A DNA stretch of 64,000 nt, taken from Rallus limicola (lineage: Eukaryota > Chordata > Aves > Gruiformes > Rallidae). The stretch spans positions 1,647,155 to 1,711,154 of the forward strand of contig JAKCOZ010000083.1 in the NCBI GenBank assembly GCA_022605955.1, given 5' to 3'. Below the pieces are notes generated by a model. That model made no database searches, was not told the DNA's origin, and saw only the letters and a program-made list of their open reading frames with translations. The position numbers and the translations under genes were made by a program. Of this stretch, positions 1 to 64,000 are shown piece by piece (position 1 is the stretch's first letter; every line of letters starts with the position of its first letter).

Positions 1-124
1 TAGGGCCGAGAAAAGCACCGTAGGAGGTTCCAGGCATGTTCCCTCTTTCCAGGCAAAGGAAAAGGCTGAGAGCCAAAGTGACAGGGGCTGCTCGTGTGTC
101 CTGTTAGGAGGTTTCAGACAAGCT

Positions 125-322
125 ATGCCTTTCAGGCCTAGCTTCTTTACTTTGGGAGTTATTGCTGGACGTTTAGCATGTTTTGAACTGCAGTCTGCTA
201 GGGCCGAGAAAAGCACCGTAGGAGGTTCCAGGCATGTTCCCTCTTTCCAGGCAAAGGAAAAGGCTGAGAGCCAAAGTGACAGGGGCTGCTCGTGTGTCCT
301 GTTAGGAGGTTTCAGACAAGCT
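125..322 (+). repeat. Representative 198-bp monomer and its anatomy
   Basis: This copy shows the parts found in nearly every unit. At 120-144 is a 25-bp quasi-palindrome (AAGCTA and TAGCTT arms around GCCTTTCAGGC), overlapping the unit start. A PstI site CTGCAG lies at 189-194 within a small dyad, GCAGTCTGC. A pyrimidine/purine stretch TTTCC-AGGCAAA-GGAAA follows the segment TAGGAGGTTCCAGGC, then the small hairpin GGCTGAGAGCC. The unit ends with GTTAGGAGGTTTCAGAC, which is the arm used in the palindromic junctions. A frequent two-state site is ACAGGGTCTG versus ACAGGGGCTG. No CENP-B box or convincing Pol III promoter is present in the consensus. Confidence 0.93.
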
Positions 323-1189
323 ATGCCTTTCAGGCCTAGCTTCTTTACTTTGGGAGTTATTGCTGGACGTTTAGCATGTTTTGAACTGCAGTCTGCTAGG
401 GTTGAGAAAAGCACCGTAGGAGGTTCCAGGCATGTTCCCTCTTTCCAGGCAAAGGAAAAGGCTGAGAGCCAAAGTGACAGGGTCTGCTCGTGTGTCCTGT
501 TAGGAGGTTTCAGACAAGCTATGCCTTTCAGGCCTAGCTTCTTTACTTTGGGAGTTATTGCTGGACGTTTAGCATGTTTTGAACTGCAGTCTGCTAGGGC
601 CGAGAAAAGCACCGTAGGAGGTTCCAGGCATGTTCCCTCTTTCCAGGCAAAGGAAAAGGCTGAGAGCCAAAGTGACAGGGGCTGCTCGTGTGTCCTGTTA
701 GGAGGTTTCAGACAAGCTATGCCTTTCAGGCCTAGCTTCTTTACTTTGGGAGTTATTGCTGGACGTTTAGCATGTTTTGAACTGCAGTCTGCTAGGGCCG
801 AGAAAAGCACCGTAGGAGGTTCCAGGCATGTTCCCTCTTTCCAGGCAAAGGAAAAGGCTGAGAGCCAAAGTGACAGGGGCTGCTCGTGTGTCCTGTTAGG
901 AGGTTTCAGACAAGCTATGCCTTTCATGCCTAGCTTCTTTACTTTGGGAGTTATTGCTGGACGTTTAGCATGTTTTGAACTGCAGTCTGCTAGGGCCGAG
1001 AAAAGCACCGTAGGAGGTTCCAGGCATGTTCCCTCTTTCCAGGCAAAGGAAAAGGCTGAGAGCCAAAGTGACAGGGGCTGCTCGTGTGTCCTGTTAGGAG
1101 GTTTCAGACAAGCTATGCCTTTCAGGCCTAGCTTCTTTACTTTGGGAGTTATTGCTGGACGTTTAGCATGTTTTGAACTGCAGTCTGCT

Positions 1190-1200
1190 AGGGCTTAGAA
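1190..1200 (+). other. GGCTTAG variant monomer
   Basis: GGCCGAG is changed to GGCTTAG, removing a CpG and putting a TAG into the otherwise open plus frame. The same change occurs near 35690, 47247 and 50461, marking related blocks. Confidence 0.9.
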
Positions 1201-2654
1201 AAGCACCGTAGGAGGTTCCAGGCATGTTCCCTCTTTCCAGGCAAAGGAAAAGGCTGAGAGCCAAAGTGACAGGGGCTGCTCGTGTGTCCTGTTAGGAGGT
1301 TTCAGACAAGCTATGCCTTTCAGGCCTAGCTTCTTTACTTTGGGAGTTATTGCTGGACGTTTAGCATGTTTTGAACTGCAGTCTGCTAGGGCCGAGAAAA
1401 GCACCGTAGGAGGTTCCAGGCATGTTCCCTCTTTCCAGGCAAAGGAAAAGGCTGAAAGCCAAAGTGACAGGGTCTGCTCGTCTGTCCTGTTAGGAGGTTT
1501 CAGACAAGCTATGCCTTTCAGGCCTAGCTTCTATACTTTGGGAGTTATTGCTGGACGTTTAGCATGTTTTGAACTGCAGTCTGCTAGGGCCGAGAAAAGC
1601 ACCGTAGGAGGTTCCAGGCATGTTCCCTCTTTCCAGGCAAAGGAAAAGGCTGAGAGCCAAAGTGACAGGGTCTGCTCGGGTGTCCTGTTAGGAGGTTTCA
1701 GACAAGCTATGCCTTTCAGGCCTAGCTTCTTTACTTTGGGAGTTATTGCTGGACGTTTAGCATGTTTTGAACTGCAGTCTGCTAGGGCCGAGAAAAGCAC
1801 CGTAGGAGGTTCCAGGCATGTTCCCTCTTTCCAGGCAAAGGAAAAGGCTGAGAGCCAAAGTGACAGGGTCTGCTCGTGTGTCCTGTTAGGAGGTTTCAGA
1901 CAAGCTATGCCTTTCAGGCCTAGCTTCTTTACTTTGGGAGTTATTGCTGGACGTTTAGCATGTTTTGAACTGCAGTCTGCTAGGGCCGAGAAAAGCACCG
2001 TAGGAGGTTCCAGGCATGTTCCCTCTTTCCAGGCAAAGGAAAAGGCTGAGAGCCAAAGTGACAGGGGCTGCTCGTGTGTCCTGTTAGGAGGTTTCAGACA
2101 AGCTATGCCTTTCAGGCCTAGCTTCTTTACTTTGGGAGTTATTGCTGGACGTTTAGCATGTTTTGAACTGCAGTCTGCTAGGGCCGAGAAAAGCACCGTA
2201 GGAGGTTCCAGGCATGTTCCCTCTTTCCAGGCAAAGGAAAAGGCTGAGAGCCAAAGTGACAGGGTCTGCTCGTGTGTCCTGTTAGGAGGTTTCAGACAAG
2301 CTATGCCTTTCAGGCCTAGCTTCTTTACTTTGGGAGTTATTGCTGGACATTTAGTATGTTTTGAACTGCAGTCTGCTAGGGCCGAGAAAAGCACCGTAGG
2401 AGGTTCCAGGCATGTTCCCTCTTTCCAGGCAAAGGAAAAGGCTGAGAGCCAAAGTGACAGGGGCTGCTCGTGTGTCCTGTTAGGAGGTTTCAGACAAGCT
2501 ATGCCTTTCAGGCCTAGCTTCTTTACTTTGGGAGTTATTGCTGGACGTTTAGCATGTTTTGAACTGCAGTCTGCTAGGGCCGAGAAAAGCACCGTAGGAG
2601 GTTCCAGGCATGTTCCCTCTTTCCAGGCAAAGGAAAAGGCTGAGAGCCAAAGTG

Positions 2655-3450
2655 ACAGGTGCTGCTCATGTGTCCTGTTAGGAGGTTTCAGACAAGCTAT
2701 GCCTTTCAGGCCTAGCTTCTTTACTTTGGGAGTTATTGCTGGACGTTTAGCATGTTTTGAGCTGCAGTCTGCTAGGGCCGAGAAAAGCACCGTAGGAGGT
2801 TCCAGGCATGTTCCCTCTTTCCAAGCAAAGGAAAAAGCTGAGAGCCAAAGTGACAGGGTTTGCTCGTGTGTCCTGTTAGGAGGTTTCAGACAAGCTATGC
2901 CTTTCAGGCCTAGCTTCTTTACTTTGGGAGTTATTGCTGGACGTTTAGCATGTTTTGAGCTGCAGTCTGCTAGGGCCGAGAAAAGCACCGTAGGAGGTTC
3001 CAGGCATGTTCCCTCTTTCCAGGCAAAGGAAAAGGCTGAGAGCCAAAGTGACAGGGTCTGCTTGTGTGTCCTGTTAGGAGGTTTCCGTGAAGCTACGCCT
3101 TTCAGGCCTAGCTTCTTTACTTTGGGAGTTATTGCTGGACGTTTAGCATGTTTTGAACTGCAGTCTGCTAGGTCCGAGAAAAGCACCGTAGGAGGTTCCA
3201 GGCATGTTCCCTCTTTCCAGGCAAAGGAAAAGGCTGAGAGCCAAAGTGACAGGGTCTGCTCGTGTGTCCTGTTAGGAGGTTTCAGACAAGCTATGCCTTT
3301 CAGGCCTAGCTTCTTTACTTTGGGAGTTATTGCTGGACGTTTAGCATGTTTTGAACTGCAGTCTGCTAGGGCCGAGAAAAGCACCGTAGGAGGTTCCAGG
3401 CATGTTCCCTCTTTCCAGGCAAAGGAAAAGGCTGAGAGCCAAAGTGACAG
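2655..3450 (+). repeat. CTACGCC-marked block, copy 1
   Basis: A four-monomer (792-bp) stretch bounded by two monomers with ACAGGTGCTG. It contains a monomer with GCTTGTG and an arm changed to TTTCCGTGAAGCTACGCC at about 3082-3099, followed by one with GGTCCGAG. The other four copies have CCGAGAAG rather than CCGTGAAG, so this copy carries a private change. Confidence 0.88.
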
Positions 3451-4056
3451 GTGCTGCTCATGTGTCCTGTTAGGAGGTTTCAGACAAGCTATGCCTTTCA
3501 GGCCTAGCTTCTTTACTTTGGGAGTTATTGCTGGACGTTTAGCATGTTTTGAACTGCAGTCTGCTAGGGCCGAGAAAAGCACCGTAGGAGGTTCCAGGCA
3601 TGTTCCCTCTTTCCAGGCAAAGGAAAAGGCTGAGAGCCAAAGTGACAGGGGCTGCTCGTGTGTCCTGTTAGGAGGTTTCAGACAAGCTATGCCTTTCAGG
3701 CCTAGCTTCTTTACTTTGGGAGTTATTGCTGGACGTTTAGCATGTTTTGAACTGCAGTCTGCTAGGGCCGAGAAAAGCACCGTAGGAGGTTCCAGGCATG
3801 TTCCCTCTTTCCAGGCAAAGGAAAAGGCTGAGAACCAAAGTGACAGGGGCTGCTCGTGTGTCATGTTAGGAGGTTTCAGACAAGCTATGCCTTTCAGGCC
3901 TAGCTTCTTTACTTTGGGAGTTATTGCTGGACGTTTAGCATGTTTTGAATTGCAGTCTGCTAGGGCCGAGAAAAGCACCGTAGGAGGTTCCAGGCATGTT
4001 CCCTCTTTCCAGGCAAAGGAAAAGGCTGAGAGCCAAAGTGACAGGGTCTGCTCGTG

Positions 4057-4127
4057 TGTCCTGTTAGGAGGTTTCAGACAAGCTATGCCTTTCAGGCCTA
4101 GCTTGTCTGAAACCTCCTAACAGGACA
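4057..4127. repeat. Palindromic junction 1, perfect arms
   Basis: Left arm 4057-4085 and right arm 4099-4127 are perfect 29-bp inverted copies around TGCCTTTCAGGCC. GCCT and AGGC in the centre can pair over a TTC loop, leaving one T/C mismatch. The inserted 47 bp is 4105-4151: an inverted 22-bp piece (4105-4126), then a second 25-bp quasi-palindrome with ATG instead of AGG (4127-4151). The right arm brings a TAA at 4118-4120 into the plus frame. Confidence 0.97.
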
Positions 4128-4499
4128 AGCTATGCCTTTCATGCCTAGCTTCTTTACTTTGGGAGTTATTGCTGGACGTTTAGCATGTTTTGAACTGCAG
4201 TCTGCTAGGGCCGAGAAAAGCACCGTAGGAGGTTCCAGGCATGTTCCCTCTTTCCAGGCAAAGGAAAAGGCTGAGAGCCAAAGTGACAGGGGCTGCTCGT
4301 GTGTCCTGTTAGGAGGTTTCAGACAAGCTATGCCTTTCAGGCCTAGCTTCTTTCCTTTGGGAGTTATTGCTGGACGTTTAGCATGTTTTGAACTGCAGTC
4401 TGCTAGGGCCGAGAAAAGCACCGTAGGAGGTTCCAGGCATGTTCCCTCTTTCCAGGCAAAGGAAAAGGCTGAGAGCCAAAGTGACAGGGTCTGCTCGTG

Positions 4500-4570
4500 T
4501 GTCCTGTTAGGAGGTTTCAGACAAGCTATGCCTTTCAGGCCTAGCTTGTCTGAAACCTCCTAACAGGACA
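4500..4570. repeat. Palindromic junction 2, perfect arms
   Basis: Perfect 29-bp arms and normal centre. It lies 443 bp (2 monomers + 47) after junction 1. The monomer just before it has TTTCCTTTGGG instead of TTTACTTTGGG, a variant that usually precedes inverted-centre junctions. Confidence 0.97.
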
Positions 4571-5322
4571 AGCTATGCCTTTCATGCCTAGCTTCTTTAC
4601 TTTGGGAGTTATTGCTGGACGTTTAGCATGTTTTGAACTGCAGTCTGCTAGGGCCGAGAAAAGCACCGTAGGAGGTTCCAGGCATGTTCCCTCTTTCCAG
4701 GCAAAGGAAAAGGCTGAGAGCCAAAGTGACAGGGTCTGCTCGTGTGTCCTGTTAGGAGGCTTCAGACAAGCTATGCCTTTCAGGCCTAGCTTCTTTACTT
4801 TGGGAGTTATTGCTGGACGTTTAGCATGTTTTGAACTGCAGTCTGCTAGGGCCGAGAAAAGCACCGTAGGAGGTTCCAGGCATGTTCCCTCTTTCCAGGC
4901 AAAGGAAAAGGCTGAGAACCAAAGTGACAGGGGCTGCTCGTGTGTCATGTTAGGAGGTTTCAGACAAGCTATGCCTTTCAGGCCTAGCTTCTTTACTTTG
5001 GGAGTTATTGCTGGACGTTTAGCATGTTTTGAATTGCAGTCTGCTAGGGCCGAGAAAAGCACCGTAGGAGGTTCCAGGCATGTTCCCTCTTTCCAGGCAA
5101 AGGAAAAGGCTGAGAGCCAAAGTGACAGGGTCTGCTCGTGTGTCCTGTTAGGAGGTTTCAGACAAGCTATGCCTTTCAGGCCTAGCTTCTTTACTTTGGG
5201 AGTTATTGCTGGACGTTTAGCATGTTTTGAACTGCAGTCTGCTAGGGCCGAGAAAAGCACCGTAGGAGGTTCCAGGCATGTTCCCTCTTTCCAGGCAAAG
5301 GAAAAGGCTGAGAGCCAAAGTG

Positions 5323-6118
5323 ACAGGTGCTGCTCATGTGTCCTGTTAGGAGGTTTCAGACAAGCTATGCCTTTCAGGCCTAGCTTCTTTACTTTGGGAG
5401 TTATTGCTGGACGTTTAGCATGTTTTGAGCTGCAGTCTGCTAGGGCCGAGAAAAGCACCGTAGGAGGTTCCAGGCATGTTCCCTCTTTCCAAGCAAAGGA
5501 AAAAGCTGAGAGCCAAAGTGACAGGGTTTGCTCGTGTGTCCTGTTAGGAGGTTTCAGACAAGCTATGCCTTTCAGGCCTAGCTTCTTTACTTTGGGAGTT
5601 ATTGCTGGACGTTTAGCATGTTTTGAGCTGCAGTCTGCTAGGGCCGAGAAAAGCACCGTAGGAGGTTCCAGGCATGTTCCCTCTTTCCAGGCAAAGGAAA
5701 AGGCTGAGAGCCAAAGTGACAGGGTCTGCTTGTGTGTCCTGTTAGGAGGTTTCCGAGAAGCTACGCCTTTCAGGCCTAGCTTCTTTACTTTGGGAGTTAT
5801 TGCTGGACGTTTAGCATGTTTTGAACTGCAGTCTGCTAGGTCCGAGAAAAGCACCGTAGGAGGTTCCAGGCATGTTCCCTCTTTCCAGGCAAAGGAAAAG
5901 GCTGAGAGCCAAAGTGACAGGGTCTGCTCGTGTGTCCTGTTAGGAGGTTTCAGACAAGCTATGCCTTTCAGGCCTAGCTTCTTTACTTTGGGAGTTATTG
6001 CTGGACGTTTAGCATGTTTTGAACTGCAGTCTGCTAGGGCCGAGAAAAGCACCGTAGGAGGTTCCAGGCATGTTCCCTCTTTCCAGGCAAAGGAAAAGGC
6101 TGAGAGCCAAAGTGACAG
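5323..6118 (+). repeat. CTACGCC-marked block, copy 2
   Basis: Same 792-bp spacing between ACAGGTGCTG markers as at 2655, with CCGAGAAGCTACGCC at about 5752-5767. It is 2,668 bp (13 monomers + 2 x 47) from copy 1, the two insertions being junctions 1 and 2. Confidence 0.88.
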
Positions 6119-6751
6119 GTGCTGCTCATGTGTCCTGTTAGGAGGTTTCAGACAAGCTATGCCTTTCAGGCCTAGCTTCTTTACTTTGGGAGTTATTGCT
6201 GGACGTTTAGCATGTTTTGAACTGCAGTCTGCTAGGGCCGAGAAAAGCACCGTAGGAGGTTCCAGGCATGTTCCCTCTTTCCAGGCAAAGGAAAAGGCTG
6301 AGAGCCAAAGTGACAGGGGCTGCTCGTGTGTCCTGTTAGGAGGTTTCAGACAAGCTATGCCTTTCAGGCCTAGCTTCTTTACTTTGGGAGTTATTGCTGG
6401 ACGTTTAGCATGTTTTGAACTGCAGTCTGCTAGGGCCGAGAAAAGCACCGTAGGAGGTTCCAGGCATGTTCCCTCTTTCCAGGCAAAGGAAAAGGCTGAG
6501 AGCCAAAGTGACAGGGGCTGCTCGTGTGTCCTGTTAGGAGGTTTCAGACAAGCTATGCCTTTCAGGCCTAGCTTCTTTCCTTTGGGAGTTATTGCTGGAC
6601 GTTTAGCATGTTTTGAACTGCAGTCTGCTAGGGCCGAGAAAAGCACCGTAGGAGGTTCCAGGCATGTTCCCTCTTTCCAGGCAAAGGAAAAGGCTGAGAG
6701 CCAAAGTGACAGGGTCTGCTCGTGTGTCCTGTTAGGAGGTTTCAGACAAGC

Positions 6752-6826
6752 TAGGCCTGAAAGGCATGTTCCCTCTTTCCAGGCAAAGGAAAAGGCTGAC
6801 AGCCAAAGTGACAGGGTCTGCTCGTG
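6752..6826. repeat. 102-bp partial monomer, copy 1
   Basis: Here AAGC is followed by TAGGCCTGAAAGGCAT, the reverse-complement orientation of the quasi-palindrome centre, and runs directly into GGCATGTTCCC. Compared with a normal monomer 96 bp are missing, leaving a 102-bp period. AGGCAT is shared by both flanks at the join, suggesting a microhomology deletion from an inverted-centre junction. The following GGCTGACAGCC (normally GGCTGAGAGCC) is a linked change. Confidence 0.9.
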
Positions 6827-6897
6827 TGTCCTGTTAGGATGTTTCAGACAAGCTATGCCTTTCAGGCCTAGCTTGTCTGAAACCTCCTAACAGGACA
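6827..6897. repeat. Palindromic junction 3, one arm mismatch
   Basis: Left arm has GGATGTTTCAG instead of GGAGGTTTCAG; right arm normal. It directly follows the 102-bp partial monomer. Its counterpart is junction 9, 8,699 bp downstream, with the same change. Confidence 0.95.
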
Positions 6898-7071
6898 AGC
6901 TATGCCTTTCATGCCTAGCTTCTTTACTTTGGGAGTTATTGCTGGACGTTTAGCATGTTTTGAACTGCAGTCTGCTAGGGCCGAGAAAAGCACCGTAGGA
7001 GGTTCCAGGCATGTTCCCTCTTTCCAGGCAAAGGAAAAGGCTGAGAGCCAAAGTGACAGGGTCTGCTCGTG

Positions 7072-7142
7072 TGTCCTGTTAGGAGGCTTCAGACAAGCTA
7101 TGCCTTTCAGGCCTAGCTTGTCTGAAACCTCCTAACAGGACA
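7072..7142. repeat. Palindromic junction 4, GGCTTC arm
   Basis: Left arm reads GGAGGCTTCAG (one mismatch to the right arm). It lies 245 bp (one monomer + 47) after junction 3. The next monomer carries CCCTTATTCC (7261-7270) instead of CCCTCTTTCC. Confidence 0.95.
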
Positions 7143-8504
7143 AGCTATGCCTTTCATGCCTAGCTTCTTTACTTTGGGAGTTATTGCTGGACGTTTAGCA
7201 TGTTTTGAACTGCAGTCTGCTAGGGCCGAGAAAAGCACCGTAGGAGGTTCCAGGCATGTTCCCTTATTCCAGGCAAAGGAAAAGGCTGAGAGCCAAAGTG
7301 ACAGGGTCTGCTCGTGTGTCCTGTTAGGAGGTTTCAGACAAGCTATGCCTTTCAGGCCTAGCTTCTTTACTTTGGGAGTTATTGCTGGACGTTTAGCATG
7401 TTTTGAACTGCAGTCTGCTAGGGCCGAGAAAAGCACCGTAGGAGGTTCCAGGCATGTTCCCTCTTTCCAGGCAAAGGAAAAGGCTGAGAGCCAAAGTGAC
7501 AGGGTCTGCTCGTGTGTCCTGTTAGGAGGTTTCAGACAAGCTATGCCTTTCAGGCCTAGCTTCTTTACTTTGGGAGTTATTGCTGGACGTTTAGCATGTT
7601 TTGAACTGCAGTCTGCTAGGGCCGAGAAAAGCACCGTAGGAGGTTCCAGGCATGTTCCCTCTTTCCAGGCAAAGGAAAAGGCTGAGAACCAAAGTGACAG
7701 GGGCTGCTCGTGTGTCATGTTAGGAGGTTTCAGACAAGCTATGCCTTTCAGGCCTAGCTTCTTTACTTTGGGAGTTATTGCTGGACGTTTAGCATGTTTT
7801 GAACTGCAGTCTGCTAGGGCCGAGAAAAGCACCGTAGGAGGTTCCAGGCATGTTCCCTCTTTCCAGGCAAAGGAAAAGGCTGAGAACCAAAGTGACAGGG
7901 GCTGCTCGTGTGTCATGTTAGGAGGTTTCAGACAAGCTATGCCTTTCAGGCCTAGCTTCTTTACTTTGGGAGTTATTGCTGGACGTTTAGCATGTTTTGA
8001 ACTGCAGTCTGCTAGGGCCGAGAAAAGCACCGTAGGAGGTTCCAGGCATGTTCCCTCTTTCCAGGCAAAGGAAAAGGCTGAGAGCCAAAGTGACAGGGGC
8101 TGCTCGTGTGTCCTGTTAGGAGGTTTCAGACAAGCTATGCCTTTCAGGCCTAGCTTCTTTACTTTGGGAGTTATTGCTGGACGTTTAGCATGTTTTGAAC
8201 TGCAGTCTGCTAGGGCCGAGAAAAGCACCGTAGGAGGTTCCAGGCATGTTCCCTCTTTCCAGGCAAAGGAAAAGGCTGAGAGCCAAAGTGACAGGGTCTG
8301 CTCGTGTGTCCTGTTAGGAGGTTTCAGACAAGCTATGCCTTTCAGGCCTAGCTTCTTTACTTTGGGAGTTATTGCTGGACGTTTAGCATGTTTTGAACTG
8401 CAGTCTGCTAGGGCCGAGAAAAGCACCGTAGGAGGTTCCAGGCATGTTCCCTCTTTCCAGGCAAAGGAAAAGGCTGAGAGCCAAAGTGACAGGGTCTGCT
8501 CGTG

Positions 8505-8575
8505 TGTCCTGTTAGGAGGCTTCAGACAAGCTATGCCTTTCAGGCCTAGCTTGTCTGAAACCTCCTAACAGGACA
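8505..8575. repeat. Palindromic junction 5, GGCTTC arm
   Basis: Left arm GGAGGCTTCAG; 1,433 bp (7 monomers + 47) after junction 4. Followed by the CCCTTATTCC variant near 8695. The next monomers carry CAGTCTTCTAGG and GGGAGGTATTGC, both repeated after junctions 11 and 30. Confidence 0.95.
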
Positions 8576-9343
8576 AGCTATGCCTTTCATGCCTAGCTTC
8601 TTTACTTTGGGAGTTATTGCTGGACGTTTAGCATGTTTTGAACTGCAGTCTGCTAGGGCCGAGAAAAGCACCGTAGGAGGTTCCAGGCATGTTCCCTTAT
8701 TCCAGGCAAAGGAAAAGGCTGAGAGCCAAAGTGACAGGGTCTGCTCGTGTGTCCTGTTAGGAGGTTTCAGACAAGCTATGCCTTTCAGGCCTAGCTTCTT
8801 TACTTTGGGAGTTATTGCTGGACGTTTAGCATGTTTTGAACTGCAGTCTTCTAGGGCCGAGAAAAGCACCGTAGGAGGTTCCAGGCATGTTCCCTCTTTC
8901 CAGGCAAAGGAAAAGGCTGAGAACCAAAGTGACAGGGGCTGCTCGTGTGTCCTGTTAGGAGGTTTCAGACAAGCTATGCCTTTCAGGCCTAGCTTCTTTA
9001 CTTTGGGAGGTATTGCTGGACGTTTAGCATGTTTTGAACTGCAGTCTGCTAGGGCCGAGAAAAGCACCGTAGGAGGTTCCAGGCACGTTCCCTCTTTCCA
9101 GGCAAAGGAAAAGGCTGAGAGCCAAAGTGACAGGGTCTGCTCGTGTGTCCTGTTAGGAGGTTTCAGACAAGCTATGCCTTTCAGGCCTAGCTTCTTTACT
9201 TTGGGAGTTATTGCTGGACGTTTAGCATGTTTTGAACTGCAGTCTGCTAGGGCCGAGAAAAGCACCGTAAGAGGTTCCAGGCATGTTCCCTCTTTCCAGG
9301 CAAAGGAAAAGGCTGAGAGCCAAAGTGACAGTGTCTGCTCGTG

Positions 9344-9414
9344 TGTCCTGTTAGGAGGTTTCAGACAAGCTATGCCTTTCAGGCCTAGCTTGTCTGAAAC
9401 CTCCTAACAGGACA
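9344..9414. repeat. Palindromic junction 6, perfect arms
   Basis: Perfect arms, normal centre; 839 bp (4 monomers + 47) after junction 5. The preceding monomer has GACAGTGTCTG and CCGTAAGAGG, both repeated before junction 12. Confidence 0.96.
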
Positions 9415-9786
9415 AGCTATGCCTTTCATGCCTAGCTTCTTTACTTTGGGAGTTATTGCTGGACGTTTAGCATGTTTTGAACTGCAGTCTGCTAGGGCCG
9501 AGAAAAGCACCGTAGGATGTTCCAGGCATGTTTCCTCTTTCCAGGCAAAGGAAAAGGCTGAGAGCCAAAGTGACAGGGTCTGCTCGTGTGTCCTGTTAGG
9601 AGGTTTCAGACAAGCTATGCCTTTCAGGCCTAGCTTCTTTACTTTGGGAGTTATTGCTGGACGTTTAGCATGTTTTGAACTGCAGTCTGCTAGGGCCGAG
9701 AAAAGCACCGTAGGAGGTTCCAGGCATGTTCCCTCTTTCCAGGCAAAGGAAAAGGCTGAGAGCCAAAGTGACAGTGTCTGCTCGTG

Positions 9787-9857
9787 TGTCCTGTTAGGAG
9801 GTTTCAGACAAGATATGCCTTTCAGGCCTAGCTTGTCTGAAACCTCCTAACAGGACA
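9787..9857. repeat. Palindromic junction 7, AAGATA arm
   Basis: The left arm ends AAGATA where the right arm needs AAGCTA, one mismatch close to the centre; 443 bp (2 monomers + 47) after junction 6. The same variant recurs at junctions 13, 21, 22 and 32. Confidence 0.96.
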
Positions 9858-11292
9858 AGCTATGCCTTTCATGCCTAGCTTCTTTACTTTGGGAGTTATT
9901 GCTGGACGTTTAGCATGTTTTGAACTGCAGTCTGCTAGGGCCGAGAAAAGCACCGTAGGAGGTTCCAGGCATGTTCCCTCTTTCCAGGCAAAGGAAAAGG
10001 CTGAGAGCCAAAGTGACAGGGTCTGCTCGTGTGTCCTGTTAGGAGGTTTCAGACAAGCTATGCCTTTCAGGCCTAGCTTCTTTACTTTGGGAGTTATTGC
10101 TGGACGTTTAGCATGTTTTGAACTGCAGTCTGCTAGGGCCGAGAAAAGCACCGTAGGAGGTTCCAGGCATGTTCCCTCTTTCCAGGCAAAGGAAAAGGCT
10201 GAGAGCCAAAGTGACAGGGTCTGCTCGGGTGTCCTGTTAGGAGGTTTCAGACAAGCTATGCCTTTCAGGCCTAGCTTCTTTACTTTGGGAGTTATTGCTG
10301 GACGTTTAGCATGTTTTGAACTGCAGTCTGCTAGGGCCGAGAAAAGCACCGTAGGAGGTTCCAGGCATGTTCCCTCTTTCCAGGCAAAGGAAAAGGCTGA
10401 GAGCCAAAGTGACAGGGGCTGCTCGTGTGTCCTGTTAGGAGGTTTCAGACAAGCTATGCCTTTCAGGCCTAGCTTCTTTACTTTGGGAGTTATTGCTGGA
10501 CGTTTAGCATGTTTTGAACTGCAGTCTGCTAGGGCCGAGAAAAGCACCGTAGGAGGTTCCAGGCATGTTCCCTCTTTCCAGGCAAAGGAAAAGGCTGAGA
10601 GCCAAAGTGACAGGGTCTGCTCGTGTGTCCTGTTAGGATGTTTCAGACAAGCTATGCCTTTCAGGCCTAGCTTCTTTACTTTGGGAGTTATTGCTGGACG
10701 TTTAGCATGTTTTGAACTGCAGTCTGCTAGGGCCGAGAAAAGCACCGTAGGAGGTTCCAGGCATGTTCCCTCTTTCCAGGCAAAGGAAAAGGCTGAGAGC
10801 CAAAGTGACAGGGTCTGCTCGTGTGTCCTGTTAGGAGGTTTCAGACAAGCTATGCCTTTCAGGCCTAGCTTCTTTACTTTGGGAGTTATTGCTGGACGTT
10901 TAGCATGTTTTGAACTGCAGTCTGCTAGGGCCGAGAAAAGCACCGTAGGAGGTTCCAGGCATGTTCCCTCTTTCCAGGCAAAGGAAAAGGCTGAGAGCCA
11001 AAGTGACAGGGGCTGCTCGTGTGTCCTGTTAGGAGGTTTCAGACAAGCTATGCCTTTCAGGCCTAGCTTCTTTACTTTGGGAGTTATTGCTGGACGTTTA
11101 GCATGTTTTGAACTGCAGTCTGCTAGGGCCGAGAAAAGCACCGTAGGAGGTTCCAGGCATGTTCCCTCTTTCCAGGCAAAGGAAAAGGCTGAGAGCCAAA
11201 GTGACAGGGTCTGCTCGTGTGTCCTGTTAGGAGGTTTCAGACAAGCTATGCCTTTCAGGCCTAGCTTCTTTACTTTGGGAGTTATTGCTGGA

Positions 11293-12480
11293 CATTTAGT
11301 ATGTTTTGAACTGCAGTCTGCTAGGGCCGAGAAAAGCACCGTAGGAGGTTCCAGGCATGTTCCCTCTTTCCAGGCAGAGGAAAAGGCTGAGAGCCAAAGT
11401 GACAGGGGCTGCTCGTGTGTCCTGTTAGGAGGTTTCAGACAAGCTATGCCTTTCAGGCCTAGCTTCTTTACTTTGGGAGTTATTGCTGGACGTTTAGCAT
11501 GTTTTGAACTGCAGTCTGCTAGGGCCGAGAAAAGCACCGTAGGAGGTTCCAGGCATGTTCCCTCTTTCCAGGCAAAGGAAAAGGCTGAGAGCCAAAGTGA
11601 CAGGGTCTGCTCGTGTGTCCTGTTAGGAGGTTTCAGACAAGCTATGCCTTTCAGGCCTAGCTTCTTTACTTTGGGAGTTATTGCTGGACGTTTAGCATGT
11701 TTTGAACTGCAGTCTGCTAGGGCCGAGAAAAGCACCGTAGGAGGTTCCAGGCATGTTCCCTCTTTCCAGGCAGAGGAAAAGGCTGAGAGCCAAAGTGACA
11801 GGGGCTGCTCGTGTGTCCTGTTAGGAGGTTTCAGACAAGCTATGCCTTTCATGCCTAGCTTCTTTACTTTGGGAGTTATTGCTGGACGTTTAGCATGTTT
11901 TGAACTGCAGTCTGCTAGGGCCGAGAAAAGCACCGTAGGAGGTTCCAGGCATGTTCCCTCTTTCCAGGCAAAGGAAAAGGCTGAGAGCCAAAGTGACAGG
12001 GTCTGCTCGTGTGTCCTGTTAGGAGGTTTCAGACAAGCTATGCCTTTCAGGCCTAGCTTCTTTACTTTGGGAGTTATTGCTGGACGTTTAGCATGTTTTG
12101 AACTGCAGTCTGCTAGGGCCGAGAAAAGCACCGTAGGAGGTTCCAGGCATGTTCCCTCTTTCCAGGCAAAGGAAAAGGCTGAGAGCCAAAGTGACAGGGG
12201 CTGCTCGTGTGTCCTGTTAGGAGGTTTCAGACAAGCTATGCCTTTCAGGCCTAGCTTCTTTACTTTGGGAGTTATTGCTGGACGTTTAGCATGTTTTGAA
12301 CTGCAGTCTGCTAGGGCCGAGAAAAGCACCGTAGGAGGTTCCAGGCATGTTCCCTCTTTCCAGGCAAAGGAAAAGGCTGAGAGCCAAAGTGACAGGGTCT
12401 GCTCGTGTGTCCTGTTAGGAGGTTTCAGACAAGCTATGCCTTTCAGGCCTAGCTTCTTTACTTTGGGAGTTATTGCTGGA
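11293..12480 (+). repeat. Six-monomer (1188-bp) tandem duplicate, first unit
   Basis: Starts at the rare GACATTTAGTATG variant, continues through AGGCAGAGG and an ATG-type centre (near 11851), and repeats in the same order 1,188 bp later. Copy B has only one such unit, which accounts for its interval being 17 monomers rather than 23. Confidence 0.87.
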
Positions 12481-13667
12481 CATTTAGTATGTTTTGAACT
12501 GCAGTCTGCTAGGGCCGAGAAAAGCACCGTAGGAGGTTCCAGGCATGTTCCCTCTTTCCAGGCAGAGGAAAAGGCTGAGAGCCAAAGTGACAGGGGCTGC
12601 TCGTGTGTCCTGTTAGGAGGTTTCAGACAAGCTATGCCTTTCAGGCCTAGCTTCTTTACTTTGGGAGTTATTGCTGGACGTTTAGCATGTTTTGAACTGC
12701 AGTCTGCTAGGGCCGAGAAAAGCACCGTAGGAGGTTCCAGGCATGTTCCCTCTTTCCAGGCAAAGGAAAAGGCTGAGAGCCAAAGTGACAGGGTCTGCTC
12801 GTGTGTCCTGTTAGGAGGTTTCAGACAAGCTATGCCTTTCAGGCCTAGCTTCTTTACTTTGGGAGTTATTGCTGGACGTTTAGCATGTTTTGAACTGCAG
12901 TCTGCTAGGGCCGAGAAAAGCACCGTAGGAGGTTCCAGGCATGTTCCCTCTTTCCAGGCAGAGGAAAAGGCTGAGAACCAAAGTGACAGGGGCTGCTCGT
13001 GTGTCCTGTTAGGAGGTTTCAGACAAGCTATGCCTTTCATGCCTAGCTTCTTTACTTTGGGAGTTATTGCTGGACGTTTAGCATGTTTTGAACTGCAGTC
13101 TGCTAGGGCCGAGAAAAGCACCGTAGGAGGTTCCAGGCATGTTCCCTCTTTCCAGGCAAAGGAAAAGGCTGAGAGCCAAAGTGACAGCGTCTGCTTTGTG
13201 TCCTGTTAGGAGGTTTCAGACAAGCTATGCCTTTCATGCCTAGCTTCTTTACTTTGGGAGTTATTGCTGGACGTTTAGCATGTTTTGAACTGCAGTCTGC
13301 TAGGGCCGAGAAAAGCACCGTAGGAGGTTCCAGGCATGTTCCCTCTTTCCAGGCAAAGGAAAAGGCTGAGAGCCAAAGTGACAGGGTCTGCTCGTGTGTC
13401 CTGTTAGGAGGTTTCAGACAAGCTATGCCTTTCAGGCCTAGCTTCTTTACTTTGGGAGTTATTGCTGGACGTTTAGCATGTTTTGAACTGCAGTCTGCTA
13501 GGGCCGAGAAAAGCACCGTAGGAGGTTCCAGGCATGTTCCCTCTTTCCAGGCAAAGGAAAAGGCTGAGAGCCAAAGTGACACGGGCTGCTCGTGTGTCCT
13601 GTTAGGAGGTTTCAGACAAGCTATGCCTTTCAGGCCTAGCTTCTTTACTTTGGGAGTTATTGCTGGA
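12481..13667 (+). repeat. Six-monomer tandem duplicate, second unit
   Basis: Second unit of the same series, with the variants in the same order. It is one base shorter because it holds the single-base deletion near 13194. Confidence 0.85.
13181..13205 (+). other. Single-base-deletion marker, copy A
   Basis: GACAGCGTCTGCTTTGTGTCC replaces the usual GACAGGGTCTGCTCGTGTGTCC form: G to C in the first part and one base lost in the second. It shifts the plus frame to a stop at 13209. The same event occurs near 20890, 36953 and 46530, so those blocks descend from one ancestor. Confidence 0.93.
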
Positions 13668-14386
13668 CGTTTAGCATGTTTTGAACTGCAGTCTGCTAGG
13701 GCCGAGAAAAGCACCGTAGGAGGTTCCAGGCATGTTCCCTCTTTCCAGGCAAAGGAAAAGGCTGAGAGCCAAAGTGACAGGGGCTGCTCGTGTGTCCTGT
13801 TAGGAGGTTTCAGACAAGCTATGCCTTTCAGGCCTAGCTTCTTTACTTTGGGAGTTATTGCTGGACGTTTAGCATGTTTTGAACTGCAGTCTGCTAGGGC
13901 CGAGAAAAGCACCGTAGGAGGTTCCAGGCATGTTCCCTCTTTCCAGGCAAAGGAAAAGGCTGAGAACCAAAGTGACAGGGGCTGCTCGTGTGTCATGTTA
14001 GGAGGTTTCAGACAAGCTATGCCTTTCAGGCCTAGCTTCTTTACTTTGGGAGTTATTGCTGGACGTTTAGCATGTTTTGAATTGCAGTCTGCTAGGGCCG
14101 AGAAAAGCACCGTAGGAGGTTCCAGGCATGTTCCCTCTTTCCAGGCAAAGGAAAAGGCTGAGAGCCAAAGTGACAGGGTCTGCTCGTGTGTCCTGTTAGG
14201 AGGTTTCAGACAAGCTATGCCTTTCAGGCCTAGCTTCTTTCCTTTGGGAGTTATTGCTGGACGTTTAGCATGTTTTGAACTGCAGTCTGCTAGGGCCGAG
14301 AAAAGCACCGTAGGAGGTTCCAGGCATGTTCCCTCTTTCCAGGCAAAGGAAAAGGCTGAGAGCCAAAGTGACAGGGTCTGCTCGTG

Positions 14387-14457
14387 TGTCCTGTTAGGAG
14401 GTTTCAGACAAGCTAGGCCTGAAAGGCATAGCTTGTCTGAAACCTCCTAACAGGACA
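14387..14457. repeat. Palindromic junction 8, inverted centre
   Basis: Perfect 29-bp arms, but the 13-bp centre reads GGCCTGAAAGGCA, the reverse complement of the normal centre. It lies 4,600 bp (23 monomers + 47 - 1) after junction 7. The downstream quasi-palindrome has a private change, AAGCTAAGCC. The preceding monomer has TTTCCTTTGGG. Confidence 0.96.
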
Positions 14458-15450
14458 AGCTAAGCCTTTCATGCCTAGCTTCTTTACTTTGGGAGTTATT
14501 GCTGGACGTTTAGCATGTTTTGAACTGCAGTCTGCTAGGGCCGAGAAAAGCACCGTAGGAGGTTCCAGGCATGTTCCCTCTTTCCAGGCAAAGGAAAAGG
14601 CTGAGAGCCAAAGGGACAGGGTCTGCTCGTGTGTCCTGTTAGGAGGTTTCAGACAAGCTATGCCTTTCAGGCCTAGCTTCTTTACTTTGGGAGTTATTGC
14701 TGGACGTTTAGCATGTTTTGAATTGCAGTCTGCTAGGGCCGAGAAAAGCACCGTAGGAGGTTCCAGGCATGTTCCCTCTTTCCAGGCAAAGGAAAAGGCT
14801 GAGAGCCAAAGTGACAGGGTCTGCTTGTGTGTCCTGTTAGGAGGTTTCAGACAAGCTATGCCTTTCAGGCCTAGCTTCTTTACTTTGGGAGTTATTGCTG
14901 GACGTTTAGCATGTTTTGAACTGCAGTCTGCTAGGGCCGAGAAAAGCACCGTAGGAGGTTCCAGGCATGTTCCCTCTTTCCAGGCAAAGGAAAAGGCTGA
15001 GAACCAAAGTGACAGGGGCTGCTCGTGTGTCATGTTAGGAGGTTTCAGACAAGCTATGCCTTTCAGGCCTAGCTTCTTTACTTTGGGAGTTATTGCTGGA
15101 CGTTTAGCATGTTTTGAACTGCAGTCTGCTAGGGCCGAGAAAAGCACCGTAGGAGGTTCCAGGCATGTTCCCTCTTTCCAGGCAAAAGAAAAGGCTGAGA
15201 GCCAAAGTGACAGGGTCTGCTCGTGTGTCCTGTTAAGAGGTTTCAGACAAGCTATGCCTTTCAGGCCTAGCTTCTTTACTTTGGGAGTTATTGCTGGACG
15301 TTTAGCATGTTTTGAACTGCAGTCTGCTAGGGCCGAGAAAAGCACCGTAGGAGGTTCCAGGCATGTTCCCTCTTTCCAGGCAAAGGAAAAAGCTGCGAAC
15401 CAAAGTGACAGGGTCTGCTCGTGTGTCCTGTTAGGAGGTTTCAGACAAGC

Positions 15451-15525
15451 TAGGCCTGAAAGGCATGTTCCCTCTTTCCAGGCAAAGGAAAAGGCTGACA
15501 GCCAAAGTGACAGGGTCTGCTCGTG
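15451..15525. repeat. 102-bp partial monomer, copy 2
   Basis: Identical join to that at 6752: TAGGCCTGAAAGGCAT running into GTTCCC, with the linked GGCTGACAGCC downstream. The exact 8,699-bp spacing argues for duplication of one event rather than two independent deletions. Confidence 0.9.
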
Positions 15526-15596
15526 TGTCCTGTTAGGATGTTTCAGACAAGCTATGCCTTTCAGGCCTAGCTTGTCTGAAACCTCCTAACAGGACA
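15526..15596. repeat. Palindromic junction 9, one arm mismatch
   Basis: Left arm GGATGTTTCAG, as in junction 3, of which it is the copy-B counterpart. Confidence 0.95.
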
Positions 15597-15770
15597 AGCT
15601 ATGCCTTTCATGCCTAGCTTCTTTACTTTGGGAGTTATTGCTGGACGTTTAGCATGTTTTGAACTGCAGTCTGCTAGGGCCGAGAAAAGCACCGTAGGAG
15701 GTTCCAGGCATGTTCCCTCTTTCCAGGCAAAGGAAAAGGCTGAGAGCCAAAGTGACAGGGTCTGCTCGTG

Positions 15771-15841
15771 TGTCCTGTTAGGAGGCTTCAGACAAGCTAT
15801 GCCTTTCAGGCCTAGCTTGTCTGAAACCTCCTAACAGGACA
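15771..15841. repeat. Palindromic junction 10, GGCTTC arm
   Basis: Counterpart of junction 4, one monomer + 47 bp after junction 9. Followed by CCTTATTCC near 15961. Confidence 0.95.
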
Positions 15842-17203
15842 AGCTATGCCTTTCATGCCTAGCTTCTTTACTTTGGGAGTTATTGCTGGACGTTTAGCAT
15901 GTTTTGAACTGCAGTCTGCTAGGGCCGAGAAAAGCACCGTAGGAGGTTCCAGGCATGTTCCCTTATTCCAGGCAAAGGAAAAGGCTGAGAGCCAAAGTGA
16001 CAGGGTCTGCTCGTGTGTCCTGTTAGGAGGTTTCAGACAAGCTATGCCTTTCAGGCCTAGCTTCTTTACTTTGGGAGTTATTGCTGGACGTTTAGCATGT
16101 TTTGAACTGCAGTCTGCTAGGGCCGAGAAAAGCACCGTAGGAGGTTCCAGGCATGTTCCCTCTTTCCAGGCAAAGGAAAAGGCTGAGAGCCAAAGTGACA
16201 GGGTCTGCTCGTGTGTCCTGTTAGGAGGTTTCAGACAAGCTATGCCTTTCAGGCCTAGCTTCTTTACTTTGGGAGTTATTGCTGGACGTTTAGCATGTTT
16301 TGAACTGCAGTCTGCTAGGGCCGAGAAAAGCACCGTAGGAGGTTCCAGGCATGTTCCCTCTTTCCAGGCAAAGGAAAAGGCTGAGAACCAAAGTGACAGG
16401 GGCTGCTCGTGTGTCATGTTAGGAGGTTTCAGACAAGCTATGCCTTTCAGGCCTAGCTTCTTTACTTTGGGAGTTATTGCTGGACGTTTAGCATGTTTTG
16501 AACTGCAGTCTGCTAGGGCCGAGAAAAGCACCGTAGGAGGTTCCAGGCATGTTCCCTCTTTCCAGGCAAAGGAAAAGGCTGAGAACCAAAGTGACAGGGG
16601 CTGCTCGTGTGTCATGTTAGGAGGTTTCAGACAAGCTATGCCTTTCAGGCCTAGCTTCTTTACTTTGGGAGTTATTGCTGGACGTTTAGCATGTTTTGAA
16701 CTGCAGTCTGCTAGGGCCGAGAAAAGCACCGTAGGAGGTTCCAGGCATGTTCCCTCTTTCCAGGCAAAGGAAAAGGCTGAGAGCCAAAGTGACAGGGGCT
16801 GCTCGTGTGTCCTGTTAGGAGGTTTCAGACAAGCTATGCCTTTCAGGCCTAGCTTCTTTACTTTGGGAGTTATTGCTGGACGTTTAGCATGTTTTGAACT
16901 GCAGTCTGCTAGGGCCGAGAAAAGCACCGTAGGAGGTTCCAGGCATGTTCCCTCTTTCCAGGCAAAGGAAAAGGCTGAGAGCCAAAGTGACAGGGTCTGC
17001 TCGTGTGTCCTGTTAGGAGGTTTCAGACAAGCTATGCCTTTCAGGCCTAGCTTCTTTACTTTGGGAGTTATTGCTGGACGTTTAGCATGTTTTGAACTGC
17101 AGTCTGCTAGGGCCGAGAAAAGCACCGTAGGAGGTTCCAGGCATGTTCCCTCTTTCCAGGCAAAGGAAAAGGCTGAGAGCCAAAGTGACAGGGTCTGCTC
17201 GTG

Positions 17204-17274
17204 TGTCCTGTTAGGAGGCTTCAGACAAGCTATGCCTTTCAGGCCTAGCTTGTCTGAAACCTCCTAACAGGACA
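17204..17274. repeat. Palindromic junction 11, GGCTTC arm
   Basis: Counterpart of junction 5; 7 monomers + 47 after junction 10. Followed by the CCCTTATTCC, CAGTCTTCTAGG and GGGAGGTATTGC variants in the same order as in copy A. Confidence 0.95.
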
Positions 17275-18240
17275 AGCTATGCCTTTCATGCCTAGCTTCT
17301 TTACTTTGGGAGTTATTGCTGGACGTTTAGCATGTTTTGAACTGCAGTCTGCTAGGGCCGAGAAAAGCACCGTAGGAGGTTCCAGGCATGTTCCCTTATT
17401 CCAGGCAAAGGAAAAGGCTGAGAGCCAAAGTGACAGGGTCTGCTCGTGTGTCCTGTTAGGAGGTTTCAGACAAGCTATGCCTTTCAGGCCTAGCTTCTTT
17501 ACTTTGGGAGTTATTGCTGGACGTTTAGCATGTTTTGAACTGCAGTCTTCTAGGGCCGAGAAAAGCACCGTAGGAGGTTCCAGGCATGTTCCCTCTTTCC
17601 AGGCAAAGGAAAAGGCTGAGAACCAAAGTGACAGGGGCTGCTCGTGTGTCCTGTTAGGAGGTTTCAGACAAGCTATGCCTTTCAGGCCTAGCTTCTTTAC
17701 TTTGGGAGGTATTGCTGGACGTTTAGCATGTTTTGAACTGCAGTCTGCTAGGGCCGAGAAAAGCACCGTAGGAGGTTCCAGGCACGTTCCCTCTTTCCAG
17801 GCAAAGGAAAAGGCTGAGAGCCAAAGTGACAGGGTCTGCTCGTCTGTCCTGTTAGGAGGTTTCAGACAAGCTATGCCTTTCAGGCCTAGCTTCTTTACTT
17901 TGGGAGTTATTGCTGGACGTTTAGCATGTTTTGAACTGCAGTCTGCTAGGTCCGAGAAAAGCACCGTAGGAGGTTCCAGGCATGTTCCCTCTTTCCAGGC
18001 AAAGGAAAAGGCTGAGAGCCAAAGTGACAGGGTCTGCTCGTGTGTCCTGTTAGGAGGTTTCAGACAAGCTATGCCTTTCAGGCCTAGCTTCTTTACTTTG
18101 GGAGTTATTGCTGGACGTTTAGCATGTTTTGAACTGCAGTCTGCTAGGGCCGAGAAAAGCACCGTAAGAGGTTCCAGGCATGTTCCCTCTTTCCAGGCAA
18201 AGGAAAAGGCTGAGAGCCAAAGTGACAGTGTCTGCTCGTG

Positions 18241-18311
18241 TGTCCTGTTAGGAGGTTTCAGACAAGCTATGCCTTTCAGGCCTAGCTTGTCTGAAACCTC
18301 CTAACAGGACA
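18241..18311. repeat. Palindromic junction 12, perfect arms
   Basis: Counterpart of junction 6, but 5 rather than 4 monomers after its predecessor. The extra monomer carries GGTCCGAG, also seen before junctions 21 and 31. Confidence 0.96.
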
Positions 18312-18683
18312 AGCTATGCCTTTCATGCCTAGCTTCTTTACTTTGGGAGTTATTGCTGGACGTTTAGCATGTTTTGAACTGCAGTCTGCTAGGGCCGAGA
18401 AAAGCACCGTAGGATGTTCCAGGCATGTTTCCTCTTTCCAGGCAAAGGAAAAGGCTGAGAGCCAAAGTGACAGGGTCTGCTCGTGTGTCCTGTTAGGAGG
18501 TTTCAGACAAGCTATGCCTTTCAGGCCTAGCTTCTTTACTTTGGGAGTTATTGCTGGACGTTTAGCATGTTTTGAACTGCAGTCTGCTAGGGCCAAGAAA
18601 AGCACCGTAGGAGGTTCCAGGCATGTTCCCTCTTTCCAGGCAAAGGAAAAGGCTGAGAGCCAAAGTGACAGTGTCTGCTCGTG

Positions 18684-18754
18684 TGTCCTGTTAGGAGGTT
18701 TCAGACAAGATATGCCTTTCAGGCCTACCTTGTCTGAAACCTCCTAACAGGACA
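18684..18754. repeat. Palindromic junction 13, both arms changed at one pair
   Basis: The left arm has AAGATA and the right arm has TACCTT instead of TAGCTT. Both changes fall at the same base pair of the stem, giving A opposite C. Counterpart of junction 7, 2 monomers + 47 after junction 12. Confidence 0.94.
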
Positions 18755-20889
18755 AGCTATGCCTTTCATGCCTAGCTTCTTTACTTTGGGAGTTATTGCT
18801 GGACGTTTAGCATGTTTTGAACTGCAGTCTGCTAGGGCCGAGAAAAGCACCGTAGGAGGTTCCAGGCATGTTCCCTCTTTCCAGGCAAAGGAAAAGGCTG
18901 AGAGCCAAAGTGACAGGGTCTGCTCGTGTGTCCTGTTAGGAGGTTTCAGACAAGCTATGCCTTTCAGGCCTAGCTTCTTTACTTTGGGAGTTATTGCTGG
19001 ACGTTTAGCATGTTTTGAACTGCAGTCTGCTAGGGCCGAGAAAAGCACCGTAGGAGGTTCCAGGCATGTTCCCTCTTTCCAGGCAAAGGAAAAGGCTGAG
19101 AGCCAAAGTGACAGGGTCTGCTCGGGTGTCCTGTTAGGAGGTTTCAGACAAGCTATGCCTTTCAGGCCTAGCTTCTTTACTTTGGGAGTTATTGCTGGAC
19201 GTTTAGCATGTTTTGAACTGCAGTCTGCTAGGGCCGAGAAAAGCACCGTAGGAGGTTCCAGGCATGTTCCCTCTTTCCAGGCAAAGGAAAAGGCTGAGAG
19301 CCAAAGTGACAGGGGCTGCTCGTGTGTCCTGTTAGGAGGTTTCAGACAAGCTATGCCTTTCAGGCCTAGCTTCTTTACTTTGGGAGTTATTGCTGGACGT
19401 TTAGCATGTTTTGAACTGCAGTCTGCTAGGGCCGAGAAAAGCACCGTAGGAGGTTCCAGGCATGTTCCCTCTTTCCAGGCAAAGGAAAAGGCTGAGAGCC
19501 AAAGTGACAGGGTCTGCTCGTGTGTCCTGTTAGGAGGTTTCAGACAAGCTATGCCTTTCAGGCCTAGCTTCTTTACTTTGGGAGTTATTGCTGGACGTTT
19601 AGCATGTTTTGAACTGCAGTCTGCTAGGGCCGAGAAAAGCACCGTAGGAGGTTCCAGGCATGTTCCCTCTTTCCAGGCAAAGGAAAAGGCTGAGAGCCAA
19701 AGTGACAGGGTCTGCTCGTGTGTCCTGTTAGGAGGTTTCAGACAAGCTATGCCTTTCAGGCCTAGCTTCTTTACTTTGGGAGTTATTGCTGGACGTTTAG
19801 CATGTTTTGAACTGCAGTCTGCTAGGGCCGAGAAAAGCACCGTAGGAGGTTCCAGGCATGTTCCCTCTTTCCAGGCAAAGGAAAAGGCTGAGAGCCAAAG
19901 TGACAGGGGCTGCTCGTGTGTCCTGTTAGGAGGTTTCAGACAAGCTATGCCTTTCAGGCCTAGCTTCTTTACTTTGGGAGTTATTGCTGGACGTTTAGCA
20001 TGTTTTGAACTGCAGTCTGCTAGGGCCGAGAAAAGCACCGTAGGAGGTTCCAGGCATGTTCCCTCTTTCCAGGCAAAGGAAAAGGCTGAGAGCCAAAGTG
20101 ACAGGGTCTGCTCGTGTGTCCTGTTAGGAGGTTTCAGACAAGCTATGCCTTTCAGGCCTAGCTTCTTTACTTTGGGAGTTATTGCTGGACATTTAGTATG
20201 TTTTGAACTGCAGTCTGCTAGGGCCGAGAAAAGCACCGTAGGAGGTTCCAGGCATGTTCCCTCTTTCCAGGCAGAGGAAAAGGCTGAGAGCCAAAGTGAC
20301 AGGGGCTGCTCGTGTGTCCTGTTAGGAGGTTTCAGACAAGCTATGCCTTTCAGGCCTAGCTTCTTTACTTTGGGAGTTATTGCTGGACGTTTAGCATGTT
20401 TTGAACTGCAGTCTGCTAGGGCCGAGAAAAGCACCGTAGGAGGTTCCAGGCATGTTCCCTCTTTCCAGGCAAAGGAAAAGGCTGAGAGCCAAAGTGACAG
20501 GGTCTGCTCGTGTGTCCTGTTAGGAGGTTTCAGACAAGCTATGCCTTTCAGGCCTAGCTTCTTTCCTTTGGGAGTTATTGCTGGACGTTTAGCATGTTTT
20601 GAACTGCAGTCTGCTAGGGCCGAGAAAAGCACCGTAGGAGGTTCCAGGCATGTTCCCTCTTTCCAGGCAGAGGAAAAGGCTGAGAGCCAAAGTGACAGGG
20701 GCTGCTCGTGTGTCCTGTTAGGAGGTTTCAGACAAGCTATGCCTTTCATGCCTAGCTTCTTTACTTTGGGAGTTATTGCTGGACGTTTAGCATGTTTTGA
20801 ACTGCAGTCTGCTAGGGCCGAGAAAAGCACCGTAGGAGGTTCCAGGCATGTTCCCTCTTTCCAGGCAAAGGAAAAGGCTGAGAGCCAAA

Positions 20890-20914
20890 GTGACAGCGTC
20901 TGCTTTGTGTCCTG
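20890..20914 (+). other. Single-base-deletion marker, copy B
   Basis: Same G-to-C change and one-base loss as near 13190, at the exact 7,709-bp offset, and like that copy 1,241 bp before the next junction counterpart by frame-stop position (20918 to 22159). Confidence 0.93.
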
Positions 20915-22095
20915 TTAGGAGGTTTCAGACAAGCTATGCCTTTCATGCCTAGCTTCTTTACTTTGGGAGTTATTGCTGGACGTTTAGCATGTTTTGAACT
21001 GCAGTCTGCTAGGGCCGAGAAAAGCACCGTAGGAGGTTCCAGGCATGTTCCCTCTTTCCAGGCAAAGGAAAAGGCTGAGAGCCAAAGTGACAGGGTCTGC
21101 TCGTGTGTCCTGTTAGGAGGTTTCAGACAAGCTATGCCTTTCAGGCCTAGCTTCTTTACTTTGGGAGTTATTGCTGGACGTTTAGCATGTTTTGAACTGC
21201 AGTCTGCTAGGGCCGAGAAAAGCACCGTAGGAGGTTCCAGGCATGTTCCCTCTTTCCAGGCAAAGGAAAAGGCTGAGAGCCAAAGTGACAGGGGCTGCTC
21301 GTGTGTCCTGTTAGGAGGTTTCAGACAAGCTATGCCTTTCAGGCCTAGCTTCTTTACTTTGGGAGTTATTGCTGGACGTTTAGCATGTTTTGAACTGCAG
21401 TCTGCTAGGGCCGAGAAAAGCACCGTAGGAGGTTCCAGGCATGTTCCCTCTTTCCAGGCAAAGGAAAAGGCTGAGAGCCAAAGTGACAGGGTCTGCTCGT
21501 GTGTCCTGTTAGGAGGTTTCAGACAAGCTATGCCTTTCAGGCCTAGCTTCTTTACTTTGGGAGTTATTGCTGGACGTTTAGCATGTTTTGAACTGCAGTC
21601 TGCTAGGGCCGAGAAAAGCACCGTAGGAGGTTCCAGGCATGTTCCCTCTTTCCAGGCAAAGGAAAAGGCTGAGAACCAAAGTGACAGGGGCTGCTCGTGT
21701 GTCATGTTAGGAGGTTTCAGACAAGCTATGCCTTTCAGGCCTAGCTTCTTTACTTTGGGAGTTATTGCTGGACGTTTAGCATGTTTTGAATTGCAGTCTG
21801 CTAGGGCCGAGAAAAGCACCGTAGGAGGTTCCAGGCATGTTCCCTCTTTCCAGGCAAAGGAAAAGGCTGAGAGCCAAAGTGACAGGGTCTGCTCGTGTGT
21901 CCTGTTAGGAGGTTTCAGACAAGCTATGCCTTTCAGGCCTAGCTTCTTTCCTTTGGGAGTTATTGCTGGACGTTTAGCATGTTTTGAACTGCAGTCTGCT
22001 AGGGCCGAGAAAAGCACCGTAGGAGGTTCCAGGCATGTTCCCTCTTTCCAGGCAAAGGAAAAGGCTGAGAGCCAAAGTGACAGGGTCTGCTCGTG

Positions 22096-22166
22096 TGTCC
22101 TGTTAGGAGGTTTCAGACAAGCTAGGCCTGAAAGGCATAGCTTGTCTGAAACCTCCTAACAGGACA
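22096..22166. repeat. Palindromic junction 14, inverted centre
   Basis: Perfect arms with centre GGCCTGAAAGGCA; counterpart of junction 8. It lies 17 monomers + 47 - 1 after junction 13. The following monomers have CAAAGGGACAGG, GCTTGTG, a CATGTTAGG change, GTTAAGAGG and GCTGCGAACC in the same order as after junction 8. Confidence 0.96.
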
Positions 22167-22170
22167 AGCT

Positions 22171-25100
22171 ATGCCTTTCATGCCTAGCTTCTTTACTTTG
22201 GGAGTTATTGCTGGACGTTTAGCATGTTTTGAACTGCAGTCTGCTAGGGCCGAGAAAAGCACCGTAGGAGGTTCCAGGCATGTTCCCTCTTTCCAGGCAA
22301 AGGAAAAGGCTGAGAGCCAAAGGGACAGGGTCTGCTCGTGTGTCCTGTTAGGAGGTTTCAGACAAGCTATGCCTTTCAGGCCTAGCTTCTTTACTTTGGG
22401 AGTTATTGCTGGACGTTTAGCATGTTTTGAATTGCAGTCTGCTAGGGCCGAGAAAAGCACCGTAGGAGGTTCCAGGCATGTTCCCTCTTTCCAGGCAAAG
22501 GAAAAGGCTGAGAGCCAAAGTGACAGGGTCTGCTTGTGTGTCCTGTTAGGAGGTTTCAGACAAGCTATGCCTTTCAGGCCTAGCTTCTTTACTTTGGGAG
22601 TTATTGCTGGACGTTTAGCATGTTTTGAACTGCAGTCTGCTAGGGCCGAGAAAAGCACCGTAGGAGGTTCCAGGCATGTTCCCTCTTTCCAGGCAAAGGA
22701 AAAGGCTGAGAACCAAAGTGACAGGGGCTGCTCGTGTGTCATGTTAGGAGGTTTCAGACAAGCTATGCCTTTCAGGCCTAGCTTCTTTACTTTGGGAGTT
22801 ATTGCTGGACGTTTAGCATGTTTTGAACTGCAGTCTGCTAGGGCCGAGAAAAGCACCGTAGGAGGTTCCAGGCATGTTCCCTCTTTCCAGGCAAAAGAAA
22901 AGGCTGAGAGCCAAAGTGACAGGGTCTGCTCGTGTGTCCTGTTAAGAGGTTTCAGACAAGCTATGCCTTTCAGGCCTAGCTTCTTTACTTTGGGAGTTAT
23001 TGCTGGACGTTTAGCATGTTTTGAACTGCAGTCTGCTAGGGCCGAGAAAAGCACCGTAGGAGGTTCCAGGCATGTTCCCTCTTTCCAGGCAAAGGAAAAG
23101 GCTGCGAACCAAAGTGACAGGGTCTGCTCGTGTGTCCTGTTAGGAGGTTTCAGACAAGCTATGCCTTTCAGGCCTAGCTTCTTTACTTTGGGAGTTATTG
23201 CTGGACGTTTAGCATGTTTTGAACTGAAGTCTGCTAGGGCCGAGAAAAGCACCGTAGGAGGTTCCAGGCATGTTCCCTCTTTCCAGGCAAAGGAAAAGGC
23301 TGAGAGCCAAAGTGACAGGGTCTGCTCGTGTGTCCTGTTAGGAGGTTTCAGACAAGCTATGCCTTTCAGGCCTAGCTTCTTTACTTTGGGAGTTATTGCT
23401 GGACGTTTAGCATGTTTTGAACTGCAGTCTGCTAGGGCCGAGAAAAGCACCGTAGGAGGTTCCAGGCATGTTCCCTCTCTCCAGGCAAAGGAAAAGGCTG
23501 AGAGCCAAAGTGACAGGGTCTGCTTGTGTGTCCTGTTAGGAGGTTTCAGACAAGCTATGCCTTTCAGGCCTAGCTTCTTTACTTTGGGAGTTATTGCTGG
23601 ACGTTTAGCATGTTTTGAACTGCAGTCTGCTAGGGCCGAGAAAAGCACCGTAGGAGGTTCCAGGCATGTTCCCTCTTTCCAGGCAAAGGAAAAGGCTGAG
23701 AGCCAAAGTGAAAGGGTCTGCTCGGGTGTCCTGTTAGGAGGTTTCAGACAAGCTATGCCTTTCAGGCCTAGCTTCTTTACTTTGGGAGTTATTGCTGGAC
23801 GTTTTGCATGTTTTGAACTGCAGTCTGCTAGGGCCGAGAAAAGCACCGTAGGAGGTTCCAGGCATGTTCCCTCTTTCCAGGCAAAGGAAAAGGCTGAGAG
23901 CCAAAGTGACAGGGGCTGCTCGTGTGTCCTGTTAGGAGGTTTCAGACAAGCTATGCCTTTCAGGCCTAGCTTCTTTACTTTGGGAGTTATTGCTGGACGT
24001 TTAGCATGTTTTGAACTGCAGTCTGCTAGGGCCGAGAAAAGCACCGTAGGAGGTTCCAGGCATGTTCCCTCTTTCCAGGCAAAGGAAAAGGCTGAGAGCC
24101 AAAGTGACAGGGGCTGCTCGTGTGTCCTGTTAGGAGGTTTCAGACAAGCTATGCCTTTCAGGCCTAGCTTCTTTACTTTGGGAGTTATTGCTGGACGTTT
24201 AGCATGTTTTGAACTGCAGTCTGCTAGGGCCGAGAAAAGCACCGTAGGAGGTTCCAGGCATGTTCCCTCTTTCCAGGCAAAGGAAAAGTCTGAGAGCCAA
24301 AGTGACAGGGTCTGCTCGGGTGTCCTGTTAGGAAGTTTCAGACAAGCTATGCCTTTCAGGCCTAGCTTCTTTACTTTGGGAGTTATTGCTGGACGTTTAG
24401 CATGTTTTGAACTGCAGTCTGCTAGGGCCGAGAAAAGCACCGTAGGAGGTTCCAGGCATGTTCCCTCTTTCCAGGCAAAGGAAAAGGCTGAGAGCCAAAG
24501 TGACAGGGTCTGCTCGTGTGTCCTGTTAGGAGGTTTCAGACAAGCTATGCCTTTCAGGCCTCGCTTCTTTACTTTGGGAGTTATTGCTGGACGTTTAGCA
24601 TGTTTTGAACTGCAGTCTGCTAGGGCCGAGAAAAGCACCGTAGGAGGTTCCAGGCATGTTCCCTCTTTCCAGGCAAAGGAAAAGGCTGAGAGCCAAAGTG
24701 ACAGGGTCTGCTCGTGTGTCCTGTTAGGAGGTTTCAGACAAGCTATGCCTTTCAGGCCTAGCTTCTTTACTTTGGGAGATATTGCTGGACGTTTAGCATG
24801 TTTTGAACTGCAGTCTGCTAGGGCCCAGAAAAGCACCGTAGGAGGTTCCAGGCATGTTCCCTCTTTCCAGGCAAAGGAAAAGGCTGAGAGCCAAAGTGAC
24901 AGGGTCTGCTCGGGTGTCCTGTTAGGAGGTTTCAGACAAGCTATGCCTTTCAGGCCTAGCTTCTTTACTTTGGGAGTTATTGCTATACGTTTAGCATGTT
25001 TTGAGCTGCAGTCTGCTAGGGCCGAGAAAAGCACCGTAGGAGGTTCCAGGCATGTTCCCTCTTTCCAAGCAAAGGAAAAAGCTGAGAGCCAAAGTGAAAG

Positions 25101-25508
25101 GGTTTGCTCGTGTGTCCTGTTAGGAGGTTTCAGACAAGCTATGCCTTTCAGGCCTAGCTTCTTTACTTTGGGAGTTATTGCTGGACGTTTAGCATGTTTT
25201 GAATTGCAGTCTGCTAGGGCCGAGAAAAGCACCGTAGGAGGTTCCAGGCATGTTCCCTCTTTCCAGGCAAAGGAAAAGGCTGAGAGCCAAAGTGACAGGG
25301 TCTGCTTGTGTGTCCTGTTAGGAGGTTTCAGACAAGCTATGCCTTTCAGGCCTAGCTTCTTTACTTTGGGACTTATTGCTGGACGTTTAGCATGTTTTGA
25401 ACTGCAGTCTGCTAGGGCCGAGAAAAGCACCGTAGGAGGTTCCAGGCATGTTCCCTCTTTCCAGGCAAAGGAAAAGGCTGAGAGCCAAAGTGACAGGGTC
25501 TGCTCGTG
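22171..25508 (+). repeat. Seventeen-monomer block between junctions 14 and 15
   Basis: No palindrome lies in this stretch. Markers GTTAAGAGG (22941) and GAACTGAAGTC (23221) recur at 29266 and 29546, an offset of 6,325 bp, so the block is partly duplicated at about 28.6-30.6 kb. A monomer with GCTATACGTTTAGC (24981) recurs at 28337. I see no gene in it. Confidence 0.85.
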
Positions 25509-25579
25509 TGTCCTGTTAGGAGGTTTCAGACAAGCTATGCCTTTCAGGCCTAGCTTGTCTGAAACCTCCTAACAGGACA
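25509..25579. repeat. Palindromic junction 15, perfect arms, AGG-type downstream copy
   Basis: Perfect arms and normal centre. Unlike almost every other site, the quasi-palindrome copied downstream keeps CTTTCAGGCC instead of CTTTCATGCC. It may be close to the original form of the insertion, or a corrected copy. Confidence 0.95.
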
Positions 25580-26545
25580 AGCTATGCCTTTCAGGCCTAG
25601 CTTCTTTACTTTGGGAGTTATTGCTGGACGTTTAGCATGTTTTGAATTGCAGTCTGCTAGGGCCGAGAAAAGCACCGTAGGAGGTTCCAGGCATGTTCCC
25701 TCTTTCCAGGCAAAGGAAAAGGCTGAGAGCCAAAGTGACAGGGTCTGCTTGTGTGTCCTGTTAGGAGGTTTCAGACAAGCTATGCCTTTCAGGCCTAGCT
25801 TCTTTACTTTGGGAGTTATTGCTGGACGTTTAGCATGTTTTGAACTGCAGTCTGCTAGGGCCGAGAAAAGCACCGTAGGAGGTTCCAGGCATGTTCCCTC
25901 TTTCCAGGCAAAGGAAAAGGCTGAGAGCCAAAGTGACAGGGTCTGCTCGTGTGTCCTGTTAGGAGGTTTCAGACAAGCTATGCCTTTCAGGCCTAGCTTC
26001 TTTACTTTGGGAGTTATTGCTGGACGTTTAGCATGTTTTGAACTGCAGTCTGCTAGGGCCGAGAAAAGCACCGTAGGAGGTTCCAGGCATGTTCCCTCTT
26101 TCCAGGCAAAGGAAAAGGCTGAGAACCAAAGTGACAGGGGCTGCTCGTGTGTCATGTTAGGAGGTTTCAGACAAGCTATGCCTTTCAGGCCTAGCTTCTT
26201 TACTTTGGGAGTTATTGCTGGACGTTTAGCATGTTTTGAACTGCAGTCTGCTAGGGCCGAGAAAAGCACCGTAGGAGGTTCCAGGCATGTTCCCTCTTTC
26301 GAGGCAAAGGAAAAGGCTGAGAACCAAAGTGACAGGGGCTGCTCGTGTGTCCTGTTAGGAGCTTTCAGACAAGCTATGCCTTTCAGGCCAAGCTTCTTTA
26401 CTTTGGGAGTTATTGCTGGACGTTTAGCATGTTTTGAATTGCAGTCTGCTAGGGCCGAGAAAAGCACCGTAGGAGGTTCCAGGCATGTTCCCTCTTTCCA
26501 GGCAAAGGAAAAGGCTGAGAGCCAAAGTGACAGGGTCTGCTCGTG

Positions 26546-26616
26546 TGTCCTGTTAGGAGGTTTCAGACAAGCTATGCCTTTAAGGCCTAGCTTGTCTGAA
26601 ACCTCCTAACAGGACA
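26546..26616. repeat. Palindromic junction 16, improved centre
   Basis: Perfect arms; the centre is TGCCTTTAAGGCC, so GCCTT and AAGGC can pair, one pair more than in the usual centre. 5 monomers + 47 after junction 15. The same centre is found at junction 19. Confidence 0.95.
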
Positions 26617-27582
26617 AGCTATGCCTTTCATGCCTAGCTTCTTTACTTTGGGAGTTATTGCTGGACGTTTAGCATGTTTTGAACTGCAGTCTGCTCGGTC
26701 CGAGAAAAGCACCGTAGGAGGTTCCAGGCATGTTCCCTCTTTCCAGGCAAAGGAAAAGGCTGAGAGCCAAAGTGACAGGGTCTGCTCGTGTGTCCTGTTA
26801 GGAGCTTTCAGACAAGCTATGCCTTTCAGGCCTAGCTTCTTTACTTTGGGAGTTATTGCTGGACGTTTAGCATGTTTTGAACTGCAGTCTGCTAGGGCCG
26901 AGAAAAGCACCGTAGGAGGTTCCAGGCATGTTCCCTCTTTCCAGGCAAAGGAAAAGGCTGAGAACCAATGTGACAGGGGCTGCTCGTGTGTCATGTTAGG
27001 AGGTTTCAGACAAGCTATGCCTTTCAGGCCTAGCTTCTTTACTTTGGGAGTTATTGCTGGACGTTTAGCATGTTTTGAACTGCAGTCTGCTAGGGCCGAG
27101 AAAAGCACCGTAGGAGGTTCCAGGCATGTTCCCTCTTTCCAGGCAAAGGAAAAGGCTGAGAGCCAAAGTGACAGGGGCTGCTCGTGTGTCCTGTTAGGAG
27201 GTTTCAGACAAGCTATGCCTTTCAGGCCTAGCTTCTTTACTTTGGGAGTTATTGCTGGACGTTTAGCATGTTTTGAACTGCAGTCTGCTAGGGCCGAGAA
27301 AAGCACCGTAGGAGGTTCCAGGCATGTTCCCTCTTTCCAGGCAAAGGAAAAGGCTGAGAGCCAAAGTGACAGGGGCTGCTCGTGTGTCCTGTTAGGAGGT
27401 TTCAGACAAGCTATGCCTTTCAGGCCTAGCTTCTTTACTTTGGGAGTTATTGCTGGACGTTTAGCATGTTTTGAACTGCAGTCTGCTAGGGCCGAGAAAA
27501 GCACCGTAGGAGGTTCCAGGCATGTTCCCTCTTTCCAGGCAAAGGAAAAGGCTGAGAGCCAAAGTGACAGTGTCTGCTCGTG

Positions 27583-27653
27583 TGTCCTGTTAGGAGGTTT
27601 CAGACAAGCTATGCCTTTCAGGCCTAGCTTGTCTGAAACCTCCTAACAGGACA
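27583..27653. repeat. Palindromic junction 17, perfect arms
   Basis: Perfect arms and normal centre, 5 monomers + 47 after junction 16, preceded by a GACAGTGTCTG monomer. Confidence 0.96.
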
Positions 27654-28025
27654 AGCTATGCCTTTCATGCCTAGCTTCTTTACTTTGGGAGTTATTGCTG
27701 GACGTTTAGCATGTTTTGAACTGCAGTCTGCTAGGGCCGAGAAAAGCACCGTAGGAGGTTCCAGGCATGTTCCCTCTTTCCAGGCAAAGGAAAAGGCTGA
27801 GAGCCAAAGTGACAGGGTCTGCTCGTGTGTCCTGTTAGGAGGTTTCAGACAAGCTATGCCTTTCAGGCCTAGCTTCTTTACTTTGGGAGTTATTGCTGGA
27901 CGTTTAGCATGTTTTGAACTGCAGTCTGCTAGGGCCGAGAAAAGCACCGTAGGAGGTTCCAGGCATGTTCCCTCTTTCCAGGCAAAGGAAAAGGCTGAGA
28001 GCCAAAGTGACAGGGGCTGCTCGTG

Positions 28026-28096
28026 TGTCCTGTTAGGAGGTTTAAGACAAGCTATGCCTTTCAGGCCTAGCTTGTCTGAAACCTCCTAACAGGACA
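28026..28096. repeat. Palindromic junction 18, one arm mismatch
   Basis: Left arm GGAGGTTTAAGAC (C to A). 2 monomers + 47 after junction 17. Followed by the CCTTATTCC variant near 28217. Confidence 0.95.
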
Positions 28097-28546
28097 AGCT
28101 ATGCCTTTCATGCCTAGCTTCTTTACTTTGGGAGTTATTGCTGGACGTTTAGCATGTTTTGAACTGCAGTCTGCTAGGGCCGAGAAAAGCACCGTAGGAG
28201 GTTCCAGGCATGTTCCCTTATTCCAGGCAAAGGAAAAGGCTGAGAGCCAAAGTGACAGGGTCTGCTCGTGTGTCCTGTTAGGAGGTTTCAGACAAGCTAT
28301 GCCTTTCAGGCCTAGCTTCTTTACTTTGGGAGTTATTGCTATACGTTTAGCATGTTTTGAGCTGCAGTCTGCTAGGGCCGAGAAAAGCACCGTAGGAGGT
28401 TCCAGGCATGTTCCCTCTTTCCAAGCAAAGGAAAAAGCTGAGAGCCAAAGTGAAAGGGTTTGCTCGTGTGTCCTTTTAGGAGGTTTCAGACAAGCTATGC
28501 CTTTCAGGCCTAGCTTCTTTACTTTGGGAGTTATTGCTGGACGTTT

Positions 28547-28565
28547 AGCATGTTTTAATTGCAGT
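28547..28565 (+). other. Single-base deletion, unique to copy C
   Basis: GTTTTAATTGCAG replaces GTTTTGAATTGCAG, a one-base loss at a different place from the deletion shared by copies A, B, D and E. It breaks both long open frames here. The same monomer also carries CATCGTAGG near 28586. Confidence 0.92.
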
Positions 28566-30645
28566 CTGCTAGGGCCGAGAAAAGCATCGTAGGAGGTTCC
28601 AGGCATGTTCCCTCTTTCCAGGCAAAGGAAAAGGCTGAGAGCCAAAGTGACAGGGTCTGCTCGTGTGTCCTGTTAGGAGGTTTCAGACAAGCTATGCCTT
28701 TCAGGCCTAGCTTCTTTACTTTGGGAGTTATTGCTGGACGTTTAGCATGTTTTGAACTGCAGTCTGCTAGGGCCGAGAAAAGCACCGTAGGAGGTTCCAG
28801 GCATGTTCCCTCTTTCCAGGCAAAGGAAAAGGCTGAGAGCCAAAGTGACAGGGTCTGCTGGTGTGTCCTGTTAGGAGGTTTCAGACAAGCTATGCCTTTC
28901 AGGCCTAGCTTCTTTACTTTGGGAGTTATTGCTGGACGTTTAGCATGTTTTGAACTGCAGTCTGCTAGGGCCGAGAAAAGCACCGTAGGAGGTTCCAGGC
29001 ATGTTCCCTCTTTCCAGGCAAAGGAAAAGGCTGAGAACCAAAGTGACAGGGTCTGCTCGTGTGTCATGTTAGGAGGTTTCAGACAAGCTATGCCTTTCAT
29101 GCCTAGCTTCTTTACTTTGGGAGTTATTGCTGGACGTTTAGCATGTTTTGAACTGCAGTCTGCTAGGGCCGAGAAAAGCACCGTAGGAGGTTCCAGGCAT
29201 GTTCCCTCTTTCCAGGCAAAGGAAAAGGCTGAGAGCCAAAGTGACAGGGTCTGCTCGTGTGTCCTGTTAAGAGGTTTCAGACAAGCTATGCCTTTCAGGC
29301 CTAGCTTCTTTACTTTGGGAGTTATTGCTGGACGTTTAGCATGTTTTGAACTGCAGTCTGCTAGGGCCGAGAAAAGCACCGTAGGAGGTTCCAGGCATGT
29401 TCCCTCTTTGCAGGCAAAGGAAAAGGCTGCGAACCAAAGTGACAGGGTCTGCTCGTGTGTCATGTTGGGAGGTTTCAGACAAGCTATGCCTTTCAGGCCT
29501 AGCTTCTTTACTTTGGGAGTTATTGCTGGACGTTTAGCATGTTTTGAACTGAAGTCTGCTAGGGCCGAGAAAAGCACCGTAGGAGGTTCCAGGCATGTTC
29601 CCTCTTTCCAGGCAAAGGAAAAGGCTGAGAGCCAAAGTGACAGGGTCTGCTTGTGTGTCCTGTTAGGAGGTTTCAGACAAGCTATGCCTTTCAGGCCTAG
29701 CTTCTTTACTTTGGGAGTTATTGCTGGACGTTTAGCATGTTTTGAACTGCAGTCTGCTAGGGCCGAGAAAAGCACCGTAGGTGGTTCCAGGCATGTTCCC
29801 TCTTTCCAGGCAAAGGAAAAGTCTGAGAGCCAAAGTGACAGGGGCTGCTCGTGTGTCCTGTTAGGAGGTTTCAGACAAGCTATGCCTTTCAGGCCTAGCT
29901 TCTTTACTTTGGGAGTTATTGCTGGACGTTTAGCATGTTTTGAACTGCAGTCTGCTAGGGCCGAGAAAAGCACCGTAGGAGGTTCCAGGCATGTTCCCTC
30001 TTTCCAGGCAAAGGAAAAGGCTGAGAGCCAAAGTGACAGGGTCTGCTCGGGTGTCCTGTTAGGAGGTTTCAGACAAATTATGCCTTTCAGGCCTAGCTTC
30101 TTTACTTTGGGAGTTATTGCTGGACGTTTAGCATGTTTTGAACTGCAGTCTGCTAGGGCCGAGAAAAGCACCGTAGGAGGTTCCAGGCATGTTCCCTCTT
30201 TCCAGGCAAAGGAAAAGGCTGAGAGCCAAAGTGACAGGGGCTGCTCGTGTGTCCTGTTAGGAGGTTTCAGACAAGCTATGCCTTTCAGGCCTAGCTTCTT
30301 TACTTTGGGAGTTATTGCTGGACGTTTAGCATGTTTTGAACTGCAGTCTGCTAGGGCCGAGAAAAGCACCGTAGGAGGTTCCAGGCATGTTCCCTCTTTC
30401 CAGGCAAAGGAAAAGGCTGAGAGCCAAAGTGACAGGGGCTGCTCGTGTGTCATGTTAGGAGGTTTCAGACAAGCTATGCCTTTCAGGCCTAGCTTCTTTA
30501 CTTTGGGAGTTATTGCTGGACGTTTAGCATGTTTTGAACTGCAGTCTGCTAGGGCCGAGAAAAGCACTGTAGGAGGTTCCAGGCATGTTCCCTCTTTCCA
30601 GGCAAAGGAAAAGTCTGAGAGCCAAAGTGACAGGGTCTGCTCGTG

Positions 30646-30716
30646 TGTCCTGTTAGGAGGTTTCAGACAAGCTATGCCTTTAAGGCCTAGCTTGTCTGAA
30701 ACCTCCTAACAGGACA
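30646..30716. repeat. Palindromic junction 19, improved centre
   Basis: Perfect arms with centre TGCCTTTAAGGCC, as in junction 16. 13 monomers + 47 - 1 after junction 18. Confidence 0.95.
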
Positions 30717-32474
30717 AGCTATGCCTTTCATGCCTAGCTTCTTTACTTTGGGAGTTATTGCTGGACGTTTAGCATGTTTTGAACTGCAGTCTGCTAGAGC
30801 CGAGAAAAGCACCGTAGGAGGTTCCAGGCATGTTCCCTCTTTCCAGGCAAAGGAAAAGGCTGAGAACCAAAGTGACAGGGGCTGCTCGTGTGTCATGTTA
30901 GGAGATTTCAGACAAGCTATGCCTTTCAGGCCTAGCTTCTTTACTTTGGGAGTTATTGCTGGACGTTTAGCATGTTTTGAACTGCAGTCTGCTAGGGCCC
31001 AGAAAAGCACCGTAGGAGGTTCCAGGCATGTTCCCTCTTTCCAGGCAAAGGAAAAGTCTGAGAGCCAAAGTGACAGGGTCTGCTCGTGTGTCCTGTTAGG
31101 AGGTTTCAGACAAGCTATGCCTTTCAGGCCTAGCTTCTTTACTTTGGGAGTTATTGCTGGACGTTTAGCATGTTTTGAACTGCAGTCTGCTAGGGCCGAG
31201 AAAAGCACCGTAGGAGGTTCCAGGCATGTTCCCTCTTTCCAGGCAAAGGAAAAGGCTGAGAGCCTAAGTGACAGGGGCTGCTCGTGTGTCCTGTTAGGAG
31301 GTTTCAGACAAGCTATGCCTTTCAGGCCTAGCTTCTTTACTTTGGGAGTTATTGCTGGACGTTTAGCATGTTTTGAACTGCAGTCTGCTAGGGCCGAGAA
31401 AAGCACCGTAGGAGGTTCCAGGCATGTTCCCTCTTTCCAGGCAAAGGAAAAGGCTGAGAACCAAAGTGACAGGGGCTGCTCGTGTGTCATGTTAGGAGGT
31501 TTCAGACAAGCTATGCCTTTCAGGCCTAGCTTCTTTACTTTGGGAGTTATTGCTGGACGTTTAGCATGTTTTGAACTGCAGTCTGCTAGGGCCGAGAAAA
31601 GCACCGTAGGAGGTTCCAGGCATGTTCCCTCTTTCCAGGCAAAGGAAAAGGCTGAGAGCCAAAGTGACAGGGGCTGCTCGTGTGTCCTGTTAGGAGGTTT
31701 CAGACAAGCTATGCCTTTCAGGCCTAGCTTCTTTACTTTGGGAGTTATTGCTGGACGTTTAGCATTTTTTGAACTGCAGTCTGCTAGGGCCGAGAAAAGC
31801 ACCGTAGGAGGTTCCAGGCATGTTCCCTCTTTCCAGGCAAAGGAAAAGGCTGAGAACCAAAGTGACAGGGGCTGCTCGTGTGTCATGTTAGGAGGTTTCA
31901 GACAAGCTATGCCTTTCAGGCCTAGCTTCTTTACTTTGGGAGTTATTGCTGGACGTTTAGCATGTTTTGAACTGCAGTCTGCTAGGGCCGAGAAAAGCAC
32001 CGTAGGAGGTTCCAGGCATGTTCCCTCTTTCCAGGCAAAGGAAAAGGCTGAGAGCCAAAGTGACAGGGGCTGCTCGTGTGTCCTGTTAGGAGGTTTCAGA
32101 CAAGCTATGCCTTTCAGGCCTAGCTTCTTTACTTTGGGAGTTATTGCTGGACGTTTAGCATGTTTTGAACTGCAGTCTGCTAGGGCCGAGAAAAGCACCG
32201 TAGGAGGTTCCAGGCATGTTCCCTCTTTCCAGGCAAAGGAAAAGGCTGAGAGCCAAAGTGACAGGGTCTGCTCGTGTGTCCTGTTAGGAGGTTTCAGACA
32301 AGCTATGCCTTTCAGGCCTAGCTTCTTTACTTTGGGAGTTATTGCTGGACGTTTAGCATGTTTTGAACTGCAGTCTGCTAGGGCCGAGAAAAGCACCGTA
32401 GGAGGTTCCAGGCATGTTCCCTCTTTCCAGGCAAAGGAAAAGGCTGAGAGCCAAAGTGACAGGGTCTGCTCGTG

Positions 32475-32545
32475 TGTCCTGTTAGGAGGCTTCAGACAAG
32501 CTATGCCTTTCAGGCCTAGCTTGTCTGAAACCTCCTAACAGGACA
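32475..32545. repeat. Palindromic junction 20, GGCTTC arm
   Basis: Left arm GGAGGCTTCAG; 9 monomers + 47 after junction 19. Followed by CCCTTATTCC near 32665. Confidence 0.95.
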
Positions 32546-33313
32546 AGCTATGCCTTTCATGCCTAGCTTCTTTACTTTGGGAGTTATTGCTGGACGTTTA
32601 GCATGTTTTGAACTGCAGTCTGCTAGGGCCGAGAAAAGCACCGTAGGAGGTTCCAGGCATGTTCCCTTATTCCAGGCAAAGGAAAAGGCTGAGAGCCAAA
32701 GGGACAGGGTCTGCTCGTGTGTCCTGTTAGGAGGTTTCAGACAAGCTATGCCTTTCAGGCCTAGCTTCTTTACTTTGGGAGTTATTGCTGGACGTTTAGC
32801 ATGTTTTGAACTGCAGTCTGCTAGGGCCGAGAAAAGCACCGTAGGAGGTTCCAGGCACGTTCCCTCTTTCCAGGCAAAGGAAAAGGCTGAGAGCCAAAGT
32901 GACAGGGTCTGCTCGTGTGTCCTGTTAGGAGGTTTCAGACAAGCTATGCCTTTCAGGCCTAGCTTCTTTACTTTGGGAGTTATTGCTGGACGTTTAGCAT
33001 GTTTTGAACTGCAGTCTGCTAGGTCCGAGAAAAGCACCGTAGGAGGTTCCAGGCATGTTCCCTCTTTCCAGGCAAAGGAAAAGGCTGAGAGCCAAAGTGA
33101 CAGGGTCTGCTCGTGTGTCCTGTTAGGAGGTTTCAGACAAGCTATGCCTTTCAGGCCTAGCTTCTTTACTTTGGGAGTTATTGCTGGACGTTTAGCATGT
33201 TTTGAACTGCAGTCTGCTAGGGCCGAGAAAAGCACCGTAGGAGGTTCCAGGCATGTTCCCTCTTTCCAGGCAAAGGAAAAGGCTGAGAGCCAAAGTGACA
33301 GTGTCTGCTCGTG

Positions 33314-33384
33314 TGTCCTGTTAGGAGGTTTCAGACAAGATATGCCTTTCAGGCCTAGCTTGTCTGAAACCTCCTAACAGGACA
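33314..33384. repeat. Palindromic junction 21, AAGATA arm
   Basis: Left arm ends AAGATA; right arm normal. 4 monomers + 47 after junction 20. Counterparts in A, B and E (junctions 6, 12, 31) have perfect arms, so the AAGATA state was probably copied here from the neighbouring slot. Confidence 0.95.
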
Positions 33385-33756
33385 AGCTATGCCTTTCATG
33401 CCTAGCTTCTTTACTTTGGGAGTTATTGCTGGACGTTTAGCATGTTTTGAACTGCAGTCTGCTAGGGCCGAGAAAAGCACCGTAGGAGGTTCCAGGCATG
33501 TTCCCTCTTTCCAGGCAAAGGAAAAGGCTGAGAGCCAAAGTGACAGGGTCTGCTCGTGTGTCCTGTTAGGAGGTTTCAGACAAGCTATGCCTTTCAGGCC
33601 TAGCTTCTTTACTTTGGGAGTTATTGCTGGACGTTTAGCATGTTTTGAACTGCAGTCTGCTAGGGCCGAGAAAAGCACCGTAGGAGGTTCCAGGCATGTT
33701 CCCTCTTTCCAGGCAAAGGAAAAGGCTGAGAGCCAAAGTGACAGTGTCTGCTCGTG

Positions 33757-33827
33757 TGTCCTGTTAGGAGGTTTCAGACAAGATATGCCTTTCAGGCCTA
33801 GCTTGTCTGAAACCTCCTAACAGGACA
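33757..33827. repeat. Palindromic junction 22, AAGATA arm
   Basis: Left arm ends AAGATA, one mismatch. 2 monomers + 47 after junction 21; counterpart of junctions 7, 13 and 32. Confidence 0.95.
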
Positions 33828-35689
33828 AGCTATGCCTTTCATGCCTAGCTTCTTTACTTTGGGAGTTATTGCTGGACGTTTAGCATGTTTTGAACTGCAG
33901 TCTGCTAGGGCCGAGAAAAGCACCGTAGGAGGTTCCAGGCATGTTCCCTCTTTCCAGGCAAAGGAAAAGGCTGAGAGCCAAAGTGACAGGGTCTGCTCGT
34001 GTGTCCTGTTAGGAGGTTTCAGACAAGCTATGCCTTTCAGGCCTAGCTTCTTTACTTTGGGAGTTATTGCTGGACGTTTAGCATGTTTTGAACTGCAGTC
34101 TGCTAGGGCCGAGAAAAGCACCGTAGGAGGTTCCAGGCATGTTCCCTCTTTCCAGGCAAAGGAAAAGGCTGAGAGCCAAAGTGACAGGGTCTGCTCGTGT
34201 GTCCTGTTAGGAGGTTTCAGACAAGCTATGCCTTTCAGGCCTAGCTTCTTTACTTTGGGAGTTATTGCTGGACGTTTAGCATGTTTTGAACTGCAGTCTG
34301 CTAGGGCCGAGAAAAGCACCGTAGGAGGTTCCAGGCATGTTCCCTCTTTCCAGGCAAAGGAAAAGGCTGAGAGCCAAAGTGACAGGGGCTGCTCGTGTGT
34401 CCTGTTAGGAGGTTTCAGACAAGCTATGCCTTTCAGGCCTAGCTTCTTTACTTTGGGAGTTATTGCTGGACGTTTAGCATGTTTTGAACTGCAGTCTGCT
34501 AGGGCCGAGAAAAGCACCGTAGGAGGTTCCAGGCATGTTCCCTCTTTCCAGGCAAAGGAAAAGGCTGAGAGCCAAAGTGACAGGGTCTGCTCGTGTGTCC
34601 TGTTAGGAGGTTTCAGACAAGCTATGCCTTTCAGGCCTAGCTTCTTTACTTTGGGAGTTATTGCTGGACGTTTAGCATGTTTTGAACTGCAGTCTGCTAG
34701 GGTTGAGAAAAGCACCGTAGGAGGTTCCAGGCATGTTCCCTCTTTCCAGGCAAAGGAAAAGGCTGAGAGCCAAAGTGACAGGGTCTGCTCGTGTGTCCTT
34801 TTAGGAGGTTTCAGACAAGCTATGCCTTTCAGGCCTAGCTTCTTTACTTTGGGAGTTATTGCTGGACGTTTAGCATGTTTTGAACTGCAGTCTGCTAGGG
34901 CCGAGAAAAGCACCGTAGGAGGTTCCAGGCATGTTCCCTCTTTCCAGGCAAAGGAAAAGGCTGAGAGCCAAAGTGACAGGGGCTGCTCGTGTGTCCTGTT
35001 AGGAGGTTTCAGACAAGCTATGCCTTTCAGGCCTAGCTTCTTTACTTTGGGAGTTATTGCTGGACGTTTAGCATGTTTTGAACTGCAGTCTGCTAGGGCC
35101 GAGAAAAGCACCGTAGGAGGTTCCAGGCATGTTCCCTCTTTCCAGGCAAAGGAAAAGGCTGAGAGCCAAAGTGACAGGGTCTGCTCGTGTGTCCTGTTAG
35201 GAGGTTTCAGACAAGCTATGCCTTTCAGGCCTAGCTTCTTTACTTTGGGAGTTATTGCTGGACATTTAGTATGTTTTGAACTGCAGTCTGCTAGGGCCGA
35301 GAAAAGCACCGTAGGAGGTTCCAGGCATGTTCCCTCTTTCCAGGCAAAGGAAAAGGCTGAGAGCCAAAGTGACAGGGGCTGCTCGTGTGTCCTGTTAGGA
35401 GGTTTCAGACAAGCTATGCCTTTCATGCCTAGCTTCTTTACTTTGGGAGTTATTGCTGGACGTTTAGCATGTTTTGAACTGCAGTCTGCTAGGGCCGAGA
35501 AAAGCACCGTAGGAGGTTCCAGGCATGTTCCCTCTTTCCAGGCAAAGGAAAAGGCTGAGAGCCAAAGTGACAGGGGCTGCTCGTGTGTCCTGTTAGGAGG
35601 TTTCAGACAAGCTATGCCTTTCAGGCCTAGCTTCTTTACTTTGGGAGTTATTGCTGGACGTTTAGCATGTTTTGAACTGCAGTCTGCTA

Positions 35690-35699
35690 GGGCTTAGAA
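35690..35699 (+). other. GGCTTAG variant monomer
   Basis: Second occurrence of the GGCTTAG change, 34,499 bp from the one at 1191. It introduces a TAG in the plus frame. The CTATACTTTGG variant follows near 36032 as it does near 1533. Confidence 0.9.
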
Positions 35700-36952
35700 A
35701 AGCACCGTAGGAGGTTCCAGGCATGTTCCCTCTTTCCAGGCAAAGGAAAAGGCTGAGAGCCAAAGTGACAGGGGCTGCTCGTGTGTCCTGTTAGGAGGTT
35801 TCAGACAAGCTATGCCTTTCAGGCCTAGCTTCTTTACTTTGGGAGTTATTGCTGGACGTTTAGCATGTTTTGAACTGCAGTCTGCTAGGGCCGAGAAAAG
35901 CACCGTAGGAGGTTCCAGGCATGTTCCCTCTTTCCAGGCAAAGGAAAAGGCTGAGAGCCAAAGTGACAGGGTCTGCTCGTCTGTCCTGTTAGGAGGTTTC
36001 AGACAAGCTATGCCTTTCAGGCCTAGCTTCTATACTTTGGGAGTTATTGCTGGACGTTTAGCATGTTTTGAACTGCAGTCTGCTAGGGCCGAGAAAAGCA
36101 CCGTAGGAGGTTCCAGGCATGTTCCCTCTTTCCAGGCAAAGGAAAAGGCTGAGAGCCAAAGTGACAGGGTCTGCTCGTGTGTCCTGTTAGGAGGTTTCAG
36201 ACAAGCTATGCCTTTCAGGCCTAGCTTCTTTACTTTGGGAGTTATTGCTGGACGTTTAGCATGTTTTGAACTGCAGTCTGCTAGGGCCGAGAAAAGCACC
36301 GTAGGAGGTTCCAGGCATGTTCCCTCTTTCCAGGCAAAGGAAAAGGCTGAGAGCCAAAGTGACAGGGTCTGCTCGTGTGTCCTGTTAGGAGGTTTCAGAC
36401 AAGCTATGCCTTTCAGGCCTAGCTTCTTTACTTTGGGAGTTATTGCTGGACGTTTAGCATGTTTTGAACTGCAGTCTGCTAGGGCCGAGAAAAGCACCGT
36501 AGGAGGTTCCAGGCATGTTCCCTCTTTCCAGGCAAAGGAAAAGGCTGAGAGCCAAAGTGACAGGGTCTGCTCGTGTGTCCTGTTAGGAGGTTTCAGACAA
36601 GCTATGCCTTTCAGGCCTAGCTTCTTTACTTTGGGAGTTATTGCTGGACATTTAGTATGTTTTGAACTGCAGTCTGCTAGGGCCGAGAAAAGCACCGTAG
36701 GAGGTTCCAGGCATGTTCCCTCTTTCCAGGCAAAGGAAAAGGCTGAGAGCCAAAGTGACAGGGGCTGCTCGTGTGTCCTGTTAGGAGGTTTCAGACAAGC
36801 TATGCCTTTCAGGCCTAGCTTCTTTACTTTGGGAGTTATTGCTGGACGTTTAGCATGTTTTGAATTGCAGTCTGCTAGGGCCGAGAAAAGCACCGTAGGA
36901 GGTTCCAGGCATGTTCCCTCTTTCCAGGCAAAGGAAAAGGCTGAGAGCCAAA

Positions 36953-36977
36953 GTGACAGCGTCTGCTTTGTGTCCTG
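36953..36977 (+). other. Single-base-deletion marker, copy D
   Basis: Same GACAGCGTCTGCTTTG change. The next monomer has a private CTTTCATCCC where the others have CTTTCATGCC (near 37010). Confidence 0.92.
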
Positions 36978-37350
36978 TTAGGAGGTTTCAGACAAGCTAT
37001 GCCTTTCATCCCTAGCTTCTTTACTTTGGGAGTTATTGCTGGACGTTTAGCATGTTTTGAACTGCAGTCTGCTAGGGCCGAGAAAAGCACCGTAGGAGGT
37101 TCCAGGCATGTTCCCTCTTTCCAGGCAAAGGAAAAGGCTGAGAGCCAAAGTGACAGGGTCTGCTCGTGTGTCCTGTTAGGAGGTTTCAGACAAGCTATGC
37201 CTTTCAGGCCTAGCTTCTTTACTTTGGGAGTTATTGCTGGACGTTTAGCATGTTTTGAACTGCAGTCTGCTAGGGCCGAGAAAAGCACCGTAGGAGGTTC
37301 CAGGCATGTTCCCTCTTTCCAGGCAAAGGAAAAGGCTGAGAGCCAAAGTG

Positions 37351-38146
37351 ACAGGTGCTGCTCATGTGTCCTGTTAGGAGGTTTCAGACAAGCTATGCCT
37401 TTCAGGCCTAGCTTCTTTACTTTGGGAGTTATTGCTGGACGTTTAGCATGTTTTGAGCTGCAGTCTGCTAGGGCCGAGAAAAGCACCGTAGGAGGTTCCA
37501 GGCATGTTCCCTCTTTCCAAGCAAAGGAAAAAGCTGAGAGCCAAAGTGACAGGGTTTGCTCGTGTGTCCTGTTAGGAGGTTTCAGACAAGCTATGCCTTT
37601 CAGGCCTAGCTTCTTTACTTTGGGAGTTATTGCTGGACGTTTAGCATGTTTTGAGCTGCAGTCTGCTAGGGCCGAGAAAAGCACCGTAGGAGGTTCCAGG
37701 CATGTTCCCTCTTTCCAGGCAAAGGAAAAGGCTGAGAGCCAAAGTGACAGGGTCTGCTTGTGTGTCCTGTTAGGAGGTTTCCGAGAAGCTACGCCTTTCA
37801 GGCCTAGCTTCTTTACTTTGGGAGTTATTGCTGGACGTTTAGCATGTTTTGAACTGCAGTCTGCTAGGTCCGAGAAAAGCACCGTAGGAGGTTCCAGGCA
37901 TGTTCCCTCTTTCCAGGCAAAGGAAAAGGCTGAGAGCCAAAGTGACAGGGTCTGCTCGTGTGTCCTGTTAGGAGGTTTCAGACAAGCTATGCCTTTCAGG
38001 CCTAGCTTCTTTACTTTGGGAGTTATTGCTGGACGTTTAGCATGTTTTGAACTGCAGTCTGCTAGGGCCGAGAAAAGCACCGTAGGAGGTTCCAGGCATG
38101 TTCCCTCTTTCCAGGCAAAGGAAAAGGCTGAGAGCCAAAGTGACAG
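37351..38146 (+). repeat. CTACGCC-marked block, copy 3
   Basis: ACAGGTGCTG markers at 37351 and 38143, again 792 bp apart, enclosing CCGAGAAGCTACGCC at about 37780-37796 and a GGTCCGAG monomer. Confidence 0.88.
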
Positions 38147-38752
38147 GTGCTGCTCATGTGTCCTGTTAGGAGGTTTCAGACAAGCTATGCCTTTCAGGCC
38201 TAGCTTCTTTACTTTGGGAGTTATTGCTGGACGTTTAGCATGTTTTGAACTGCAGTCTGCTAGGGCCGAGAAAAGCACCGTAGGAGGTTCCAGGCATGTT
38301 CCCTCTTTCCAGGCAAAGGAAAAGGCTGAGAGCCAAAGTGACAGGGGCTGCTCGTGTGTCCTGTTAGGAGGTTTCAGACAAGCTATGCCTTTCAGGCCTA
38401 GCTTCTTTACTTTGGGAGTTATTGCTGGACGTTTAGCATGTTTTGAACTGCAGTCTGCTAGGGCCGAGAAAAGCACCGTAGGAGGTTCCAGGCATGTTCC
38501 CTCTTTCCAGGCAAAGGAAAAGGCTGAGAACCAAAGTGACAGGGGCTGCTCGTGTGTCATGTTAGGAGGTTTCAGACAAGCTATGCCTTTCAGGCCTAGC
38601 TTCTTTACTTTGGGAGTTATTGCTGGACGTTTAGCATGTTTTGAATTGCAGTCTGCTAGGGCCGAGAAAAGCACCGTAGGAGGTTCCAGGCATGTTCCCT
38701 CTTTCCAGGCAAAGGAAAAGGCTGAGAGCCAAAGTGACAGGGTCTGCTCGTG

Positions 38753-38823
38753 TGTCCTGTTAGGAGGTTTCAGACAAGCTATGCCTTTCAGGCCTAGCTT
38801 GTCTGAAACCTCCTAACAGGACA
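38753..38823. repeat. Palindromic junction 23, perfect arms
   Basis: Perfect arms and normal centre, 25 monomers + 47 - 1 after junction 22. With junctions 24-29 it forms the densest cluster in the window. Confidence 0.96.
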
Positions 38824-39195
38824 AGCTATGCCTTTCATGCCTAGCTTCTTTACTTTGGGAGTTATTGCTGGACGTTTAGCATGTTTTGAACTGCAGTCTG
38901 CTAGGGCCGAGAAAAGCACCGTAGGAGGTTCCAGGCATGTTCCCTCTTTCCAGGCAAAGGAAAAGGCTGAGAGCCAAAGTGACAGGGGCTGCTCGTGTGT
39001 CCTGTTAGGAGGTTTCAGACAAGCTATGCCTTTCAGGCCTAGCTTCTTTCCTTTGGGAGTTATTGCTGGACGTTTAGCATGTTTTGAACTGCAGTCTGCT
39101 AGGGCCGAGAAAAGCACCGTAGGAGGTTCCAGGCATGTTCCCTCTTTCCAGGCAAAGGAAAAGGCTGAGAGCCAAAGTGACAGGGTCTGCTCGTG

Positions 39196-39266
39196 TGTCC
39201 TGTTAGGAGGTTTCAGACAAGCTAGGCCTGAAAGGCATAGCTTGTCTGAAACCTCCTAACAGGACA
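39196..39266. repeat. Palindromic junction 24, inverted centre
   Basis: Perfect arms, centre GGCCTGAAAGGCA; 2 monomers + 47 after junction 23. Preceded by a TTTCCTTTGGG monomer. Confidence 0.96.
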
Positions 39267-39836
39267 AGCTATGCCTTTCATGCCTAGCTTCTTTACTTTG
39301 GGAGTTATTGCTGGACGTTTAGCATGTTTTGAACTGCAGTCTGCTAGGGCCGAGAAAAGCACCGTAGGAGGTTCCAGGCATGTTCCCTCTTTCCAGGCAA
39401 AGGAAAAGGCTGAGAGCCAAAGTGACAGGGTCTGCTCGTGTGTCCTGTTAGGAGGCTTCAGACAAGCTATGCCTTTCAGGCCTAGCTTCTTTACTTTGGG
39501 AGTTATTGCTGGACGTTTAGCATGTTTTGAACTGCAGTCTGCTAGGGCCGAGAAAAGCACCGTAGGAGGTTCCAGGCATGTTCCCTCTTTCCAGGCAAAG
39601 GAAAAGGCTGAGAACCAAAGTGACAGGGGCTGCTCGTGTGTCATGTTAGGAGGTTTCAGACAAGCTATGCCTTTCAGGCCTAGCTTCTTTACTTTGGGAG
39701 TTATTGCTGGACGTTTAGCATGTTTTGAATTGCAGTCTGCTAGGGCCGAGAAAAGCACCGTAGGAGGTTCCAGGCATGTTCCCTCTTTCCAGGCAAAGGA
39801 AAAGGCTGAGAGCCAAAGTGACAGGGTCTGCTCGTG

Positions 39837-39907
39837 TGTCCTGTTAGGAGGTTTCAGACAAGCTATGCCTTTCAGGCCTAGCTTGTCTGAAACCTCCTAA
39901 CAGGACA
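39837..39907. repeat. Palindromic junction 25, perfect arms
   Basis: Perfect arms and normal centre; 3 monomers + 47 after junction 24. Confidence 0.96.
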
Positions 39908-40279
39908 AGCTATGCCTTTCATGCCTAGCTTCTTTACTTTGGGAGTTATTGCTGGACGTTTAGCATGTTTTGAACTGCAGTCTGCTAGGGCCGAGAAAAG
40001 CACCGTAGGAGGTTCCAGGCATGTTCCCTCTTTCCAGGCAAAGGAAAAGGCTGAGAGCCAAAGTGACAGGGGCTGCTCGTGTGTCCTGTTAGGAGGTTTC
40101 AGACAAGCTATGCCTTTCAGGCCTAGCTTCTTTCCTTTGGGAGTTATTGCTGGACGTTTAGCATGTTTTGAACTGCAGTCTGCTAGGGCCGAGAAAAGCA
40201 CCGTAGGAGGTTCCAGGCATGTTCCCTCTTTCCAGGCAAAGGAAAAGGCTGAGAGCCAAAGTGACAGGGTCTGCTCGTG

Positions 40280-40350
40280 TGTCCTGTTAGGAGGTTTCAG
40301 ACAAGCTAGGCCTGAAAGGCATAGCTTGTCTGAAACCTCCTAACAGGACA
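40280..40350. repeat. Palindromic junction 26, inverted centre
   Basis: Perfect arms, centre GGCCTGAAAGGCA; 2 monomers + 47 after junction 25. Junctions 23-24 and 25-26 form the same two-step motif, spaced 1,084 bp apart. Confidence 0.96.
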
Positions 40351-40524
40351 AGCTATGCCTTTCATGCCTAGCTTCTTTACTTTGGGAGTTATTGCTGGAC
40401 GTTTAGCATGTTTTGAACTGCAGTCTGCTAGGGCCGAGAAAAGCACCGTAGGAGGTTCCAGGCATGTTCCCTCTTTCCAGGCAAAGGAAAAGGCTGAGAG
40501 CCAAAGTGACAGGGTCTGCTCGTG

Positions 40525-40595
40525 TGTCCTGTTAGGAGGCTTCAGACAAGCTATGCCTTTCAGGCCTAGCTTGTCAGAAACCTCCTAACAGGACA
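40525..40595. repeat. Palindromic junction 27, two arm mismatches
   Basis: Left arm GGAGGCTTCAG and right arm GTCAGAAACC; both arms are changed, at different pairs. One monomer + 47 after junction 26. Followed by CCCTTATTCC near 40711. Confidence 0.94.
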
Positions 40596-41363
40596 AGCTA
40601 TGCCTTTCATGCCTAGCTTCTTTACTTTGGGAGTTATTGCTGGACGTTTAGCATGTTTTGAACTGCAGTCTGCTAGGGCCGAGAAAAGCACCGTAGGAGG
40701 TTCCAGGCATGTTCCCTTATTCCAGGCAAAGGAAAAGGCTGAGAGCCAAAGTGACAGGGTCTGCTCGTGTGTCCTGTTAGGAGGTTTCAGACAAGCTATG
40801 CCTTTCAGGCCTAGCTTCTTTACTTTGGGAGTTATTGCTGGACGTTTAGCATGTTTTGAACTGCAGTCTGCTAGGGCCGAGAAAAGCACCGTAGGAGGTT
40901 CCAGGCATGTTCCCTCTTTCCAGGCAAAGGAAAAGGCTGAGAGCCAAAGTGACAGGGGCTGCTCGTGTGTCCTGTTAGGAGGTTTCAGACAAGCTATGCC
41001 TTTCAGGCCTAGCTTCTTTACTTTGGGAGTTATTGCTGGACGTTTAGCATGTTTTGAACTGCAGTCTGCTAGGGCCGAGAAAAGCACCGTAGGAGGTTCC
41101 AGGCATGTTCCCTCTTTCCAGGCAAAGGAAAAGGCTGAGAGCCAAAGTGACAGGGGCTGCTCGTGTGTCCTGTTAGGAGGTTTCAGACAAGCTATGCCTT
41201 TCAGGCCTAGCTTCTTTCCTTTGGGAGTTATTGCTGGACGTTTAGCATGTTTTGAACTGCAGTCTGCTAGGGCCGAGAAAAGCACCGTAGGAGGTTCCAG
41301 GCATGTTCCCTCTTTCCAGGCAAAGGAAAAGGCTGAGAGCCAAAGTGACAGGGTCTGCTCGTG

Positions 41364-41434
41364 TGTCCTGTTAGGAGGTTTCAGACAAGCTATGCCTTTC
41401 AGGCCTAGCTTGTCTGAAACCTCCTAACAGGACA
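41364..41434. repeat. Palindromic junction 28, perfect arms
   Basis: Perfect arms; 4 monomers + 47 after junction 27. Preceded by a TTTCCTTTGGG monomer but with the normal centre orientation. Confidence 0.96.
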
Positions 41435-41608
41435 AGCTATGCCTTTCATGCCTAGCTTCTTTACTTTGGGAGTTATTGCTGGACGTTTAGCATGTTTTGA
41501 ACTGCAGTCTGCTAGGGCCGAGAAAAGCACCGTAGGAGGTTCCAGGCATGTTCCCTCTTTCCAGGCAAAGGAAAAGGCTGAGAGCCAAAGTGACAGGGTC
41601 TGCTCGTG

Positions 41609-41679
41609 TGTCCTGTTAGGAGGATTCAGACAAGCTATGCCTTTCAGGCCTAGCTTGTCTGAAACCTCCTAACAGGACA
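41609..41679. repeat. Palindromic junction 29, one arm mismatch
   Basis: Left arm GGAGGATTCAG, a private state at the position that is C in the GGCTTC class. One monomer + 47 after junction 28. Followed by CCCTTATTCC near 41799. Confidence 0.95.
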
Positions 41680-43239
41680 AGCTATGCCTTTCATGCCTAG
41701 CTTCTTTACTTTGGGAGTTATTGCTGGACGTTTAGCATGTTTTGAACTGCAGTCTGCTAGGGCCGAGAAAAGCACCGTAGGAGGTTCCAGGCATGTTCCC
41801 TTATTCCAGGCAAAGGAAAAGGCTGAGAGCCAAAGTGACAGGGTCTGCTCGTGTGTCCTGTTAGGAGGTTTCAGACAAGCTATGCCTTTCAGGCCTAGCT
41901 TCTTTACTTTGGGAGTTATTGCTGGACGTTTAGCATGTTTTGAACTGCAGTCTGCTAGGGCCGAGAAAAGCACCGTAGGAGGTTCCAGGCATGTTCCCTC
42001 TTTCCAGGCAAAGGAAAAGGCTGAGAGCCAAAGTGACAGGGGCTGCTCGTGTGTCCTGTTAGGAGGTTTCAGACAAGCTATGCCTTTCAGGCCTAGCTTC
42101 TTTACTTTGGGAGTTATTGCTGGACGTTTAGCATGTTTTGAACTGCAGTCTGCTAGGGCCGAGAAAAGCACCGTAGGAGGTTCCAGGCATGTTCCCTCTT
42201 TCCAGGCAAAGGAAAAGGCTGAGAACCAAAGTGACAGGGGCTGCTCGTGTGTCATGTTAGGAGGTTTCAGACAAGCTATGCCTTTCAGGCCTAGCTTCTT
42301 TACTTTGGGAGTTATTGCTGGACGTTTAGCATGTTTTGAACTGCAGTCTGCTAGGGCCGAGAAAAGCACCGTAGGAGGTTCCAGGCATGTTCCCTCTTTC
42401 CAGGCAAAGGAAAAGGCTGAGAGCCAAAGTGACAGGGGCTGCTCGTGTGTCCTGTTAGGAGGTTTCAGACAAGCTATGCCTTTCAGGCCTAGCTTCTTTA
42501 CTTTGGGAGTTATTGCTGGACGTTTAGCATGTTTTGAACTGCAGTCTGCTAGGGCCGAGAAAAGCACCGTAGGAGGTTCCAGGCATGTTCCCTCTTTCCA
42601 GGCAAAGGAAAAGGCTGAGAACCAAAGTGACAGGGGCTGCTCGTGTGTCATGTTAGGAGGTTTCAGACAAGCTATGCCTTTCAGGCCTAGCTTCTTTACT
42701 TTGGGAGTTATTGCTGGACGTTTAGCATGTTTTGAACTGCAGTCTGCTAGGGCCGAGAAAAGCACCGTAGGAGGTTCCAGGCATGTTCCCTCTTTCCAGG
42801 CAAAGGAAAAGGCTGAGAGCCAAAGTGACAGGGGCTGCTCGTGTGTCCTGTTAGGAGGTTTCAGACAAGCTATGCCTTTCAGGCCTAGCTTCTTTACTTT
42901 GGGAGTTATTGCTGGACGTTTAGCATGTTTTGAACTGCAGTCTGCTAGGGCCGAGAAAAGCACCGTAGGAGGTTCCAGGCATGTTCCCTCTTTCCAGGCA
43001 AAGGAAAAGGCTGAGAGCCAAAGTGACAGGGTCTGCTCGTGTGTCCTGTTAGGAGGTTTCAGGCAAGCTAGGCCTTTCAGGCCTAGCTTCTTTACTTTGG
43101 GAGTTATTGCTGGACGTTTAGCATGTTTTGAACTGCAGTCTGCTAGGGCCGAGAAAAGCACCGTAGGAGGTTCCAGGCATGTTCCCTCTTTCCAGGCAAA
43201 GGAAAAGGCTGAGAGCCAAAGTGACAGGGTCTGCTCGTG

Positions 43240-43310
43240 TGTCCTGTTAGGAGGCTTCAGACAAGCTATGCCTTTCAGGCCTAGCTTGTCTGAAACCTCC
43301 TAACAGGAAA
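43240..43310. repeat. Palindromic junction 30, two arm mismatches
   Basis: Left arm GGAGGCTTCAG; right arm ends CAGGAAA instead of CAGGACA. 8 monomers + 47 after junction 29. Followed by the CCTTATTCC, CAGTCTTCTAGG and GGGAGGTATTGC series also seen after junctions 5 and 11. Confidence 0.94.
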
Positions 43311-44276
43311 AGCTATGCCTTTCATGCCTAGCTTCTTTACTTTGGGAGTTATTGCTGGACGTTTAGCATGTTTTGAACTGCAGTCTGCTAGGGCCGAGAA
43401 AAGCACCGTAGGAGGTTCCAGGCATGTTCCCTTATTCCAGGCAAAGGAAAAGGCTGAGAGCCAAAGTGACAGGGTCTGCTCGTGTGTCCTGTTAGGAGGT
43501 TTCAGACAAGCTATGCCTTTCAGGCCTAGCTTCTTTACTTTGGGAGTTATTGCTGGACGTTTAGCATGTTTTGAACTGCAGTCTTCTAGGGCCGAGAAAA
43601 GCACCGTAGGAGGTTCCAGGCATGTTCCCTCTTTCCAGGCAAAGGAAAAGGCTGAGAACCAAAGTGACAGGGGCTGCTCGTGTGTCCTGTTAGGAGGTTT
43701 CAGACAAGCTATGCCTTTCAGGCCTAGCTTCTTTACTTTGGGAGGTATTGCTGGACGTTTAGCATGTTTTGAACTGCAGTCTGCTAGGGCCGAGAAAAGC
43801 ACCGTAGGAGGTTCCAGGCACGTTCCCTCTTTCCAGGCAAAGGAAAAGGCTGAGAGCCAAAGTGACAGGGTCTGCTCGTCTGTCCTGTTAGGAGGTTTCA
43901 GACAAGCTATGCCTTTCAGGCCTAGCTTCTTTACTTTGGGAGTTATTGCTGGACGTTTAGCATGTTTTGAACTGCAGTCTGCTAGGTCCGAGAAAAGCAC
44001 CGTAGGAGGTTCCAGGCATGTTCCCTCTTTCCAGGCAAAGGAAAAGGCTGAGAGCCAAAGTGACAGGGTCTGCTCGTGTGTCCTGTTAGGAGGTTTCAGA
44101 CAAGCTATGCCTTTCAGGCCTAGCTTCTTTACTTTGGGAGTTATTGCTGGACGTTTAGCATGTTTTGAACTGCAGTCTGCTAGGGCCGAGAAAAGCACCG
44201 TAAGAGGTTCCAGGCATGTTCCCTCTTTCCAGGCAAAGGAAAAGGCTGAGAGCCAAAGTGACAGAGTCTGCTCGTG

Positions 44277-44347
44277 TGTCCTGTTAGGAGGTTTCAGACA
44301 AGCTATGCCTTTCAGGCCTAGCTTGTCTGAAACCTCCTAACAGGACA
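44277..44347. repeat. Palindromic junction 31, perfect arms
   Basis: Perfect arms; 5 monomers + 47 after junction 30. The preceding monomer has GACAGAGTCTG where the counterparts have GACAGTGTCTG, plus the same CCGTAAGAGG. Confidence 0.96.
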
Positions 44348-44719
44348 AGCTATGCCTTTCATGCCTAGCTTCTTTACTTTGGGAGTTATTGCTGGACGTT
44401 TAGCATGTTTTGAACTGCAGTCTGCTAGGGCCGAGAAAAGCACCGTAGGAGGTTCCAGGCATGTTCCCTCTTTCCAGGCAAAGGAAAAGGCTGAGAGCCA
44501 AAGTGACAGGGTCTGCTCGTGTGTCCTGTTAGGAGGTTTCAGACAAGCTATGCCTTTCAGGCCTAGCTTCTTTACTTTGGGAGTTATTGCTGGACGTTTA
44601 GCATGTTTTGAACTGCAGTCTGCTAGGGCCGAGAAAAGCACCGTAGGAGGTTCCAGGCATGTTCCCTCTTTCCAGGCAAAGGAAAAGGCTGAGAGCCAAA
44701 GTGACAGGGTCTGCTCGTG

Positions 44720-44790
44720 TGTCCTGTTAGGAGGTTTCAGACAAGATATGCCTTTCAGGCCTAGCTTGTCTGAAACCTCCTAACAGGACA
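44720..44790. repeat. Palindromic junction 32, AAGATA arm
   Basis: Left arm ends AAGATA, one mismatch; 2 monomers + 47 after junction 31. Counterpart of junctions 7, 13 and 22. Confidence 0.95.
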
Positions 44791-46529
44791 AGCTATGCCT
44801 TTCATGCCTAGCTTCTTTACTTTGGGAGTTATTGCTGGACGTTTAGCATGTTTTGAACTGCAGTCTGCTAGGGCCGAGAAAAGCACCGTAGGAGGTTCCA
44901 GGCATGTTCCCTCTTTCCAGGCAAAGGAAAAGGCTGAGAGCCAAAGTGACAGGGTCTGCTCGTGTGTCCTGTTAGGAGGTTTCAGACAAGCTATGCCTTT
45001 CAGGCCTAGCTTCTTTACTTTGGGAGTTATTGCTGGACGTTTAGCATGTTTTGAACTGCAGTCTGCTAGGGCCGAGAAAAGCACCGTAGGAGGTTCCAGG
45101 CATGTTCCCTCTTTCCAGGCAAAGGAAAAGGCTGAGAGCCAAAGTGACAGGGTCTGCTCGGGTGTCCTGTTAGGAGGTTTCAGACAAGCTATGCCTTTCA
45201 GGCCTAGCTTCTTTACTTTGGGAGTTATTGCTGGACGTTTAGCATGTTTTGAACTGCAGTCTGCTAGGGCCGAGAAAAGCACCGTAGGAGGTTCCAGGCA
45301 TGTTCCCTCTTTCCAGGCAAAGGAAAAGGCTGAGAGCCAAAGTGACAGGGGCTGCTCGTGTGTCCTGTTAGGAGGTTTCAGACAAGCTATGCCTTTCAGG
45401 CCTAGCTTCTTTACTTTGGGAGTTATTGCTGGACGTTTAGCATGTTTTGAACTGCAGTCTGCTAGGGCCGAGAAAAGCACCGTAGGAGGTTCCAGGCATG
45501 TTCCCTCTTTCCAGGCAAAGGAAAAGGCTGAGAGCCAAAGTGACAGGGTCTGCTCGTGTGTCCTGTTAGGAGGTTTCAGACAAGCTATGCCTTTCAGGCC
45601 TAGCTTCTTTACTTTGGGAGTTATTGCTGGACGTTTAGCATGTTTTGAAATGCAGTCTGCTAGGGCAGAGAAAAGCACCGTAGGAGGTTCCAGGCATGTT
45701 CCCTCTTTCCAGGCAAAGGAAAAGGCTGAGAGCCAAAGTGACAGGGTCTGCTCGTGTGTCCTGTTAGGAGGTTTCAGACAAGCTATGCCTTTCAGGCCTA
45801 GCTTCTTTACTTTGGGAGTTATTGCTGGACGTTTAGCATGTTTTGAACTGCAGTCTGCTAGGGCCGAGAAAAGCACCGTAGGAGGTTCCAGGCATGTTCC
45901 CTCTTTCCAGGCAAAGGAAAAGGCTGAGAGCCAAAGTGACAGGGGCTGCTCGTGTGTCCTGTTAGGAGGTTTCAGACAAGCTATGCCTTTCAGGCCTAGC
46001 TTCTTTACTTTGGGAGTTATTGCTGGACGTTTAGCATGTTTTGAACTGCAGTCTGCTAGGGCCGAGAAAAGCACCGTAGGAGGTTCCAGGCATGTTCCCT
46101 CTTTCCAGGCAAAGGAAAAGGCTGAGAGCCAAAGTGACAGGGTCTGCTCGTGTGTCCTGTTAGGAGGTTTCAGACAAGCTATGCCTTTCAGGCCTAGCTT
46201 CTTTACTTTGGGAGTTATTGCTGGACGTTTAGCATGTTTTGAACTGCAGTCTGCTAGGGCCGAGAAAAGCACCGTAGGAGGTTCCAGGCATGTTCCCTCT
46301 TTCCAGGCAGAGGAAAAGGCTGAGAGCCAAAGTGACAGGGGCTGCTCGTGTGTCCTGTTAGGAGGTTTCAGACAAGCTATGCCTTTCAGGCCTAGCTTCT
46401 TTACTTTGGGAGTTATTGCTGGACGTTTAGCATGTTTTGAACTGCAGTCTGCTAGGGCCGAGAAAAGCACCGTAGGAGGTTCCAGGCATGTTCCCTCTTT
46501 CCAGGCAAAGGAAAAGGCTGAGAGCCAAA

Positions 46530-46554
46530 GTGACAGCGTCTGCTTTGTGTCCTG
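46530..46554 (+). other. Single-base-deletion marker, copy E
   Basis: Fourth occurrence of the GACAGCGTCTGCTTTG event. Distance from its frame stop (46558) to the next junction's stop (48987) is 2,429 bp, six monomers more than in copies A and B. Confidence 0.92.
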
Positions 46555-47246
46555 TTAGGAGGTTTCAGACAAGCTATGCCTTTCATGCCTAGCTTCTTTA
46601 CTTTGGGAGTTATTGCTGGACGTTTAGCATGTTTTGAACTGCAGTCTGCTAGGGCCGAGAAAAGCACCGTAGGAGGTTCCAGGCATGTTCCCTCTTTCCA
46701 GGCAAAGGAAAAGGCTGAGAGCCAAAGTGACAGGGTCTGCTCGTGTGTCCTGTTAGGAGGTTTCAGACAAGCTATGCCTTTCAGGCCTAGCTTCTTTACT
46801 TTGGGAGTTATTGCTGGACGTTTAGCATGTTTTGAGCTGCAGTCTGCTAGGGCCGAGAAAAGCACCGTAGGAGGTTCCAGGCATGTTCCCTCTTTCCAGG
46901 CAAAGGAAAAGGCTGAGAGCCAAAGTGACACGGGCTGCTCGTGTGTCCTGTTAGGAGGTTTCAGACAAGCTATGCCTTTCAGGCCTAGCTTCTTTACTTT
47001 GGGAGTTATTGCTGGACGTTTAGCATGTTTTGAACTGCAGTCTGCTAGGTCCGAGAAAAGCACCGTAGGAGGTTCCAGGCATGTTCCCTCTTTCCAGGCA
47101 AAGGAAAAGGCTGAGAGCCAAAGTGACAGGGGCTGCTCGTGTGTCCTGTTAGGAGGTTTCAGACAAGCTATGCCTTTCAGGCCTAGCTTCTTTACTTTGG
47201 GAGTTATTGCTGGACGTTTAGCATGTTTTGAACTGCAGTCTGCTAG

Positions 47247-47256
47247 GGCTTAGAAA
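47247..47256 (+). other. GGCTTAG variant monomer
   Basis: Third occurrence, followed closely by GGAGGTTGCAGGC, a combination shared only with the copy at 50461. Confidence 0.9.
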
Positions 47257-47323
47257 AGCACCGTAGGAGGTTGCAGGCATGTTCCCTCTTTCCAGGCAAA
47301 GGAAAAGGCTGAGAGCCAAAGTG

Positions 47324-48119
47324 ACAGGTGCTGCTCATGTGTCCTGTTAGGAGGTTTCAGACAAGCTATGCCTTTCAGGCCTAGCTTCTTTACTTTGGGA
47401 GTTATTGCTGGACGTTTAGCATGTTTTGAGCTGCAGTCTGCTAGGGCCGAGAAAAGCACCGTAGGAGGTTCCAGGCATGTTCCCTCTTTCCAAGCAAAGG
47501 AAAAAGCTGAGAGCCAAAGTGACAGGGTTTGCTCGTGTGTCCTGTTAGGAGGTTTCAGACAAGCTATGCCTTTCAGGCCTAGCTTCTTTACTTTGGGAGT
47601 TATTGCTGGACGTTTAGCATGTTTTGAGCTGCAGTCTGCTAGGGCCGAGAAAAGCACCGTAGGAGGTTCCAGGCATGTTCCCTCTTTCCAGGCAAAGGAA
47701 AAGGCTGAGAGCCAAAGTGACAGGGTCTGCTTGTGTGTCCTGTTAGGAGGTTTCCGAGAAGCTACGCCTTTCAGGCCTAGCTTCTTTACTTTGGGAGTTA
47801 TTGCTGGACGTTTAGCATGTTTTGAACTGCAGTCTGCTAGGTCCGAGAAAAGCACCGTAGGAGGTTCCAGGCATGTTCCCTCTTTCCAGGCAAAGGAAAA
47901 GGCTGAGAGCCAAAGTGACAGGGTCTGCTCGTGTGTCCTGTTAGGAGGTTTCAGACAAGCTATGCCTTTCAGGCCTAGCTTCTTTACTTTGGGAGTTATT
48001 GCTGGACGTTTAGCATGTTTTGAACTGCAGTCTGCTAGGGCCGAGAAAAGCACCGTAGGAGGTTCCAGGCATGTTCCCTCTTTCCAGGCAAAGGAAAAGG
48101 CTGAGAGCCAAAGTGACAG
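47324..48119 (+). repeat. CTACGCC-marked block, copy 4
   Basis: ACAGGTGCTG markers at 47324 and 48116, with CCGAGAAGCTACGCC at about 47753-47768. The second marker monomer has GCTCGTG rather than the linked GCTCATG, a local reversion or conversion. Confidence 0.88.
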
Positions 48120-48923
48120 GTGCTGCTCGTGTGTCCTGTTAGGAGGTTTCAGACAAGCTATGCCTTTCAGGCCTAGCTTCTTTACTTTGGGAGTTATTGC
48201 TGGACGTTTAGCATGTTTTGAACTGCAGTCTGCTAGGGCCGAGAAAAGCACCGTAGGAGGTTCCAGGCATGTTCCCTCTTTCCAGGCAAAGGAAAAGGCT
48301 GAGAGCCAAAGTGACAGGGGCTGCTCGTGTGTCCTGTTAGGAGGTTTCAGACAAGCTATGCCTTTCAGGCCTAGCTTCTTTACTTTGGGAGTTATTGCTG
48401 GACGTTTAGCATGTTTTGAACTGCAGTCTGCTAGGGCCGAGAAAAGCACCGTAGGAGGTTCCAGGCATGTTCCCTCTTTCCAGGCAAAGGAAAAGGCTGA
48501 GAACCAAAGTGACAGGGGCTGCTCGTGTGTCATGTTAGGAGGTTTCAGACAAGCTATGCCTTTCAGGCCTAGCTTCTTTACTTTGGGAGTTATTGCTGGA
48601 CGTTTAGCATGTTTTGAATTGCAGTCTGCTAGGGCCGAGAAAAGCACCGTAGGAGGTTCCAGGCATGTTCCCTCTTTCCAGGCAAAGGAAAAGGCTGAGA
48701 GCCAAAGTGACAGGGTCTGCTCGTGTGTCCTGTTAGGAGGTTTCAGACAAGCTATGCCTTTCAGGCCTAGCTTCTTTCCTTTGGGAGTTATTGCTGGACG
48801 TTTAGCATGTTTTGAACTGCAGTCTGCTAGGGCCGAGAAAAGCACCGTAGGAGGTTCCAGGCATGTTCCCTCTTTCCAGGCAAAGGAAAAGGCTGAGAGC
48901 CAAAGTGACAGGGTCTGCTCGTG

Positions 48924-48994
48924 TGTCCTGTTAGGAGGTTTCAGACAAGCTAGGCCTGAAAGGCATAGCTTGTCTGAAACCTCCTAACAGGACA
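48924..48994. repeat. Palindromic junction 33, inverted centre
   Basis: Perfect arms, centre GGCCTGAAAGGCA; 21 monomers + 47 - 1 after junction 32. Preceded by TTTCCTTTGGG. Confidence 0.96.
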
Positions 48995-50460
48995 AGCTAT
49001 GCCTTTCATGCCTAGCTTCTTTACTTTGGGAGTTATTGCTGGACGTTTAGCATGTTTTGAACTGCAGTCTGCTAGGGCCGAGAAAAGCACCGTAGGAGGT
49101 TCCAGGCATGTTCCCTCTTTCCAGGCAAAGGAAAAGGCTGAGAGCCAAAGTGACAGGGTCTGCTCGTGTGTCCTGTTAGGAGGTTTCAGACAAGCTATGC
49201 CTTTCAGGCCTAGCTTCTTTACTTTGGGAGTTATTGCTGGACGTTTAGCATGTTTTGAACTGCAGTCTGCTAGGGCCGAGAAAAGCACCGTAGGAGGTTC
49301 CAGGCATGTTCCCTCTTTCCAGGCAAAGGAAAAGGCTGAGAGCCAAAGTGACAGGGGCTGCTCGTGTGTCCTGTTAGGAGGTTTCAGACAAGCTATGCCT
49401 TTCAGGCCTAGCTTCTTTACTTTGGGAGTTATTGCTGGACGTTTAGCATGTTTTGAACTGCAGTCTGCTAGGGCCGAGAAAAGCACCGTAGGAGGTTCCA
49501 GGCATGTTCCCTCTTTCCAGGCAAAGGAAAAGGCTGAGAACCAAAGTGACAGGGGCTGCTCGTGTGTCATGTTAGGAGGTTTCAGACAAGCTATGCCTTT
49601 CAGGCCTAGCTTCTTTACTTTGGGAGTTATTGCTGGACGTTTAGCATGTTTTGAATTGCAGTCTGCTAGGGCCGAGAAAAGCACCGTAGGAGGTTCCAGG
49701 CATGTTCCCTCTTTCCAGGCAAAGGAAAAGGCTGAGAGCCAAAGTGACAGGGTCTGCTCGTGTGTCCTGTTAGGAGGTTTCAGACAAGCTATGCCTTTCA
49801 GGCCTAGCTTCTTTCCTTTGGGAGTTATTGCTGGACGTTTAGCATGTTTTGAACTGCAGTCTGCTAGGGCCGAGAAAAGCACCGTAGGAGGTTCCAGGCA
49901 TGTTCCCTCTTTCCAGGCAAAGGAAAAGGCTGAGAGCCAAAGTGACAGGGTCTGCTCGTGTGTCCTGTTAGGAGGTTTCAGACAAGCTATGCCTTTCAGG
50001 CCTAGCTTCTTTACTTTGGGAGTTATTGCTGGACGTTTAGCATGTTTTGAACTGCAGTCTGCTAGGGCCGAGAAAAGCACCGTAGGAGGTTCCAGGCATG
50101 TTCCCTCTTTCCAGGCAAAGGAAAAGGCTGAGAGCCAAAGTGACACGGGCTGCTCGTGTGTCCTGTTAGGAGGTTTCAGACAAGCTATGCCTTTCAGGCC
50201 TAGCTTCTTTACTTTGGGAGTTATTGCTGGACGTTTAGCATGTTTTGAACTGCAGTCTGCTAGGGCCGAGAAAAGCACCGTAGGAGGTTCCAGGCATGTT
50301 CCCTCTTTCCAGGCAAAGGAAAAGGCTGAGAGCCAAAGTGACAGGGGCTGCTCGTGTGTCCTGTTAGGAGGTTTCAGACAAGCTATGCCTTTCAGGCCTA
50401 GCTTCTTTACTTTGGGAGTTATTGCTGGACGTTTAGCATGTTTTGAACTGCAGTCTGCTA

Positions 50461-50470
50461 GGGCTTAGAA
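50461..50470 (+). other. GGCTTAG variant monomer
   Basis: Fourth occurrence, again with GGTTGCAGGC just downstream, exactly 3,215 bp after the third. Confidence 0.9.
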
Positions 50471-50538
50471 AAGCACCGTAGGAGGTTGCAGGCATGTTCC
50501 CTCTTTCCAGGCAAAGGAAAAGGCTGAGAGCCAAAGTG

Positions 50539-51334
50539 ACAGGTGCTGCTCATGTGTCCTGTTAGGAGGTTTCAGACAAGCTATGCCTTTCAGGCCTAGC
50601 TTCTTTACTTTGGGAGTTATTGCTGGACGTTTAGCATGTTTTGAGCTGCAGTCTGCTAGGGCCGAGAAAAGCACCGTAGGAGGTTCCAGGCATGTTCCCT
50701 CTTTCCAAGCAAAGGAAAAAGCTGAGAGCCAAAGTGACAGGGTTTGCTCGTGTGTCCTGTTAGGAGGTTTCAGACAAGCTATGCCTTTCAGGCCTAGCTT
50801 CTTTACTTTGGGAGTTATTGCTGGACGTTTAGCATGTTTTGAGCTGCAGTCTGCTAGGGCCGAGAAAAGCACCGTAGGAGGTTCCAGGCATGTTCCCTCT
50901 TTCCAGGCAAAGGAAAAGGCTGAGAGCCAAAGTGACAGGGTCTGCTTGTGTGTCCTGTTAGGAGGTTTCCGAGAAGCTACGCCTTTCAGGCCTAGCTTCT
51001 TTACTTTGGGAGTTATTGCTGGACGTTTAGCATGTTTTGAACTGCAGTCTGCTAGGGCCGAGAAAAGCACCGTAGGAGGTTCCAGGCATGTTCCCTCTTT
51101 CCAGGCAAAGGAAAAGGCTGAGAGCCAAAGTGACAGGGTCTGCTCGTGTGTCCTGTTAGGAGGTTTCAGACAAGCTATGCCTTTCAGGCCTAGCTTCTTT
51201 ACTTTGGGAGTTATTGCTGGACGTTTAGCATGTTTTGAACTGCAGTCTGCTAGGGCCGAGAAAAGCACCGTAGGAGGTTCCAGGCATGTTCCCTCTTTCC
51301 AGGCAAAGGAAAAGGCTGAGAGCCAAAGTGACAG
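50539..51334 (+). repeat. CTACGCC-marked block, copy 5
   Basis: ACAGGTGCTG markers at 50539 and 51331, with CCGAGAAGCTACGCC at about 50969-50984. The following monomer has GGGCCGAG where the other four copies have GGTCCGAG. Confidence 0.88.
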
Positions 51335-52138
51335 GTGCTGCTCATGTGTCCTGTTAGGAGGTTTCAGACAAGCTATGCCTTTCAGGCCTAGCTTCTTTAC
51401 TTTGGGAGTTATTGCTGGACGTTTAGCATGTTTTGAACTGCAGTCTGCTAGGGCCGAGAAAAGCACCGTAGGAGGTTCCAGGCATGTTCCCTCTTTCCAG
51501 GCAAAGGAAAAGGCTGAGAGCCAAAGTGACAGGGGCTGCTCGTGTGTCCTGTTAGGAGGTTTCAGACAAGCTATGCCTTTCAGGCCTAGCTTCTTTACTT
51601 TGGGAGTTATTGCTGGACGTTTAGCATGTTTTGAACTGCAGTCTGCTAGGGCCGAGAAAAGCACCGTAGGAGGTTCCAGGCATGTTCCCTCTTTCCAGGC
51701 AAAGGAAAAGGCTGAGAACCAAAGTGACAGGGGCTGCTCGTGTGTCATGTTAGGAGGTTTCAGACAAGCTATGCCTTTCAGGCCTAGCTTCTTTACTTTG
51801 GGAGTTATTGCTGGACGTTTAGCATGTTTTGAATTGCAGTCTGCTAGGGCCGAGAAAAGCACCGTAGGAGGTTCCAGGCATGTTCCCTCTTTCCAGGCAA
51901 AGGAAAAGGCTGAGAGCCAAAGTGACAGGGTCTGCTCGTGTGTCCTGTTAGGAGGTTTCAGACAAGCTATGCCTTTCAGGCCTAGCTTCTTTCCTTTGGG
52001 AGTTATTGCTGGACGTTTAGCATGTTTTGAACTGCAGTCTGCTAGGGCCGAGAAAAGCACCGTAGGAGGTTCCAGGCATGTTCCCTCTTTCCAGGCAAAG
52101 GAAAAGGCTGAGAGCCAAAGTGACAGGGTCTGCTCGTG

Positions 52139-52209
52139 TGTCCTGTTAGGAGGTTTCAGACAAGCTAGGCCTGAAAGGCATAGCTTGTCTGAAACCTCCT
52201 AACAGGACA
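52139..52209. repeat. Palindromic junction 34, inverted centre, last in window
   Basis: Perfect arms, centre GGCCTGAAAGGCA; 16 monomers + 47 after junction 33. No further palindromic junction is found in the remaining 11.8 kb. Confidence 0.96.
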
Positions 52210-55200
52210 AGCTATGCCTTTCATGCCTAGCTTCTTTACTTTGGGAGTTATTGCTGGACGTTTAGCATGTTTTGAACTGCAGTCTGCTAGGGCCGAGAAA
52301 AGCACCGTAGGAGGTTCCAGGCATGTTCCCTCTTTCCAGGCAAAGGAAAAGGCTGAGAGCCAAAGTGACAGGGTCTGCTCGTGTGTCCTGTTAGGAGGTT
52401 TCAGACAAGCTATGCCTTTCAGGCCTAGCTTCTTTACTTTGGGAGTTATTGCTGGACGTTTAGCATGTTTTGAACTGCAGTCTGCTAGGGCCGAGAAAAG
52501 CACCGTAGGAGGTTCCAGGCATGTTCCCTCTTTCCAGGCAAAGGAAAAGGCTGAGAGCCAAAGTGACAGGGTCTGCTCGTGTGTCCTGTTAGGAGGTTTC
52601 AGACAAGCTATGCCTTTCAGGCCTAGCTTCTTTACTTTGGGAGTTATTGCTGGACGTTTAGCATGTTTTGAACTGCAGTCTGCTAGGGCCGAGAAAAGCA
52701 CCGTAGGAGGTTCCAGGCATGTTCCCTCTTTCCAGGCAAAGGAAAAGGCTGAGAGCCAAAGTGACAGGGTCTGCTCGGGTGTCCTGTTAGGAGGTTTCAG
52801 ACAAGCTATGCCTTTCAGGCCTAGCTTCTTTCCTTTGGGAGTTATTGCTGGACGTTTAGCATGTTTTGAACTGCAGTCTGCTAGGGCCGAGAAAAGCACC
52901 GTAGGAGGTTCCAGGCATGTTCCCTCTTTCCAGGCAAAGGAAAAGGCTGAGAGCCAAAGTGACAGGGGCTGCTCGTGTGTCCTGTTAGGAGGTTTCAGAC
53001 AAGCTATGCCTTTCAGGCCTAGCTTCTTTACTTTGGGAGTTATTGCTGGACGTTTAGCATGTTTTGAACTGCAGTCTGCTAGGGCCGAGAAAAGCACCGT
53101 AGGAGGTTCCAGGCATGTTCCCTCTTTCCAGGCAAAGGAAAAGGCTGAGAGCCAAAGTGACAGGGGCTGCTCGTGTGTCCTGTTAGGAGGTTTCAGACAA
53201 GCTATGCCTTTCAGGCCTAGCTTCTTTACTTTGGGAGATATTGCTGGACGTTTAGCATGTTTTGAACTGCAGTCTGCTAGGGCCGAGAAAAGCACCGTAG
53301 GAGGTTCCAGGCATGTTCCCTCTTTCCAGGCAAAGGAAAAGGCTGAGAGCCAAAGTGACAGGGTCTGCTCGTGTGTCCTGTTAGGAGGTTTCAGACAAGC
53401 TATGCCTTTCAGGCCTAGCTTCTTTACTTTGGGAGTTATTGCTGGACGTTTAGCATGTTTTGAACTGCAGTCTGCTAGGGCCGAGAAAAGCACCGTAGGA
53501 GGTTCCAGGCATGTTCCCTCTTTCCAGGCAAAGGAAAAGGCCGAGAGCCAAAGTGACAGCGTCTGCTCGTGTGTCCTGTTAGGAGGTTTCAGACAAGCTA
53601 TGCCTTTCAGGCCTAGCTTCTTTACTTTGGGAGTTATTGCTGGACGTTTAGCATGTTTTGAACTGCAGTCTGCTAGGGCCGAGAAAAGCACCGTAGGAGG
53701 TTCCAGGCATGTTCCCTCTTTCCAGGCAAAGGAAAAGGCTGAGAGCCAAAGTGACAGGGGCTGCTCGTGTGTCCTGTTAGGAGGTTTCAGACAAGCTATG
53801 CCTTTCAGGCCTAGCTTCTTTACTTTGGGAGTTATTGCTGGACGTTTAGCATGTTTTGAACTGCAGTCTGCTAGGGCCGAGAAAAGCACCGTAGGAGGTT
53901 CCAGGCATGTTCCCTCTTTCCAGGCAAATGAAAAGGCTGAGAGCCAAAGTGACAGGGTCTGCTCGTGTGTCCTGTTAGGAGGTTTCAGACAAGCTATGCC
54001 TTTCAGGCCTAGCTTCTTTACTTTGGGAGTTATTGCTGGACGTTTAGCATGTTTTGAACTGCAGTCTGCTAGGGCCGAGAAAAGCACCGTAGGAGGTTCC
54101 AGGCATGTTCCCTCTTTCCAGGCAAAGGAAAAGGCTGAGAGCCAAAGTGACAGGGGCTGCTCGTGTGTCCTGTTAGGAGGTTTCAGAAAAGCTATGCCTT
54201 TCAGGCCTAGCTTCTTTACTTTGGGAGTTATTGCTGGACGTTTAGCATGTTTTGAACTGCAGTCTGCTAGGGCCGAGAAAAGCACCGTAGGAGGTTCCAG
54301 GCATGTTCCCTCTTTCCAGGCAAAGGAAAAGGCTGAGAGCCAAAGTGACAGGGTCTGCTCGTGTGTCCTGTTAGGAGGTTTCAGACAAGCTATGCCTTTC
54401 AGGCCTAGCTTCTTTACTTTGGGAGTTATTGCTGGACGTTTAGCATGTTTTGAACTGCAGTCTGCTAGGGCCGAGAAAAGCACCGTAGGAGGTTCCAGGC
54501 ATGTTCCCTCTTTCCAGGCAAAGGAAAAGGCTGAGAGCCAAAGTGACAGGGTCTGCTCGTGTGTCCTGTTAGGAGGTTTCAGACAAGCTATGCCTTTCAG
54601 GCCTAGCTTCTTTACTTTGGGAGTTATTGCTGGACGTTTAGCATGTTTTGAACTGCAGTCTGCTAGGGCCGAGAAAAGCACCGTAGGAGGTTCCAGGCAT
54701 GTTCCCTCTTTCCAGGCAAAGGAAAAGGCTGAGAGCCAAAGTGACAGGGTCTGCTCGTGTGTCCTGTTAGGAGGTTTCAGACAAGCTATGCCTTTCAGGC
54801 CTAGCTTCTTTACTTTGGGAGTTATTGCTGGACGTTTAGCATGTTTTGAACTGCAGTCTGCTAGGTCCGAGAAAAGCACCGTAGGAGGTTCCAGGCATGT
54901 TCCCTCTTTCCAGGCAAAGGAAAAGGCTGAGAGCCAAAGTGACAGGGGCTGCTCGTGTGTCCTGTTAGGAGGTTTCAGACAAGCTATGCCTTTCAGGCCT
55001 AGCTTCTTTACTTTGGGAGTTATTGCTGGACGTTTAGCATGTTTTGAACTGCAGTCTGCTAGGGCCGAGAAAAGCACCGTAGGAGGTTCCAGGCATGTTC
55101 CCTCTTTCCAGGCAAAGGAAAAGGCTGAGAGCCAAAGTGACAGGGGCTGCTCGTGTGTCCTGTTAGGAGGTTTCAGAAAAGCTATGCCTTTCAGGCCTAG

Positions 55201-58200
55201 CTTCTTTACTTTGGGAGTTATTGCTGGACGTTTAGCATGTTTTGAACTGCAGTCTGCTAGGGCCGAGAAAAGCACCGTAGGAGGTTCCAGGCATGTTCCC
55301 TCTTTCCAGGCAAAGGAAAAGGCTGAGAGCCAAAGTGACAGGGTCTGCTCGTGTGTCCTGTTAGGAGGTTTCAGACAAGCTATGCCTTTCAGGCCTAGCT
55401 TCTTTACTTTGGGAGTTATTGCTGGACGTTTAGCATGTTTTGAACTGCAGTCTGCTAGGGCCGAGAAAAGCACCGTAGGAGGTTCCAGGCATGTTCCCTC
55501 TTTCCAGGCAAAGGAAAAGGCTGAGAGCCAAAGTGACAGGGTCTGCTCGTGTGTCCTGTTAGGAGGTTTCAGACAAGCTATGCCTTTCAGGCCTAGCTTC
55601 TTTACTTTGGGAGTTATTGCTGGACGTTTAGCATGTTTTGAACTGCAGTCTGCTAGGGCCGAGAAAAGCACCGTAGGAGGTTCCAGGCATGTTCCCTCTT
55701 TCCAGGCAAAGGAAAAGGCTGAGAGCCAAAGTGACAGGGTCTGCTCGTGTGTCCTGTTAGGAGGTTTCAGACAAGCTATGCCTTTCAGGCCTAGCTTCTT
55801 TACTTTGGGAGTTATTGCTGGACGTTTAGCATGTTTTGAACTGCAGTCTGCTAGGGCCGAGAAAAGCACCGTAGGAGGTTCCAGGCATGTTCCCTCTTTC
55901 CAGGCAAAGGAAAAGGCTGAGAGCCAAAGTGACAGGGTCTGCTCGTGTGTCCTGTTAGGAGGTTTCAGACAAGCTATGCCTTTCAGGCCTAGCTTCTTTA
56001 CTTTGGGAGTTATTGCTGGACGTTTAGCATGTTTTGAACTGCAGTCTGCTAGGGCCGAGAAAAGCACCGTAGGAGGTTCCAGGCATGTTCCCTCTTTCCA
56101 GGCAAAGGAAAAGGCTGAGAGCCAAAGTGACAGGGTCTGCTCGTGTGTCCTGTTAGGAGGTTTCAGACAAGCTATGCCTTTCAGGCCTAGGTTCTTTACT
56201 TTGGGAGTTATTGCTGGACGTTTAGCATGTTTTGAACTGCAGTCTGCTAGGGCCGAGAAAAGCACCGTAGGAGGTTCCAGGCATGTTCCCTCTTTCCAGG
56301 CAAAGGAAAAGGCTGAGAGCCAAAGTGACAGGGGCTGCTCGTGTGTCCTGTTAGGAGGTTTCAGAAAAGCTATGCCTTTCAGGCCTAGCTTCTTTACTTT
56401 GGGAGTTATTGCTGGACGTTTAGCATGTTTTGAACTGCAGTCTGCTAGGGCCGAGAAAAGCACCGTAGGAGGTTCCAGGCATGTTCCCTCTTTCCAGGCA
56501 AAGGAAAAGGCTGAGAGCCAAAGTGACAGGGTCTGCTCGTGTGTCCTGTTAGGAGGTTTCAGACAAGCTATGCCTTTCAGGCCTAGCTTCTTTACTTTGG
56601 GAGTTATTGCTGGACGTTTAGCATGTTTTGAACTGCAGTCTGCTAGGGCCGAGAAAAGCACCGTAGGAGGTTCCAGGCATGTTCCCTCTTTCCAGGCAAA
56701 GGAAAAGGCTGAGAGCCAAAGTGACAGGGTCTGCTCGTGTGTCCTGTTAGGAGGTTTCAGACAAGCTATGCCTTTCAGGCCTAGCTTCTTTACTTTGGGA
56801 GTTATTGCTGGACGTTTAGCATGTTTTGAACTGCAGTCTGCTAGGGCCGAGAAAAGCACCGTAGGAGGTTGCAGGCATGTTCCCTCTTTCCAGGCAAAGG
56901 AAAAGGCTGAGAGCCAAAGTGACAGGGGCTGCTCGTGTGTCCTGTTAGGAGGTTTCAGACAAGCTATGCCTTTCAGGCCTAGCTTCTTTACTTTGGGAGT
57001 TATTGCTGGACGTTTAGCATGTTTTGAACTGCAGTCTGCTAGGGCCGAGAAAAGCACCGTAGGAGGTTCCAGGCATGTTCCCTCTTTCCAGGCAAAGGAA
57101 AAGGCTGAGAGCCAAAGTGACAGGGTCTGCTCGTGTGTCCTGTTAGGAGGTTTCAGACAAGCTATGCCTTTCAGGCCTAGCTTCTTTACTTTGGGAGTTA
57201 TTGCTGGACGTTTAGCATGTTTTGAACTGCAGTCTGCTTGGGCCGAGAAAAGCACCGTAGGAGGTTCCAGGCATGTTCCCTCTTTCCAGGCAAAGGAAAA
57301 GGCTGAGAGCCAAAGTGACAGGGGCTGCTCGTGTGTCCTGTTAGGAGGTTTCAGACAAGCTATGCCTTTCAGGCCTAGCTTCTTTACTTTGGGAGTTATT
57401 GCTGGACGTTTAGCATGTTTTGAACTGCAGTCTGCTAGGGCCGAGAAAAGCACCGTAGGAGGTTCCAGGCATGTTCCCTCTTTCCAGGCAAAGGAAAAGG
57501 CTGAGAGCCAAAGTGACAGGGTCTGCTCGTGTGTCCTGTTAGGAGGTTTCAGACAAGCTATGCCTTTCAGGCCTAGCTTCTTTACTTTGGGAGTTATTGC
57601 TGGACGTTTAGCATGTTTTGAACTGCAGTCTGCTAGGGCCGAGAAAAGCACCGTAGGAGGTTCCAGGCATGTTCCCTCTTTCCAGGCAAAGGAAAAGGCT
57701 GAGAGCCAAAGTGACAGGGGCTGCTCGTGTGTCCTGTTAGGAGGTTTCAGACAAGCTATGCCTTTCAGGCCTAGCTTCTTTACTTTGGGAGTTATTGCTG
57801 GACGTTTAGCATGTTTTGAACTGCAGTCTGCTAGGGCCGAGAAAAGCACCGTAGGAGGTTCCAGGCATGTTCCCTCTTTCCAGGCAAAGGAAAAGGCTGA
57901 GAGCCAAAGTGACAGGGTCTGCTCGTGTGTCCTGTTAGGAGGTTTCAGACAAGCTATGCCTTTCAGGCCTAGCTTCTTTACTTTGGGAGTTATTGCTGGA
58001 CGTTTAGCATGTTTTGAACTGCAGTCTGCTAGGGCCGAGAAAAGCACCGTAGGAGGTTCCAGGCATGTTCCCTCTTTCCAGGCAAAGGAAAAGGCTTAGA
58101 GCCAAAGTGACAGGGTCTGCTCGTGTGTCCTGTTAGGAGGTTTCAGACAAGCTATGCCTTTCAGGCCTAGCTTCTTTACTTTGGGAGTTATTGCTGGACG

Positions 58201-61200
58201 TTTAGCATGTTTTGAACTGCAGGCTGCTAGGGCCGAGAAAAGCACCGTAGGAGGTTCCAGGCATGTTCCCTCTTTCCAGGCAAAGGAAAAGGCTGAGAGC
58301 CAAAGTGACAGGGGCTGCTCGTGTGTCCTGTTAGGAGGTTTCAGACAAGCTATGCCTTTCAGGCCTAGCTTCTTTACTTTGGGAGTTATTGCTGGACGTT
58401 TAGCATGTTTTGAACTGCAGTCTGCTAGGGCCGAGAAAAGCACCGTAGGAGGTTCGAGGCATGTTCCCTCTTTCCAGGCAAAGGAAAAGGCTGAGAGCCA
58501 AAGTGACAGGGTCTGCTCGTGTGTCCTGTTAGGAGGTTTCAGACAAGCTATGCCTTTCAGGCCTAGCTTCTTTACTTTGGGAGTTATTGCTGGACGTTTA
58601 GCATGTTTTGAACTGCAGTCTGCTAGGGCCGAGAAAAGCACCGTAGGAGGTTCCAGGCATGTTCCCTCTTTCCAGGCAAAGGAAAAGGCTGAGAGCCAAA
58701 GTGACAGGGGCTGCTCGTGTGTCCTGTTAGGAGGTTTCAGACAAGCTATGCCTTTCAGGCCTAGCTTCTTTACTTTGGGAGTTATTGCTGGACGTTTAGC
58801 ATGTTTTGAACTGCAGTCTGCTAGGGCCGAGAAAAGCACCGTAGGAGGTTCCAGGCATGTTCCCTCTTTCCAGGCAAAGGAAAAGGCTGAGAGCCAAAGT
58901 GACAGGGTCTGCTCGTGTGTCCTGTTAGGAGGTTTCAGACAAGCTATGCCTTTCAGGCCTAGCTTCTTTACTTTGGGAGTTATTGCTGGACGTTTAGCAT
59001 GTTTTGAACTGCAGTCTGCTAGGGCCGAGAAAAGCACCGTAGGAGGTTCCAGGCATGTTCCCTCTTTCCAGGCAAAGGAAAAGGCTGAGAGCCAAAGTGA
59101 CAGGGGCTGCTCGTGTGTCCTGTTAGGAGGTTTCAGACAAGCTATGCCTTTCAGGCCTAGCTTCTTTACTTTGGGAGTTATTGCTGGACGTTTAGCATGT
59201 TTTGAACTGCAGTCTGCTAGGGCCGAGAAAAGCACCGTAGGAGGTTCCAGGCATGTTCCCTCTTTCCAGGCAAAGAAAAAGGCTGAGAGCCAAAGTGACA
59301 GGGGCTGCTCGTGTGTCCTGTTAGGAGGTTTCAGACAAGCTATGCCTTTCAGGCCTAGCTTCTTTACTTTGGGAGTTATTGCTGGACGTTTAGCATGTTT
59401 TGAACTGCAGTCTGCTAGGGCCGAGAAAAGCACCGTAGGAGGTTCCAGGCATGTTCCCTCTTTCCAGGCAAAGGAAAAGGCTGAGAGCCAAAGTGACAGG
59501 GTCTGCTCGTGTGTCCTGTTAGGAGGTTTCAGACAAGCTATGCCTTTCAGGCCTAGCTTCTTTACTTTGGGAGTTATTGCTGGACGTTTAGCATGTTTTG
59601 AACTGCAGTCTGCTAGGGCCGAGAAAAGCACCGTAGGAGGTTCCAGGCATGTTCCCTCTTTCCAGGCAAAGGAAAAGGCTGAGAGCCAAAGTGACAGGGT
59701 CTGCTCGTGTGTCCTGTTAGGAGGTTTCAGACAAGCTATGCCTTTCAGGCCTAGCTTCTTTACTTTGGGAGTTATTGCTGGACGTTTAGCATGTTTTGAA
59801 CTGCAGTCTGCTAGGGCCGAGAAAAGCACCGTAGGAGGTTCCAGGCATGTTCCCTCTTTCCAGGCAAAGGAAAAGGCTGAGAGCCAAAGTGACAGGGGCT
59901 GCTCGTGTGTCCTGTTAGGAGGTTTCAGACAAGCTATGCCTTTCAGGCCTAGCTTCTTTACTTTGGGAGTTATTGCTGGACGTTTAGCATGTTTTGAACT
60001 GCAGTCTGCTAGGGCCGAGAAAAGCACCGTAGGAGGTTCCAGGCATGTTCCCTCTTTCCAGGCAAAGGAAAAGGCTGAGAGCCAAAGTGACAGGGTCTGC
60101 TCGTGTGTCCTGTTAGGAGGTTTCAGACAAGCTATGCCTTTCAGGCCTAGCTTCTTTACTTTGGGAGTTATTGCTGGACGTTTAGCATGTTTTGAACTGC
60201 AGTCTGCTAGGGCCGAGAAAAGCACCGTAGGAGGTTCCAGGCATGTTCCCTCTTTCCAGGCAAAGGAAAAGGCTGAGAGCCAAAGTGACAGGGGCTGCTC
60301 GTGTGTCCTGTTAGGAGGTTTCAGACAAGCTATGCCTTTCAGGCCTAGCTTCTTTACTTTGGGAGTTATTGCTGGACGTTTAGCATGTTTTGAACTGCAG
60401 TCTGCTAGGGCCGAGAAAAGCACCGTAGGAGGTTCCAGGCATGTTCCCTCTTTCCAGGCAAAGGAAAAGGCTGAGAGCCAAAGTGACAGGGTCTGCTCGT
60501 GTGTCCTGTTAGGAGGTTTCAGACAAGCTATGCCTTTCAGGCCTCGCTTCTTTACTTTGGGAGTTATTGCTGGACGTTTAGCATGTTTTGAACTGCAGTC
60601 TGCTAGGGCCGAGAAAAGCACCGTAGGAGGTTCCAGGCATGTTCCCTCTTTCCAGGCAAAGGAAAAGGCTGAGAGCCAAAGTGACAGGGGCTGCTCGTGT
60701 GTCCTGTTAGGAGGTTTCAGACAAGCTATGCCTTTCAGGCCTAGCTTCTTTACGTTGGGAGTTATTGCTGGACGTTTAGCATGTTTTGAACTGCAGTCTG
60801 CTAGGGCCGAGAAAAGCACCGTAGGAGGTTCCAGGCATGTTCCCTCTTTCCAGGCAAAGGAAAAGGCTGAGAGCCAAAGTGACAGGGGCTGCTTGTGTGT
60901 CCTGTTAGGAGGTTTCAGACAAGCTATGCCTTTCAGGCCTAGCTTCTTTACTTTGGGAGTTATTGCTGGACGTTTAGCATGTTTTGAACTGCAGTCTGCT
61001 AGGGCCGAGAAAAGCACCGTAGGAGGTTCCAGGCATGTTCCCTCTTTCCAGGCAAAGGAAAAGGCTGAGAGCCAAAGCGACAGGGGCTGCTCGTGTGTCC
61101 TGTTAGGAGGTTTCAGACAAGCTATGCCTTTCAGGCCTAGCTTCTTTACTTTGGGAGTTATTGCTGGACGTTTAGCATGTTTTGAACTGCAGTCTGCTAG

Positions 61201-64000
61201 GGCCGAGAAAAGCACCGTAGGAGGTTCCAGGCATGTTCCCTCTTTCCAGGCAAAGGAAAAGGCTGAGAGCCAAAGTGACAGGGTCTGCTCGTGTGTCCTG
61301 TTAGGAGGTTTCAGACAAGCTATGCCTTTCAGGCCTAGCTTCTTTACGTTGGGAGTTATTGCTGGACGTTTAGCATGTTTTGAACTGCAGTCTGCTAGGG
61401 CCGAGAAAAGCACCGTAGGAGGTTCCAGGCATGTTCCCTCTTTCCAGGCAAAGGAAAAGGCTGAGAGCCAAAGTGACAGGGGCTGCTCGTGTGTCCTGTT
61501 AGGAGGTTCCAGACAAGCTATGCCTTTCAGGCCTAGCTTCTTTACTTTGGGAGTTATTGCTGGACGTTTAGCATGTTTTGAACTGCAGTCTGCTAGGGCC
61601 GAGAAAAGCACCGTAGGAGGTTCCAGGCATGTTCCCTCTTTCCAGGCAAAGGAAAAGGCTGAGAGCCAAAGTGACAGGGTCTGCTCGTGTGTCCTGTTAG
61701 GAGGTTTCAGACAAGCTATGCCTTTCAGGCCTAGCTTCTTTACTTTGGGAGTTATTGCTGGACGTTTAGCATGTTTTGAACTGCAGTCTGCTAGGGCCGA
61801 GAAAAGCACCGTAGGAGGTTCCAGGCATGTTCCCTCTTTCCAGGCAAAGGAAAAGGCTGAGAGCCAAAGTGACAGGGGCTGCTCGTGTGTCCTGTTAGGA
61901 GGTTTCAGACAAGCTATGCCTTTCAGGCCTAGCTTCTTTACTTTGGGAGTTATTGCTGGACGTTTAGCATGTTTTGAACTGCAGTCTGCTAGGGCCGAGA
62001 AAAGCACCGTAGGAGGTTGCAGGCATGTTCCCTCTTTCCAGGCAAAGGAAAAGGCTGAGAGCCAAAGTGACAGGGGCTGCTCGTGTGTCCTGTTAGGAGG
62101 TTTCAGACAAGCTATGCCTTTCAGGCCTAGCTTCTTTACTTTGGGTGTTATTGCTGGACGTTTAGCATGTTTTGAACTGCAGTCTGCTAGGGCCGAGAAA
62201 AGCACCGTAGGAGGTTCCAGGCATGTTCCCTCTTTCGGGGCAAAGGAAAAGGCTGAGAGCCAAAGTGACAGGGTCTGCTCGTGTGTCCTGTTAGGAGGTT
62301 TCAGACAAGCTATGCCTTTCAGGCCTAGCTTCTTTACTTTGGGAGTTATTGCTGGACGTTTAGCATGTTTTGAACTGCAGTCTGCTAGGGCCGAGAAAAG
62401 CACCGTAGGAGGTTCCAGGCATGTTCCCTCTTTCCAGGCAAAGGAAAAGGCTGAGAGCCAAAGTGACAGGGGCTGCTCGTGTGTCCTGTTAGGAGGTTTC
62501 AGACAAGCTATGCCTTTCAGGCCTAGCTTCTTTACTTTGGGAGTTATTGCTGGACGTTTAGCATGTTTTGAACTGCAGTCTGCTAGGGCCGAGAAAAGCA
62601 CCGTAGGAGGTTCCAGGCATGTTCCCTCTTTCCAGGCAAAGGAAAAGGCTGAGAGCCAAAGTGACAGGGTCTGCTCGTGTGTCCTGTTAGGAGGTTTCAG
62701 ACAAGCTATGCCTTTCAGGCCTAGCTTCTTTACTTTGGGAGTTATTGCTGGACGTTTAGCATGTTTTGAACTGCAGTCTGCTAGGGCCGAGAAAAGCACC
62801 GTAGGAGGTTCCAGGCATGTTCCCTCTTTCCAGGCAAAGGAAAAGGCTGAGAGCCAAAGTGACAGGGTCTGCTCGTGTGTCCTGTTAGGAGGTTTCAGAC
62901 AAGCTATGCCTTTCAGGCCTAGCTTCTTTACTTTGGGAGTTATTGCTGGACGTTTAGCATGTTTTGAACTGCAGTCTGCTAGGGCCGAGAAAAGCACCGT
63001 AGGAGGTTCCAGGCATGTTCCCTCTTTCCAGGCAAAGGAAAAGGCTGAGAGCCAAAGTGACAGGGGCTGCTCGTGTGTCCTGTTAGGAGGTTTCAGACAA
63101 GCTATGCCTTTCATGCCTAGCTTCTTTACTTTGGGAGTTATTGCTGGACGTTTAGCATGTTTTGAACTGCAGTCTGCTAGGGCCGAGAAAAGCACCGTAG
63201 GAGGTTCCAGGCATGTTCCCTCTTTACAGGCAAAGGAAAAGGCTGAGAGCCAAAGTGACAGGGTCTGCTGGTGTGTCCTGTTAGGAGGTTTCAGACAAGC
63301 TATGCCTTTCAGGCCTAGCTTCTTTACTTTGGGAGTTATTGCTGGACGTTTAGCATGTTTTGAACTGCAGTCTGCTAGGGCCGAGAAAAGCACTGTAGGA
63401 GGTTCCAGGCATGTTCCCTCTTTCCAGGCAAAGGAAAAGGCTGAGAGCCAAAGTGACAGGGTCTGCTCGTGTGTCCTGTTAGGAGGTTTCAGACAAGCTA
63501 TGCCTTTCAGGCCTAGCTTCTTTACTTTGGGAGTTATTGCTGGACGTTTAGCATGTTTTGAACTGCAGTCTGCTAGGGCCGAGAAAAGCACCGTAGGAGG
63601 TTCCAGGCATGTTCCCTCTTTCCAGGCAAAGGAAAAGGCTGAGAGCCAAAGTGACAGGGTCTGCTCGTGTGTCCTGTTAGGAGGTTTCAGACAAGCTATG
63701 CCTTTCAGGCCTAGCTTCTTTACTTTGGGAGTTATTGCTGGACGTTTAGCATGTTTTGAACTGCAGTCTGCTAGGGACGAGAAAAGCACCGTAGGAGGTT
63801 CCAGGCATGTTCCCTCTTTCCAGGCAAAGGAAAAGGCTGAGAGCCAAAGCGACAGGGGCTGCTCGTGTGTCCTGTTAGGAGGTTTCAGACAAGCTATGCC
63901 TTTCAGGCCTAGCTTCTTTACTTTGGGAGTTATTGCTGGACGTTTAGCATGTTTTGAACTGCAGTCTGCTAGGGCCGAGAAAAGCACCGTAGGAGGTTCC
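52210..64000 (+). repeat. Palindrome-free monomer block, right part
   Basis: Fifty-nine complete periods from 52214 to 63896 with no indel and no 47-bp insertion. Monomers mostly differ by single private substitutions plus the two-state GGGTCTG/GGGGCTG site. Local higher-order structure is visible: TTTCAGAAAAGC occurs at about 54181, 55171 and 56360, spaced 990 and 1,188 bp (5 and 6 monomers). A G-to-T change near 58097 makes GGCTTAGAGCC, stopping the plus frame at 58099. I see no gene in it. Confidence 0.93.

Follow-up and report, generated by a model that had tools for sequence, protein, structure and literature searches.

The window (i.e. the whole stretch of 64,000 nucleotides analyzed here) is the final 64 kb of a 1.71-Mb contig and is occupied by a tandem satellite. 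Splitting the array yielded 313 units, 274 of them 198 bp long with a mean divergence from their consensus of 0.85%. A 31-mer used to check the strand had no copy on the reverse strand in the window or in 25 further 10-kb samples (250 kb) of the same contig. Exact counting in the 1.4-Gb assembly gave 818,708 copies of the satellite (419,337 in one orientation and 399,371 in the other) and 470,583 of the intact plain form. The array, an example each of the hairpin and of the insert discussed below, and two junctions with an inverted loop are located as follows.

1..64000, forward strand, 198-bp satellite array with all monomers in the same direction (split into units; 31-mer strand check)
3882..3906, forward strand, parental hairpin of a plain monomer (example), AAGCTAtGCCTttcAGGCcTAGCTT (from the sequence)
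4105..4151, forward strand, 47-bp insert (example), composed of a 20-bp inverted copy and a 27-bp direct repeat (from the sequence and the template-switch model)
6748..6767, reverse strand, inverted loop segment with AGGCAT at its end, joined to upstream monomer sequence and giving a 102-bp duplication (6660-6860)
15447..15466, reverse strand, the inverted-loop junction a second time, likewise with a 102-bp duplication (15359-15559; position from monomer start 15309)

Palindromes in the window

The monomer has a hairpin of its own, AAGCTAtGCCTttcAGGCcTAGCTT, with 6-bp arms (AAGCTA/TAGCTT) and a 13-nt loop. A plain 71-nt stretch (3863-3933) forms this hairpin when folded (-7.2 kcal/mol), and 17 of 200 shuffles were as good; with 20 of 120 shuffles as good in another test, exceptional strength of the hairpin was rejected. 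Exceptional conservation was rejected as well, 14 of the 198 windows of 25 columns being less variable.

A sequence-only reading had described 34 palindromes of 71 bp (29-bp arms around a 13-bp centre), which our recount bore out, from the first at 4057-4127 to the last at 52139-52209. Its division into 18 palindromes with perfect arms and 16 imperfect ones (14 with one mismatch and two with two) was likewise reproduced, as were the 47 extra bases, which are present in every palindromic monomer (32 of 245 bp and two of 347 bp, both of the latter holding a further 102 bp). The centre can pair as GCCT-TTC-AGGC, as described, but it is inverted in six of the 34 palindromes (GGCCTGAAAGGCA), which the earlier reading had missed. 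The palindromes, none of which is assigned to a strand, are:

4057..4127, palindrome, no arm mismatch
4500..4570, palindrome, no arm mismatch, forward loop
6827..6897, palindrome, one arm mismatch
7072..7142, palindrome, one arm mismatch
8505..8575, palindrome, one arm mismatch
9344..9414, palindrome, no arm mismatch
9787..9857, palindrome, one arm mismatch
14387..14457, palindrome, no arm mismatch, inverted loop
15526..15596, palindrome, one arm mismatch
15771..15841, palindrome, one arm mismatch
17204..17274, palindrome, one arm mismatch
18241..18311, palindrome, no arm mismatch
18684..18754, palindrome, one arm mismatch, both pair partners changed and still unpaired
22096..22166, palindrome, no arm mismatch, inverted loop
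25509..25579, palindrome, no arm mismatch, equals the one-template-switch product of the consensus
26546..26616, palindrome, no arm mismatch
27583..27653, palindrome, no arm mismatch
28026..28096, palindrome, one arm mismatch
30646..30716, palindrome, no arm mismatch
32475..32545, palindrome, one arm mismatch
33314..33384, palindrome, one arm mismatch
33757..33827, palindrome, one arm mismatch
38753..38823, palindrome, no arm mismatch
39196..39266, palindrome, no arm mismatch, inverted loop, neighbouring monomer types shared with the forward-loop palindrome at 4500
39837..39907, palindrome, no arm mismatch
40280..40350, palindrome, no arm mismatch, inverted loop
40525..40595, palindrome, two arm mismatches
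41364..41434, palindrome, no arm mismatch
41609..41679, palindrome, one arm mismatch
43240..43310, palindrome, two arm mismatches
44277..44347, palindrome, no arm mismatch
44720..44790, palindrome, one arm mismatch
48924..48994, palindrome, no arm mismatch, inverted loop
52139..52209, palindrome, no arm mismatch, inverted loop

Folding, which covered three of the 34 palindromes, supports the claim that these dyads can form hairpins: folded as a DNA strand, the palindrome at 4057 reached -37.9 kcal/mol compared with -7.3 kcal/mol (sd 2.1) in 200 shuffles, none of which was as good, and the predicted fold is not due to chance. Indirect support comes from the excess of inverted loops in palindromes described below.

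Origin of the 47-bp insert

The earlier reading took the 47 bp for a recurrent insertion; they are a rearranged piece of the monomer, spread at least in part by block duplication. The insert is made of sequence of the 198-bp monomer, 20 bp of it as an inverted copy and 27 bp as a direct repeat, with the hairpin AAGCTAtGCCTttcAGGCcTAGCTT as the centre. A small mobile element or other foreign DNA repeatedly entering one site would agree with the breakpoints, which are identical in all copies of the window, but this explanation is in effect refuted, because the host monomer accounts for every base of the insert; what flanks it as a direct repeat is nothing other than the hairpin. Foreign sequence with a target-site duplication, as in a miniature transposon, was not found in the wholly monomer-derived insert; there was no match in Rfam, no blastn match to phages and plasmids and no exact match of pieces to viral and prokaryote contigs.

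The consensus plain monomer was used as ancestor in the switch modelling, plain monomers being taken as ancestral because they outnumber the palindromes. A single modelled template switch on this consensus gives the insert exactly, and its one-step products are the palindrome, the inverted-loop form of the palindrome, a mirror palindrome, a flip of the plain loop and an inner flip. Two natural monomers (position 25394 of the window and position 9240 of sample L023) are letter for letter identical with the predicted palindromic product, and the natural mirror unit that was compared departs from the model solely by four flanking point mutations. For one switch with one return, the number of equivalent solutions is 35 (left palindrome), 28 (mirror form) and 49 (plain loop flip). 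The inverted segment matches the reverse complement of sequence close by exactly, a single switch and return on the ancestor produce it, and the sequences for both steps pre-exist in the monomer: the 6-bp arms where the strand leaves its template and GACA where it comes back. Reverse-strand segments of at least 10 bp numbered 23 distinct ones in 314 kb, 22 of which lie at the hairpin AAGCTAtGCCTttcAGGCcTAGCTT or its palindromes and do not represent 22 events, because many are mutated copies of one palindrome; the remaining segment (L007:7353) lies in non-satellite DNA.

The palindromes are probably footprints of short-range template switching at the monomer hairpin, multiplied afterwards by amplification of the array. 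In the mechanism that we propose, a polymerase would copy the hairpin of the 198-bp monomer, the new strand would fold back on its AAGCTA/TAGCTT arms or pair with the sister strand, 19-29 bases would be copied backwards, and the strand would re-pair with the original template at the 4-base microhomology GACA, whereby the hairpin would be copied again. Block duplication or unequal exchange would then spread the product, whose newly formed 29-bp arms may have raised the rate at which the loop inverts. The explanation does not require any cellular function.

Several observations count against template switching, among them the ordinary strength of the hairpin noted above. The two hairpin copies differ (CAGGCC, then CATGCC) in 31 of the 32 245-bp units of the window and in 104 of the 109 from the 314-kb sample. 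CATGCC is found in the second hairpin copy of 33 of the 34 palindromes, including both 347-bp units, the only case with CAGGCC being the palindrome at 25509..25579; it is also present in 96 of 1,312 plain 198-bp monomers. One switch confined to one monomer would leave the copies alike, and so either a copy has changed afterwards or the strand returned to a different monomer. Template switching between arms corrects arm mismatches according to two reports (PMC5677150, PMC8604942). Such correction, which accompanies switching in some reports and which a single event does not need, was not seen among 135 palindromes: each of the 60 whose arms are perfect had the original arm sequence, a test in which correction restoring the original sequence would be invisible, and none of seven pairs changed on both sides had re-paired. 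The lack of correction in these sequences speaks against ongoing switching.

The same products would arise from fold-back repair after a double-strand break (a self-primed hairpin end returning to the template by microhomology) or from recombination between inverted monomers, and the satellite does occur in both orientations in the assembly. The inserts are short, the return is in phase within tens of bases, and the array is unidirectional in the window and the 25 samples of its contig (C83), all of which makes repair or recombination rather unlikely compared with switching during replication; by sequence, the two cannot be fully separated.

Distribution in the contig and the genome

The palindromes had been thought to be confined to 4.1-52.2 kb, which does not hold for the contig: 19 of the 25 samples taken from the rest of the 1.71-Mb contig (10 kb each) contain them, with 28 in the 50 kb adjoining the window upstream (L001-L005) and 100 in all 25 samples (250 kb). 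The final 59 units of the window are free of palindromes (p 0.0006 under random placement). The spread is uneven elsewhere too, the left type being absent from six of the 25 samples.

The palindromes were also said to sit at repeatable places in a higher-order pattern, which is correct in the sense of shared blocks but not otherwise. A fixed higher-order period was rejected for the window, where exact monomer-type agreement never exceeded 0.15 among offsets of up to 199 monomers; block alignment found blocks, and no multi-monomer unit with a fixed period was seen. Fifteen block alignments in the window, which overlap one another, matched palindrome with palindrome in 24 pairs and palindrome with plain monomer in nine; palindromes are therefore lost or newly gained. 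This sharing shows that the 47-bp insert spread at least in part by duplication of array blocks. Palindromes are difficult to sequence and satellites difficult to assemble, but an assembly or sequencing artefact is very improbable given the 77 distinct sequences among the sample's 128 palindromic units of 245 bp, the occurrence of palindromes on both strands and several contigs, and the array blocks that they share with plain neighbours.

Genome-wide, exact counts gave 17,091 junctions of the left palindrome with forward loop in the 1.4-Gb assembly, 1,596 copies with inverted loop, 26 mirror-image palindromes on six contigs, 69 plain monomers with the 13-nt loop inverted on 21 contigs, and 21 inversions of the 3-nt inner loop on 13 contigs. 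All these forms lie at the hairpin AAGCTAtGCCTttcAGGCcTAGCTT, where the switch mechanism predicts such rearrangements. Longer symmetric palindromes had seemed a large share of the inverted-loop count (three of seven jointly listed sites), an idea rejected by the direct count of only six. The loop is inverted ~580 times as often in palindromes as in plain monomers (8.5% vs 0.015%), a figure that, like all genome-wide counts given here, refers to copies and not to events. An excess of this kind is expected from the pairing of long arms; amplification of a few flips could produce it too, and correction of arms, as said, was not observed. Deletion of the 47 bp from an inverted-loop palindrome would leave something resembling a plain flip, therefore the 69 plain flips need not be independent switches. 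The weaker hairpin of the monomer (5-bp arms) showed no loop flips genome-wide, and its intact 36-mer was equally common in the 314-kb sample (1,183 vs 1,087).

Discussion

Selection might instead keep the palindromes because cruciform extrusion helps to lay down centromere chromatin. The predicted fold is strong, the palindrome is found on several contigs, and centromeric enrichment of dyad symmetries has been described for several taxa (PMC13081366, PMC9070824). We consider this quite improbable, since palindromes make up only ~2% of the satellite by exact counts (17,091 vs 818,708), and in the assembly listing in contig order they start at contig C20 although the satellite is already present on C1. 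Moreover, arm mismatches affect 16 of the 34 palindromes in the window with no compensating changes among the 135 in the sample, and the monomer has stretches more conserved than the hairpin (the 14 less variable windows mentioned above). The core of the CENP-B box is NTTCGNNNNANNCGGGN; with no match at up to one mismatch, the window lacks a CENP-B-like box and hence the mark of a CENP-B-box satellite. Template switching offers a concrete origin for a satellite dyad without assuming centromere function; it is also a caution that such symmetry may arise in satellites as a mere side effect of mutation.

Published studies describe related systems. In rad27-deleted yeast, fold-back of the nascent strand leads to palindrome expansion and DNA amplification (PMC5677150); there as here a short inverted repeat seeds the fold-back, the palindrome grows, and the return point of the strand on the template sets the amount of amplified DNA. 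That system concerns mutant lines and includes correction of quasi-palindrome arms, whereas here a natural satellite carries ~17,000 exact copies and no correction was seen. Spacers of inverted repeats in S. cerevisiae invert by template switching (PMC8604942), which resembles the recurring loop flips between intact arms, but those spacers measure 2-5 bp and lie in protein-coding genes, whereas the loop here has 13 nt and belongs to a tandem repeat, in which 69 copies carry it flipped with 6-bp arms. Hairpins of template-switch origin such as MIR633 (PMC8794818) likewise gained a new stem in one event followed by loop inversion in a lineage; they are RNA genes, whereas the satellite has no known transcript. 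(Peri)centromeric satellites of Tribolium with dyad symmetry (PMC13081366) also have inverted parts able to form long hairpins, but their dyad lies in the repeat or in whole subarrays and not in a minority monomer variant. Within the accessible portions of the open-licence literature (including PMC10813616, PMC7463522 and PMC13393857) we found no report of template-switch palindromes in satellites, which is weak evidence of absence. The type of mutation is already known; the satellite setting and the copy number are new.

One genome provides a large natural data set, in which plain copies number in the hundreds of thousands and palindromic ones in the thousands; the influence of arm length on template switching and on loop inversion could be studied with it. 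Tentatively, and with appreciable doubt, the array might be a natural recorder of hairpin formation in vivo: loops of palindromes with 29-bp arms would flip repeatedly, the inverted fractions given above would measure the effect of arm length on structure formation, and a single hairpin would have steered the evolution of the satellite by successive switches in both directions.

The satellite and its parental hairpin

The window forms the final 64 kb of contig C83 (1,711,154 bp), in an assembly of 1.395 Gb and 1,102 contigs. It consists of a single 198-bp satellite array with all monomers in the same direction. A monomer 31-mer occurs in 818,708 exact copies assembly-wide, about equally on both strands, which by arithmetic (818,708 x 198 bp) gives the satellite about 162 Mb, near 12% of the 1.4-Gb assembly. 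Plain monomers, i.e. those without the 47-bp insert, carry the hairpin AAGCTAtGCCTttcAGGCcTAGCTT with 6-bp arms and an inner 4-bp stem. In the 314-kb sample (the window plus L001-L025, 10-kb stretches elsewhere on C83), it was exact in 1,092 of 1,312 plain 198-bp monomers and had at most one mismatch in 1,300. Among the perfect inverted repeats of the consensus (spacer up to 20) it ranks as the longest, and among its local 31-nt folds as the most stable; shuffles were equally good in 20 of 120 cases, so this stability is not unusual. At about 6,430-10,000 of sample L007 (C83 about 106.4-110 kb) non-satellite DNA replaces the array; it contains an open frame of 603 aa (7150-8961) that has no Pfam match and looks gag-like.

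Number and distribution of the palindromes

An inverted-repeat scan (29-13-29) recovered the 34 palindromes counted in the sequence-only reading, with 0, 1 or 2 arm mismatches in 18, 14 and 2 of them; the hosts are 32 monomers of 245 bp and two of 347 bp. The single-stranded fold of the palindrome at 4057 reaches -37.9 kcal/mol, compared with -7.3 for shuffles. The same reading had confined the palindromes to 4.1-52.2 kb, which proved incorrect: the class is present in 19 of the 25 other C83 samples (100 left-type palindromes in 250 kb), and the assembly contains 17,091 exact copies of the right-hand junction. Among the matches listed (100, in contig order), the earliest junctions are on contigs C20 and C31, despite the presence of the satellite on C1, indicating an uneven distribution between contigs.

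Composition of the 47-bp insert

Of the extra bases, the first 20 are left flank in inverted form (GTCTGAAACCTCCTAACAGG) and the remaining 27 repeat the hairpin. A single template switch, leaving within TAGCTT and returning within GACA, turns the consensus into exactly this product, which two natural monomers match letter for letter. The sequence only partly distinguishes replication switching of this kind from fold-back break repair. The two hairpin copies differ, with CAGGCC in the first and CATGCC in the second, in 31 of 32 245-bp units of the window and in 104 of 109 of the sample; since one switch confined to a single monomer would give equal copies, this calls for a later change or for a return onto a different monomer. 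In the sample, 96 of 1,312 plain 198-bp monomers also have CATGCC, either as an older variant or as relics of palindrome loss. Five window monomers are one base short (197 bp; 13085, 20794, 28354, 36857 and 46434), and those at 13085, 20794 and 46434 contain CATGCC.

Template switching has elsewhere been reported to correct mismatched arms; counting against that origin here, the 135 left palindromes of the sample gave no sign of such correction. The 60 with perfect arms all have the original sequence; of the changes, 83 are one-sided and seven two-sided, none of these seven restoring a pair.

Other rearrangements at the same hairpin

Scanning the 314 kb for reverse-strand segments of at least 10 bp gave 23 distinct segments, one in non-satellite DNA and 22 at the hairpin or its palindromes, many of the latter being mutated copies of the same palindrome.

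Classes of rearrangement at the hairpin (314-kb scan and genome-wide counts)
Left palindrome: a class among the hairpin segments of the 314-kb scan
Mirror palindrome, with a 42-bp insert that repeats the right flank on the left side: 4 in L011; genome-wide 26, over 6 contigs
Inverted 13-nt loop within palindromes: 8 of the sample's 128 units, with three mutation backgrounds among them; 1,596 genome-wide
Inverted loop with an AGGCAT junction to upstream sequence and a resulting 102-bp duplication: two copies in the window
Plain monomer with the inner TTC flipped to GAA: 1 in the sample; genome-wide 21, over 13 contigs
Single-base changes perfecting the quasi-palindrome: 314-kb scan; may be chance

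Six sites on three contigs carry a longer, symmetric 79-bp palindrome, the product expected of a second extension round. Three of these, spaced about 4 kb apart, lie at C31:8,898,188-8,906,317 and extend the window's type further. Twelve mirror palindromes lie at C83:500,150-524,224 (L011 and beyond), and 6 of the 11 steps between neighbours measure 1,824-1,830 bp, as if a nine-monomer unit carried them.

Genome-wide, the intact plain hairpin with its flanks occurs 470,583 times and its inverted-loop version 69 times on 21 contigs; palindromes have the forward loop in 17,091 cases and the inverted loop in 1,596 (the latter less 6 symmetric sites). The inverted-loop fraction is 8.5% in palindromes versus 0.015% in plain monomers, about 580-fold, in a count of copies that a few amplified flips could inflate on either side and in which an inverted-loop palindrome after insert loss would score as a plain flip. 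The monomer's other hairpin, with arms of 5 bp and a loop of 7 nt, served as a control: its flipped-loop form had no match genome-wide, while its intact form is as frequent in the sample as that of the main hairpin (1,183 versus 1,087).

Spread through the array

Self-alignment of the window by point mutations gave 15 overlapping blocks. In the best, offset by 8,699 bp and 36 monomer pairs long, six pairs are palindrome-palindrome and none is palindrome-plain; the two 347-bp units were scored by length and hence help to anchor it. All 15 blocks together contain 24 palindrome-palindrome pairs and nine, in disagreement, of palindrome with plain. One slot with equal neighbouring monomer types has the forward loop at 4500 and the inverted loop at 39196, so the loop was either flipped in place or changed by a short conversion.

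Comparison with known systems

The satellite events are alike in kind to those described in three papers: palindrome expansion with amplification in rad27-deleted yeast (PMC5677150), inversion of the spacer that separates inverted-repeat arms (PMC8604942), and hairpin origin by template switch with later loop inversion (PMC8794818). The literature surveyed showed no report of such template-switch events in satellite arrays. In a great-ape survey (PMC7954356), the donor fragment had to be unmasked by RepeatMasker, a rule by which such events within masked satellites would be missed. As far as these sources extend, the mutation type is therefore already known and the satellite example is new.
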